Positions 1 through 64,000 of a DNA stretch of 64,000 nt are shown here, one piece after another (position 1 is the stretch's first letter; each line of letters begins with the position of its first letter). A program made the translations under genes and the position numbers. Source of the DNA: Styela clava (taxonomy: Eukaryota; Chordata; Ascidiacea; Stolidobranchia; Styelidae); NCBI RefSeq assembly GCF_964204865.1, contig NC_135259.1, positions 19,850,974-19,914,973 of the forward strand, in the 5' to 3' direction. The notes beneath the pieces are model-generated. The model saw only the letters and a list, made by a program, of their open reading frames with translations, was not told the origin of the DNA and made no database searches.

Positions 1-331
1 TACCAAGTCACGTATTGTGAATCACCCGTGTATCACACAATGCAATAAGCGAATTGTCTTACGGCACCGATCAAAAATATCACCTTAACGAGTCTATTCA
101 GACGAGTTTCCATCCCATTGTGGTCACGTGACCAAACGTCGATGATGTTAAAAAATAAGAAAAAGCATTAGGAAATAATGGGATACAAAGCCTCTTTCGG
201 GCCATGGAAACAGGTTTCGCGGGCCGGACAGTGTCCCGCGAACCGTTTATTGCACCCCTCTGTTGAAGATGGAACAATTAAAATGCAAAACTTATTACTG
301 TTTCATTAAATATTAGCTGTATTCCACTTAC

Positions 332-941
332 CTGTCTGATCATAAAAATATTAAAAGTGGCGAGTGCGACAATCATTGCCAAAAGTATTATTAAAGTCAC
401 CACTTCATTTCTGATCTTTGTGTTTTTGTTCTCTGAAAAGATATGAAATGCATAGGATATTGTAAGTATAATATCAAATATTCCTACAAATTTCACTGAA
501 AGTTTTCATTTTTCACAAAGTAACGGTACGTAATGTTCATCTCATCGAGAATTTTGTAAAAAAATGATGCAAGGCAGCTGTATGCATTTATTGAAGCATT
601 GAAAGATGTCGTAATCGCGACTACGTAAAACCTAAAATAAAAGTAAATATACCCTTACTCTATATGGCGTCTTTGCCTAGTGAAGGAATAAAACCTGACA
701 GACGCAGGAAGTCAAATACCCATACAAATTATAATGGAAATTTCAAATATTAGCGCTATGCTTTCATAATGTGAACGAATGACAGCTTATACCTAACTCC
801 TGAAATACCTTTGCGTTTCTTTGGTTGAACTTGAACACATGTCATTTCATAAACATTGTCATATGCTGGTAAAGTGTTGTTTTTATCCGGATTTGAATCA
901 TCCGGAATGTCACAGTAGAATTCTGTTTCAGCAGTAGACAT
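332..941 (-). CDS. Type II membrane protein, FIBCD1-like paralogue 1 (first two exons; rest beyond left edge)
   Basis: Two exons are visible. Exon 1 (809-941) starts at the ATG read down from 941 and encodes a 44-residue cytoplasmic segment with the tyrosine motif AYDNVYEMT. It ends AAAG|GTATTT in phase 1. Exon 2 (332-432) follows CTTTTCAG, encodes a short basic stretch and then a hydrophobic membrane span ([19 protein letters not shown]), and ends CAG|GTAAGT in phase 0. There is no signal peptide, so the N-terminus should be cytoplasmic (type II topology). Both exons match, exon for exon and in length (133 and 101 nt), those of the paralogue starting at 13469. The missing stalk and fibrinogen-related domain are inferred from that copy and should lie left of position 1. 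No disabling change is seen in the visible part. Confidence 0.8.
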
Positions 942-995
942 CTTGACAGGTCGGTCGGTTTTTCCAAACGACTCGTTCCAAATGTTCGATATCTT

Positions 996-1003
996 TTTTT
1001 ATA
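996..1003 (-). promoter_or_regulatory. TATA box of FIBCD1-like paralogue 1
   Basis: On the minus strand TATAAAAA lies about 55 bases upstream of the ATG at 941. The paralogue at 13469 has a TATA element at the same distance, which makes a core promoter more likely than chance in AT-rich DNA. Confidence 0.5.
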
Positions 1004-1489
1004 CAGGTATAACTGCGGTTTGATATTCTTTAGTCATGAGTAAATGCATTAGAGTGGTGTAATCACCTTATAGAACATAAAATGTCTTATAAGCATTTAA
1101 TAAACAAATAAGTTAGCATGTTGTGGGTGATATCTGTTACTCGTCTGTTTGGGACCATAATGTATTCCTGCATCTCAAATACTAACGAACAAGCACAAGA
1201 GTTGTCGATATCATTGTTGCCAAAATATATGACTACATGATTATTAGGTTATTAATGAGGGATTTGTGGGTGTCACAGAATCTGCGTCATCAATATTTTA
1301 TATGTTTTTTGGAATTACTCACTGTGTGGTCAATTAAATAGAATGAACATAGAATAAATTAAGTATGCATGTTTTGATAGGATTCCTAATATATGCACAA
1401 TCATCCAAAATGTTGAATCATTAGAATGTGGGATAATGGGCTTGTCTATTTCTACGCATATATTTATCGCATGATACATAAAACAGGTC

Positions 1490-1600
1490 TTATCGACTGG
1501 CGGTCCGACTCCGGACTTTTCGAGTATTCGATTCGGACTCTACCTAATTCTTTATTTTGGATCATTGGCCCCACTTTGGATATGTGGAGGTTTTCTTTAA
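1490..1600 (-). repeat. Fragment of a hAT-like element (tccggac/ggatcattggcccc family)
   Basis: The stretch with tccggacttttcgagtattc and ggatcattggcccc is the reverse complement of sequence at 10780-10870 and 32850-32960. It is a dispersed non-autonomous element of about 100 bases. No coding capacity. Confidence 0.5.
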
Positions 1601-1688
1601 TTAACTGACTTATATATTTTTAAAGATTATTTTATAGTTTCTTCATATTTGCACCTGAATATATATGGAACGAACGGTACGCCATAAT

Positions 1689-2167
1689 TTGGGTTACCAT
1701 ACGTCCCGATTTAAGCGGGGCAGTCCCACTTTTCGACGTCTTGTCCCGGCTTCCTGACCGGTCAGCCAGAAGTCCCGCTTTGGCGCTCAGCCAGTCAAAA
1801 TAATACACGAACATTACCAATTAGCAATTTTTCGAAACTGTTGTTGCTGTTTAACGTACCGGCAGCCTACTTACTGAAGGTGGATGCATGGTTTGATTGT
1901 TTCGTTGTTTTGATTGCTACAATTTTTTACGTGTAAGCCCCGTACGTCAAAGGGGTGCTTAACGTTAACGTAAGTTCCTTTATAATTTTCGAACTGAAAC
2001 CGATATTTAGACAGACAGCGCACAAACTCTCGATGACAATATGGACAACTAAGACAGCCGGGATGATTTTAAATGTAGGCCCCTAATGTAAAATCGGTAA
2101 ATTCAAAGTTTAAAAGATGGTCTTTGGAGGCGTCCCGCGTTGAGGTCACAAAAATATGGTAACCCTA
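1689..2167. mobile_element. Non-autonomous hAT-like element with 8-bp target-site duplication
   Basis: The ends are inverted repeats (TTGGGTTACCATA at the left, TGGTAACCCTA at the right), flanked by the direct 8-mer GCCATAAT at 1681-1688 and 2168-2175. An 8-bp duplication fits the hAT superfamily. Related copies lie at 8164-8636, 25815-26140 (truncated) and 37600-37732 (short form). No transposase is encoded. Confidence 0.75.
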
Positions 2168-4724
2168 GCCATAATAAACAATGCGAATAGCGCTATCTTA
2201 ATTAGCGAAGGAAGTTCGCGTTTAAGGATGTTAAAATAAAAATTCTGGAAAGACTGGACCCCAGTAATTTTAAATTTTGTATAATGATCTTTGGTAAATA
2301 TAAGTGAGTAGCCCTGACAAAGTGTTTGATTGAATATTCAAGTCCTCTGACCGCGATCATGATTGCTACTAAAGATGTATCGATACAACTTTTTTACCGG
2401 TTCGATACCTTCAAAATAGCCCGATACCGATATTTCAAATTTTCGGCATTCAAAGAATTTATAATTATCATTGTTTTTTAGAGTATCGAACAGACGATAT
2501 ATTATTTACAGTAAACTTTATTTTAACTATAAGAACAGAGTTATCCCAGAACATAATAATGCGCAACTTAAAATCCGTATTTATATTTCAAATGCATAGC
2601 AACTGAACTCACTGCGGCTCACTATAAAAATGTTTGAATTACGTGGAGGCAGTGGCGTAAATAGGATGTGGCAGCCATGGCTGTTTAGACAGGGACGCAA
2701 AAACGGCGAGAAGTTTTAATCGTAATATGTTTCAATAAAATAATTTCAAATTGGAGACAACTGAAACATGCATTTTGACTTAAATAATAACGTACTGGTA
2801 TAGCATATCAATAACAGTCATTAATCGTCAACCAACTATCAAGGGAGCCGCATTTTTCAACTTTGCCATGGCCGCCATTTTACGTTGATACGGCACTGCT
2901 TGGAGGTAAATTGAGTACTTCAGAATATACTAGACCAGCGGTTCTTGACCGGGAGGTAGAGGTGGCCACAATGCCAGTCGCAAAATTAATTTTATCTTTT
3001 CCTTTACAAGAAAAATCCCCGTTTTCCCTAGTTTCATTGCTTGGTAGATAAGGTTATTTCACAGGGTGTTTTACGATCAGTCACAACATTTTTTATCTGT
3101 GGAATTATTACTAGAAAATTTTTTATTTCTATTTTCAATAAATGCGATGTATCCATGGCACAACTATCAAATCCTAAGGTATCGAATTAGAAATACTCAA
3201 CCTGATGTCAAAAACCCCCATATTGATTCATAACGCATCATATCCTTTATTTGTTCTGTGCGATTTCGGTTATTACTAAAATTACTGAGATTACATTAAC
3301 GCTGAGATCGCATTCCAAGGTGGCATCCATGAATTAATTCTTGCGGTTATTTGCCATTGGTATAAATTAAGGCGCGCTCTACATATATAGTGTCTCAAAT
3401 ATAGAGGGTTTGCATAATAACGCTTCCCCTACTGGTTTGCATCGGTGGATGGAAATTTCATTAGGGGCGCTGCTTTAGCGAGGAAACTATAAGTTGGTGC
3501 TACTTCGGTATGCGATCTCAGTGTTGTAAAACTACTTCATACTTGAGCTCGCTTGTTAACGTCATCTCAATCGCATAAAGGCATTCTCATAGAATTCGTG
3601 TCCTAACTCTGAGCGTGTCATCGCTGGGCTAGGGTAAAGTTAATGAATGAGATCGCGTACCAAAGCGGCACCCATAAGTTAATTCTCGTGACGTTACTTC
3701 CAACCCTAGAAATTAAGGTGCGCGTTTACATGTATTGCGTTTCATAGATAGAAGGTTTGCATGATAACGCTACCCCTACTGGTTTGCATTGGTGAATGGA
3801 AATTTTATTGGGTACATTGGTTTAGCGAGGAAAGTATAAATTGGCGCCAATTCGCCTTACTATATGTTATTTGTAGGCAATTGTAGCTTATTATTGTTAG
3901 CTAGTTATTTTTGAGGTGGGCGCGAGACTTGACAAATTATAAAAAGGGGGCGCAGTTCGAGAACCTCTTCGAGAGTCACTCTCATCAATACATTCTTACA
4001 GAATTCACCGTGTCGTCGTTTGGATTAGGGTTAGGTTAATGCTAAAATCACACAACCGATAAGATCTACTAGCTACCAGTGCTATCATATGCTATTTAAG
4101 CAGCAATTAGAAATCACAGAAAAACTCGCTTTATATTGATAGCATCTCCTCGATAGATGAACACACAATTTGATAATAACTACGCTAACATTTTTTGATT
4201 TACATCGATGACTCAGACGAGTAGTTGGAAATTTGGTATCCGCTGCTTGCCTACCATATATGCAGCAATCGGAAATTATATGAAGACGTGTTTTACATTA
4301 ATAGCATTTCGTAGATGGATATTGAAACACTTGTCTTTTATGATAACTATCACGCTGTCTTTTTTTTGGTTCACATTGGTAACTTCGACGAGTAGATGGA
4401 AATTTGATCAGCGAGACATTAACTCAGCAATGTAGACATACCTTATATCAGTCATCCGTTAAAACGAGTCGTTATAGTTAAACATTGTTAACCGTTGGAA
4501 AGCTTTGCAAGCACAGGAAGACTAAAACGTCGAATAGGATTTAACTTCGAAGCATGACTAAGCGAGCTTTTTCAGATATTTCTATACAACGCTCATTCAC
4601 AATTAAGTGACAACAACATGGGCTGTGACAGAGCTCACCACACCACCCTCAAAGAATGATTTCAAACAATAAAATTATCTATCAATTTTATTAGGATTGG
4701 AGTGACTCTATTTAGAGTGACCCG

Positions 4725-5026
4725 TAGCGATTCTCAAACGGTGGTGCTCCCCACAAGGTGGGCGTAGACAATTTTTGAGGGGACGTGAAGCTAATTAAAA
4801 ATAAAAATATTTGTTAGATTTTATCTTGCCCTCCTTATTTTGGATATTTACATTTTTTTATTTTGGATATTTACATATCATCCCCGCATTTTTTGAATAA
4901 AACATACCTCGGCCTTACTATGTAATATTTGTAGCTTATTGTTAGCTAGTTATGTTTGAGGTGGGGCGCGAGACTTGGAAAAATTCTAAAAATGGGACGT
5001 GGCTTAAAAAGTTTGAGAACCACTGA
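4725..5026. mobile_element. Non-autonomous hAT-like element (TTCTCAAACGG...GTTTGAGAACCACTG)
   Basis: Inverted ends resembling TTCTCAAA and TTTGAGAACCACTG bound about 300 bases. The inside holds two copies of ttattttggatatttacat in a row. It belongs to the family seen at 15205-15470, 30708-30928 and 59256-59551, with half-copies at 3860-3975, 21590-21720, 22272-22460 and 28940-29103. At this copy no clear target-site duplication is visible. Confidence 0.65.
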
Positions 5027-6186
5027 ATTAGACTGACGTGAATGTTGTGAGGGAGATTTTGGTAAGACAAAAAAAATAATAATAAATTCAGGAGAATGAA
5101 AAAGTAAATTCATAATAATTCGAGAAATCTTTGCATTGCTGCCTGTTATTCATAAAAACACTTTATAATGAGAACAAGAAAGCTATGCCCAAATATATGC
5201 GCGCGAAAAAGTAATAGCATTCTCGCAAAAAATGCAATCTTAAAATTTCAAAGCAATTGGTTCAGTAGATAAAGAAAAATGCAATATTCTCATAACTATA
5301 AGAAAAAAAATACCAAAATCCAAAATATACTCGTATAGCAACAATAGTAATGCATGAATAGAAAAAAGATTCATAGGATCATTTCGTGTCCAATAATAAA
5401 TAGCAGAAATGCTACATCGAACAAATAATCATATGAATCATTGAACTGATGACTCAGTCAACAACTTCCGATCTGGAAGTAATATAAATGTGTGATTATA
5501 CTAGCGAAGGTTTGTACAAAATATCAGGCATGATAATACAGACTCAATAGTAAGTATTCAATTTCACCAGAAGGTTAATTATTTTAATATTGTTTATCTA
5601 TACTATGTGACGACAATAATATCATATTGTTATATCACAGAATGATTCATGATAAGCTTTCGTTGGTCAATGCATAACTTGATACAAAGAAAACAACAAT
5701 AACCAATGCAATATTCCAGTTATATTATTCATAGTTCTTTGTTTCAATGGGGAATTTCATAAGAAAAAGGTAGCCGAAAATATAATAGAAAGTGTGATCC
5801 AACGCAACAACAACTTAGCTTAGAGAGTTATGACTATAGCAGTAAATACAATTATGAAAAACAGATTGAGGGTAGTCTTCGCTAAGTGAAGAAGTTTCTG
5901 TTGCACAGGTATCGAGCGAAGTTATGTCAGCCCATATCTCAAACAGTGCTTTCTATATATTTTCAGCAGAGCTCCATACTTGGTGAATGTTAAAATGTCT
6001 AAAAAATTAGACATAGGTGACACCAATCATCACATTATTAAATCATTAATTTGATGCTTTTGGAGTCCAAAAATATCCAAGTTTTCGAAGAACGCGAAAT
6101 AACACAACGGACTTTTGGTATATAAAATATTGCAATGACATTACAAATTGAATTGTTTCTTTGGATGCAGCAATGTTATTGAGGAG

Positions 6187-9100
6187 TTATGGTCTCTTCC
6201 GTAATTTCATCTCACTGAACTTCAGAGATTGGCGATTTAATATCCAGGAATTCCAATTAACGGATCGTGCACTATCTCGCCCGCCCTGGTAATATATCCC
6301 ATTCAAGTTCGAGGAAAAACACTTATTGTACCACCAAGCCCCACTGTAATTGATTGCGCAGCTACTGGGATATTTGTCATTGTCAGAATCTTTCGTACTA
6401 AACTGCATATTGTTATGATACGTCAATGAATCACCGGCTGTTCCAGAATATTCTCCAACTAACAATGTATAATTTTCGCTTGCAGATGAGATTGAAAAAT
6501 TCCTGGAATAAAAAAATCTCAACCATATTGATGATACAAATGCACGTTGCCGTGTGAATCGGCGTAGCGGGATTTTATAACATATGACTCAAATTATGCA
6601 AAGGTGTACAGGAATCTTCAATTTTTCATCAATGAATATGATTGCACTATGAAGAAACGAGAAATACTACGATGATGGAATCACAACGTATATTCAAAAT
6701 TTAATCGACGGGGATGAATCCATATGCAATCATTGTCTATTTATAACGGCAAATTAAATTTTATTACTTACCCATATTTAGCATATACAGTGTTTCCATT
6801 AAAATCTTCCAAATCAACTCTTAGTTCGTAACTTCCGTTTTTAGTCAGTTGATGGATTGTTTCCAACCCTGAATGTGTTGAATGAACACAGTTGAATTAC
6901 TGAGAGCATGCATGAAGTCAAGCGGGTTGTAATATTCGAAGATTGTTCATGATTCGCAAACTTCAATTATATGTGAATGAACAACACTTCAGGACACTGT
7001 GTGTAATCTTCTGAATATGCTGCTATATCCTATTAGTAATTGTAATCTAATTACATACCTAATCTAAGGCACTGCGCCAAAAAAATCTGTAGCCGTCTGA
7101 CACAATATATTATTGATTGGACATTTTGTTCGTTTTTTTTTCTGATGTTGAAATGAGCTTCACATACCTAGCCAAATTTCTTTATCTGTTTCTCCGAAAC
7201 CATCAACATAGTCATTCCAGCCTCTGTAAAAGTTTTCTGTTCCGTCCATTCGCCTTTGAAAGACCTTAGAAATATTTAATATGCATATTCTAATTTGCAT
7301 AATATTCCGCTAGGCTGCCTTTTGCTTGTTTGTTACTTTTCAATATTAAAAGTGTTTCTGTTTCTAATGAATAACCAATCCGAAATGTTGAGTCTTGTTA
7401 TCCAACAAGTACTGTACAATAAACGAACCATAACATTATCCGCAAAATGTTATTGAAGTAGATAATATGTTTCGGTCATGGACTCATGGCCAACCAAGTC
7501 AATTGAAAAATTTCCAGTGCTTGTTATATACCAAGGGGTAGTTGAGTAAATGTAACATACTGTCCATCCACCTCCATCGGTTTCGAGGTCGCAATAGACT
7601 TCAACAGGTTTGTAATCTGATACCGGATATATATCAGACTCCACCGGTGGTGTTTCGACTTTTTGCATAGGAACGATTCACAGTCCTGCAATCCTTCGGG
7701 AAACCTGTTGAAAAGTGAAAAAGTTACATAGTATTGCAACGGCTGAATCATCATAATTACTTCGTGTGTCAATGTGACTGTGTGCTAGTGATAAAAAAAA
7801 AAAATCTTAAAGTTATGAACACCAAATACATCCGTCTTCGATGTAAAAGATTCTATACTTTATAAAATTATACATAGCAGATATCAGTTATCCCCAGCAA
7901 ACCTTTAGCGTCATTTCTACAATATATGCCCATAATTTTAAATTGAATTTTCAAAATATATTCTGATGTAATACTCAACCTACGTTCGTTTATTGCCAAT
8001 ATCTTCAATTGTTGGTGAGAACGATTCAGACTTGACACATCTTGAATACATTGATTTAATCGGATTTGTTGTTCATTAAATTTGGACTGAAATGCCTCTG
8101 AATCTGTAACAAACTCGTAATATTTTGATACATTATAGCAGTGATTCCGATTTTGGGTATTCCCAGGGTTACCATGATGTGATCAAAGACCAAAGCTGTG
8201 ATTTTTTCAACTTTAAATTTACCGATTTTACATTAGGGGCCTACATTTGAAACCATCCAGTCTGTTTTCATTGACCATATTGTCATTGAGAGTTCAGGCG
8301 CTGTCTGTCTAAATATCGATTTCAGTTCGAAAAATAGAAAGGAATTTACGTTAACGTTAAGCACCCTTTTGGCGTACGGGGTTTACACGTAACAAATTGT
8401 GGCAAATATCCGCTAACAAAACAACGACACAAACAAAACCACGCATCCACATTCAGTGAGTAGGCCCGTACGCCGCACAGCATCGAAAACATGCTAATTG
8501 GTAATGATCGTGTATTATGCTGACTGGCTGAACGCCAAAGCGGGACTTGTGGCTGACCGGTCGGGACGCCGGGACAAGACGTTGAAAAGTGGGACTGTCC
8601 CGCCTAAAACGGGACGTGTGGTGAGCCTAGGACCTAGGTATTCCTAATACGTTCGATAGTAAATACGAGCTATGGACATTCACTTCAAAGCTTAACCTGA
8701 AGATCTGAAATCATCAAAACCACTGATTTTTATTTCAGTGCACTAACTACGAATGACTGACATATAGTTGAATCATCAGCAAAACGTGTTCCCTAATTCT
8801 ACAATATTGGCACTCAAACTATGGTTAATATTTTGGGAATCATCTCCCATTTAATATGTAACCTACCTTGTCTCTCAGATGTCACCAATTGTTGGTGAGA
8901 ACTATTCAAACTTGAAATGTCTTCTACAGATCGATTTATTTGGTTTTGCTGTGCATTAAGTTTGGAATAAATCACTTCAGCGTCTGTAAAAATTACAATC
9001 TGCGATTATATCTCAATTCCAATATCAGGAAAAGATTACAGGCTTAGTGGAGTGATCTCACATTGTGATTATTTTCAGATATGGCATGGGCGCTATTGCT

Positions 9101-12100
9101 AACCAAATTGGATTTTCACAAATTTATATAATATGGGGGGTCCATAAAGTCCTAAACATTTTTTTAAGTTGGAAAGTTTAAGTTGGAAAAAAAAATTAAT
9201 TTATCGATACCATATATTGTTTTGGCCCTCACAGATGTATCAAATGAAGTAAAAATACTTGAAATCAAAATTGAATAAAAACCAACAAACCTTAAGATAT
9301 ATTGAGCACGACTTCATAACAAATTGAAATTGTAAAGGTACTTCATGGACACCCCATATAGCACTACGTGCCGTCATTACTGTACTTATACTCAGTAGTT
9401 GATTTATGGAATGCGCGGAAACCAATACTGGTTACTCATATTGGTTAGTAAGGTAAGGATTCAAACTATTCACGAATATTCCATGTATTTTCAAAACAGT
9501 TTTTAACGCGAAAACATGTTCAGAACATTACCGAGATATAAAAATAGGCAAATCTACTGCGCGACATTTTTTGCAGATGGCTGGTTGTATAAGCAAATTA
9601 TTTGGAACGTTGCAAGTTGCTGAACAGAATGATTCATGGAGTTTTCTAGTGTTCGCGACACATCGTCAAAATATTTATTGAATTGTCCCGCCAGTTTTGA
9701 ATACATATCAGACCCTGTGAAAAACGCAAATTTACGTTGGCATTTGTATCAGACAACAATGTCACATGCTGCATGTCGACAAACAAAATCTTTGCCTCGG
9801 TGGTGTAGCGCATCCATCAATGCGTTAGGGATACGCTTGCCACCGTACCTCTGATTAACCTGCGTGGGTTCGCAGGTTCGAATCACATACGGGGATGGCT
9901 ATGTGCGAGTGGGTTGCTGGACTCCTCGTCGGTCGGTTACGGATTCCGAAAACAAACAAATACTTGGCTAACTAATCCCATACCCGACTTGGACTGGTAT
10001 TCGGACGAGAGATCATAGTTAGCTATATGATTATAAACCGTCTTATAGGCTACCCTTTCATCCAGGATAAATATGTAAATCCTATCATTGTTGCGTATGT
10101 TAGCCAGTTCAAGCTCATAATTAGAAGCATGGTCAAGACTATATTTATGAAAATCGACTACGAATCTTATGGCCTCAAACAAGTAACGCTAGATCTGTGT
10201 AAATACCAGCCATGGTAGCGTAGAAAATAAAATTTTTCATTTCGCAAATGTTTTTTATTTAGGCTCAATAACCCTGAACTAATACCAATGAGATTGATCG
10301 TATTCGCATGCGTCAACTAAGGCGCCGAGATCTACAAATAGGATTTTATCTTTGCAAATATTCCAGAATTACCACACGCTTTAATACAGTCTCTACTTAT
10401 TATATATATCTAATTCAAATTGTGCAAGATTTTGATGTTTCTAAATATAATATATTCTGTTACCTAGCTTCTGGGAACGATTCAGATACAAAATGGTTTT
10501 CATGGTGTTGTTGAGTTGAGATTCATGTCCAGTCAGTTGTGTGTACAAGGAATCGAAATCTGCTATAATATTTGAAATTAGTAACTTCAAAACAATTCGT
10601 GTCAAAATTATTTGGGTCTGGTCCTTCCAGAAATGATATTTCGGCATCCCTAAACGAGCACTTCCTCGACCGACTAATGATTAGTAGCAAATTAAAATTG
10701 TTTATTATGGTGTTATAGTTCTTTTCGTATATATTCAAAACTATGAAAGTCATTTTATAATAGGAAATTCAAAAAATGGGGCTAATGATCCAAAATAAAT
10801 AATTAGGTGCGGTCCAAATCCAATACTCGAAAGGTCCGGATCCGGACCGCGGTCTGCCAGTTGAGTAGCCCTGCCCTATACTTCAAGACAATCTACTTGG
10901 TATTCGAACTAATGTTTCTTTTAGATTTATGAACTCTCGCAGTGCAAAATTTATAGACTTATTAGGTATTCAAAATAATGTTTTTTCAAGATTTATGAAC
11001 CATCGCAAAGTAAAATTGATAGACAAAGTGATAGACTTGGTTTACCTCTTGTTTTCTGGTCATAAAATTGCTCAATGGAAGAATTGTCCTGTTGAGTCTG
11101 CTTCATTCCCATTATTTCGTTCTGCATCTGTTTAAAATGGGGCAATTTTTGTGAATTTATTAAGTTTTTTTACAATTGTTAAAAATCATTTTATTTTATG
11201 GCGCGAGTTAACAACACCATACTACATTGGGGTCTAGTCCGATATTCAGTTGAGTGAGACCTATAGGTGCATTCTTTAAACTTCGTACAGAGTGAAGTTT
11301 ACGAGTACGTAACAATGTCTCTAAATGCAATAGTGATTCATTGTACGTGTAATTCATGAAATATCTCATAAACACTTGACGCACGGTCACGTACATCCTC
11401 TCGAAATCTCACGCACGGCCACATACATTCTCTCGAAATCTTAGGCACGATCGACGTTGAACAGAACCACTTCTTGGTCACTCAACCGTATCGCTTGTGG
11501 CCTGGAACCTGGCGAAACGTAAAATTATGGCGAAGCGGGTCTGGTATAGTTTAGTACCACATGCACTTCTAGTTGGCCTGGCTCAACTATTTTTGCATAT
11601 GTCAATCCTAACCTCTACCTGACTACGTCACCGAAAAATTACGTCATTTCGACGACACAGTGGCGTAATAAGGCCCACCAAAGTATGCGGAAGGTAGTCC
11701 AAAACGCGCAGACGATCATCCGAAATCGAGCAAGCTATTTCTCTCGTTTTTTCGTCACAACGATCCCAATGGACCTTTCCCCGACCTTTGACCCCCGGAA
11801 AATTCTTTCTATACTTTACCATTGCAACATTTTCGGGGCTATTTTAAGAGTGCTTTTTCGAGTTGGCGCCTGTAAAATGGGGTATGTATTTCAAACCATC
11901 ATTATGATTCATCGCATACAACAATCTGTTTTTTAAAAGTACCGGTAAAGAATTTCAGGCTAGTCTATCACAGCTATTTCTACACTAATTTTTATTACTG
12001 CAATTAAATTAAAACTCCTAGGAAGACAGAGTGATCATTGAATTATCTGATTTTTATTTAAGTTTCCGAAACACAACTCAAAATTAACGAATAGAGTTCA

Positions 12101-13469
12101 AAAACGCGAAAACGAGGTAATGTTTACAACCGCGCTTGAAAATCTGTCTGAGTGAGAAAAGTGTCTGAGCGGATGCGAAAAGGGGGCATTGTTACGTCAC
12201 TTTTTGCATCTTACTGATTGGCCAAGGTCACGAAGTAAACAAGGAAGTCGATGCTCGGGGAAAGGTCCATAGGAGAGAGATCGCCGGCGTTAGCGAGTTC
12301 GTTATCAGCGGCGCAGATGCCATTTTGGGCGATCGTAATTATACTTTGACAAACGCTATGACGTGATGATGACGTCGTAGTGACGTAATTTTTGGATGGC
12401 ATAGTCAGGTGGGGGTTAGGAATAACATATGCAAAATTCGTTATGCTATGCCTACTGGAAGTACTTGTGGTACCAAACTATACTAGACCCGGCGAAGCTA
12501 ACAGCAAGGCTTCAGCCATTCATAATCAACCAAAATTTTCACTAATAGACATTCTGATGTTTTACTGGTAGATTTTTTTATCACAATAGGGCACCGATGA
12601 GAAATATCACGTTATCGAGTCTTTTTCGGACGAATTTCCCTCCCAATGTGGTCACCACACGTCTAATACGTCCCCACACGCTACAAATAAGAAAAAAAGC
12701 ATTAAAAAATAATGTGATACCAAGACTCTGAGGGGCAATAGGTATCGGTTTCGTCGGACAGAGTCCCGCAAATCGTACTATGCCCTGATAAAGATAGACC
12801 AATAAAAATACAAAACCTATTACTGTTCCATTAAATATTAGCTGTATTCCACTTACCTGTCTGATCATAACAATATTAAAAGTGGCGAGTGCGACAATCA
12901 TTGCCAAAAGTATTATTAAAGTTATCACTTCATTTCTGATCTTTGTGTTTCTGCTCTCTGAAAAGATTTGAAATGTATTGTAAGAATAATGTCAAATATT
13001 CCGACAAATTTTACTTAGTTTTCCATTTTTTACAAAGTAAAACATGAAAAATAAACGGTATGCAATGTTTATCTCTTTTAGAATTTTGTAAAAATATGAT
13101 GCAAGGCAACAATATGCATTTATCAAAACATTGAAATATGCCGGAAACGAGACTACATAACCGAAACCTAAAATAAAAGTCAAAATACCCTTGCTCTATG
13201 GCGCCTCTGCTTCCATAAAATGAATATAAATGACATAGCTAATAAACGAGCAAGAAGTCATAATGGAAGTTTTAAAAATTGAACACCGCCTTCATAGAGT
13301 GAACGTATGACATCTTATAAATAATTCCTGAAATACCTTTGCGCTTCTTTGGTTGAACTTGAACACACGTCATTTCATAAACGTTGTCATACGTTGGTAA
13401 AGTGTTGTTTCTTTCTGGATTTGGATTATCTGGAATGTCACAGTAAAATTCTGTCTCAGCCGTAGACAT
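6187..13469 (-). CDS. FIBCD1-like type II membrane protein with fibrinogen-related domain (paralogue 2, frameshifted)
   Basis: Ten exons read on the minus strand: 13337-13469, 12857-12957, 11046-11127, 10464-10562, 8867-8983, 7984-8103, 7561-7704, 7168-7264, 6772-6868, 6187-6502. All junctions are GT-AG and phases agree except at one exon. Exon 1 is a cytoplasmic tail with TYDNVYEMT, exon 2 a membrane span, and exons 3-6 a Gln/Asn-rich coiled-coil stalk in which exons 4-6 are similar phase 1-1 units ([20 protein letters not shown]). Exons 7-10 encode a complete fibrinogen-related domain: [37 protein letters not shown], a Ca-site-like KDSDNDKY, the Cys pair around [15 protein letters not shown], and a [10 protein letters not shown] end. 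Exon 7 is 144 nt where its phases need 146; a 2-base loss near 7631-7640 splits the domain between two frames. About 435 residues are expected without it. FIBCD1 and ficolins bind acetylated ligands; binding here is inference. Confidence 0.83.
8164..8636. mobile_element. Non-autonomous hAT-like element inside an intron of FIBCD1-like paralogue 2
   Basis: Begins CAGGGTTACCAT and is flanked by the direct repeat GGTATTCC at 8156-8163 and 8637-8644. The interior matches 1689-2167 in inverted orientation. It sits in the intron between exons 5 and 6. Confidence 0.7.
9794..10087 (+). repeat. tRNA-derived SINE
   Basis: The head has a B-box-like GGTTCGAATCA after a GGTGTAGCGC A-box region. A conserved body follows (ACTAATCCCATACCCGAC), then the tail AAATATGTAAATCCTATC. 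The same layout recurs at 29588-29880 (+), 37118-37450 (-), 50457-50760 (-), 58622-58800 (+, body only) and 62745-62882 (-), with a shorter piece near 52505-52600 (-). It lies in an intron and is antisense to the gene. Confidence 0.75.
11537..12490. mobile_element. Foldback element with long terminal inverted repeats
   Basis: About 250 bases at 11537-11790 reappear as an imperfect reverse complement at 12245-12490. Shared landmarks are gggtctggtatagtttagta against gggtctagtatagtttggta, TTTTGCATATGT, and ATGGACCTTTCCCCGA. The arms are rich in TGACGT/ACGTCA. The interior has no credible coding sequence. It lies in intron 2 of FIBCD1-like paralogue 2. Confidence 0.65.
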
Positions 13470-13523
13470 CTTGACTGGTCGCTCGATTCTCGCAAACGAT
13501 TCTTCCAGATGATTAAAATCTAA

Positions 13524-13530
13524 TTTTATA
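13524..13530 (-). promoter_or_regulatory. TATA box of FIBCD1-like paralogue 2
   Basis: TATAAAA on the minus strand lies 55 bases upstream of the ATG at 13469, the same distance as in paralogue 1. Transcription would then start around 13497 with a 5' UTR of about 30 bases. Confidence 0.5.
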
Positions 13531-13531
13531 C

Positions 13532-16500
13532 AGCTATAACTGTGGTGTAATATTCCGTAGTCATGTGATGAGTAAATGCATTTAAGCAGAATATTCAACT
13601 CATCAAACATAACATGTCTTATAAGCATTTAATAAACAAATAAGTTAGGATGTTGTGAGTGGTATATGTTACTCGTCAGTTCGGAACAAAAATGTATTCC
13701 TGCATCTCAAATACTAACGAACAAGCACAAGATTGTAGTCAAAATATATGACTGTATGGGTATTAAGTCATTAACGAGGAATTTGTGAGTGTTTACAAAA
13801 ATTGTGTCATCAATGTTTTAGTTGTTTTTTGGAATTACTCACTGTTTGATCAATTAAATAGAGGTAACATAGAATTTAATAGGTATGCATGTTTTGATAG
13901 CATTCCTAATCGATGAGTAATCATTAAATATGTTTGAGTCAGTGGAATGTTCAGTTGGTTCTTGTCTATTTCAACGTAGATATTTATCGCATAACAAACA
14001 AAGTTTGTGATTAAATATTCATGTCTTCGTACCGCGCTGGTGATTGGGATTTGTACCGACACAAATTTTTTACGGTCCGATACCTACAAAAAGGTGACGA
14101 TACCGATATTTCGAATTTCCGACAAACCAATATTATGCATTTAGCATTGTTTTTGAGAGTACCGGACGTGCTGAATATTATTTACAGTAAACATTATTTC
14201 ATCTAGAAGAACAGAGTCATCACAGAACACAAAAACACACAACTTTAAATACGTGATTCAAATGCATAATAACTGAACTCACTATGGCTTATTAAAACGC
14301 TTGAATTAATTGCATTTAACGTTGGTTATGCAAAGATATACCAAGTTATACTTCATTATATTCTAGAAGAAATCAAAGAGTTGAATATATCGGAAACACT
14401 GATCCAGACTCATACATTTATCGATATCGACAAAATGGTGGATATTGCCGATACGCCACGCTCACTAGAAGCTATTGTGGTACGAAACTTACGTAGAGCC
14501 ACATAATTTTGATGACGTCATAGCGAAAAAAAAGTTTACCACTAAAAATTTCAAAGCAATTTGTCCAGTAATCAAAAAGAAAAGCGATTTCTTCAAAACG
14601 TGTCAAAGAACAACAAGACTAAGAACAACAAAACGATCGCTATGTCCACTACGTGTCCAACTAGCCCCTGGCAGCAGAAATTCTTGGCATGTCGCTGGTC
14701 TGACATGGGCCAGGGTGTTTGTTTTATCATCGTAGCAGACAAGAATTGTCTTGACCGAATATACTCAATAATATTGTGTATTATTCCACGATCAGTCACG
14801 GAAATTTTTATCTGTGAAAATATTACCATTTTTATTTCGATTTTAATAAAAATGTACTGTATTCAAGACACGACTATAAAGTCCTAAGCTAAGGTATTGA
14901 ATTAGAAATACATTTAACCCGATGTCAAAAACTCCCATAATGATTCATAACGCATCATATCCTTTCTTTGTTCTGTGCGAAAGCAGACATTCATGTCTTG
15001 CGATATTGTCATAATGCTTCGAATACTAGAAATGAAAACGCCCTATACGTCGATAGAATCTTATAGGTGGTTGGACACTCGCTCTTTATAATACGGCTTG
15101 ATGGAGATTTCATTAGATGCGTCAGTTTAGAGAGAAATGCATAAATTTGCTTCGGTATGCGGTCTCAGTGTCGTAAAACTATGCTGTTACCTGATCTCAC
15201 TCGCAACGGTGGGGCGCACCGCACGTATACAATTATTTGAGGGGGCGTGAAGCGAATTATAAATAGGAATATTAGTTAGATTTGAACTTGCTTGCCCTTT
15301 TTGGATATTCATATATCTTTATTGTTTAGAGATTGTAGGGAGCTGTTGTGCTTGTTTTCATTATCTGTTATATTACTTTTGCCTTACTATCTGTCATTTG
15401 TATCTTATTGTCAGCTAGGTATTTTTAAAGTGTAGTGCGAGACTTGACAAATTCTAAAAAGGGGGAGACCGTTAACTGATATCTCAGGTAAAAATCATCT
15501 TTATAATGTACAATTTCTTCAAAAATGATTACGTCATCGCAAATTTATCTCCTGTGGCGTTTAATTCAAAAGAATATCTCACTAACTGTCTTGGTAAGGA
15601 CCCAATAAATGTGAAAAATAATAAGTATCAAGATTGCTGATTATTGAAATGTGACAATGATAAATTCAGTATTAGTTTTCGGCGTCATCCAACAAGTGCG
15701 CGGTTGATGCTGTTATTCTTTTTGATATCTCAGAGTAGAATTTGCATGTCGAACACTGAAAATTTTTCACATAAATTGCATTTAATAACGGGTTCGGATT
15801 TTACTGAAATACTTCAATATGTCCTACCCACGCTGAATATTCCGTTGTGAATAATTTTGAGCGAACCATTATGGCGTAACAAGCTAAAATTATACATTAT
15901 TGCGTCAAACGTCACGATGCGGTTAACCAGTTAATTTTACCCGGTTAACGGGTTAAAGGGTTTTTCCTGAATTTCCCAGCCCTAATAGCGATACATTTGT
16001 TTGAAAATGACTTATTCTGAGTCATCAATTGAAACAAGTGGTTAGACATTGTTACTATGTTACCGTTAAAAAGCTTTGCAAGCACAAGAAGACTAGAGGG
16101 TCAAATAAGGTTTAAAACATGACTAATAGTTTCAGATATTCCTATACGACGCTTATTCAAACCGTCTGCTCCAAACACGGTTGTATAGGCGTAGCGAGGA
16201 AGAGGTCATGTCCGGAATTTTTTTTTGCGGCATTTGCAATAAGACATAAATTCATACGCTTTTTCCAACCGCGATTTTGCTCTATTGTTGCAGAATTTAC
16301 TGAAAATCGAACGTTTCCTGGCTTAATATTAATAATCCTCTCAAATGAACCAAACGAGATAGATATATGCCTGAGTTAACTTCGACAGCAAAGTAAGTCT
16401 GTAGAACGGTTCTTCAAGATATTGTTAGACAATATCAGTGGCTACAAAAACGTTTCAGTAATAAATCAGGCATGTGTTGGACTTCAAAGATAAAAATTTT

Positions 16501-17581
16501 CAAACTGTTGTATTCAATATTATGAACAAATCGGCTGTTTTTGGGGATCTCTATTAAAAACGAATGTGAATAAAAAATTATTTACCAGCTCAGGGTGGTA
16601 TATCAAGCAAGCATTGTGGTATTTTCACTCCCATATTCAGTCAAAAATCTATTTGAATTGGTAAGCTTTCTTTTCAAACTCAGGTTTACAAAATAATAAC
16701 TGCAGATTGATTGATCACCGGATTTTACCAAATTTGGGATATAGCAGGGTAATTACTAACTTTTCTGACATATAGGCAACTTTTTTTGTAATACTGTTTA
16801 AGATGGTAGCAAAAAACACCTGGCAGGAATTATATTGTTCAGACATAACATTAATTTTCAGTTATCAGGCATAAACCAACCTAGGATAATAAATTCCTCA
16901 TTTGATTTTTAGTTTTCTATGAAGCCTATTTTGTTATCAAATATATTCCCGACTAAAAAAAAGAAAGCCAGCAGTTAACAATTTAGACTAGCCCAGTATA
17001 TTATTCAACTTTGCTAGTTGCCTCAGCTAGCAATATTACTAGTAATTTCAGTGACATTAGTGATGTAACAATATGTCAAAAGATTTATCTGGTTATTTTT
17101 TATGGCGAAACAACACCACAGATAATGAAGCGGCGGGCCACATGTGGCCCACGGGCCTGGCTTTGGACCAACCAGTACTAGCTAATGTCTCTCAACTCAG
17201 ATTTTGAGCCATGTCTCAACATTTTTCGCTCCTTCGTACCAATATAAACTTTGGATAAACGACGAGAGCTTATGTTACGACTCGAAAGTAATTAATGGTT
17301 GATTTCATGGAGGCCTGTTCAAAACGGATGCAAATTGAAAATTATTTACTAGCTAATATTTTTCATCTCATCCATAAGTCTTGCTGCACACTAACTCAAA
17401 TGTATTTATGTAACGTTTCGTCTGAACGGGATCAGACTTCTTCAGACAAGCATTTTTCAGAAAATGCATTTTTTAAATTTCAGATTTCATGCCATATCTT
17501 AATATTTTTCGTGCCGTCGTTCGATATTGACTGTTCATATTACATCAGTGGGAAATTATAGTAACAGTGTATAATTCCTAG
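13532..17581. other. Intergenic region between divergent FIBCD1-like gene and receptor A
   Basis: Four kilobases with no supported exon separate two head-to-head genes. The left part is duplicated DNA, with a hAT-like element at 15205-15470 (gaggtg/gcgagacttgacaaattc right end). From 16160 to 17580 I see only AT-rich sequence, and a perfect palindrome ggccacatgtggcc at 17135-17148 within a fragment resembling the ends of other repeats here. Confidence 0.6.
15205..15470. mobile_element. Degenerate hAT-like element
   Basis: Shares the interior gggggcgtgaagc, tttttggatattca and gcgagacttgacaaattcta with the family copies at 4725-5026 and 59256-59551. The ends are eroded. Confidence 0.5.
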
Positions 17582-17605
17582 TGGAAAAAAAGAGAACACA
17601 TGACA

Positions 17606-20600
17606 ATGACGGCGAAAGTGGAAACTATCTTGATTGTATTAATACTTGTGGTTTTCTGTCTTAAACAAGGTAATGAGAAGTTTATTTTTTCACCATATAC
17701 TGAGTATTGAAGTTATTTAATTCACATGTACTGGCATTAATTATAAAACTCAATTTCGTTCGTTAACTTTAGAATTAACTGGTGGAAAACCATGATTTGT
17801 TCACCGCAATTATCTACAGGTAGAATACATATATATTTACATAATTTCTAATAGTTTAAGCGGCGATTTTGTCCTCCAAAAATGAATAACTGCTGTCCTA
17901 ACGTTATTCCTGAATTTTGCTAAGATTTTAAGTCGAAATCACAATTATGTGCCGGCGAAAGGTCCATGGGCATTTTCGTTGAACTCTTCCAAATCAAAAT
18001 AAGCCACTAAAAAGCCATCTTAATTTTTTTATTCAAATGTTCTCTGAATCCTATGCTATTCGTTATTCACAATTTCCGTTTTATTTACATTAAATATAAA
18101 CACTTTTTTTGTCACCCTCCTATCAGTTAAGGTCTTCCCGCACCGGTCCATATATTTGAGCATTGCTCTCTATTTCGATAATTAAATCCGAACCGGAAAG
18201 TATTACGCCCTCAGATACCAATATATAACTTCTTTCCTCAAGATCAAATATTACACCGCAGTCAAATATAAAAAAAGTGGCGTTTTGTATGACAATATTG
18301 ATCAAATAAAGGCATTGAGTCGTTTGATAAACTATTCTGTGTTTTTTAAGCTGTTAAATACGTGACCCGTGTCATACATATGATAAAGCCAAGAATTTAT
18401 AACAACAAAAATCAGGATATTATTTCACATATATATAAAGTCATATAATCCATAACATTTATGTATAGTTCGATCATGCTCTTTTGTTGCTATTTTGATT
18501 TAAATTGCGAATGTCGCTCGAACGTGTGTGTTCATAGTGACTATTTCAAAAGATACTTGGTTGCAGGAATGTCTGGAACCGTGGAAAGCAAGTGTTATCT
18601 TTCTGAGGAAGAGAGAAGACCAGAGGGCCAAAGTGGCAAATTTCGGATAACCGCTTTTCCCGAAGAATTCCCAAAGACGTGCATCTGGGAACCACAGTTC
18701 AATGCCTCGTCAAGCTACTTTTTGCGTATATGTGGGCGGCAATTGCGAGACGTGCAATGCCCTACGACTAACTGTACAATAACGCCAGTAGAATCAATAC
18801 ATGACGGTAAGTAAATGTAAACGCCTAATCTTGATAAAATTGCGTCGTTTTGAATTTATAGGGTTCCAAAAGTTCTAACAGCTCTACCTGCGAGCCCTAC
18901 AGTAAATGACCCAAGAAAGAAATTTTTGAAAATTAACGTCGATGCGACTCGACTCGTCACACGGGTTTCGCTAGTACAGACCAGGGTTTCGCAGGTTCAC
19001 ATTTAAATTGAAGAGTCTACGTCAGGTGTGTGCAACCTGCGGCACACAGAGAAAATTGTGCGGCCCGTGAAGAAGTGCCAATTTTAAATGGCCTGCGAAA
19101 TGATTTTTCAATTCAGTTTAATCTAGTACGTGCGAGTAATTCTAATCCCTCTGCGTCGAAAAGCCTGTACCCTGAGTCCAATTTATTATCTATGCCTATG
19201 ACGTTACAATGTCTCAACAGCTAACTTGTGCGAAGCGAACAACACATGTCATAAAATCAATAATCGAAACTTTTGTGTCTATAACTACTAGGAAGGCCTA
19301 TCTTAAATACAGGTGCCGCCCGCGATTTCACCCAGTTATTTGTTTCTGGCCCTACTGTAATAAAGGTTGCACAACTCTGGGCTACGTTATTGTTCTTATT
19401 TTCTCAGATATAATCAATATAATATATTGAACCTGTCGTTAGTGAATTCGATTCAAAAGAGTCTTCAAATATTGAAACTCTTTCTCCTATTCGCTGGTAG
19501 TTCAGGTTCTCCTCTTCCGCAAGTCGATTAGTTTGGGTGAGGGCGTATGAAAAAATTTCATTTTATTATTTGAAAACAACATGTACATATTGATCGTTTG
19601 GTAAATTGGATTGATGAAAAAAAACGCATTGAATTTTTTTTTTTATTGTATCGGTTCCTCCAGACATGGAATCCATCACCCAGTTAGTACGCTGAGCGTC
19701 CAAACACAAATTCAAAAACATGTTTTAGCAATTGATAACTAGGAAAAACTTTTCATACGTACAAATTGCATTGCAAATATATGACTTCAATACACAAAAT
19801 CATAGGTTTCATCTCGACCCTTGGCGAACAGAAAAAAAAACAAGATGGCGGCAGTTCGAAATTTTCGTCGACCGATCTTTTCAGCAAACTTAGTGTTTAG
19901 TTGGCAGCCTGGACTTTACCGCTACCGATGCGCGACTTTCGTGTCCATATGTTTGAGAATTTCTCACTTGTTGCAGGTTCCGCAGCAGGTTCCAGTGTTG
20001 ATCCAACTTGTTTTGTTTTAACAACTGACGACTGTTATGTGCCGGGCTCCGGAAACCGGAAAATGGTTTCCTCTTTGCCTACGAGTATAAAATTAACTAT
20101 GAAAATAGATCTTGGCATTGAATCATTTAAGTACAGTTATTCAAAATGCGACAATGAAGGTAAAACAAAATTAAACTTGTTTTTCATAGCACTAAGATTG
20201 AAAAATTTATTTTCAGGTTTCGATAATCTAGAACTTTTTCCAAGCCTATCTTGTGATCTCAGTCTTCGTAATTATTATTTATATCTAATGAAGTTTTTCA
20301 TGAGTCGGTGGGTAACGGCAGCAGTGCTTTAACTATAATTACCGTTTCTTTCAATCAGATAGTATAACCCTGGATGTCGCTGCTCTAACCAGATCTGTTT
20401 ACGCGCGGCTTCCATTTCCAAAAGACTGTACAATTATCTTTTAGTTTCGAATATTGTACATGATTGATTTTCACTGATAGGAAAAAAATAAACTTGGCTG
20501 GGAGCTACTTAACGGCCATCTCACTGATTTATATAACAGGGCCAGAACCACCAACTACCCAAGTGCAGTCAACCTATGAGGCGACGAGCATGCCTCAACC

Positions 20601-21527
20601 GACGAATTATATTCAAAATACTCGTGATTCAACAAAAAGTGTACCAAGCACTCCCATCCCCATTTCAGCATCAACTCCGCCGGAAACACACTGGTCCGAT
20701 ACAACTACGTACAATCTTTCTGTGACGACTCACACTTCTCAGCAAGGCAGTAATACTTTGATTAGCACGATACTTCCAATTGTAATCGCCGTAGTCGTGG
20801 CCGCATTGCTGGGAGGACTTCTGTTTATTTGGTGTCGCTACAGGCAAGTACATGATAACACATTATTTTGAATAACTTGATCACAGGTGCTTATGCAGTT
20901 TGTTGAGGGAAATAACTTAGACACGTAGAACCAAGTTTATTCTTCGTCCTGCTCTAGGGAAACCATTCCCGAAGTCAGGTTTGCAAATTGCTTTCTACAG
21001 TTGGGTTCGGAGTCGCATTTAAAAGCTTCCAGGATAGCTATGCCTGCGGAGTTCGGCATTACAAATAATGTGTAATGATCGTCGAAACGCCGACTAACGT
21101 TACTGTAAACAAATATTTATTTCCCCGCAGCGGCATATCCAATAAAATAAATAAATAATTTGAAGGTATTAGTCGTTTTAATAAGACATTAGATTGATTA
21201 GAACCTGGTGCAAATGGTTGAGCATTTGTAGCAGAAATTGATTTCATCAAACTAATGAAAAATAATAAATCGCAAATGGACCAACATGTATGTATTTCTA
21301 AATTCTTCAACAATAATCACGATTAACAACACGTAATTGAATACTTAATTTTTAGGAAGAAAAAACAAAAATCGTCAGTTGGAAGTGAACAAGCTACTCA
21401 TAGAACAGGCGATGAAAGACACATGACTGAAAATGTGATTTACGAGAGTTCTTCTCCACACACAAATGATAATCAACCTGCAGCAATGATGGTTGATAAT
21501 ATCATTTATGGGCAGACGATCGTGTAA
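17606..21527 (+). CDS. Type I membrane receptor A, CUB-like ectodomain and tyrosine-motif tail
   Basis: Five exons: 17606-17669, 18567-18806, 19977-20159, 20540-20843, 21356-21527; 320 residues, all phases consistent. Exon 1 is a signal peptide (ILIVLILVVFCLKQ). Exons 2 and 3 are phase 1-1 and together encode about 140 residues with paired cysteines, N-glycosylation sites (NASS, NCT) and an ending SIKLTMKIDL...FKYSYSKC. The ending and the exon phases look like a divergent CUB domain, but I do not recognise it with certainty. Exon 4 is a Thr/Ser/Pro-rich stalk and a membrane span (ILPIVIAVVVAALLGGLLFI). Exon 5 is the tail, with ENVIYESS and DNIIYGQ and the C-terminus QTIV (class I PDZ ligand pattern). 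Intron 4 starts GC, not GT (AG|GCAAGT). An earlier ATG at 17600 exists, but the paralogue's start aligns with 17606. No ligand or pathway is shown by the sequence; a surface recognition role is inference. Confidence 0.8.
19028..19390. repeat. hAT-like remnant in receptor A intron 2
   Basis: Ends gtgtgcaacctgcggcac and ggttgcacaactctgggc are roughly inverted, and the interior has gcggcccgtgaag. This resembles the GGGTGGGCAACC-type non-autonomous elements at 24577-24870, 35424-35690 and 38345-38640. It contains no exon. Confidence 0.45.
20844..20849 (+). promoter_or_regulatory. Tandem GC/GT splice donor, receptor A intron 4
   Basis: Using AG|GCAAGT (GC at 20844-20845) keeps frame with exon 5. 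A GT four bases later (20848-20849) would add GCAA and shift frame into an early stop. Receptor B has the same arrangement at 30298-30303. Confidence 0.7.
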
Positions 21528-21529
21528 TA

Positions 21530-22965
21530 CTTAGAAAGACAGGCAATAAAAACTGAAACTTGCCTTTGAGCCAAACACAGTTATTTAGAACAGTGGTTAT
21601 CAAACGGTTAGGGGACATAAAGCTAGTTAAAAATAAAACTTGTTAGATTCAATCTTGCCCGCCTTGTTTTGGATATTCACATTTCTTTATTTTGGATATT
21701 TACGTTTAGTATATTTAAGTTCCATCCACGTATTTTCAACTTGTTTTTCTTATTCGTAATTTCTTATGAAACTCTGTAACAAATTAATCTCTATTTATCT
21801 ATTAACAGAAAGTATATATGAATTACCAAAAGTTTCACTGATTTCGCTTTCCTGGGAAATATGAATTATGGCTGTGCCTTCATTTTAGATATCGCTCTTT
21901 GTCGCCTCATTGTGGTGCATTATAATTGTGCAAGTTTATTTCTTGTATGCGCCCTTTCGGGTTTTTGTCGAGTTAAGTGACGAAGTCTATTATTATCCTG
22001 TTATATTATTGATTTCCCGCGCAGTTGATATTGTATTTTTATTACGCAAACAATTTTGTGGCAAATTTGATTCCATATATATTTTTAGGATTTTGATTGT
22101 TCACCGCCTGCATAAAATGAACTTCCTTTGCGAGACTTATTTGAAAGTCGACCTCGCCTATTTACGCAAACTAGTATGTCCCGTTGACAACATAGTAGTG
22201 AGAACTTATATACTTAGAAAGACAGGCAATAAAAACTAAAGCTTGCCGTTGAGCCAAACATAGTTACTTAGAACAGTGTTTCTCAAACGGTTAGGGGACG
22301 TAAAGCTAATTAAAAATAAAAGTTTTGTTGGATTCGATCTTGCCCGCCTTGTTTTGGATATTTCCATTTTTTTTATTTTGAATTTTTACGTTTCATTTTC
22401 AACGTGTTTTTCAAATAAAACATACTTTAAGTATAGCATATACCCTAAGTTTAGTATATTTAAGTTCCATCAACTTGTTTTTTTTATTCGTAATTTCTTA
22501 TGAAACTCTGTAACAAATTAATCTCTATTTATCTATTAACAGGAAGTATATATGAATTACCAAAAGTTTCACTGATTTCGCTTTCCTGGGAAATGTGAAT
22601 AATGGCTGTGCCTTAATTTTAGTTATCGCTCTTTGTCGCCTCATTGTGGTGCATTATAATTGTGCAAGTTTATCTCTTGTATGCGCCCTTTCGAATTTTT
22701 GTCGAGTTAAGTGACGAGGTCTATTATTATCCTGTTATATTATTGATTTCCCGTGCAGTTGATATTGTATTTTAATCACGCAAACAATTTTGTGGCAAAT
22801 TTGATTCCATATAATTGTTTAGGATTTTTGGCGTTCACCGCTTGCATAAAGTGAACTTCCTTTGCGAGACCTATTTGAAAGTCGACTCTGCCTATTACGA
22901 AACTAGTATGTCCCGTTGATGACATAGTAGTGAGAACTCGTCGCCGTAATTTTGCATTAGATGAA
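21530..22965. repeat. Tandem duplication of receptor A 3' flank (about 680-base unit)
   Basis: Two direct copies start with cttagaaagacaggcaataa (about 21531 and 22212) and run through a half hAT-like element, a shared stretch taatttcttatgaaactctg, and cgctctttgtcgcctcattg. Copy 2 ends near 22965. The first unit begins four bases after the receptor A stop codon and includes an AATAAA at 21545, so it probably holds the 3' UTR. Receptor B's 3' flank (31110-31320) matches one unit. Confidence 0.75.
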
Positions 22966-23331
22966 AGGCAATAAGTCAGTAAGTAGTTTATTTTATCAAA
23001 AATCGAAAGTACACAGCAGCGTCACCCGTGAGGGAGTGATTCTAACAAATCATACTGAGAAAGCAATTATAGCGTTCTATGCACTTTTTTTGAACCGTAT
23101 GCTAGTTCTACGGGTCGATGTATTTGGCAAATGATGCAGTGGTTTAAATACATATCAATATCTTTAAATAATATCGTTGCATTATTAGATATTTAATTTT
23201 AGAAATTAAGCTTAAATAATTAATCCGTATTTGTGATACAAATGATTGTGATTTGTACCAAAGTACCAAAGTTTCAGGAATCTTAAGACGCTTCACATAA
23301 AATTTATGTTCTCTCTACAGTTTGTTCCAAA

Positions 23332-23712
23332 TGACCCGGTTTTTGGGTACTCCCGAAGTATGTGAACCAGTCTTAACTCTAAGCAAATTATGAGTGCAAA
23401 AGTGCTTCGCAGTCCAAAAAAAGTGCGAAAGAGCTTTTGCCGATTTTAACAAGTTAGGTGCCCCAGCTTTTGTTTTAACTCATTTAAAACAGCATAAATC
23501 CTCGAAAAAGCGCTCCCTCCGTTAACCAAGATGGCGGACACCGGAACGTAGTATGTGTACCAGGTTAGGGTTAGGCCATAATTTTAAGTACAAATACTAC
23601 GGGAGTCACTTCGCTAGTCTCCGAACTCGTAATAGAACTAAAATTGGAAAAACACATACTACGTTCCGTTGTCCGCCATCTTGGTACGCATACTTCAGGA
23701 CCAGGAGTACCC
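23332..23712. mobile_element. Non-autonomous element with GGTACTCC...GGAGTACC ends
   Basis: The left end gggtactcccgaagtatgtg pairs with the right end catacttcaggaccaggagt after reverse complementing. The interior carries taccaggttagggttaggcc and AAGATGGCGGACA, the latter in both orientations. Related copies are at 28552-28764, 39454-39564, 45552-45764, 48125-48290 and 52152-52371. Confidence 0.6.
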
Positions 23713-23799
23713 CAAATTGTTTTACCTGAGCCGTGGACAACAACACGACTAGGGGTCGAAATTTAGTAGTTGTTGTTCGTTGAATTAACTAAAAATGCT

Positions 23800-25320
23800 G
23801 CATTTGACGCATGCCAATATTTCTGTTTTATCATCGTACCAGACATGAATTGTCTTGACCAAGTTTCCGCTACAATTTCCCGACGGGTAACTATAACAAT
23901 ATAGATACCAATCATGGGAATTTTTACCAGTTTAATTACCTATTCCTAGGAACTCTTTGCAATATTCACAACACGACTTTGCTATATAACTCCAAGCTAT
24001 TGAATAAGAAATACATTAGCGTAATGTCAAAAACTACCATATTGATTCATAACGCATCATATCCCTTCTGTGTCCCGAGCGAAAGCAGGAATCCGTCTTT
24101 TACCACAGTGTCGCATTGTTTGGAATAAAAAAGATTAAATCGGGCTGTACAGCGACAGAACCTCATAGATAGATGGACGCCATAATTTTTGTTTCGCATC
24201 GATAGATGGAGATTTGATCATGTGTACTGGTTTATCGAGGAAAGCATGAATTGGTGCCACTTTGATATGCGATATTACACAAACGCTGAGATCGAATACC
24301 AAAGTAGCACCAATAAATTAATTCTTGTGTGATGTCACATTGTTTCGAATACTAGAAATCGGTGCTCTTATTACGTACTGTAGTTTGCGTCTAATAAACG
24401 GATACTTGCTCCTATATTAATTTTCGCGGTAATATTTTTGACTTGATGATTAAACGAGTACTTGAAAAATTGGTCAGATGTATTAGTTCAGTATCCGCTG
24501 CTATTACACGATTTCCATGCACCTGCCAGAAATTATAGGAAGACTCGCTTTACAACTATAGCATCTCATGGATAGTTTTTGAACCAGGGGCCAAATATTT
24601 TGCCCACCTAGTCTGTCTGGCTATGTAAGGGTGACGTAAACAGTTACATTTTATGAGCAATATTTACAGTGTTACAGAGTAAAGATTGAAAACAATATGC
24701 CTCGTGCAAAAACTGAATTTAACCGCAATTTCAACAGATTTCATGGGTTATTTTTAGCTGAAACATTGAAATTTAGTTTCAGTTTGGTTGCGGCAGCATC
24801 AGGCGGGCTAGATTGAATTACCCAACGGGTCGGATTTGGCCCGCGGGCGTACTTTGCCCATGTTTGTAGTTGGACACTCTCATTTAAAACGTTATTTTCT
24901 TTTTGTTTGTATTGATAAATTGGACGAATAGATGTGAATTTGGTCAGGCGCACTGGTTTAGTATCATTATGCTCTCTATAATACGATATATATGCACTTG
25001 CCAGAAATCATAGGAATTGATAGAATACAGTGTATCAATATTATAACACTCGCTTTTTATAATACCATTTTACACACTACCATTTTGAAAGAATTGTTTG
25101 AAAGAGCAGATCGAAATTTGATTGGGTGCACTGGTTAGCAAAACATTTGGCAATGTGTAACTGTAGACATAGCTTATTTAGAGTCATCCATTAACGCGAG
25201 CGGTTAGATATCGTTAATATGTTAGCCTGTGTGCGTTATATCCGCTTATGAAAGATTTGTAAGCGCAGATAGTTCAGGAAGAGTAACAAAACGTCAAATA
25301 GGGTTTGAAGCAGGAATTCT
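23800..25320. repeat. Segmental duplication, degraded copy 3
   Basis: Matches to both other copies include aaaaactaccatattgattcataacgcatcatatc near 24030 (compare 3210 and 14930; quoted in part) and the stretch near 25180-25310 (compare 4450-4560 and 16030-16120). No FIBCD1-like exon is left in it. A hAT-like remnant at 24577-24870 interrupts it. Confidence 0.55.
24577..24870. repeat. hAT-like remnant (ggcggg/ttggcccgcgggc family)
   Basis: Shares attttgcccacctagtctg-like left sequence and the right end gggtcggatttggcccgcgg with copies at 35424-35690 and 38345-38640. About 290 bases, non-coding. Confidence 0.55.
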
Positions 25321-25814
25321 GTAGCTGGAGTGCACAAACCCCCCAGGGAATTAATTTTGAATAAAAATACTTGATTTTTTATTCAATTATTGATTTAAAT
25401 TACGAACCGTAATTTGTAAGAACATCCGTCTAACCATGTGTGATTGTTAGCCTATCAGTGATAGATGATGCATGCCTGATAAAATTCGTGATTTTCAATT
25501 TTCCGTGTGCAGAGGCGTATGTAGGGTGTGGCAGGCATGGCCAGGGGCGCCGTTTGGACGGGGGCGCAAAAACAGATAAAAGTTTCAATTGTAGAATGTT
25601 TCGATGAAATAAATTCAAATTGTAAATAATTTAAAATTCGTATTTTTAGTTAAACAATGCCACACAAGTATCTAAAATTGATGCTCGATGATCAAGGGCG
25701 CGCAATTTTACGTAGATACGCCACTGCCCGTGTGATTGTTTAATCATCTTTTCATTGCAATATCACACTATGCTTTTATGAAACACTGGTATGCGTTTTA
25801 TTGTATAATTTGGG

Positions 25815-26140
25815 CCCAAGCTCAATATTGGTTTCAGTTTCAAAAATAAAAAGGAATCCACGTTAACATTAAGCACCCCCTTGGCGTAAGGGCCTTACAC
25901 GTAGAAAATTGTAGCAATTATCCGCTATAAAACAACGAAACAAACTAAACCACACATCCACCTTCAGTAAGTAAGCTACCGGTACGCTACGATAATATAC
26001 TAATTAATAATGTTCGTGTAATATGCTGGCTGGCTGAACGCCAAAGTGGGGATTTTGGGTGACCGGTCGGGTCGCCGGGAGAAGACGTTGAAAAGTGGGA
26101 CAGTCCCGCCTAAAACCGGGCATATGTTAAGCCTAGATAT
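25815..26140. repeat. Truncated copy of the TTACCAT hAT-like family
   Basis: Carries cgttaacattaagcacccc, gctggctggctgaacgccaa and gtgaccggtcggg, as in 8300-8620. The terminal inverted repeat at the left is missing. Confidence 0.55.
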
Positions 26141-26837
26141 AAGAGGCCATTGATCTTAAACAATATGTAAAAAGATACCAATATTCGGAAGGACCGGAAT
26201 TTTACCGATTCGGCGTTGCCCCCCGCACCCAATTTATTTCAGCCTATGAGTGTCATGTCACGCGCCAGGGTGATTGCTTTAAATATACAATGGGTGTGTA
26301 AGGATTGAATGCCTAACTACGGAATGAACCACTGTTTAATATTTTCTTGGATTTAAATTTTTAAGCATAACAGATTCGTTTTGTTGGAACTTCACACTCC
26401 TCGAACAACACTGTAGTCGGAGTTCTACTTTAACAGAAATTGATCCAGGCTTGTTATAATTGTTTCCAAACGTGATTTTGCCTTCTAAGAGACGGGAACT
26501 GAATTTGGAGTCCAAATATTTAACAACTCAAAATCGTGTCATGTGTCAGAATTCAAAGATAGAAATATTTGAACTGCAGTGAGTGCTGTTGTCCAGTACG
26601 TATGAAAGATGGCAGCTTTCAAAGAGCAGCATTCAAAGTGAACTCGAATCAAAAATTATTTATAATTCCCAATTTTATGAGTTTGAAGAGCGAAATCTCA
26701 TGCAGGGTGGGCCAGGAGTAACAGTTATGTAACTATTAAATAATAAATTAATTTAACAGTAATGTTAATCTACTTCTAACCCACCCTGGTATATTACAAT
26801 ACGGAATAAATGTTACGATAGGAAGCAATTTTTTTAT

Positions 26838-26932
26838 TAGATTTTATATATAAGATAGAACTACTTCTGGTCCACCCTGTAAAATCGCAGTGTGTACTTA
26901 TATAGGTAGTTCTATCTTATATATAAAATCTA
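26838..26932. repeat. Perfect 27-bp inverted repeat upstream of receptor B
   Basis: The arm at 26838-26864 is the exact reverse complement of 26906-26932, with a 41-base spacer. It ends two to three dozen bases before the receptor B ATG (26961) and overlaps the candidate acceptor AG at 26932-26933. Confidence 0.85.
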
Positions 26933-28551
26933 GTTGAAAAATTATGAACGCATCACTGTGATGGCTACTAAAGTAAAAATTATGTTCATATTCTTGATAC
27001 TTGTGATCTACAGTCTTAAACAAGGTAAACCAGTCAGTCTATTTCTTCGTTTTAAAGTTAATTAATCTAATTACTATATAAAGTTTCATGCACTCGCATA
27101 AATTATAGGACACAATTTCGTTCGGTAACTTTTGAATTCACTGCGGAGAAACCGTGCGTTGTTGCCCGCAACTAAATTCCGCGTGAATACATGAAAACGT
27201 ACACATATTTTTAATAGTAACACCCAGGCGTTCAACCAGTGATTTTGTTCTTATGAAAGGGGGATGATTATGCTTCACTAATGTTATTCCTGAATTTTGC
27301 TAAGATTTAAGTTAAAGTTCGTTACACTGTTCCAAAACAACTTTTTTTACAAAGTTTGTGAATTAATGTAACGCGATGTTGGAGAAGCGAATTTTACTAC
27401 GTACGGAGAGATTCGAAAACCTTCATAAACTTATTAGATATTTGCTACTCGTTATTCACAAAAAAATCGTTTAATTTTAATCAAAAAAGGACACTTTTTT
27501 CATCACGCTCTTCCGACGATATTTTCTGTGAGCTGGGGTCTCAGCTAGGACCTTATCGCACGGGTACCTATGCGCGATTTTCGTGTCTATATAAACGAGC
27601 ATTTCTCTCTATTTCGATAATGAAATCAAAAGCGGAAGTGAGGCTGGGCACATCGAATATCAAATTATTCAAATTAATTTGGACGAAAATTTGGAATTAT
27701 CGCCGTCTAGTTTTTTTTGTCCGCCAAAGGCCGATTTGAAACCCTCAACTTTTATATTGAAGCCATATTTTTAAAAGTCAATTCTGACGAGAGGCCCATA
27801 ATATCTGATTCCAATTGTGGAAGTAGTGTTGAACGTGTAATACTGGAAATATTTCAAAGAGGAAATGTTTGTTTGCAGGAATTTCTGGAAACGTAAGAAG
27901 TAAGTGTCATCTTTCTGAAAATGAAAGAAAACCAAAGGGCAAAAGTGGCATGTTTCGGATAAACACGCTTAAAGAATTTCCAAAGACGTGCACTTGGGAA
28001 ACACAATTCAACGCCTCGTCCGGATATTCCTTGCGTATTTGTGGTTTGTGTGTGAACGTGAAATACAACGTAACTGATTGTCATTTAACACCAAAAGCAG
28101 ATCCAGGTAAGAAAACTTAAGTACCCAATGTAGATAAAATTAAATTCGTTTTTGCCTGTTTATTGAGGTTTCAACTACATCGACTCCAAGACATTTATCA
28201 AACCATCCAAGGTTTATGTGAACTTTTGAAAATAAATTCAAAGTCAACTTCAGACTTTGTAATTGAGATTCCGGACCCGCTGTTTAATGCCTAATTAACT
28301 GTTTGAATTACAAGTTGATTTTTGTTCGCCTTAAACTCTAGACGACTGTAACAAATGGGTACCACAGCTGACAACTAGCGATATATTTGGCGTTTCGAAA
28401 GTAATGTACTAGATTTATGTTCTTAACCTGTTCTTCAAATTTTTAATCCCGTCTCTTCTATTCGGTGATCGCTTAGGTCTTCTCCACCGGAAATTGATTT
28501 GATCAAGTTAGGGTTTGTAACATTGCTTGAGGCAAGCGTATGAAAAAAACG

Positions 28552-28764
28552 GTGTTCCAGAAGTATGTGTACCAGGATGGGGGTAACTAATTTTGTTCGC
28601 CTACTTTACATCAAGTTGTTTAAAGGGACGGAAGCCTTTGGACGGGGGATATATTCAATTAGCTAACACAGACAGTCTCCGAACTCGTAATAGAACTAAA
28701 ATATAGAAAATCGAAATAAAATTATGGCCTAATCTTAACTCGGTCCACATACTACGGGAGTAAC
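28552..28764. mobile_element. Non-autonomous element in receptor B intron 2
   Basis: Contains cagaagtatgtgtaccagga at the left and cacatactacgggagtaa at the right, like the copy at 52152-52371. Its interior agrees over caagttgtttaaagggacgg and gtctccgaactcgtaataga. Confidence 0.6.
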
Positions 28765-28939
28765 AAAAATCTTGTTTTCATCATTTGTAAACATGGATCG
28801 CTTGCTTAATGTCGTTGGTGTGATTGCTGTTTCTTTTTCCTGCATTTCAAATATACAGTTCTTGAAGATGAATGGAGTCACTAAAGAGCTTTTTTTAATT
28901 TTCGGAGACCCGATATTTTGCTCCAAGTTTTGATTGCCA

Positions 28940-29103
28940 TTCTATTCACGTATTTTCAACGTGTTTTCTTATATAAAACATACTTTTGCCTTACTATCTG
29001 TTATTTATAGCTTATTGCCAGCTAGTTATTTTTGAGGTGGGACGCGAGACTTGACAATTTCTAAAAATGGGGCGCGGCTTGAAAAGTTTGAGAAGCACTG
29101 CAT
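28940..29103. repeat. Right half of a hAT-like element in receptor B intron 2
   Basis: Has the family's right part (tttttgaggtgggacgcgag, then gtttgagaagcactg) but no left end. It stops 38 bases before receptor B exon 3. Confidence 0.6.
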
Positions 29104-29587
29104 TAGACTCTAATTATTTGAGAATTGCGATCTTGTTTCAGGTTGCGATGATGATTCCTTTTGCTTTGTTTTCACGACTGGATGTTTCTCCAGCAGTCAT
29201 GTGGGCGTGGTTGACCGGATAAAAGTTTCGTCTTTGCCGAAGAATATAAGTTTAACTATGTATGAATATATCGATATTGAGGCAATAAATTACAGTTATT
29301 CAAAATGCGACACTGAAGGTAAAAATTAAATTTATTTCTCATAGCACTAAGATTAAAGAATTTATTTTTGGATTTCAATAATCTAAAACTTTCTCGCCTC
29401 GTCTATCTCGTGATCTGATGCTCTGTAATAAATATTTATAGCTAGTAAGCAATGTTTCATAAGTCGGCAAAAGCACACCATACTCGCCTACAATAACAGT
29501 AGTTGTGTAACTAAAATTCCTGATATTTCCAATACATATAAGAGCCTTGAGTGTTACAGCTGGACACCCAGATTTGATTCCGGCGCG

Positions 29588-29880
29588 GCGGTGTGGCTTA
29601 TCGTGCAAAGCGTTAGGGGTACGCTTGACACCGCACTTCTGTTTACTCTGCATGGGTTTGCAGGTTCGATTCCCATGCGGTGATACCGTAGTTATGTGTG
29701 AGAGGATTGCTGGACTCCACGTCGCCGTAGGGTGGTTCACGTAAGCGCTGGTCGGGGACGGCTTCGTCCACCATCAGGTCCACGCTTCGAAAAACAAATA
29801 ACTAACTAATACCATATCCGACATGGAATGGTCCCTATCCCCGCGGCTTCGCTTGCGCAGTATAACGGTGTACTATTCTC
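29588..29880 (+). repeat. tRNA-derived SINE in receptor B intron 3
   Basis: B box GGTTCGATTCC, followed by the family body including tagggtggttcacgtaagcg and actaactaataccatatccg. Same family as 9794-10087. Confidence 0.75.
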
Positions 29881-30707
29881 TCTATTCCAAAATTTGTATT
29901 TGATTGACTTTTTACTGCATGGAAAAAACTTGGCATGACTCGCAGCTTCTCAACGGTTGTTTTAACTATTTACATAATTAACTGGGCCAGAACCACAAAC
30001 TACTCAAGTGCAATTAACCTATGAGACAACGAGCGCGCCCTAATACGAAGCAACGGATTATATTCAAAATGCACATGGTTCAACAAGAAGTAAACCGAGC
30101 ACAAATATATACGTTCCAGGGCCAACTTCGCCGAAAACACACTGGACCGATACAGCTACAAACGCTTATAACATGACGACTCACACCCACACTTCTCAGG
30201 GCAAAAATGCTTCGCTGGGCACAATACTCCCAATTGTAATTGCCGTGGTCGTAGCCGTATTGCTGGGAGGACTTTTGTTCGTTTGGTGCCGCTTCAGGCA
30301 AGTAGAAAAATTATTTAGATTAACTTGATCACAGGCTCCCATGTAATTATGTTGGGTGAAATATCTTCAATGAAAGTGCCTCAAGTTCAAATCTCAACAC
30401 TGCGCAGCTCGAGAGATATATCCCCAAGATCAGGGTCGCAAAATCAGTTCCCGTCATATTGATAAACAGACTTCTGGAGCACCCATACTCCTACAATTCC
30501 AACGTAATTAAATACTTTATTTTTAGGAAGAAAATACAAAATTTGTCAGCCAAAAGTACACCAAGCCCAGAGAGAACAGATGGTGAAAACACCATGACCG
30601 AAAATGTAATCTACGAGAGTTCGTTTCCACACACAAATGATAATGAACCTGCAGCAATGCTGGTTGACAATATCATTTATGGACAGACGGTTGTGTAATA
30701 CTTAGAA

Positions 30708-30928
30708 CAATAGTTCTCAAACGTGGGGGCGCGCACACTCTATGGGAGTGGAAAATTTTTAGAGGGCGTAAAGCTAATTAAAAATATTTGTTAAATTTGA
30801 TGTTGGCCTCTTATTTTGGATATTTACGTTTCGTTCACGTATTTTTTTAATAAAACATACTTTTGCCTTACAATCTGTTATTTGTAACTTATTGTTGAAG
30901 GCGCGGCTTAAAAGTTTGAGAACCATTG
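30708..30928. mobile_element. hAT-like non-autonomous element in receptor B 3' UTR, with 8-bp duplication
   Basis: Ends CAATAGTTCTCAAACG and GTTTGAGAACCATTG, flanked by ACTTAGAA at 30700-30707 and 30929-30936. In receptor A the unoccupied sequence with a single ACTTAGAA follows the stop codon at the same place. Confidence 0.85.
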
Positions 30929-30929
30929 A

Positions 30930-33262
30930 CTTAGAAAGATAGGCGATACAACTGAAACTTGCCTTTGAACCAAACAAAAATGGTTTTCGTTATTTTAAAT
31001 TCAAATTTCTTTCATTACGTTACTTACAATATTATCTAGAGAAAATAAAATACGAAAATAAATATGTTCTTTAAATTAACAGTAGTACCATAAAATGCGC
31101 TTGCTCAACTTCGTTTTAAAATATAGGTGATGGACGTGCCTTCATTTTATTTATTGCTCTTTGTCGCCTCATTGTGGTGATTTGTTATTGCGCAAGTTTA
31201 TCTCGTGGTTGAGCCATTTTAGGTTTTTATTCAGTTGAGTGACAGGATCTAATATTATCCTTATCCTGCTATTCTTTTCCCGTGTGGTTCATATTTTATT
31301 TTAAATATTAACCATCCACTAACCTGTTTTTAGTATTATTGGTCGAATAAATCGATTAGTTGGGTCTTATTTTGTGTGAAAAATATTTTAGATTTCACGC
31401 TGCACATCTTGCCCAGTGTTGCCATTTGCTTATTATTCAATTTTCACTGTAAATGTATGTTGGTATTTGAGTTGGTAATGAGTGAACACTGTCTGGGGCA
31501 AGTTATTCCGTGCTCCGTATTCGTAAGTTAATCTGCAATTTAGAGTCATCCTCTTTTAAAGTGTAATCAAGTACCGCTATACTGACTGTATCCAATATTT
31601 AGGATTTGTTACGTTATTACTAGTGTCTATGACTGATTGTTTAACTGTGATTGTATAAATTTCCACAGACTGGGAAGTTAAATTAAGACATGCTATATTT
31701 TACATTGCAGTTTAGACACTTCACTATGATTCTTCTGATTTTATTCTGTCATTCGAGAACAGTTTTACAGTAAATTACACATCAAGTTGATATGTTTGCG
31801 TTTGCTTATAACAACATTGTGTTGAGCAGTTTTGGGGTTTTAGTGAGTGAGTTGAACGACACAAACGATCACGACCCAATAATGAACAAGACTCGTAGCA
31901 CCGGGAAATCCTGCATTATTATACGAAAAGTAAATTCACTGTGAATGTTCCATGTGCAAATATTGTTGTAAAGTGTTATTAAATATACTGTATGTCATTG
32001 GGTAGATTGAGGAATTTTGTTTACTTTTTTGAACAACTTTCATCCTAATTTCTCTAACCTCAATGATTGACTTGGACATTTAATATCAAATTTTGTCCCT
32101 AAAAATCACTTGTACCAGACGCCCAGTTGATGGCATGAAACCAAAAATATCTCTTTATAATACCATCCTACATATAGTGGATGTGATGAAAAAAAGTCTA
32201 CCTCACTATGTGGTATAGAACTCGACTATTTTTACCGAAGGTCCGCATACAAATGCAACAGTACGACTTAACCGGAATACCGGTAGGTGCTCGCCACTAA
32301 TACAGTCTGATAATACTGTAATAAATAGTTCAGAAGATCCAGTGTGCTGCAAAGACACACAAATAGGTTCGAAGTTCACGATGCAAACAAAAGACTTTAT
32401 TAAAATAGTGTAAAATCCACGATTAAAGCAGATAGAATAGAAGAGCGACAAAGTACGGTCCTTACTCAGCGACAGCAAAAGCAAAGAGAGCGAACGCTGC
32501 GACTGCAGCCAGTTCGCATATGCAGTGGTGGTTGGAGTCGAGTAACAGAATCTAATCTAACTATAGGCCGAATTATGGATAGGACTCCACACACCATTGC
32601 ATATGCAATACTAGATAAGAAATATATATAAAATATAAAACAATGAAAAATAGGACAATCCAGTCCCGCCACACAAAACGTCAAACATATTTACGTCCGG
32701 ACTTTCTAGAAATTATATTTAGGCATCTTTAAACACGCAATTCCTCGACCGACTAATGATAAGCTTGTCAAGATTGTTAGTTGTAGCGTTATAGTTCTTT
32801 TCATATATATTTTTAAGTCTATAAAAGTGATTTTATAAAAGAAAACTTCAAAAATGGGGCTAATGATCCAAAATAAAGAATTAGACGCGGTCCGAATCGA
32901 ATACCCGAAAGGTCTTCCGTCGACGACTCGACATAGTCTAGGTGTGGAGGCATTAGGCTGGATCCCAGACTTGTCGTCTTGATCTAAAAAAAAGGTAGAT
33001 TCAAGATTAGGATGAGGGGCGATAATTCCATGGCGCATGATTACAAATATATGCCGATTTAATGAACCTAAATTTAAGGCGTGTGCCAGATATCAGAAGT
33101 TTATCTTTGTCAAAAACTTGTAATCAGAGGTTTTTATGCTATGATGACATGCTATATCGGACAAGGCTAAAACATTTGTGATTTACATTAGATATACATT
33201 CATTTGGTAACTAATCAAACGCAATTATGCGTTATGTTGTCTTATTGTTATTGCAGATTAAT
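30930..33262. other. Intergenic region between receptor B and the homeobox gene
   Basis: 31110-31320 is receptor B 3' flank homologous to receptor A's. 32840-32960 holds a ggggctaatgatccaaaata fragment shared with 10790. Nothing else is recognised; the open frames here show no family resemblance. Confidence 0.5.
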
Positions 33263-33275
33263 CTTATCAGATAAG
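33263..33275. promoter_or_regulatory. Palindromic GATA-factor site upstream of the homeobox gene
   Basis: CTTATCAGATAAG is a perfect inverted pair of (A/T)GATA(A/G) sites, immediately preceded by GATTAATC (33256-33263), which fits TAATC-binding homeodomains such as Otx. It lies about 130 bases upstream of the predicted TATA box. Function is inferred from motif and position only. Confidence 0.4.
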
Positions 33276-33393
33276 AATACAGTCGTTTATCTAAAATCTA
33301 GAGTCGTAACTCTAACTCTATTTTTATCTATTAATAATACTGACGTTCCATTAGCTTTATCGACTAAATGGCATTGATAAGTAAACATACCCA

Positions 33394-33400
33394 TATAAAT
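33394..33400 (+). promoter_or_regulatory. TATA box of the Not-like homeobox gene
   Basis: TATAAAT lies 61 bases before the ATG at 33461. A start site about 30 bases downstream would place the upstream in-frame ATG at 33368 outside the transcript. Confidence 0.45.
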
Positions 33401-33460
33401 ACACCAGTTATTCTGCTACATTTCATTACAATTTGCAAATACAATATCAAGCTTTACAAG

Positions 33461-34453
33461 ATGATTTCCTACCGCCATCCTTACCAAGCGCTGTCAAATG
33501 CTCAATGGACGCCGTTTATTCGTTTCAATTACACAGGCGGTTCAGATTTAGAAAAAGTTACAATAAATAAGAGAAAATTTTCATCAGATGAAGGTTCGGA
33601 TTTTATGCAAGCTGCAGTTGTAAATAAAGAGAGACAAAGTGCCGAAATTTTCGACTCTGTCAAGAATCCCGAACAAATGGCAAAATTTAACAACCGAGGA
33701 AGGAAAACGAAAACTACTGTTTTTACTATAGATGCATTACTGGGACATTCGACCGAAAGTCCAAGCAAAAAAAGAAAAGTTCAATTTACACAGACAACAA
33801 AAAGCAAGGATGATTCAATTGATTCGGGTGTCTCATCCTCTGGAGAAAACGACGAATCGATTATTGCTAGTGCGGATGCAAATGACAGTGGAATTTGTGA
33901 CAATGATTCACGGCAAGAACCGGATCAAATTAAGTTTGTGACATCAGACTTACCTCAACCCAAAGTAAGAAGTAATCGGCAATTACCGCCTCCGGAAACA
34001 TACAATCGTTTATATATGCCTATCAACGATGCATATCATTTATATCCCGGATTAAACAAAGTTGTGCAGCAAAATTGGATGCATCACCAACAATATGCGA
34101 TACCGTATGCACCGATCGAGACAATGGCTTTCGTTGGGCAATGTAATAATATTCAATCAAATGTATCTTATTCACCGAATCTTAGACCTCAAAAAACACA
34201 AATGACTAAACGAGCAAGAACGGTATTCACTCAAAAGCAACTAGGACGTTTAGAAGCTGAATTCAACAATCAGCAATACATGGTTGGAAATGAAAGGCGA
34301 GCACTTGCTAAGAAGCTCAGACTCACAGATGCTCAAGTTAAAGTTTGGTTTCAAAATAGAAGAATTAAGTACAGGAATGACAAGAAGCGTGAACCAGTGG
34401 AAGAAACCAACAAACTAGACGTTCCCAAACGCGAAGCAATCGAAAAATGCTAA
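33461..34453 (+). CDS. Not/Noto-like homeobox transcription factor
   Basis: A single open frame of 330 residues from ATG 33461; an in-frame ATG at 33368 would add 31 residues but precedes the likely start site. The C-terminal homeodomain covers about residues 249-308, with [15 protein letters not shown] in helices 1-2 and [16 protein letters not shown] in the recognition helix (Gln50, Asn51). The QQYMVG segment and this helix are typical of the Not (notochord) class; Emx/Vax are the next best guesses. Near residue 87 lies FTIDALLG, an Eh1-like motif that binds Groucho co-repressors. Near residue 101 PSKKRKV is a nuclear localisation signal. The region between is Ser/Asp-rich and likely disordered. 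In chordates Not acts in notochord and axial midline development. No intron is present. Poly(A) signals follow at 34529 and about 34556. Confidence 0.85.
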
Positions 34454-34528
34454 TATTACCTATGTAACCTATGTTTATAATTTTAAGTTCCGTGTTTTTG
34501 TAATAATTGTTTCTTAAAAGTTTCACGA

Positions 34529-34534
34529 AATAAA
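34529..34534 (+). terminator. Poly(A) signal of the homeobox gene
   Basis: AATAAA 75 bases after the stop codon, with a second AATAAA at about 34556. Confidence 0.6.
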
Positions 34535-35423
34535 GTTTTGAATATAGAACACTCAAATAAACGATCTATTGAATATTTGATTGTGCTCGTTGTTTTTTCA
34601 TGAATAGAAGGTGACCAATTGCAAAATGCTCAACAATAGGCAGAACCGTAAAAACTGGGATGTAGGCTCTACAGCCTACATGATTCTTTTATCTTGAGGC
34701 ATACAAAAAGAAAGACGTTCCACCACGCCCAAAGAAATCCGTTGTAATAAATAGCCCGTGAGTCTTTCAAACTTATTTTCGCCATGCCCCCTTTCCCCTC
34801 CCAGACCTAATTCGATTATTACCCCTTTAACCTTTCTAAAAATATATGCGGCCCGCCAAGCCTCGCGAGCAACAAAAGGTTGCCGAGCTCTGCGTTATGA
34901 ACCGTGGAGTATCTACGTAAAATGCGCCTCCTTGATTGCTGACTGACAATTTTTAACGAATATGTTTGAATCGAGAGTATCATTGAGATGCTTGTAAGTT
35001 ATTATTTGAGTAAAAATACGAGTTCCAATAAGTTCTAATTTGAAATTACTCTATTGAAACATTTTACGATCAAAACTTTTCGCCATTTTTGCGCTCTGGC
35101 TATCATAACCCACATACGCCACCGGGCACTGATAATATCATCTACAAATACAGCCCTCCTTATGCATAAAACAATTTTATTTGTTCAATATTTAATGGAT
35201 CCTTTGCTAGTGTTATGCTCAAGTCGCACTCCCGTTTGTGTGCACTCTAAGTAGTTTATTATATTATGTGTTAATTATTATTATTTTAATATTAAAGAAA
35301 ATGGAGAATATTAGTAGTCCTATAGCCGATAGCAAATACGAAGTGAAATCCTCCCCCAAAACGGAAGAATCTCTCCATGAAGAGGAATGCATCTCCAGTT
35401 GGGAAAGGTTGACTTAAACCGGG

Positions 35424-35690
35424 GGTGGGCAACCTTTTCGAATTGGGGCCATGAAACTTGCCCATCAAGACTGGCGGGCCACGTATGTGTGACGTGAAAG
35501 TTTACATTTTATTAACAATATTTACCGTATTACAAAATCAATCTTTAACCGCAATCTCAATAAATTCTTTGAGCTATTTTTTTGCTAAAACATCAAAATT
35601 TGGTTTTAGTTTGGTTGAGACAGCATCAGGCGGGCTCGATTGAATTAAACAACGGGTCGGATTTGGCCCGCGGGCCGTAATTTGCCAATG
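35424..35690. repeat. hAT-like remnant (GGGTGGGCAACC family)
   Basis: Starts gggtgggcaaccttttcg and ends near gggccgtaatttgcc. The interior catcaaaatttggttttag is shared with 38345-38640 and 24577-24870. Confidence 0.55.
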
Positions 35691-36243
35691 TCAGACTTAG
35701 ACTCTCATACATTGTCGAGACTTCTATTTATATCAGTTGAAGGGTGGTATCCGGTCAATTTTTAAAACCAGAAACTCAGATTTGATGACGCAAAATGCAC
35801 ATGTGTCCTTGTTTTACAGATTATTTTCGGTTGGAGATATATTGTCATTGTATGCCCTCTCAGTTCAAGGTTACAGCGGTGACGCGGCGATTCGTTTTCT
35901 TCGAGCAATCAAGCAACGTTTTGTACAATCGCAATGCCGCTGGGCTACGAATGCAAAGACGCCACTATATACGATGGAGCGTGGTGGTATAGACATGGTC
36001 AAGTTTATTTTTTTTCATCCTATAAAAAATAACATACGAAATTTACAATATACAAAATTGAAAACACATTTTTACCGAGAAAGGGAAGTCGCGGAAAACC
36101 AGGATAGGTTATCGAGCAAACACCCAAGGTTTAATATCTAATTTAATTTCTAGGATCGGTTATTAAGTTTACGGAACACTTTTAATATAGATGAGCATGA
36201 CTTTGACAGCTGAGCCACATATAGCACCCAATAGACATAAAGG

Positions 36244-36422
36244 CAGTGGTGGGATTCAGCCGGTTCGCACCGGTTCTTTAGAACCGTCTCACGGAATTTT
36301 ATGAGATCAGCGAACCGGTTAGGAATACTGGTTAATCTTACTGACTTTTTGTAACAGAACCTGGTAAAAAATATGACTTTTGTGATGGAACCGACTGACA
36401 AAAGAATTGAATCCCACCACTG
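36244..36422. mobile_element. hAT-type MITE with exact ends and 8-bp duplication
   Basis: The perfect terminal inverted repeats CAGTGGTGGGATTCA and TGAATCCCACCACTG are flanked by CATAAAGG at 36236-36243 and 36423-36430. At 179 bases it is too short to encode anything. Relatives are at 50055-50182 and 57725-57882. Confidence 0.9.
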
Positions 36423-37117
36423 CATAAAGGGTATATGAAACGACCATATATGGTACATGGCAACATCTCTAATCGAACCAACCAGATAACTGGTAGTTCG
36501 TACGAGTCACATCTCACCGGGATATATCGCGGATTTACCGAGTTCAGGTGGGCCGGGAACCAATTGGCTAGCGTTTACAAGTGATTCTCTTAAAGCCGCA
36601 GAGATGAAGTTCAAGTGCTGAAGTGTTCTCTGTCAGATCGGTTCATAGGTCTTGTTTATATTGGATCGACATTCCGGTATTTGGTTAGTCATGTATATAT
36701 TTTAAAGATTAAACTATTCATTATTGGACACGGAGTGGATCTATGGATCGATCGTTTTGCTGTTGTTCTTGTTACCTTATGAAAAAATCGCTTTTCTCAT
36801 TCCCTAATGGACCAATATTATGGATTTAAAATTTTCAGTGGTTAAAGATTGTATATTTTGATAGAAGGCTATCACTTTTATATATTCCTACATTTTCTAT
36901 GAATCCTATGAGATCTGGGAATTGATGATATTATATTTTGTTTTGCATTCCGTGTCCATATATTTGAGTATCACTCTCTTGTTCTTTATTAATAATATTT
37001 TTATCACGAATTTCTGTATTCTTCAAATCACTTATACTCTTATAGTAATAAATTGCACTGTCTGTTTGGTTTTAGGTTAGGTTTAGGTTAAATACTTTAA
37101 GAGCTACCCAATTCGTA

Positions 37118-37450
37118 TTGTTATAGTAGGATAGTATAGTATTTACATATTTACCCCGCGGGAGAGGAACCGATAAGACGGCTTAACCATATGACGAACC
37201 ACGGCTTCTCGTCCGGTTACCATTCCATGTTGGGTATGGGATTAGTTGGTGATTTGCCTGAATTTGACGGTAAAGGAAGCCGTAACCGACCAGCGGTTAC
37301 GTGAACCACCCTACGGCGGCGAGGAGTCAAGCAATCCTCTCGCACATAACCATCCCCGCATGGGATTCGAACCCGCGAACCCACGCAGGGTAATCAGAGG
37401 TGCGGCGAGCGTATTCCTAACGCGTAGCACGATCAGCCACATCACCGCGC
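37118..37450 (-). repeat. tRNA-derived SINE, near full length
   Basis: Reverse-complement copy with the head gcgcggtgatgtggctgatc, B box GGTTCGAATCC and the tail aaatatgtaaatactatact. It is the best-preserved copy in the window for judging the family's structure. Confidence 0.8.
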
Positions 37451-37599
37451 ATTCTTATATTATTCTGAGCAATAAATAGCACATCAAATATGTAGATTTC
37501 CTGTGATATATAATATTGATTCACAAAAAGGAAATTTGTGTTTTTACATTGTTATGAATGATCTTTGGTTCGTTGGTGCGTGATTTATCTTAGTCCAAT

Positions 37600-37732
37600 T
37601 AGGGTTGCCATCCGTCCAGTTTTCCCCGAACATTTCAGGAGTATTTGTATTAAATATAACGGCCGGGATAAATACTTCAAAAACGAAAAGATGTCCGGGA
37701 TTTGCTGTCAACCAGGAAGAGATGGCAACCCT
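37600..37732. mobile_element. Short element with AGGGTTGCCATCC inverted ends
   Basis: AGGGTTGCCATCCGTCC at the left and GATGGCAACCCT at the right bound 133 bases. Probably related to the TTACCAT family at 1689-2167; no clean target duplication was found. Confidence 0.55.
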
Positions 37733-38344
37733 CATGGTGTTTCAACCTTTATTAAGTAAAAATAATGACTCTTGACCGTACAGTACGCCATTTGTACGAC
37801 TGATCAACTGTTATAGTTATATTTTGTTACGCCATAAGCTAATTCTATCCCGAACAGAATCAAACAGCGTATATATGTTAAAACCACGCAATAATCTATG
37901 CTAAACTGCATGCACTAGCTTTATTTCGTATATAAGTGGTAACTTGGATCTCTATTTTTTTGGATGGATCGAACATAAGATCTCCAGGTAGAATTACATT
38001 TATATAAAAAATGAAAACTTTAAATACTAACCCATTTGCCTATACGTGTACCAGAAGACAAATAAAACCTTCTCCGAGACCTCCAGTCAGCAAAATTTAG
38101 TACCTCATACGTAGCTGGTATGCCGTAACTTCGCTCAGAGATCAATTTCTCCGCAAAAGTCAGTTACAACAATACTATCATCTCTTGAAAGTCACTTCCT
38201 AGATCTAGAGACCTCACCACCGTCAGGTTGGGAGGACATAAATTACGAAAGATACCAGAACACCGAAATTTGTATGTTAGGCGAAACGCGAATTCATATT
38301 CCGAGTACTACCTTCGAGTTTCTAGTTTAAAGAGCAGCGCTGGG

Positions 38345-38640
38345 CAAGGCTTTTGGACCAGAGGCCAAAAATTTTGCTCATCTAGATTGGCGGGCCATGT
38401 CAGTGTAACGTAAGGAGTTAATATTTGCAGTATTAAAAAAGAAAAGTGGAAAACAATAAGCCCAGTGCCAAAACTTAATTTAATCACAGTCTCAACAAAT
38501 TCTTTGAGCTATTTTTCAGCTAAAACATCAAAATTTGGTTTCAGTTTGGGGGTGGTAGCATCAGGCGGACCAGATTGAATTACCCAACGGGCCGGATTTG
38601 GCCCGCGGGTCGTAGTTTGTTCATGTCAGGTCTAGAGTCT
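38345..38640. repeat. hAT-like remnant (ggccggatttggcccgcggg)
   Basis: Same interior and right end as 35424-35690 and 24577-24870; ends eroded. Confidence 0.5.
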
Positions 38641-39453
38641 AGTCTAGACTAGACTACAATCTTCAGACCTTAGATTAGATTATTTGCTAGAATAGGCTAT
38701 TGCTATTGCCTCAAGACAAGATATTTGAAAAATAATACCTGAATCATACAAGTTCACTTATCTTCGAAATTATCTTTCAGTGTGAAGAATACTTCCATAA
38801 TATTCCGTATTAGACAGAGAGTTTGATCGCCAGCGCGTATTAGCATTTTCTCGTCAATTGAATGACGTGGCATCATTGAATTATGACGTCACACTCCATC
38901 TTGTCGTTGTATGTCACAAATCACAGGTGCCAAAAATAGCACGAGTATTTCGTAATGGACCTTGGTCATTCAAAGCCCATCCTACGCGCAAAAATAAAAA
39001 GGGGTAAACCAAACAATTGTAACATTAGCCATTATGGGGAATGTGATCACCATGGCGGGAATTTGCATTTTTTGTGATTTCTACTTTCGTTGTAAACGTG
39101 GACCGTTTTGAATATAGAGTAATTTTTAGATGTTTTTCGATATTTTTATGACAATAGACATGGTCAAGATTTTTTATAATCGTACATAAAAATTTTAATG
39201 GGCGTGGTGTTTCCGCTGACGTCTCTCCTCCTGGACCATGACAGTCTGCGAAAACGGTTGTAGTTTATGAATTATGCGCGCCAACTGCGGCGCTAATGTA
39301 GTCTTGGGTAATGGGTACTGGGCGCGTTTAACATTGACAGTCTATAAGTATAATCTATTCTCAACCGCCGGTCCGCAGCAACCTTGCAGCCGGCCCGCCA
39401 AATATATTCCAGTATTATTATATTATATGCAAATTCCAAAATATAATTCTTCT

Positions 39454-39564
39454 GGTGCTCTCGAAGTATGTGTACTAAATGACGCACAACCCGAACATAG
39501 TATGTGTGTGCCGGGTTAGGGTTCAGGTTGTGCGTCATCTTGGTACACATACTTCCGAAGCGCC
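39454..39564. mobile_element. Short palindromic element (GGYGCTYYCGAAGTATGTGTAC)
   Basis: ggtgctctcgaagtatgtgt at the left pairs with acacatacttccgaagcgcc at the right, and tgacgcacaaccc pairs with ggttgtgcgtca inside. It is a compact relative of the 52152-52371 element. Confidence 0.65.
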
Positions 39565-40452
39565 GAAATTTGTAATTACCAAGTTTGACTGTAACAGGTG
39601 GTCTGCCCGAAGGCCGCAAAACACGGGTTTCTAAGGGAACTGATGTTCTAAAAGTTGCTATGTGTGATACGGAAAGTTTTTAGAAATCGAAACCGGATGT
39701 GTGACATGTCAGGAATCAGGATGTCAAAGGTGGCGTGGCGATTGGAACCTGGCAGCTAGGACAATTAAATCATTCGGCACGTTTTTGATCAAATGATTGC
39801 GTCGGTGGTTTTGCATGCTTTGGCCAAGTTTTAGTTGTTTCCGAAATTTAGACATGAATTATATGATTTGTTGGTTATTGGACACGTCAGTGGACAACGA
39901 TGTAATGTTGTTGTTGTTTTTTTCTCCTTCGTCATGATAAAATCCCTTTCCTCTTCGAATACTGGAACCAAGTGATTTTCAGTGGTTGAAGATTGATTTT
40001 TTCGCCAGAAGGCTATTACTTTTACTTATTTAAAAAATTTCTGTGGACTTCAAAAGATTCGTTTTTTATGCGTCAGAATGAAAAATAGCGACACCTTGTG
40101 ACGTGTCTATATCTTTGATCATAGCTCTTTTGTTTCGTAATACAATGAGTTTAATTTGGTCCAAGTAATCGAAATGAATTCCTGAAAAAATTCCAGATTA
40201 GTTTAAAATAAGCTCTAGCATTATTAATTGAAGACAAGCTGATGAACATTTCAGATGCTGATTATGAAACATCTATAGCAGTTTGTAACCGCAACTCGCA
40301 AAAGTAGCATCAAAAATAGGGTAAGGATTGTCTGGGGTTAGAAGTCTGTGTAAAGTCTATTGATCGTCTTTTTTATTGTAAAAAGCGATGAACCTGTTCA
40401 AGAGGTTTGGAACTGACTCTTTAATATTTTGCCTAATTTTATTATGAAATAT

Positions 40453-40704
40453 TTACGATTGTACGACGTGTTGTGCGCAAAAAAATAATATCTGATTTGC
40501 ACACATGAGGTCGCCAATGAGTAAAACCGCGGTTGCTATTTGAACATACGTCACAAACGGTCGCAACAGCAAGCCTCGTTTTGGAATCACGCTTTCGTCG
40601 GATTTCCTCGATTTTGTTCGTTTTGTTTCGGTTCCATTTTGAATTGTGGGTGAGTTTAAATTTTGATTGTTCCCTCTAATGCGGGATTTATTCATAGATG
40701 ACAT
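40453..40704 (-). CDS. Possible small membrane protein, 83 residues, unrecognised
   Basis: An open frame from the ATG at 40704. The first half is hydrophilic and basic (KRTKSRKSDESVIPKR). The second half has one hydrophobic stretch (YVQIATAVLLIGDLM), which could be a membrane span. A minus-strand AATAAA lies about ten bases after the stop, in favour of a real 3' end. I do not recognise the family. It could also be one exon of a larger gene or a chance frame. The minus-strand strand neighbour relations give no hint. Confidence 0.35.
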   Translation of the reverse strand: MSSMNKSRIRGNNQNLNSPTIQNGTETKRTKSRKSDESVIPKRGLLLRPFVTYVQIATAVLLIGDLMCANQILFFCAQHVVQS

Positions 40705-40719
40705 TTTAGTTGTAAATTC

Positions 40720-41880
40720 CAATTCTCGTTGCTTTGTAAATTATCGGCTGTAAGCAGATTACGAAATTAGGAACCGGGAATAATTCGCGCTATCTACGAT
40801 TAGTATTTCGAAATTCAGTAATTATTCGAATTACTTTATTAGTTTAGCATAGTGGCGTTTGTATGTTTAGATCGCAAAGCATTGTTGCAGGTATAGTCGA
40901 TAAGCTTCGGATTCAATGTCGTGCATATTACTTTAGAAAAGCAGACCAAAACTGAATTTTTCTTTCAGTCCTGTGTGCTGGCAGTCGTGTCTTGTATTTT
41001 TTGGTAGTTCTACTGTGGTACGGTACCATGCGACAATGGTGGAGTTTGAATTAAATTAGCTAGGCTAGACTATCTATTAAATTTCTCTTTTTGGTTCTGT
41101 AGTTTTTGGAATGCCCAATGGTTACGTTTAACATTTTACGGACGGACCAAGCCATTCCAGTAATCGTGTGAATGGAACGAAAAATAGTCTACTCTTCTGT
41201 AATTGATGATTAAGGTCTGAAGGTTGAAGTAATCTCTGAATCTCCCATTACCAGATTACTGTGTTACAGTACTTTTTCAAATTAGCGTAAATGATCAGAC
41301 TTTAAATCATGTGCTCATGCTAATGGGTTTGCTTACATTTAAGAACGTCTTAATTCAATTAAACATGACACTCATATGCAGATAGTATACCAGTCTAGTA
41401 TTTCAGTACACAGACCTAGTGAGTGTTTTAGAATATTTTACCACCATCTGACCATCATTGTGCATCCGTCCCCATTGAATTATTCTTGCATAGACTGTTT
41501 TTATACCCCCATGATTTTTTGTCTGTCTTTTTTTCTTCCGATTTTATCATATCTCAGTGATTGTGTGCTCTAATTAGTTTCAATATTTTTAGGTCAGCGA
41601 ACATGTACTACTTCTTTTATCAATACCTTTCCATCTAAAATTTGTATGTTTCAAACCTCACTTGAGGTTATGTTTGCTCTATAATCTGGTCTGGTTCTAT
41701 AATCAGTTTTTATCAATTACTTTATCGGGTATTATGCTGGTTATGGAGTCGAAATAAACTTATACATATTATCATATGATATTATCATATACCTGTTTTC
41801 GAATATTATCTAGTTTAACAATATTCTAAAACTTGATAAGTACTCGGTCAAAAACTTAATATTGGTGCATTATCATTTTA
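40720..41880. other. Upstream region of the C7orf57-like gene
   Basis: AT-rich; no exon or clear element seen. It ends in atcattttag (AG at 41880-41881), an acceptor-like site 41 bases before the next ATG. Confidence 0.4.
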
Positions 41881-41922
41881 GTTTATAAGTTTTAATATCA
41901 CACTCATCTGTCTAAGAAAAAT

Positions 41923-43079
41923 ATGGAAGATTCCGGCAAAAAAGCGAGACTTTTCATCAAGCCTACAGACTCTGATTACGTGAGACTAGCAAAGCAAGGG
42001 GGAGAAAAGGATTTGTTAGTTTCGCAAGATATTGTAAAGTCCGAAGCAGCAAAACCTTACTCAAAATGTGAATGGTTCGACCATATTCATAATGAGGAAG
42101 AGGATGCCAGAAATAGAAGGTGATCATTTTATTAAAACCTCTTATTACCCTACATCGGTTCACTTGATTATTATTTTGTGACATGGCGGTTTCTATGAAA
42201 CGGATTGTTATATTTGGTGAATGGAAAAGCCGCTCTTTTAGCGATAGGCATAAATTCATTCTGTGGTAGAAATTTCAAATATAAAGACATCGAGCAACAA
42301 TACTGATACCTGAATATTTACTGCTGTTTTTACCATTTTTGCTAAATTGTGTCGGTATAAATTTCATGCACGACAAAAAAAAATATCTGAACTTGTCGAC
42401 GCATCGTGCCAAGCAATAGGTATATGCTTGCTATATCAATGGGAGTTATATATTTAAAAATGCCTGGATTAAGCACTAAAATCAACTACCGTATATATTT
42501 GCATAGATAACTTTTTTTTTCTTTTTGTAGGGCTTAATATAATCAAAATATGTTTATCGACACCCGTGAGCGATAATAAGTGCATGTACGCAAGCGCAGA
42601 CCATATGATTTCCATGAATAACCAACTCGCTACAAACCTGTATATCATTGTTCTGACTTGGTGGCGATTTGCACTTATGTCGAGCGGATATTTTATTTTT
42701 TAAATGTACGGACAAAATTGTGACCTATCTGCGAGTATGTACGGTACGCCTCATATTTTATTCAACTACTTCATATAATTTACTGGCCGTGAAAGTATTT
42801 GTAGAGATGACATACATTTTCAGTCTAATACCACAAACTAACTGATACATCTCTTACAGGACCAGTAATCAGGTTGCGGATAAGAAAGTCCATGATGCAC
42901 AGGAGAACGACTCAACTCAGCAAACAGCTCGTGAAGAAGGGAATAAAATAAAAGAAAAATATACAAGAGGGGGTGCCCCATTTCACACTGATAATATGTC
43001 TGTTTGGGAACGCAAGGCAAAGGCCCCAGAAACACCAGAGCAAAGAGCTGCTCGCCAGGCGAGAAACCCAATTTACTGA
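41923..43079 (+). CDS. C7orf57-like protein (two exons)
   Basis: Exon 1 (41923-42119) ends AGAAG|GTGATC in phase 2. Exon 2 (42860-43079) follows CTCTTACAG and ends TGA. Together they give 138 residues. The block FIKPTDSDYVRLAKQGG, followed by a CEWFDHIHN segment, matches the conserved TDSEYVKLAKQGG and DWYIHH pattern I know from vertebrate C7orf57. PFHTDNMSVWERKAK in exon 2 matches that protein's PFDFDMKTVWQREAE region. Vertebrate C7orf57 is about twice as long, so this is a short form or lacks further exons. The family's function is not established. An AG 41 bases upstream of the ATG may be a trans-splice or 5' UTR acceptor. Confidence 0.75.
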
Positions 43080-45551
43080 AGAGTAAGGGGAGTACGAAAA
43101 AAAAAGTTCGCAGGCATGAACTGAACACATTTCTTTCACCATAGAATTCACTTTTTGAAATATAGAAGAACAAAATTCTCGCTTCTTCAAAAAAGGTGCT
43201 TTTAGCTGATGGTGCATTTTTAATTTGAAAAAAAAAAATTAAAACGACTGTTTGTTTAAATTTCAACCAGTGTTATATATTACATTAGTCTCTGTGGTTT
43301 GTCATTCCATTTTATTTGTCAAATGTAAAAACGTAATTGTCATGATTTTCTTTTCATTTTTTTTTTGTAATTCTGTGTCATATTTTAGGTTTCAAAATGG
43401 AATTTTTGTAACAAAATAGTCAAACTATTATTCCGATTATCCGACAGGTTTTATTAGTAGTCAAAATAATTTGACTCCTTGCACCTCTTAAATTCTTCCC
43501 GATATCAGAATTTAAACTTTTCGATTTTAAAATTTGTATTCTGAGTTCTTCATAATTGAGCCTAAAATGTGATCCGGAAGAACACTGTTTTTTTTATTCC
43601 AATTTTTCAGTTTTTATGGAAGTATTTTGAAAAAACAATCTGTAAAAGGTGACTGATTTTGCACCTAAATTTTATTTTTCCATTTTTGTGATATCAACCT
43701 ATTTTTAAAAGGAATAGATTTTTGTCACTGTGTCGAAATACTATTTTCATGTAACTTTTTGTTGTTTTTTGGTTGATTTTTAGCTAAGATTCTTCATTTT
43801 TTTGAAATCAGTTTTAACTAAGTTTTTGTGAATATAGCACAGCATTCAATATGCTAAGTTCTGGGATTCGGGTTGATTTTTAGGTAAAATTCATCACATT
43901 TTTTTGAGCTTGGACAGTATAAGAATGGCTTATGAATAATTGTTTTGAATAAGAATGGCACCATTCCAAATTTAGGAAATACAAAGAATTGAAACGTGTG
44001 GAATTTATATCAAATTTACATGTTACGATTTATATATAATGTTACAAAAGACTTGTTTTAGAATGGCTATCGTAGTTGCTTGGTGTAAATGTAAAGCTTG
44101 ATTTTGAAACGATTCCCCTCCAGATTTTTAAAGTTTGAAGATATAATTTTTAGGGATTTCTTAAACTATAAAAGACTTCTGTAAAGGTTGTAATGCCAGA
44201 ATAGCAATACGATTTAATTCTTGCTACCTCCTTTCCAGGGTGCTCTGTTTTACCTAAATCTGATATTTTTTATAAAACCCTTAGGGAATAGTCTGTTCGT
44301 AAGATGTAAGATATTTAGCGTTGAGACTGGTACGCACGTGCTGCATTAAATTGAGACTGTACAGCTCATTTAGTTTATTAGAAAATTTAAAACTCAGTCA
44401 ACTTCAACAATTTTGCTCGTGTACTAATACAAGTTTTTATCAATTTTTTTGAAGGCTATCAACAGAGCTGTCTATATATCTTAAAAAGCCATGTTAGGAA
44501 AATATAGAGATGTTTTTGAAGTTTTATTTTAACTAAAATTCCACTTTGGAAGCGAAAGGTTTCGTTAGCTTGCTTGTAACGATATATCTGTGTGTAAAAG
44601 GTACCAGAATGGTTTCATTTACCAGTATATATGGTATGTGTCTCATTTAAAAGCATTTTTTACTTGAAAATAGTAGTAACTGCTCACATAACTGTATATC
44701 CAACTTTCTGGGAGCCAGCTGAAAGCCGATTGTTGAGTCTTGATTTTGCTGTTTATGTCTTCAAAAAAAAAATTTCGTATTATGGCTGTAATTTGATTAT
44801 TTTGCATTTATGTAAATAGGTTCCCTTATGAGATTTATAAATTCATTTGCGAAAATTCGATTTGTTGAGAGTATTCCCGCTACTAAGCGCCAACTCTCCT
44901 GTATTTAGGAAATTTATGTAATAATATCAGAAAGGACCCTTGCTAGACTTTAGGCACCATGTGTTTACTCTTTTGTCCATGTTATTTACAGTAATTCATT
45001 TGCAACTGAATGAGTGCTGATGAGAGAATTTATAAACAGGGACATTTTGCATTTATGTGTGATGAAAAATATAATGGGGCCCAGTCATAGGATGTTATGT
45101 TTTGATTATATTTTTGTTTTTAAAAAAGCTTTTAATGTTTTACCATAGCCCTGTTTATTCCAACTAAAGAACTAAATGTACATAAATTTCTTTTGTTGAT
45201 TTTACGTTTCGTTTTAGGCTGATTTTGAACACTATTTAGAATTCACTTTTCAGACTCACTAATAAAATAATTTAGCTGAATTTGTGCTGAATTTTTTTCA
45301 ACGAAAGGCATCAATGTAGCTGAGATGATACTTAGTGATTTCTAAGAATTTTGGTCACGAGAGGAGGTTCAGGTTGTTGGACAACATAAAGCGGTTTTGT
45401 GCAGAGAAAGTTTCTAAGCCTTCGCCTAATTGCTAACAGCGTTCTAATAGTATTTGTAAGTCCCACTGACACACTAAGAATTGTGCATGGATTTGAAGTG
45501 CAAAATGTCAGCTGATACCTGTTGTAATGACTTGGGTGACTGATGCAATCT
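43080..45551. other. AT-rich gene-free region
   Basis: 2.5 kb of T-rich sequence after the C7orf57-like gene, with repeated short motifs such as ggttgatttttag around 43770 and 43870. No exon, RNA gene or complete element is seen. Confidence 0.5.
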
Positions 45552-45764
45552 TTGGTACTCCCGTAGTGTGTGTGTTAGGGTCGGGCTATAGTTTTATTCC
45601 GATTTTCCTTATTTTAGTTCTATTACGAGCTCGGGGACTGTCTGTGTTAGCCAAGTGAATATGTCCCCTGCCCATAGGTTTCAGTCCCTTTACACAACTT
45701 AATGTAAAGTTGGCGAACAAAAGTAGTTACTACATATATATGGGTACACACACTTCTGAAGGGC
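45552..45764. mobile_element. Non-autonomous element (tactcccgtag...cttctgaag family)
   Basis: Inverted relative of 52152-52371, with ggtactcccgtagtgtgtgt at one end, the shared middle ttagttctattacgagctcg, and gggtacacacacttctgaag at the other. Confidence 0.6.
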
Positions 45765-46017
45765 CCAATTTTCTTGTGATTCTGGCTTGGTTTCAAAATC
45801 CGACCGGCACTTCATCCAGAGTGACTGGATTCTTTGGTTATTTTTCACTGTTTTCGTTGCATATATAGACCGCAGAACTAAAAGGTTTCGGAAAGTTAAA
45901 TCGTAGATTATGATAAAAGGGCGTTGATCGATCGATTACACCCGCTTGGAAAAGAAAAATATCCGCCGTCTCGTGAATGAAATGAACTGTATTTCCCTAT
46001 CATTCACATACATCATA

Positions 46018-46112
46018 CAGGGTGTCCATTGATGTTGATGCCAAAACAATATATGGCATCGATAAATTCCCTTTGCAATTTAAAAAATAAATTAGGACTT
46101 TATGGACACCCT
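46018..46112. mobile_element. Tiny Tc1/mariner-like MITE
   Basis: CAGGGTGTCCATTGATG at the left and TTTATGGACACCCT at the right flank 95 bases containing ccaaaacaatatatggcatc. The element resembles the diverged pair of ends at 9130-9360. TA precedes it, as expected for a TA-inserting family. Confidence 0.5.
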
Positions 46113-49100
46113 AAATATAACGAGTCATCGAAACAAATCTAGAAGCGATGCTCATCCCGTTTTTATTGTAGACGTCTGTGAGGTTGTGAGGTTGATGAAT
46201 AATAGAGCATGTGGTGGCAATTCCGACTTTTTTAAGGATCAATCGACAGCTTGTCGCCTCGTTGGGGAATTGGAACGAGACAAGGATGTCTGATGTTTCG
46301 CTATATTACTTCGACTTCAACAGATTTTTATGTCAGAGCATAACAAAATCTAGTGTCGACTATCGCTTCGCCGACAATACCACACGCTAATGAATGTCGC
46401 CATAAGGTTTGATTTATTCTCTGTCGTTTTTAATTATCTATTCTAAACCTTTCCAAACTTTTAAGCTCGCGATCCCTTCCAATATGAGATTTATGTTTTG
46501 CAATAGTTTTATTAATTGTGTTTCGAATCAAAAGTACAGCCCCGATCTTAATAATTTTTTCAAACATTCCAATTTTTAACTGAATAGTCGCTTTACCCCG
46601 TGACGCACAAGTGTGGTGTACTAGAGGTTAACGATTTAAACTTAGCAATGATGACATAACGGGTTATATGCTCACCACCACCCAGGTTCATATGATAGCT
46701 CTTTACGTTGCAGTCAGGGATGGATCATAGGAGCTGCCGCCCGGTGCACGTTGCAGATATCTGAGTTTGATCTTATTCAATACATGTTGTTTTGTTTGAT
46801 GATTATTTCACTCTTACTTGACCTTTAATTCATTTATTATTATGTATAACAACATCTACAACTTATTTATCCCCCGAATTATTTTTGAAGTTAAGTATAT
46901 ATAAGGGGCATAATTATCAGAAACTCGCCCTGGACAGCATAAAAGTTCGGCATTCACTGGTCACAGTGGGTGCTTGCTTGTAGAGAGCTTTGGTTGGAGT
47001 GACAGTGTGATGACACCTAGTATTTGAGAGTGGGCACTGATGATTTCAGAATCGAATATATTTTTCGAAATTCCCGAGTGAACCGATTCGAATATTTTAC
47101 TATTAGATTCGAAATGCCAGCCCTACTTGTGATATAAGGTTTCCAGTCGAGTTTTATACAGTGTACTTAGCTTCCGCAGCTGAACAAACATTTCTTCTTT
47201 GCACTATAAGCCAACAAGACCGTTATAATAATCTAGTCAGTTAAGACGTATTATATTAATTATTAATTAAGTTTAAACCGGAGGTGTGATATACATGTTG
47301 TTCCTAAAGTCATAAAAAATTTAATTGCCAAAGGAAATTTTAGATACCATGTATAGTTTGTTGACCCGCCCTCACAGCTGTGTTAAATTAATTAACAAAA
47401 CTTTTGAGATCCCACATGCGTGTTACGCAGTGGTGTCTGGGTATGGCAGCCGTGGCTTGTTGTTTGCCATGGGCGCAATTTTACGCACATGCGACACTGC
47501 GGTTATGCGTCAAATTTCTGTCTTCACGCACAGAAGGTATTCCGAAGTAGACAATGATTGCACAACACTGAAAGGTTTCCCCAGAGTATGACAATTCACT
47601 GAGCGAAAATCGGACGTGCTTTATCGATTTATTGCATTTGTTTAAAGCCCGCGCTGTGTATACTTGTATACTGTGTATACAATAGATGGATATGTGGTCC
47701 CGCCGTTTAAATGGTTTTCGCTTAAGACGGCATTAGTCTGCCATATAAACAAGCATGTTAGGGATAGGGAGCATTTTATGTTCCTATTGACAATTTAATT
47801 CCTATTTGGCCGCATAAACAGTGGGTTTAATTTTTATGGCACCCGCGTGGGATTGTACTTTGCATTGTGTTGTGACTCGTTTTTTGAATCAGTGGTTCTC
47901 AACCCTCGGTCCGCCAAATATATTTCGAAATTATATCTCAATTGCAAAATACAAAACATTGATGCCCTACCGAGTCATATTGTGAGTTTTAACTACTGAT
48001 GCGTCCTACGCCCATTTTACACCCTGAACCAGGGGGTGGTTTTGGGGGACGGACTCCCCCCCTCCCCCTTTGAAATGTAAATAAGTGAAAGCATTTTTCT
48101 GTATCATACACAGCAATTTTTTGTAAGCTGATACAAATGCTACGGGAGTCACTTGACTAGTCCCCGAACTCGTAATAGAACGAAAATAAGAAAAATTGAA
48201 ATAAAATTATGGCCTAATTCTAACCTGATACACATACTACGTACCGGTGTCCGCCACCTTTGTTCCCATACTACGGGAGTATCCCCTTTGTCGTAATTAC
48301 ATTCGATTTGTTTTGTGTTATTGACATTTCGGGTTGATTTTAAAGGATCACCGGTCCGAAGAATTAATTTTGAAATCTTACCGGTCTGCAGACTAACAAA
48401 GTTTGAAAAGCACTTCCCTAATTGGCTTCCAATGTCTCCAGCGTAAATGAAAACGGTAATAATTGTGCTTGTTTCTGTTACATTGCGACAGGTATTTATC
48501 ATAGGGATGGCGGAATCGAGTGCGGATTCGATTACAGAATCGATGCTCCGCGGAATGCATTGGAATCGATTCTCGAGCTTAAAACTTGGATTGCAGACAA
48601 TGTATAACGCTTTGTGGCATTCCCTCGCATATATGTATAAACTGCTTTACTGCTATGCTGAGTTGCTACGACGTCGCACAAACTTCACTATATATAATAT
48701 ATATGTATATATTCCGTTGAAAGGCTTTTACGTTTATTTTTTTTTTAATCGCTATGGGCTCTGAGAGATTCGTTTTTTTGTGCGATTTTATCTCCTGTGA
48801 CAAATTGGATACCCATACTACTTAGTTGCGGCCTTCTTGTCCGTCCATATATTCGAACATCGTTCTCTTGTTTGACTTCATATGGCATATTGCTTAGTTG
48901 GGTATGTTTTCTCGGTGGGATATGTCGGGGAATCGAGAATCGCAATCGAAATTTTACGAATTGGATAAGAATCGAATATTTGTAAGTAATCATACCTGGC
49001 ATCCTTATTTATCAATACCTGCCCATTTGAAATCTGTACGCGTCAAACTTTACTTGAGGTTTTGTTTGCTCTCTTCCGATCCTATAAACAGTTTTATTTA

Positions 49101-50054
49101 TTTTGTTTTCATCAGTTATTTTATCGTCTATTACGCTGATTATGGAGCAGAGATATACTTATACTAAGATTTTTTTAAATACATTTTAGTTTTACAAAAT
49201 GAATATTTTTGGGGATCATTAATACAAGCTTGGCGATCTCTAAAACGAACGTAACAAGACGTAGCCTGAATATTGAAAATGATTTTAATATAAGCCCTTC
49301 CCTTAACTTGAAATAATTTCTAGTCGATAGCGCGAAATTTTTTGATCTAGTCGATAACAAGAAATCTCCCCTGCACGCTTCAAATGATTGGTCATTTTTG
49401 AATAATCTATGGTTAGCAGTTTTTTTTAAAATAAAAACGTATTATTTATATATGAGGTATTATTTATATATATCGGTTTTCATATTTTATGTATTTGGAA
49501 ATCTCGTAATTTTCTACTTTGTAGTTTTGTTTTTGATAAATGAAAATAAAAGACATCTCTCTAAAATAAGCCCTAGTGATATTTTTCGAAGGAAAATTGA
49601 AATAATAAGCTGTCTTATTTTCGGCGAAACACGATAGATAAATAGGCCGCAATTCTTATACAAATTCGCATCCCATGCCGACAGGGTCCTTGTTTGTCCT
49701 CTTTTCACGTGCGCTGGTCAATAGAACTATAGTAAATAGCCGTGTGATGCTAAACGCAACAATGTTTTTCATTGTTCGCAAACAAATGTTGACAAGTTAT
49801 ACATATTCTTCGTCATAAAGATCGAGTATTGTTCAATTGTTGTTTCAATACACATCGAGTGCCGATAAATTGATTAAATCGCGCGAGGCCTAAAGCAGCC
49901 TGAACAATCGCGAACCTTTGCTGTAGGTGGTTGTAACATTATAATGCTTATTTAGGATCTTTTGTACAAAGCCCTCGCAAAATAATCAAATTATCGAGTT
50001 AGGTTTAAGAATGAAGATTGCACTGGAAATTCAAATTTTCCAGTCATTTCTAAC
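46113..50054. other. Gene-poor interval
   Basis: No supported gene. It contains a sequence at about 46800-46930 that recurs inverted at 52090-52440, a palindromic element at 48125-48290, and a segment at 49490-49640 ending gtcttattttcggcgaaaca whose parts recur at 53742-53880. Open frames here show no recognisable domain. Confidence 0.5.
48125..48290. mobile_element. Non-autonomous element (ctacgggagtc ends)
   Basis: Both ends carry ctacgggagt, and the middle has ggcctaattctaacctgata and ccgaactcgtaatagaac as in 28552-28764 and 52152-52371. It looks like a rearranged copy. Confidence 0.5.
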
Positions 50055-50182
50055 CAGTGGTGGGATTCAAATTTTTTGTCAGTCGGTTCCATCACAAAAG
50101 TCATATTTTTCACCCGGTTCTGTTACAAACAGAATATTGACAGTAATCAGTAATGCAAACCGATTCGCTGATCTCACAACTG
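50055..50182. mobile_element. hAT-type MITE with 8-bp duplication
   Basis: Starts CAGTGGTGGGATTCAAA, ends CACAACTG, and is flanked by TTTCTAAC at 50047-50054 and 50183-50190. It is shorter than the 36244 relative. Confidence 0.8.
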
Positions 50183-50456
50183 TTTCTAACCCCTTACCGG
50201 ATTATTACTACTTTGTTATTTTAAAACATGGAGGGCTTGTTTTTTTCAAATATCATGTTTTTGCATTAGTGACGGGGGTTTGTACGAAAGATCCAAATCG
50301 CGAAATTCGCAGTAGGTGGTTGAATCATTATAATGCTTATTTATTCAACGTGAAGACGACCTATTGATTGTTTCGCCAAATTGCTGTTGACGTGAAAAAA
50401 TCGCTTGTCTTTGCGACTATCGGACTAATCCACTTTAGATTTCGGTTCTCAAATAT

Positions 50457-50760
50457 AGATAGGATTTTACAAATTTATCCCGGGGAGAGGGAAGCCACGG
50501 TCTCTCGTCCGGTTACCAGTTCATGTCGGATTATAAGCCAGTTATTTGTTTAAGATGCATGGACTTGATGGTGTAGAAAGCCATAACCGACCAGCGGTTA
50601 CGTGAACCACCGCCACCTTACGGGAGGTGAAAAGTTCGGAAATCTGTTCGCACATAATTATCAACCACGGGATTCGAACCTGCGAACCCAAAAAGGGTAC
50701 TCATAGATGCGGTGACTATCGTATTTCTGAAGCTCGGCACAATCACTCACACCACCAGGT
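50457..50760 (-). repeat. tRNA-derived SINE
   Basis: Reverse-complement copy with B box GGTTCGAATCC and the body tggttcacgtaaccgctggt; the head is eroded. Confidence 0.7.
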
Positions 50761-52151
50761 CAACCATTGACTAAGAGTCTATTTCATTTACTTTTTTCAA
50801 ATTTCATTCAGGCCCGATACTCCACCCAACTTTTGCTGTTTCATTTTAATTCATAGAAACACTTTTTATGACGTATGGGACACTTTATTTCTTCAAACTT
50901 GATCACGTTTTGGGTGTCTGAATCGAAAATTGATGAATCATAGTGAATGTGTATTATAGCACTTTATGATGCGTAAATTAGATTATTTATGACATAATAA
51001 ACGTATAATCGCCATAATAAAACACTCAATCGAAGTAAATTATCTGTTCAGCAGGGAAAGGTACGCTCGACTTTTATTTGTCCAGAGGCTTTGGAGGGTA
51101 AATAGGCACACGCCGCCATTTAGGATGCTTGAATGAGAAAATTAAATTAGTAAATTACACTTTCCGACCCTCGACGCGTCTGAAGAGCCACAAAAGCCTA
51201 ATGTGGCATAAATCAGTTAAATCAATTGATTTGAGATGTAAATATTCCGTAATATACCTGGGTATCAATTTTGCTACGCACTTTGCCGATAGAAGGCCAA
51301 TGATTTATTAGGTTAGCTTGACATTTATAGCCATATTTAAATCACAGTGTGTATGCGCAGAAATATATTCATTCGTTATGTAGTGAAAACTCAAGGTTGG
51401 TTTTACACGTCGTTTTGATAATACACACGCGTACGCCATGTAAAATATTCATTAGACTGTCAATGAATGAATGATTGTGAACTTCTGTCAGCGTGACGCA
51501 AAATCTGAATACAAATAATGATTCTCGTTTTTTATGAATGATAGGTGTAATATAAATATTTGCCATTCGGCTTGCGATTAGCACAGGATTTTTTCATATT
51601 CATCGCGGGAGTCAGAAATTCCACGATAGAAGAAGTCATAACTGACCTGCTGCTACGTGTACTATCGCACATTTGTAATTTACGTCAGCAATAATCTTGA
51701 CTCTTGTGCATGTATGGGGGAAAAATGGGTGCCCGTTATTACCCCCGTATTATTATTATCATCATACATACGGTAGCGGAGTACACTGTACACCCCAATC
51801 TGATCTGAGTTTAATAAGCACATAATAGATCGCAATGTCAAATGTTCTTATATTGAAAAGTTAAGAAAATCACATATTTTCATAGAATCCAACATGCTAT
51901 TAATACAAAGGGGTTAAATAGCATTAAAATCCATACGCAGATTCGCTACACATGCATTCGTCTTCAACATTATTGTCAGCCTACCTATATTTTCACCATT
52001 ACGAGACGAATGAGCATACATACATTCAACAACTCACGAGGGCGATAGGCCCAACAATTAGGGGCGTGTCAAACTTTTCTGTTACCCCACGTTCGGAATA
52101 ATGATGCCCCTTATATATACCTTCAAAAATATTTCGGTGAGTAAACAAATT
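50761..52151. other. Gene-free region
   Basis: I see only AT-rich sequence, with a possible SINE fragment around 51600-51680 (gaagtcataactgacctgct). No exon is supported. Confidence 0.45.
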
Positions 52152-52371
52152 GGCGCTTCGGAAGTATGTGTACCAATATGGAGGTAACTAATCTTGTTCT
52201 CCTACTTTACATCAAGTTGTGTAAAGGGACTGAAACCTATGGACAGGGGGGGGGGGGGGGTCCACTTGGCTAACACTGACAGTCCCCGAGCTCGTACGAG
52301 AACTGAAATAAGGAAAATCGGAATAAAATCATGGCCTAACCCTAACCTGGTACACAGACTACGGGAGTAAT
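52152..52371. mobile_element. Non-autonomous element with 8-bp duplication, inserted in another repeat
   Basis: Begins GGCGCTTCGGAAGTATGTG and ends ACTACGGGAGTAAT, flanked by AACAAATT at 52144-52151 and 52372-52379. The flanks together match, inverted, an uninterrupted stretch near 46830-46920. A poly-G run lies inside (52246-52260). Confidence 0.8.
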
Positions 52372-52504
52372 AACAAATTATAAATGTTGTTATGCATGAT
52401 AATAAATAATTTGAAGGTCAAGTAAGAGTGAAATGTTTGTATTTTTATTATTTAAATTATCAAACCCACCCCTATAACGTGCTGCCCGGGGCGACTGCCC
52501 CTGT

Positions 52505-52600
52505 GGCTCCACCATAGACACGCTCCTACCAACAATCCTCCCGCACATAATCATACCGATATTGGATTCGAACATAATAATTCACGCCGGTAAAATAAGC
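52505..52600 (-). repeat. SINE fragment
   Basis: Carries ccaacaatcctcccgcacat and gatattggattcgaacat, the reverse complement of the SINE head and B-box region. Confidence 0.5.
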
Positions 52601-52634
52601 GATGTAGATGGTAAACGAGCAGTATGTTCCACAG

Positions 52635-52821
52635 GGTTCCATTACATTTGAACCCACGTACATTTGAACCCATGACAATTGCACCTGTATGCTATTGCAC
52701 CTATGGAATTTTTTTTGTTTCACGGATAGTTAAACTCATACTAACCCTAACCCATGGGTTTTAGCATCCGCATATAGATTGAACCCGTGGATATACGCAT
52801 GGGTTCAAATGTACGGTCACC
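52635..52821. mobile_element. MITE with 9-bp target duplication, copy 1
   Basis: Imperfect terminal inverted repeats share TACATTTGAACCC, with outer bases GGT...ACC. The direct 9-mer GTTCCACAG is at 52626-52634 and 52822-52830. A 9-bp duplication points to Mutator-like or Merlin-like transposition rather than hAT. Confidence 0.85.
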
Positions 52822-53079
52822 GTTCCACAGCTGTTTATTTCAGGGATGGTGTTTTCAAATTCAGGGGTGGTGGATATTTTGTTAGTAGCGATAAAACTAT
52901 AACTTATAAAATGTGTTATGTATTTGTCTGAACATCTGCACCGACAGTAGAGCCAATTTTTGAATATTTGAATACAATTTTATTTACGTTAAGAATTAAA
53001 GTATGGAGTCGTATTCGAAATTTAGTGCGGTTTTTTGAAATTTTAGGAGGGAGGGGGTGTTCACCCTCTATGGGGTGTG

Positions 53080-53102
53080 GGGGGGGGGGGGTGGGGGGGG
53101 GG
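53080..53102. repeat. Poly-G tract
   Basis: Two long runs of G broken by a single T. G-quadruplex formation is possible, and the length is likely to be unreliable. Confidence 0.8.
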
Positions 53103-53513
53103 CTTGTAGGAAAATCACTGTGAGCAAGTACCGAACTCTTATCAATTCAGATTCGTTTTTCGCTTTCCCTACCTGCCCCCACGGTGGTACAATTCGCGGA
53201 CTGGTTTGTTTGTATTTGCGCAACTATTGGCAATGCTCGTATATGCTATGATTACAACATAGTCGACCGACGCCCGGAACAGGCAATAAGAAGCTCAATA
53301 GTGGCACCATGCGACATAAGTATATTACAACGGAGGCAATATGTTTAGAAGATAAATAGATTGCAGCTTGCGAAATTGCAACAAGTAGTGTTACGTAACA
53401 AACGAGGCAGACAGAACGTAATGAAAGTAAACGACATAGAAACGTAAAATGAATTTATTGATTCGTATACATAGCATTTACAAAGAAAAAAAAATATTAC
53501 ATTTATATTAAAC

Positions 53514-53699
53514 GGTTCCATTACATTTGAACCCACGTACATTTGAACCCATGACAATTGCACCTGTATGCTATTGCACCTATGGATTTTTTTTGTTTCA
53601 CGGATAGTTAAACCCATACTAACCCTAACCCATGGGTTTTAGCACCCGCATATAGATTGAACCCGTGGATATACGCATGGGTTCAAATGTACGGTCACC
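53514..53699. mobile_element. MITE with 9-bp target duplication, copy 2
   Basis: Nearly identical to 52635-52821 over its whole length; I count only a few differences. It is flanked by ATATTAAAC at 53505-53513 and 53700-53708. Confidence 0.87.
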
Positions 53700-53741
53700 A
53701 TATTAAACACACTAAGTAAAAACTTCAATCATATATTACCG

Positions 53742-54764
53742 TGTTTCCACGAAAATATAACAGGGTCCGGGACTTATTTTGAGGGGATGTCTTTTATTTT
53801 TATTACAAAGTAGAAAATTACGAGATTTTGAAATACGGTATATAAATCGATAATTTAAAACGTGTAGGAGACATTCAGCTCTATTATTTTTATATGAACA
53901 TGAGGCAAAAGTGCCAAATACCGATGTCCTCGTGTGTCTGCTGTCCTCATATTATCAGGCTAATGTTGACACTGGGGATTCCTAATGTAACTGTGGTAAC
54001 ATTTTGTGGTTATTATAATGGACAGTTTTCTTATAAACCAGGTCCTCCAAAAAAGTTTTCAGTACCCAAACTCGGTTGGCTGCGAGCTCTCGCCCGTCCA
54101 CTGTCGGTTACCCGGACGATTTTAAGCCCAACCGTATTTTTCAGAACTACTATTGTGGAATTCCGTACCATAAATATTTATTCTCCCTTAACTCTCGGTA
54201 CTTTACAGACGGCAGGTAACTTCATTCGGATATCAATCTACTATATTTCCATGTGAGTTTGACCTTGCTTTGAGCACATTTTCTTATAAAAATGTGGTAT
54301 TTTGACAAATGCCGTGAATGCTAGCTGACGATTACCCATTCACTTGTCAATTTCAAAAATATTTAACCAGTTAGTGTTGGTTAATCGCTGTGCATGGACT
54401 GATCGGAAATTATTACTGTAGGCTACTACTGTGGACAGCGACCGCACAGCCACCCACACTTCACAAAGCAGGTATAGAAACCGGACTCGTCCAGCGAGCG
54501 CCGGGATTCAATTCTAAATTCTTGTTGAATCGTAACTACCAACTCATTCGAATTCTATAAACGTAATAATCAGTCATGATGAAAAATCAACCTATACAAC
54601 AATTTGCGAGTGCACAATACAAATCGACTGACGACATAAGTAAAATGACAACATGTAAACAAATATGGAGACTGATTGTGGTAATTGGTTCTGCAGTACG
54701 AACATAACATGCCATACCACGACGCAGTTCAAAATAAATTATTTAAAAGAACATCATTTATTTA
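53742..54764. other. Gene-free region downstream of the coiled-coil gene
   Basis: 53742-53880 looks like a remnant of an element (taccgtgtttccacgaaaat, cttattttgagg), and its pieces recur at 49490-49640. The 120-codon frame at 53894-54256 has no recognisable motif and is probably chance. Confidence 0.45.
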
Positions 54765-55376
54765 CTACATTCTTTTCAGTTTATATAATTCCTCTTCCAC
54801 ATCGTCAATTTGGTCTTCAAGAGCTTTCTCCCCGTTAATCTTTTCGATCTGAGTATTTTCTAGCTTTTCTCCGTTTTGCAGTCTCTCCTTCAGCTTTGCA
54901 ATTTGAGTTTGTTTCTTTTGCAGTTTTTTGAGTTGCTTCGAAAGATATTCAATTTTTACCGAAAGTGAAGCCGCGTTTGCGCGTTCTTGGTTGGCTTTCA
55001 CCATTTTGTCATGCTCCTCTGAAGTATCCTCTTCTTTGCTGTCAATTACTGGAAGCTTTTTAGTAGTAGGAGACAAGATATAATCGAGTTCTTCTTTAGA
55101 TACAGCTGATTTAACACCGGCCGCAGCGTCTTGAGAAATCCAAATTTGTTGACGAAGTAAACGAGTTTTTGCAACATCTCCACTTGCTTTCGCTTCTTCA
55201 AATTCGGCCTTCAACTTTTGCAGAACTTCCAAAGCTGTGTTAGCGACGTTTCCAGTGCGATTCTGGTCGACTTCTCTAAGTGCATTTTCCCCATTTTGAC
55301 GACGCTTTGCTGCCTTGCGCTGTTCCTTTCTTTTAGCACCCTTGCTCTTTGTACCTTCCTGGGTTGCACAGTCCAT
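54765..55376 (-). CDS. Coiled-coil protein with eIF2A/PYM-like C-terminus
   Basis: 203 residues from the ATG at 55376; upstream in-frame codons encode a Cys-rich stretch unlike the rest and probably belong to the 5' UTR. The N-terminus is a basic block (GAKRKEQRKAAKRRQNGE). The middle is acidic and Ala-rich (KLKAEFEEAKASGDV, EEDTSEEHDK). The C-terminal 60 residues form a charged coiled coil with LKKLQKKQTQIAKLKERL, GEKLENTQIEKI and EDQIDDVEEEL. That order (KKL..I..LKE...G..L...Q.EKI..E..L...) is the pattern I know from the C-termini of eIF2A and of PYM1, both ribosome- or initiation-linked. The rest does not match either protein, so I leave it unnamed. No intron. It faces the SLC35F gene head to head across 426 bases. 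Confidence 0.7.
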   Translation of the reverse strand: MDCATQEGTKSKGAKRKEQRKAAKRRQNGENALREVDQNRTGNVANTALEVLQKLKAEFEEAKASGDVAKTRLLRQQIWISQDAAAGVKSAVSKEELDYILSPTTKKLPVIDSKEEDTSEEHDKMVKANQERANAASLSVKIEYLSKQLKKLQKKQTQIAKLKERLQNGEKLENTQIEKINGEKALEDQIDDVEEELYKLKRM

Positions 55377-55802
55377 AGCGAGCGGACAACAGCGATATGT
55401 CCACAGCGCAAAACAACACAAGTACTTCGTACACGTAAACAAAGCTGACGCATAGACGAAGAAATTTAAAAAATACTTCTCCGCGAGGAGACGCATGTGT
55501 GCAGACTATTGCGAAATAAAATTACTCTACCGTGACTTTTGATTGCCGGCTGCCTTCGCTGGCATTTTCTCAACAAGGGTATTATTTCCAGTCATCGACC
55601 TTTGGACGGTTGCGCCATGGAAATGTCGGGCGATTTTAACGCATACGGGAGGCGTTAACAAATTTCGCGAAGGTCAAAATCCACCGCACGAAAAATATTT
55701 CGCCATTCCGTCTTTAGGTTTTGTACGTGAAGGGTCTCCTGCTTTTAAGCTAAACCTCGTTTTCCTATTCACACGCGTTTTGTTTCCACGTGATTTGTGA
55801 CC
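55377..55802. promoter_or_regulatory. Bidirectional promoter region
   Basis: The only DNA between two divergent start codons. It is richer in G+C and CpG (ggacggttgcgcc, gcggacgg-like patches) than flanking intergenic DNA, and contains no transposon. No TATA box is evident on either side. Shared regulation is inferred from the arrangement. Confidence 0.5.
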
Positions 55803-57053
55803 ATGGGCGACGAAAGCGCGAATTCCAAAATAATAGATTTATGTGAAGGTAGTGAAGATGATAAATCGTTAAAAGACAAGCAAGAGGAATTCTCAATGGC
55901 AGACAAAAAGACAGAGCGAATGTCAGAAACAGTACGAAAGACTATTATTGGTGTTGTAATTGTGGTGCTCTTGGCAGTATCGTGGGTTGGAGCTCAGCAA
56001 ACAGCGCAAACGGCTGTTCAGTGGGGCAATTTTGAAGCTCCTTACTTTACCACATGGTATGGAACTTGTTGGATGGTGCTTTGCTTCCCTGGTTATGCAA
56101 TTTTCGTTATCATCTCCGAACGTGATAAAGCAAAGATAATTCATGCTTTCAAGGAATCTACTCATATATTTGGCCCACAAAGTGTTACCATGGCACAATT
56201 TTTTAAAATTATATGGAGCCTAAATGCAATCTGGTTGGCCGTGAACTCACTTTATGTCTTCGGACTCAAATTTATCTATGCAACCGATGCATCTGCGATC
56301 ATGGCTTCAAATGTTGCGTTCGTGTACATGCTATCACTATGCCTACTTAAAGAAAAATTATACGCGATACGGATCATCGCATCTTTCCTATGCATCTGCG
56401 GTGTTGTGCTTTTTGGTTACGCAAAAGGTTTTCAAGGAAGTGAACATCTTCTTCAAGGAGTTTTGATGATTATCGCATCCGCATTTGGTGCCGCAGTGTA
56501 TAAAGTCGTTTTCAAAAAAGTAGTGGGGAATGCTTCATTAGGACAAGTATCACTATTTTTAACACTACTGGGACTGAGTAATACGCTTCTGATGTGGACT
56601 GTAAGTGTATGCTTATATGTTGCAGAAGTTGAAAAATTCGGTTGGTCTGATATTCCATGGCAAGCTGTAAACCTATCAGCTCTACTCAGCCTTATTTTCA
56701 ACTTTTTGGTGAACTTTGGCATCGCGTATACTTACCCACTGTTCATATCAATTGCAATGATGATTGGAATCCCGCTCAATGCTGGTGTAGATGTGATATT
56801 TCGACATGGAACATTCAGCGCTATACGACTTGTTGCCGCAGTGTTAGTATTTTCTGGATTTGCTATCATGCTTTTCCCTGATTCATGGAACGACCCAATT
56901 CATTCTATTCTGCAATGTAAGACTGAAAACCCTGAAGGAAAGGAAGAAGAAATGATCAAACTGAAAACTAACCGTGATGAGGAAGAGAAAGCAACTCAAG
57001 GATCTTCATCACCAGAGAAATCACCTTTATTTGTAACTGAAGAAATAGCTTAA
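55803..57053 (+). CDS. SLC35F3/F4-like drug/metabolite-family transporter
   Basis: 416 residues from ATG 55803 in a strong ACCATGG context. An acidic cytoplasmic N-terminus precedes about ten hydrophobic spans. SWVGAQQTA, FEAPYFTTWYGTCWM and NFGIAYTYPLFISIAMM match the SLC35F3/F4 pattern (SWxGxTQxA, FDAPFTLTW, NFGIAVTYP). IPWQAVNLSALLSLIFN and ALYK-like AAVYKVVFKK segments also agree. SLC35F3 is reported as a thiamine transporter in vertebrates; the substrate here is unknown. The charged C-terminal tail has SPEKSPLF, possibly phosphorylated or a sorting signal. The gene is intronless, whereas the vertebrate genes have several introns. It is divergent from the coiled-coil gene at 55376. Confidence 0.85.
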   Translation: MGDESANSKIIDLCEGSEDDKSLKDKQEEFSMADKKTERMSETVRKTIIGVVIVVLLAVSWVGAQQTAQTAVQWGNFEAPYFTTWYGTCWMVLCFPGYAIFVIISERDKAKIIHAFKESTHIFGPQSVTMAQFFKIIWSLNAIWLAVNSLYVFGLKFIYATDASAIMASNVAFVYMLSLCLLKEKLYAIRIIASFLCICGVVLFGYAKGFQGSEHLLQGVLMIIASAFGAAVYKVVFKKVVGNASLGQVSLFLTLLGLSNTLLMWTVSVCLYVAEVEKFGWSDIPWQAVNLSALLSLIFNFLVNFGIAYTYPLFISIAMMIGIPLNAGVDVIFRHGTFSAIRLVAAVLVFSGFAIMLFPDSWNDPIHSILQCKTENPEGKEEEMIKLKTNRDEEEKATQGSSSPEKSPLFVTEEIA

Positions 57054-57724
57054 ATTTATAATTTTTTGCACAGCGCTTATTTAAGCCTTTGGCTCCAAAC
57101 AGGGCCCGCTACAAGCAGCTACTGGCATGTAAGGGGCTACAAAAATTTGAAGTACCGTCAGTATTACCCATCCAAGTTATTGTACCCTGAGTAAGATGGT
57201 AGGATTGGCTTTCAAACCAAGATGTGTAAACTGTGATGCCCACATGGTTAACAATAGCCCCCATGATGTGCTGAATATTTTTTATTTGACTTTAATATCC
57301 AAACATCACTTGACACAAACAAAAGAATTTTGATTTTATCTTGATACTTATATAATATTTAATATAATCAATGAACCCTAAATGAGCAGAATCAGATCAT
57401 TATAGTTCATGTATTTCTAAACAATCTTTTACTAAAAGTCTGATATGGTAACTTGCGTATAATTTTTTCTTGTGGCTTCAAAATTTGGTCACTGATACGT
57501 AATTAAGCTCTTATTTATGGTGGATCTGAAACTTGGTAATTCATCATTGCAAACCCAATTTCTTACAGACTTTAGGAAGACTCACTGATATGTAAAGAGC
57601 GGATATTATTGCAGGAATGGAATCTTTGTGGCCCAATTTATTACACCCTTGGTGAATCGATAGGTGTAGGATCGAATCCACCTCATATGCCAACATAGTT
57701 TGTTCCAATGCTATAACCGCTAGC

Positions 57725-57882
57725 CAGTAGTGAGATTCAGCCGGTTCTATAGAACCATCTCAAAAAATTTTATCCGATCACTGAACCGATTAGCATTAAA
57801 TGACCTTTTGTAACAGAACCGCCTGAACAATATGACATTTGTGTGATAGAACCGGCTGACAAAAAAATTTGAATCCCACCAA
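57725..57882. mobile_element. hAT-type MITE, decayed
   Basis: Starts CAGTAGTGAGATTCAGCCGG and ends TTTGAATCCCACCA, matching the 36244-36422 element with point changes. A clean target duplication was not found. Confidence 0.65.
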
Positions 57883-58621
57883 GAGTCTTGCGGCTCTGAA
57901 TAGCTAATCAAGCTGCAAACAATTGCCCGGCCTCGGCTACGCCCCTGCTAGGCCATCACACTTCGATGATCTTTGGTAGTATCGCTACCTCCCAGTCTAT
58001 ATCGGATTAAGTGCTGTTTAATTCAATTTTTTATCATTTATATTTTGGTTGACAAAAATAATGAATTTTCTCTCTTCCTGGAGCATATATAGGTACACTA
58101 CCCGACTACCCTACTGGGTGCCAGATATGCTCATGTCTCATTGTTACTAAATTTTGCCAAAATCTTATGAAAACACATAACACTCTGCACACATTTACCA
58201 GTCTAAATTCTTATGTAGAATGCAATTTCATCTTGACTGTAGAAGCTAATGAACCTTGACTAGCCAGAATCTTACTATCATAACCAGCCTGTGCCAATGA
58301 TGCTAGTCATGCTTCTTTGCCTCTACAGCCAGGAGGAACTCTATAAATAACTAGCCTCGCCCTTTTTATTTTGTCGTATTTATTTATTAAATTATTGCTT
58401 TTAAATTATAGTAGAATGGCGATTGTATGCAACATTGAGTACAGCTTGCAACCAACACTTGATGCTGATAGTTTATATCTTCAAACTTTTTTCATCACGA
58501 TCCACTTTGCACGGCCATATTTATATGCTTTGGGCTCCGAACTAGGCCCTGCAAAGGTAGCCAATGCTAGGTAAAGAGCTACGATAGTTTGTAAGCTCCG
58601 GGAATCTTTCAAGTTTAGCAT

Positions 58622-58800
58622 TGCCTACCGCTGGTCGGTTACGACTTCCATCACCAAATCCATGTATCCGAAAACAAGTAACTGGCTAACTAATCCCATC
58701 CCTGGTAAACGGACGAGAGGGCGAGGTTCGCCATATGATTAAGCCGTCTTATCGGTTTTCCTATCCCCTGGGATAAATATGTGAATCCTATCCTTATCAA
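58622..58800 (+). repeat. 5'-truncated SINE
   Basis: Contains taccgctggtcggttacgac, ctggctaactaatcccatcc and the tail aaatatgtgaatcctatcc; the tRNA-like head is missing. Confidence 0.65.
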
Positions 58801-59255
58801 TGTACACTCAATTTATAACATAACACCATCAATTAGTGAATATTTCTTTGACTTCCGAATACTTAATTCGTATACATTCACATTGTGAAGTTTTTGACGC
58901 TTAGGGAATGATTTTCTTGTGCGATGTTCAAACCAGTTTACGTCTTCGAAATCACCATGTTGTTCCAAAATAATTTAAAAGTGGCCAAACGACGTAGTTG
59001 TATTTTTTAAAATTCAAATACTCAAATTATAACTTTTATAGTGGAATTGTTTTTCTGAATATATATCCAGATTCGTACTTTGAAAATCTTTTGAATACAC
59101 TATTTTTTTTTGACCCTCAAAATATATAAACTTTGTTTCAAAGTTGTAAAAATGAATTACACTATTGACATATTTCCTATTGCCTACAATCGACACAAAT
59201 TTAAATTCTTCATCGGTGCGCTCTTTGATAATACACTTTGTAACATACTATAGAT

Positions 59256-59551
59256 CAGTGTTTCTCAAACAGTGGGGCGTAACCCACAAGGGGGCGTAAA
59301 CAATTTTTTTTGAGGAGAGGTGAAGCTAATTGATACATTCGTAAGATTTGGTCTTGCCTGCCTCATTTTGGATATTTACATTTCTTTATTGTTCAACAAT
59401 TGCGATTTCATCCACACATTTAAACATGTTTTTTGAATAAAACATACTTTCGCCTTACTATCTATTATTTGTGGATTATTGTTAGTTTTTTATTTTTGAT
59501 GTGAGCGCACACTAAAAAGGGGGCACGGCATAAAAAGTTTGAGAAGCACTG
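59256..59551. mobile_element. hAT-like element with both ends
   Basis: CAGTGTTTCTCAAACAGTGG at the left and GTTTGAGAAGCACTG at the right enclose the family interior (cattttggatatttacattt, gccttactatctattatttg). The flanks ctatagat and ctccaaga do not agree well, so the insertion is not recent or my end call is off. Confidence 0.75.
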
Positions 59552-60023
59552 CTCCAAGATATTTCATGAAATTTTGCACGGTCATCTTTAAGTAATTATC
59601 TATTTTGTACTATTAGACAATAAGTTCTTTCATATTATTTATTGATGCTTTTTTACACAATGTTTTTTGATCATGATTTCAGTTTTATCAGCTTGTTCGG
59701 AGATTATTTTTATTGCGTTCGAAGGGGGAGGGGGGTATGCCCTTTTATTGATAGACGCAACAGGACTGAGGCACTTTTTGTTATTTTTGCCAAAACCCTT
59801 TTCAATAACATACCAGACTCAACAGCTGTAACATTTTGTTGTTTTTGCTAAAACTTCAATACTACTCTAGACTGAAAGCATAGGGACACCCAGTTTACAA
59901 AGTAATAAGTTACTGCCCCCCCCCCCCTCCTCCCCATCAAAATGAGGTTTGACCCCCACCTTTCTCTGTTTATTCTAGTGAGCATATATCAATGAGTTGA
60001 ACAGAGAACGTGAGGCACTAACC

Positions 60024-60285
60024 CAGGGGGGCAAATTACAGCCAGCGGGCCGGATTCGGCCAACTTGTGCCTGCTGAAAATACCACTGTGGTTTTTACCA
60101 GTTGAAATTGAAGTTATAATGACCTTAATTGTTACATAGTGCTTCTCATTATTATATAAACATTAGCCTAGCTCTTGTAAATAAACTGTTTTTTATTCAT
60201 AGTTTTTCATATTGAGTTTTGAGCCCAGTAAGCAATTCTATTATCTGTAACTGGCCCACTCAGAAAAGTAATTGCCCACCCCTGC
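60024..60285. repeat. hAT-like remnant (GGGGCAAATTAC...GTAATTGCCCACCCCTG)
   Basis: Left end ggggggcaaattacagccag and right end agtaattgcccacccctg are inverted relatives, with gcgggccggattcggcc inside. Confidence 0.6.
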
Positions 60286-60463
60286 ACTAACCTAACTCAT
60301 CCTAATCGTGCCTAAGATGAACGGAATTGAATAGATCTCAATAACAAGATAGCACCATATTTCTTCTAACTAAAAGTTCAGTTCCATGGTCAAGTTCCAA
60401 TTCAATTGAATTTAATTTTTTTGTATTGCTATACTAATACTGTATTTGGAAATTTTTTCGTAT

Positions 60464-60465
60464 AG
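60464..60465 (+). promoter_or_regulatory. Candidate trans-splice or 5' UTR acceptor of MUS81
   Basis: A T-rich run (aattttttcgtatag) ends in AG 29 bases before the ATG at 60495. Confidence 0.4.
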
Positions 60466-60494
60466 AGTTTAAAGATAATTAGAATAAGAAAACC

Positions 60495-61931
60495 ATGGAT
60501 AGGCGTATGGCTCGAAAGCTGGTAGTAGATGAAGCGCCAAACAGACTATTTTTAAAATATTTAGCTGAGTGGCGAGATGAAGACAAAGAAAAAGGCGATA
60601 AAAGTTCTTTTACTTACAATAAAGCATATAAAAGTCTAAAGAAATACCCGCTTCCATTACAATGCGGTGCTGAAGCCAAAATTCTAGAAAATTTCGGCGA
60701 CAAAATTTGCAAAATGCTTGATGATCGACTCGCAAAAGATGCAGAAAATGATGGTTCAACGCCGGTAGAATTTCTAGAAAAATCAAGAAAAGTTCCAGCA
60801 TCATGGTGGGATAAGGTTAATAAAGAAGCACCAGTTGCGAAAAAAAAACCAGCTAAGAGAAGGAAAAAAGCAGAGGAGAGCACTCAAGAAAAAAAGAAGC
60901 CAAAGACCAAAACAATAACTGAGATGTTCGGAGTGCAGGTAAAAGAAAAAGAGCTGGGTGTTTCCCAAGAATCTAGTAAAATAAATAACTTGAACAATAA
61001 TAATGAACCAGGCGGTCCAAAAATAGGGGTCACGACCTCACCTTATAAAAGTCAGGAAATCATGACTTCCTCTCCTGTGTTCACACTTTCACCTGGAGAA
61101 TTTGATATTGTGTTATGTGTTGATACGAGGGAAACGATGGGGGAATCAAGACGAAACGAAATGGGGGTGGAGTTGAATAAACAAAATGTTTGTTACGAGC
61201 AACGTACACTTCATATCGGAGATTTTTTGTGGATTGCGCAAGAAAAACCTGCTCTTTGTGTCGGTAGGAAACCAAAAGAACTTGTTTTAGATTATATTAT
61301 CGAACGAAAAATTTTATCTGATCTTTCAATGTCAATCAAAGATGGCCGATTTCGAGAACAGAAAATTCGTTTGAAACAATCCGGAATCGGGAATATCATC
61401 TATTTGATAGAAAATATGGGAAATATAGAAAATCAAAGCCTACCGGAGCAAACATTAAGACAAGCTATATATAACACCCAAATTGTTGATAACATATGTG
61501 TGAAATTTACAAAAAATGCGAAAGCGACAGTACGTTATCTCGATTTAATGACAAAACATCTACAACGCTCATACTTGACTTTTACACTTGAGGCAGTAGA
61601 GATTTCTGATTCTCAAGGTGACTTTTCCCAACCTGAAACTAAGAAATTAACTCCTTTTAATGTATTCAATGAAATGGGTTCCAAGCGTAAAAAATTAACA
61701 ATTAAAGAAATGTTTATACGTCAGTTGATGCAAATTCACGGTATGTCGTACGATAAAGCATCAGCGGTTACAGCACTATATGAAACTCCGAATCAGTTGG
61801 TGGAAAAATATCGTAATTTACCTTCTGAAAAGGAGAAAGAAGAATTGATAAGTAAAGTTAAATTCGGATTGACTGAACGAAACCTCGGAATAGCCATGAG
61901 TCGGGTGGTGCACAAAGTTTATTCAACATAA
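60495..61931 (+). CDS. MUS81: MUS81 structure-specific endonuclease subunit
   Basis: 478 residues from an ATG in ACCATGG context. The N-terminal helix-hairpin-helix is clear (PNRLFLKYLAEWRDED, then YPLPLQCGAEAKILENFGD, residues 15-80). A Lys-rich linker follows (about 112-140). The XPF-type ERCC4 nuclease domain spans about 200-345, with VDTRE (D210, E213) and the catalytic ERKILSD (E270, R271, K272, D276) followed by SMSIKDGRFREQK. The C-terminal helix-hairpin-helix is near 405-470 (RQLMQIHGMSYDKASAV). MUS81 pairs with EME1 to cut branched DNA at stalled forks and recombination intermediates in the nucleus. Human MUS81 is about 551 residues, and its central winged-helix segment is not evident here: the linker is short and low in complexity. 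The gene is intronless, although the vertebrate gene has many introns. Confidence 0.93.
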   Translation: MDRRMARKLVVDEAPNRLFLKYLAEWRDEDKEKGDKSSFTYNKAYKSLKKYPLPLQCGAEAKILENFGDKICKMLDDRLAKDAENDGSTPVEFLEKSRKVPASWWDKVNKEAPVAKKKPAKRRKKAEESTQEKKKPKTKTITEMFGVQVKEKELGVSQESSKINNLNNNNEPGGPKIGVTTSPYKSQEIMTSSPVFTLSPGEFDIVLCVDTRETMGESRRNEMGVELNKQNVCYEQRTLHIGDFLWIAQEKPALCVGRKPKELVLDYIIERKILSDLSMSIKDGRFREQKIRLKQSGIGNIIYLIENMGNIENQSLPEQTLRQAIYNTQIVDNICVKFTKNAKATVRYLDLMTKHLQRSYLTFTLEAVEISDSQGDFSQPETKKLTPFNVFNEMGSKRKKLTIKEMFIRQLMQIHGMSYDKASAVTALYETPNQLVEKYRNLPSEKEKEELISKVKFGLTERNLGIAMSRVVHKVYST

Positions 61932-63440
61932 AAGTTACCGTAATTACCTAATAATCAAATTTTGCTTTTTTATGACCAAAGTTGTTGAATAATGATGAAT
62001 AATGTTAAAACATATTTTTTCTTTGTTGTTCATTTTGCATTTGGTATTAAATTGTTGCACGAAAGTACCGTAATTGAATATATGAGAAGTATCACAGCAT
62101 CTATTTTGCTTTCGCCACAATTTCAAATGTATTTTTTAAAATTGGGGTCACTCGAAAAGGTTGGAAATCGCTGCCAAGGTACACAGGGTGACCTGAAAAG
62201 TAAAATCAATTTTTTCAACTAGCATTGTGGCCTATTAGGGAGTCACGGTCCCCTGGTAGGGAGGGATTTTTCAACCCACATTTTCAAAACTTGAAAAAAA
62301 AGCCTGTTTCAGGAAAATAAGGGATACATATTTTTGATTGATGACTCCTGCAACTTTTTATTGAAATTTTTGGTGAAAGTCAATTGAAATTATGATTAGA
62401 AAACTAGTTCAGAAAGTATTTATTTCTTAGTAATTTTCAAAATTTCAACATTTGCTCTTTTGTTATGGAATGCATCGATTTATTTTCAGTATCATGTGAC
62501 GTAGAGACTCTTGCACACAACTATCAAAGTAAACATGCAGGAAATGATATCACTCTGACTGATTGATTCCTTTGCTTATGCTTTGGTAATTTCAACACAA
62601 CACAGATTTATATTGTGTTTTGTCTAAGCACATGTTTGCAATGGGGTTTGAAATTTATTCCAATCCTCTTCCCCAATAAACATGAAACAATTGTGTAGTG
62701 TCCATGTCTAATATGGTCTTAGTTAAATAGTTATTCATTTCAGATACAAGAACTTGATGGCGGAGGAAGTTATAAGCGACCAGCGGTTACTGGTATCCCC
62801 TATGCTTTGCGGAGTAGTCCAGCAATCACCTCGCACATGATTATCCCGCATGGTATTCGAACCTGCGAACCCATACAGGTCGACCAAAAATGTTCCCAAC
62901 GCTTCCCTTTTTTTCACGCTTACTTAGTGTGTTTTACACAACTTGCCTTTCATTACACAATTTATTAATTCTGCCATTTTTTTTGTATTCATGTCAGTGC
63001 ACGCTTTTCTTTCAAAATAAGCACACTCCTTTATTGAGAGTTCTTCAGCTCAGTTATCGCTGTCTCTTGAAATGTGCCTATCACAAACTACAAAAAACTG
63101 TATTATTGAATCCTATTTACCTCAAGAATTATCGCTGCTATGTTTTGCTTTCTGCATGCCAATCTTCTTCTCGAAATGGCATATTTACTTTATTCATTCT
63201 GTTTATAAAGTGTATTTTTTGTATGATGAAAAAACAAACTTTTCTTCTGGATTATCCATTTTTCTAATCTGGTTAAAGATCTGACTTTTATCGTGGTTAT
63301 TATATCTTACCAAATACATTGCACATTTCCTTATCTCTATTCTCAGATTAGTTGACAAAAGTTTCATGAATTAAATATAAAATGTCCCTTTTTTCAGGAA
63401 TATATTTATCACATTTGTTACTTCATTATATGCATTTTCA
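61932..63440. other. Intergenic region between MUS81 and MDP1
   Basis: Contains the MUS81 3' UTR and a SINE at 62745-62882. The rest is T-rich with no supported exon. Confidence 0.5.
62745..62882 (-). repeat. SINE fragment
   Basis: Has gaccagcggttactggtat and cgcatggtattcgaacctgc, the reverse complement of the SINE body and B box, with the head truncated. Confidence 0.65.
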
Positions 63441-63441
63441 G
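63440..63441 (+). promoter_or_regulatory. Candidate trans-splice or 5' UTR acceptor of MDP1
   Basis: atatgcattttcag ends 20 bases before the ATG at 63462. Confidence 0.45.
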
Positions 63442-63461
63442 GTTTAGTTTCACAAAAAAGA

Positions 63462-63980
63462 ATGGAAAATTTCTATAAAAATTACCATAAGTTTGAGCAT
63501 CAAATGCCTAAAATCATTGTATTTGATTTGGATTATACTCTTTGGCCTCTATGGGTTGATACTCATGTTGATCTGCCGTTCAAAAAACTAAAAAATGGAG
63601 ACATTGTAGACAAATATGAAACTGTGGTTAATCTTTACGAAGATGTTCCCCAAATTTTGGAAACGCTCCAACAAAAAGGCATAACGATGGCAGCTGCTTC
63701 TAGAACACCAGCTATTGACGTAGCTGAAAGTCTTCTAGATATTATGGATCTTAATAAATATTTCAGTGCAAAAGAAATATACCCAGGGAGCAAAGTTGCT
63801 CATTTTTTAGAATTTAAGGAATCTCTCGATATTGATTACAACCATATGCTCTTCTTTGATGATGAGGAACGAAATATTGAAGATCTTTCGAAACTTGGAG
63901 TGACAGCAGTCCATGTTCCTGATGGAATGTCCTGGGAGATTTTAAATATTGGAATTGAAATGTTATCTCAAAATTGTTAA
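63462..63980 (+). CDS. MDP1: MDP1, magnesium-dependent phosphatase 1 (HAD superfamily)
   Basis: 172 residues; human MDP1 is 176. The HAD motif I is FDLDYTLWP, with the nucleophile and acid/base aspartates in DLD. The family-specific WVDTHVDLPF follows. Motif II is AAASRTP (Ser-Arg), REIYPGSK-like EIYPGSKVAHF carries the motif III lysine, and motif IV is FFDDEERNIED. MDP1 is a cytosolic Mg-dependent phosphatase acting on phosphotyrosine model substrates and implicated in removing glycation from sugars or proteins. The first ATG gives 14 residues ahead of MPKIIVFDLD; an internal start at that Met is possible. Intronless here, although the vertebrate gene is interrupted. The stop lies just inside the window and no poly(A) signal is visible. 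Confidence 0.93.
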   Translation: MENFYKNYHKFEHQMPKIIVFDLDYTLWPLWVDTHVDLPFKKLKNGDIVDKYETVVNLYEDVPQILETLQQKGITMAAASRTPAIDVAESLLDIMDLNKYFSAKEIYPGSKVAHFLEFKESLDIDYNHMLFFDDEERNIEDLSKLGVTAVHVPDGMSWEILNIGIEMLSQNC

Positions 63981-64000
63981 TATTGAGAGGTTTGAGAATT

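Follow-up and report, generated by a model that had tools for sequence, protein, structure and literature searches.

Does this stretch of the Styela clava genome hold a linked ligand-receptor recognition system, or two membrane protein families that are ordinary neighbours? Positions 332 to 30698 of the window (the whole stretch of DNA analysed, 64,000 nucleotides) were described in an earlier note as a cluster of two interleaved families, each in two copies: minus-strand type II proteins with a fibrinogen-related domain (FReD) and plus-strand CUB-like type I receptors, likened to the s-Themis/v-Themis pairs of Ciona. Here we propose that the window probably holds the end of a birth-and-death array of FIBCD1-like membrane lectins, lying beside an unrelated two-copy family of type I receptors, and that the array most likely serves recognition.

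The FIBCD1-like genes and their array

Type II FReD exons were confirmed on the minus strand, the first gene (G13) at 809-941 and 332-432 and the second (G14) from 13469 to 6187. Their exons, in window positions, are as follows.

809..941, minus strand: G13 first coding exon, cytoplasmic tail, contains YDNVYEM
332..432, minus strand: G13 transmembrane exon
13337..13469, minus strand: G14 first coding exon, encoding a cytoplasmic tail that carries two tyrosine motifs
12857..12957, minus strand: G14 transmembrane exon
11046..11127, minus strand: G14 coiled-coil exon
10464..10559, minus strand: G14 coiled-coil exon
8867..8983, minus strand: G14 coiled-coil exon
7984..8103, minus strand: G14 coiled-coil exon
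7561..7704, minus strand: G14 FReD exon 1, with a 2-nt deletion relative to paralogues and a TGA right after NTTGGV (residue 239)
7168..7264, minus strand: G14 FReD exon 2
6772..6867, minus strand: G14 FReD exon 3, its acceptor placed to within 1 nt
6187..6502, minus strand: G14 FReD exon 4, with the calcium site, the S1-pocket region and the stop codon

The gene reported at 332 is real, but only its N-terminal part lies in the window; it continues beyond the edge, with its coiled-coil and FReD exons to the left at C13:19845667-19849496. Both genes have the FIBCD1-type order of N-terminal cytoplasmic exon, transmembrane exon and then coiled coil, and, with its frameshift bridged in the query, G14 matches Fibrinogen_C in Pfam (E 4.4e-74) and finds human FIBCD1 as its best match among solved structures (4m7f, E 2.7e-66). 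Read from its ATG at 13469, G14 has two bases fewer than 10 paralogues, and the resulting frameshift leaves an open reading frame of 239 residues that stops where the FReD begins, while seven other units are in frame over the four FReD exons.

When the exons of both families were mapped across 255 kb, these two genes fell at the right-hand end of a tandem array of 14 FIBCD1-like type II units, as grouped from the exon map, which spans 146 kb (C13:19.719-19.864 Mb). The FReD genes of the window are therefore two of 14 rather than a family of two, and there is no interleaving: the two FReD genes come first, then receptor A and receptor B, with all 14 units of the mapped 255 kb to the left of the receptors. 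In this map the cytoplasmic exon was present in 7 of the 14 units and the transmembrane exon in 4. Eight matches to the cytoplasmic exon were found overall, seven of them inside the array, and seven of these eight tails retain both tyrosines. Another unit of the same subfamily lies on C17; in the parts read of eight other FReD loci, FReD exons were present and the cytoplasmic exon of the array subfamily had no match at E up to 0.5. Half of the array (7/14) is free of any stop, frameshift or missing exon across the four FReD exons, six units carry such lesions (G02, G03, G04, G06, G08 and G14), and in G01 the mapping found no first FReD exon.

Divergence of the ligand pocket

To define the ligand pocket we used 11 codons, comprising nine published FIBCD1 contacts and the two flanks of Tyr431 (430 and 432), which were our own choice since Tyr431 of FIBCD1 has no counterpart here. 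By a simple pairwise count over nine of the 14 units, in which synonymous sites are divergent (pS ~0.4-0.5), omega was 1.16 in the pocket versus 0.24 in the remaining exon and pN was 2.6 times higher; among 20000 codon sets drawn at random, 6 equalled or exceeded the observed pocket pN, and none of 102 circular shifts did so. This count omitted G01 and G02 as divergent, G08 (last exon absent) and G03 and G04 (stops). When G06 and G14, which have lesions elsewhere, were also omitted, the seven lesion-free units gave a pocket omega of 0.94 versus 0.24 (13 of 20000 random sets, 1 of 102 circular shifts), values near 1 at which relaxed constraint is not separable from positive selection at the pocket. 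No sliding window of 11 codons had an omega above 0.79. An earlier set of 19 codons, which gave an omega of 1.37 for 11 units and 1.34 for nine, was replaced because it had been picked after viewing variability.

Residues were aligned for 11 of the 14 units, leaving out G01 and G02 as divergent and G08, which lacks the last exon. Asp393, Asp395, Cys401, Cys414, Trp409, Trp410 and Trp437 are invariant in all 11 exons, and the positions of Lys381, His382 and Arg412 show little variation. Tyr405 is kept in four exons and His415 in three, and the highly variable columns 416, 426, 436, 438 and 439 are absent from the published FIBCD1 contacts used here. The strongest result of the analysis is thus that divergence among the FReDs is concentrated on the ligand pocket while the residues of the calcium site and the cysteines stay the same, a pattern that fits a birth-and-death array of diversifying membrane lectins, relaxed constraint being an alternative. 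The FIBCD1 form of the acetyl pocket (Tyr405, His415, Tyr431, Trp443) was found in none of the 11, as Tyr431 falls opposite a gap, in a stretch where the alignment is ambiguous, and Trp443 is replaced, suggesting that acetyl binding of the FIBCD1 style may have been lost in the array.

Because the FReD array has expanded locally, often contains broken copies and diverges chiefly at the pocket, the immune, allorecognition or gamete-recognition role proposed earlier is reasonable for it, while the Themis-like pairing with a receptor is unsupported. We infer that intact members would be type II proteins of the plasma membrane, oligomerise through their coiled coils and expose a fibrinogen-like head that binds calcium and has a ligand pocket varying between copies, and that the conserved cytoplasmic tyrosines may serve signalling or endocytosis. 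They would most likely recognise diverse surface glycans or acetylated groups of microbial or self origin, presumably on epithelial or blood cells. The array yields concrete candidate proteins and testable residues and, as it stands, offers a useful, not startling, case of lectin diversification.

The neighbouring receptor genes

The two plus-strand genes have type I topology by sequence and run from 17606 to 21527 and from 26961 to 30698, the stop given at 30698 being exact. Each comprises five exons, with in-phase splice sites for all five in both copies.

17606..17669, plus strand: receptor A exon 1, resembling a signal peptide by eye
18567..18806, plus strand: receptor A exon 2, first part of the ectodomain
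19977..20159, plus strand: receptor A exon 3, second part of the ectodomain
20540..20843, plus strand: receptor A exon 4, by eye a stalk rich in Ser/Thr and a transmembrane helix; GC donor
21356..21527, plus strand: receptor A exon 5, cytoplasmic tail with ENVIYESS and DNIIYGQT
26961..27024, plus strand: receptor B exon 1
27879..28106, plus strand: receptor B exon 2
29142..29318, plus strand: receptor B exon 3
30120..30297, plus strand: receptor B exon 4, from the downstream acceptor
30527..30698, plus strand: receptor B exon 5, tail

In receptor B, the exon 4 start homologous to that of receptor A (29985) has no AG and the stretch after it contains an in-frame TAA; use of an in-phase acceptor further downstream gives an intact frame of 272 residues. 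Genome-wide, the tail and the second exon each match two places, both at this locus, so that the reported count of two copies holds for the receptors. Weak receptor-like matches at the other FReD loci (in L032, stalk E 0.012 and tail E 0.035) were put down to chance, since searching the whole genome with the tail at E up to 0.1 did not return them. The copies lie 9.1-9.4 kb apart, and we propose that they arose by tandem duplication and encode signalling-type proteins. Between A and B, omega is 0.33-0.62 for the exons and 0.27 for the distal tail. ITIM and ITAM motifs are tyrosine motifs with Leu, Ile or Val at +3; in both copies YESS and YGQT carry Ser/Thr at that position and are neither. 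A receptor family confined in this genome to one locus is a candidate lineage-specific signalling receptor.

The description of the receptors as CUB-like did not hold up. Pfam returned no CUB domain, one of the searches giving a single sub-threshold match, to GBD_Hemicentin (E 0.24), and a PDB profile search gave no match. A profile-profile comparison with eight solved CUB domains was at chance, 31 of 60 shuffles scoring at least as high, and none of the 150 CUB matches listed genome-wide, for which 150 of 350 candidates were scored, lies at this locus. CUB identity was accordingly rejected at the level of sequence, by tests that are weak with two sequences only. By eye, the C...C-x-W spacing in the receptor recalls a CUB half-domain.

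Relationship between the array and the receptors

How, then, did these two families come to be adjacent? The chance proximity of the FReD array to an orphan receptor unrelated to it, each duplicated locally, probably explains the arrangement, and this account is compatible with the lectin-array reading proposed above. The receptors flank the array and are not interspersed within it, their spacing differs from the 12.5 kb that separates G13 and G14, and a nearby FReD gene is unremarkable in a genome that has at least 161 Fibrinogen_C matches. However, G13, G14 and receptor B have a 90-base piece in common in their 5' flanks, indicating that these flanks share some history, and the argument rests on a single genome. 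A lost receptor between G13 and G14, considered from their shared flanks, was dropped, the piece at 4763-4996 being a dispersed repeat found in several places in the 255 kb.

It seems doubtful that most of receptor B and of the array's end within the window has decayed into pseudogenes. The frameshift of G14, the lost acceptor and in-frame TAA of receptor B, the six damaged FReD units and the incomplete G01 all point in this direction, but receptor A is open, seven units are free of lesions, receptor B regains a frame through its downstream acceptor, and the distal tail has been retained between the two receptors at the low omega given above.

We consider it improbable that the FReDs of the array serve the type I receptors as ligands or co-receptors, with selection keeping the two linked as happens in allorecognition and self-incompatibility systems. 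Such a pairing would agree with the tight linkage of array and receptors, with the restriction of the receptor tail and second exon, and of seven of the eight matches to the FReD cytoplasmic exon, to this locus, and with the tyrosine motifs kept in the tails of both families. Against it, the FReD gene adjacent to receptor A is the frameshifted G14, and the receptor exons are constrained while the FReD pockets diverge, although a matched pair would be expected to co-diversify. Furthermore, the 10 kb read around the unit on C17 held no receptor exon beyond chance-level matches (E 0.06-0.1), and linkage at a single locus is not open to statistics. A germ-line arrangement of many sensors and one signaller, in which diversified lectins capture or present ligands and a constrained receptor pair signals through its tyrosine tail, is similarly unlikely. 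A literature search, which was not exhaustive, found no description of a FReD array and receptor module; if the two did act together, they would represent a new recognition system.

Comparison with other recognition systems

The likeness to Themis lies in a fibrinogen-domain gene near an oppositely oriented gene for another cell-surface protein in a tunicate. A GH6 exon likewise points to a tunicate genome, and a search for mitochondrial COX1 gave no match. The start codons of the head-to-head pair at 13469 and 17606 are both exact and lie ~4.1 kb apart, and the FReD member is frameshifted. In Ciona the pairs form multi-allelic linked haplotypes, and the fibrinogen gene sits inside intron 1 of its polycystin-1-like partner, which has REJ, GPS and LH2 domains and, in the B type, a PKD channel; here there is no such nesting, as no FReD exon matches at E <= 0.01 between 17670 and 18566, the first intron of receptor A. 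In agreement with the earlier note's own caveat, the receptor is not PKD1-like: Pfam gave six weak matches for receptor A, all below cut-off, with no REJ, GPS, LH2 or PKD channel domain. In addition, the fibrinogen-domain member of the Ciona pairs is a vitelline-coat protein whereas the FReDs here are type II, and the receptor copies have no divergence like that of the FReD pocket. The Themis analogy is therefore unsupported.

We know of no FReD array at the Botryllus fuhc locus. Like the present stretch, fuhc belongs to a tunicate; it is a recognition locus whose two encoded proteins are highly polymorphic (PMC3691228).

FIBCD1 is a vertebrate receptor, a tetramer that binds acetylated ligands, and has a short cytoplasmic tail, a single transmembrane segment, a coiled coil and a C-terminal FReD. 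The array shares this layout, FIBCD1 as best solved match, the calcium aspartates 393 and 395 and the Cys401/Cys414 pair, and differs in its tandem units, the non-conserved Tyr431 and Trp443, and the variable Tyr405 and His415. Expanded FReD/FREP families of snail, mosquito and fly have been linked to immunity. Unlike the snail FREPs, which are reported to bear one or two IgSF domains, the array units are coiled-coil type II membrane proteins.

FReD genes of the window belong to a larger array on the same contig

The genes that bear on this analysis are located in the window (C13:19850974-19914973, in a genome of 376.6 Mb and 379 contigs) as follows.

809-941 and 332-432, minus strand: first two coding exons of a type II gene with a fibrinogen-related domain (FReD), G13
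13469 down to 6187, minus strand: exons of a second type II FReD gene, G14
17606-21527, plus strand: type I gene, receptor A
26961-30698, plus strand: type I gene, receptor B

With the G14 frameshift bridged in the query, the window FReD matches Pfam Fibrinogen_C at an E-value of 4.4e-74, and comparison with the PDB identifies human FIBCD1 as the nearest solved structure. Mapping of 255 kb by tblastn, with matches grouped by strand and order, resolved 14 FReD units (G01-G14) at C13:19718910-19864442, including G13 and G14. The same map, which extends to C13:19954973, contains no FReD exon to the right of 13469, and the two families are thus not interleaved in the mapped stretch, contrary to the description in the earlier note. 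Genome-wide, at least 161 Fibrinogen_C matches were found, counted by exon. The cytoplasmic exon of the C13 subfamily has eight genomic matches at E up to 10, seven in the array and one on contig C17, where the unit comprises cytoplasmic, coiled-coil and four FReD exons; in seven of these eight the tail (e.g. exon 13337-13469) carries two tyrosines, of the types FY-x-[DE] and [NS]-[IV]-Y.

Divergence is concentrated in the predicted ligand pocket

The best reading of the FReD side, held with moderate confidence, is an array of membrane lectins that evolves by birth and death and whose ligand pocket is diversifying. The acetyl-pocket residues and pocket extension have been named from FIBCD1 structures in passages of two papers (PMC3908420, PMC10825690). 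Across the 11 of 14 units aligned in the last FReD exon, Asp393, Asp395, Cys401, Cys414, Trp409, Trp410 and Trp437 are invariant, and the most variable columns include 396-399, 404, 405, 413, 415, 416, 426, 429, 430, 432, 433, 436, 438, 439, 443 and 444, which coincide only in part with the contacts named in those passages. FIBCD1 Tyr431 has no counterpart in the array; the pocket set was accordingly defined as 11 codons, nine named in the same passages and two beside Tyr431. Among nine units, omega was 1.16 for the pocket versus 0.24 for the rest of the exon; the observed pocket pN was reached by 6 of 20000 randomly drawn codon sets and by none of the 102 circular shifts. Similar values were obtained for the seven lesion-free units (0.94 versus 0.24; 13/20000 sets, 1/102 shifts) and for these seven together with the C17 unit (0.90 versus 0.23; 9/20000 sets, 1/102 shifts). 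The pocket exceeds the rest of the exon 2.4- to 2.6-fold in amino-acid-changing differences per site and roughly four- to fivefold in omega. Pocket omega is not clearly above 1, and omega in sliding windows of 11 codons remains below 1 throughout (maximum 0.79). At a separate locus (L007, C10:15222492), the FReD retains a SYADGVEW stretch resembling that of human FIBCD1, which has been lost from the C13 array.

Judged by stops, reading frame and exon presence, half of the units (7/14: G05, G07 and G09-G13) show no lesion in their four FReD exons; in G10 the acceptor of FReD exon 3 is unusual. G02, G03, G04, G06 and G08 are affected by stops, a frameshift or missing exons, and the map shows no match for the first FReD exon of G01. 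In G14 this exon lacks two bases and meets a TGA immediately past NTTGGV, such that the frame stops at 239 residues; an assembly error may alternatively account for the loss. The exon is in frame in all ten other units compared, reading GGVFDIYP in eight and GGVFYIYP in G12, while G06 lacks six bases and keeps its frame.

The receptors are a constrained two-gene family

Receptor A consists of five in-phase exons encoding 320 aa, with a signal-peptide-like start, an ectodomain of ~140 residues, a stalk rich in Ser/Thr, a single transmembrane helix and a tail containing ENVIYESS and DNIIYGQT. Its ectodomain has eight cysteines and that of B nine, seven being common to both. In receptor B the AG acceptor of A is no longer present, and an in-frame TAA lies downstream of the lost site; a further acceptor gives an uninterrupted frame of 272 aa, in which the stalk is shorter. 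Past the transmembrane exon both use a GC instead of a GT donor (20844, 30298), and this GC-AG intron is therefore probably older than the duplication. Between A and B, omega is 0.33 in the signal, 0.40 in exon 2, 0.62 in exon 3, 0.44 in stalk and transmembrane segment, and 0.49 in the tail, falling to 0.27 in its distal part. The tail (E up to 0.1) and second exon (E up to 10) each match two genomic places only, A and B. The earlier proposal of two copies each consequently holds for the receptors and fails for the FReD genes, the window pair being two of 14 units. The receptors are a constrained family of putative signalling type whose sole genomic locus, judged by tail and second exon, is here.

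That array FReDs and neighbouring receptors are ligand and receptor is a possible but unlikely reading, suggested by the closeness of the two families. Against such pairing, G14, which adjoins receptor A, is frameshifted; the families differ in evolutionary mode, with diversifying FReD pockets versus constrained receptors; and the C17 FReD unit stands without a receptor, the 10 kb read around it giving only chance-level matches to receptor exons (E 0.06-0.1). The likeness to the s-Themis/v-Themis pairs of Ciona is not supported either: nesting, partner domains and protein type all differ.

The description of the receptors as CUB-like found no support. No CUB match was obtained in Pfam; a two-sequence receptor profile, searched up to E 10, retrieved nothing from the PDB; against eight solved CUB domains the score was no better than chance, being equalled or exceeded in 31 of 60 column shuffles and exceeded by the reversed alignment; and of the 150 CUB matches listed genome-wide (150 of 350 candidates scored), not one lies at this locus. 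As these tests are weak, being built on two sequences, the receptors may have a highly diverged CUB fold.

Duplications, repeats and neighbouring genes

The 5' ends of G13 and G14, spaced by 12.5 kb, align at ~79% (60-1472 to 12587-13992), and receptor A and B exons are spaced by 9.2 to 9.4 kb with flank matches at 9.1 kb. Each pair thus appears to stem from a tandem duplication of its own. A stretch of 90 bases is common to the 5' flanking sequences of G13 (3174), G14 (14889) and receptor B (23994) and occurs at no fourth place in the 255 kb.

Other genes noted in the window are as follows.

33368-34453, plus strand: single-exon homeobox gene (homeodomain E 6.1e-21), apparently resembling the notochord homeobox gene Not, with an eh1-like motif, FTIDALLG
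55794-57053, plus strand: EamA-family transporter, long single ORF
60483-61931, plus strand: MUS81, long single ORF
63381-63980, plus strand: acid-phosphatase-family protein, long single ORF, presumably MDP1-like

Directly 3' of receptor A, 21527-22900 is a local tandem duplication (offset ~683-734 bp, 85-96% identity). Another repeat, at 1691-2120, 8201-8627 and 25821-26133, is 76-88% identical between copies, one of which lies between G14 exons. On contig C19 (G000, 5.33-6.08 Mb), FReD matches with equal or near-equal scores recur every ~77-102 kb in up to eight blocks, which suggests recent tandem amplification of large units or else an assembly repeat.
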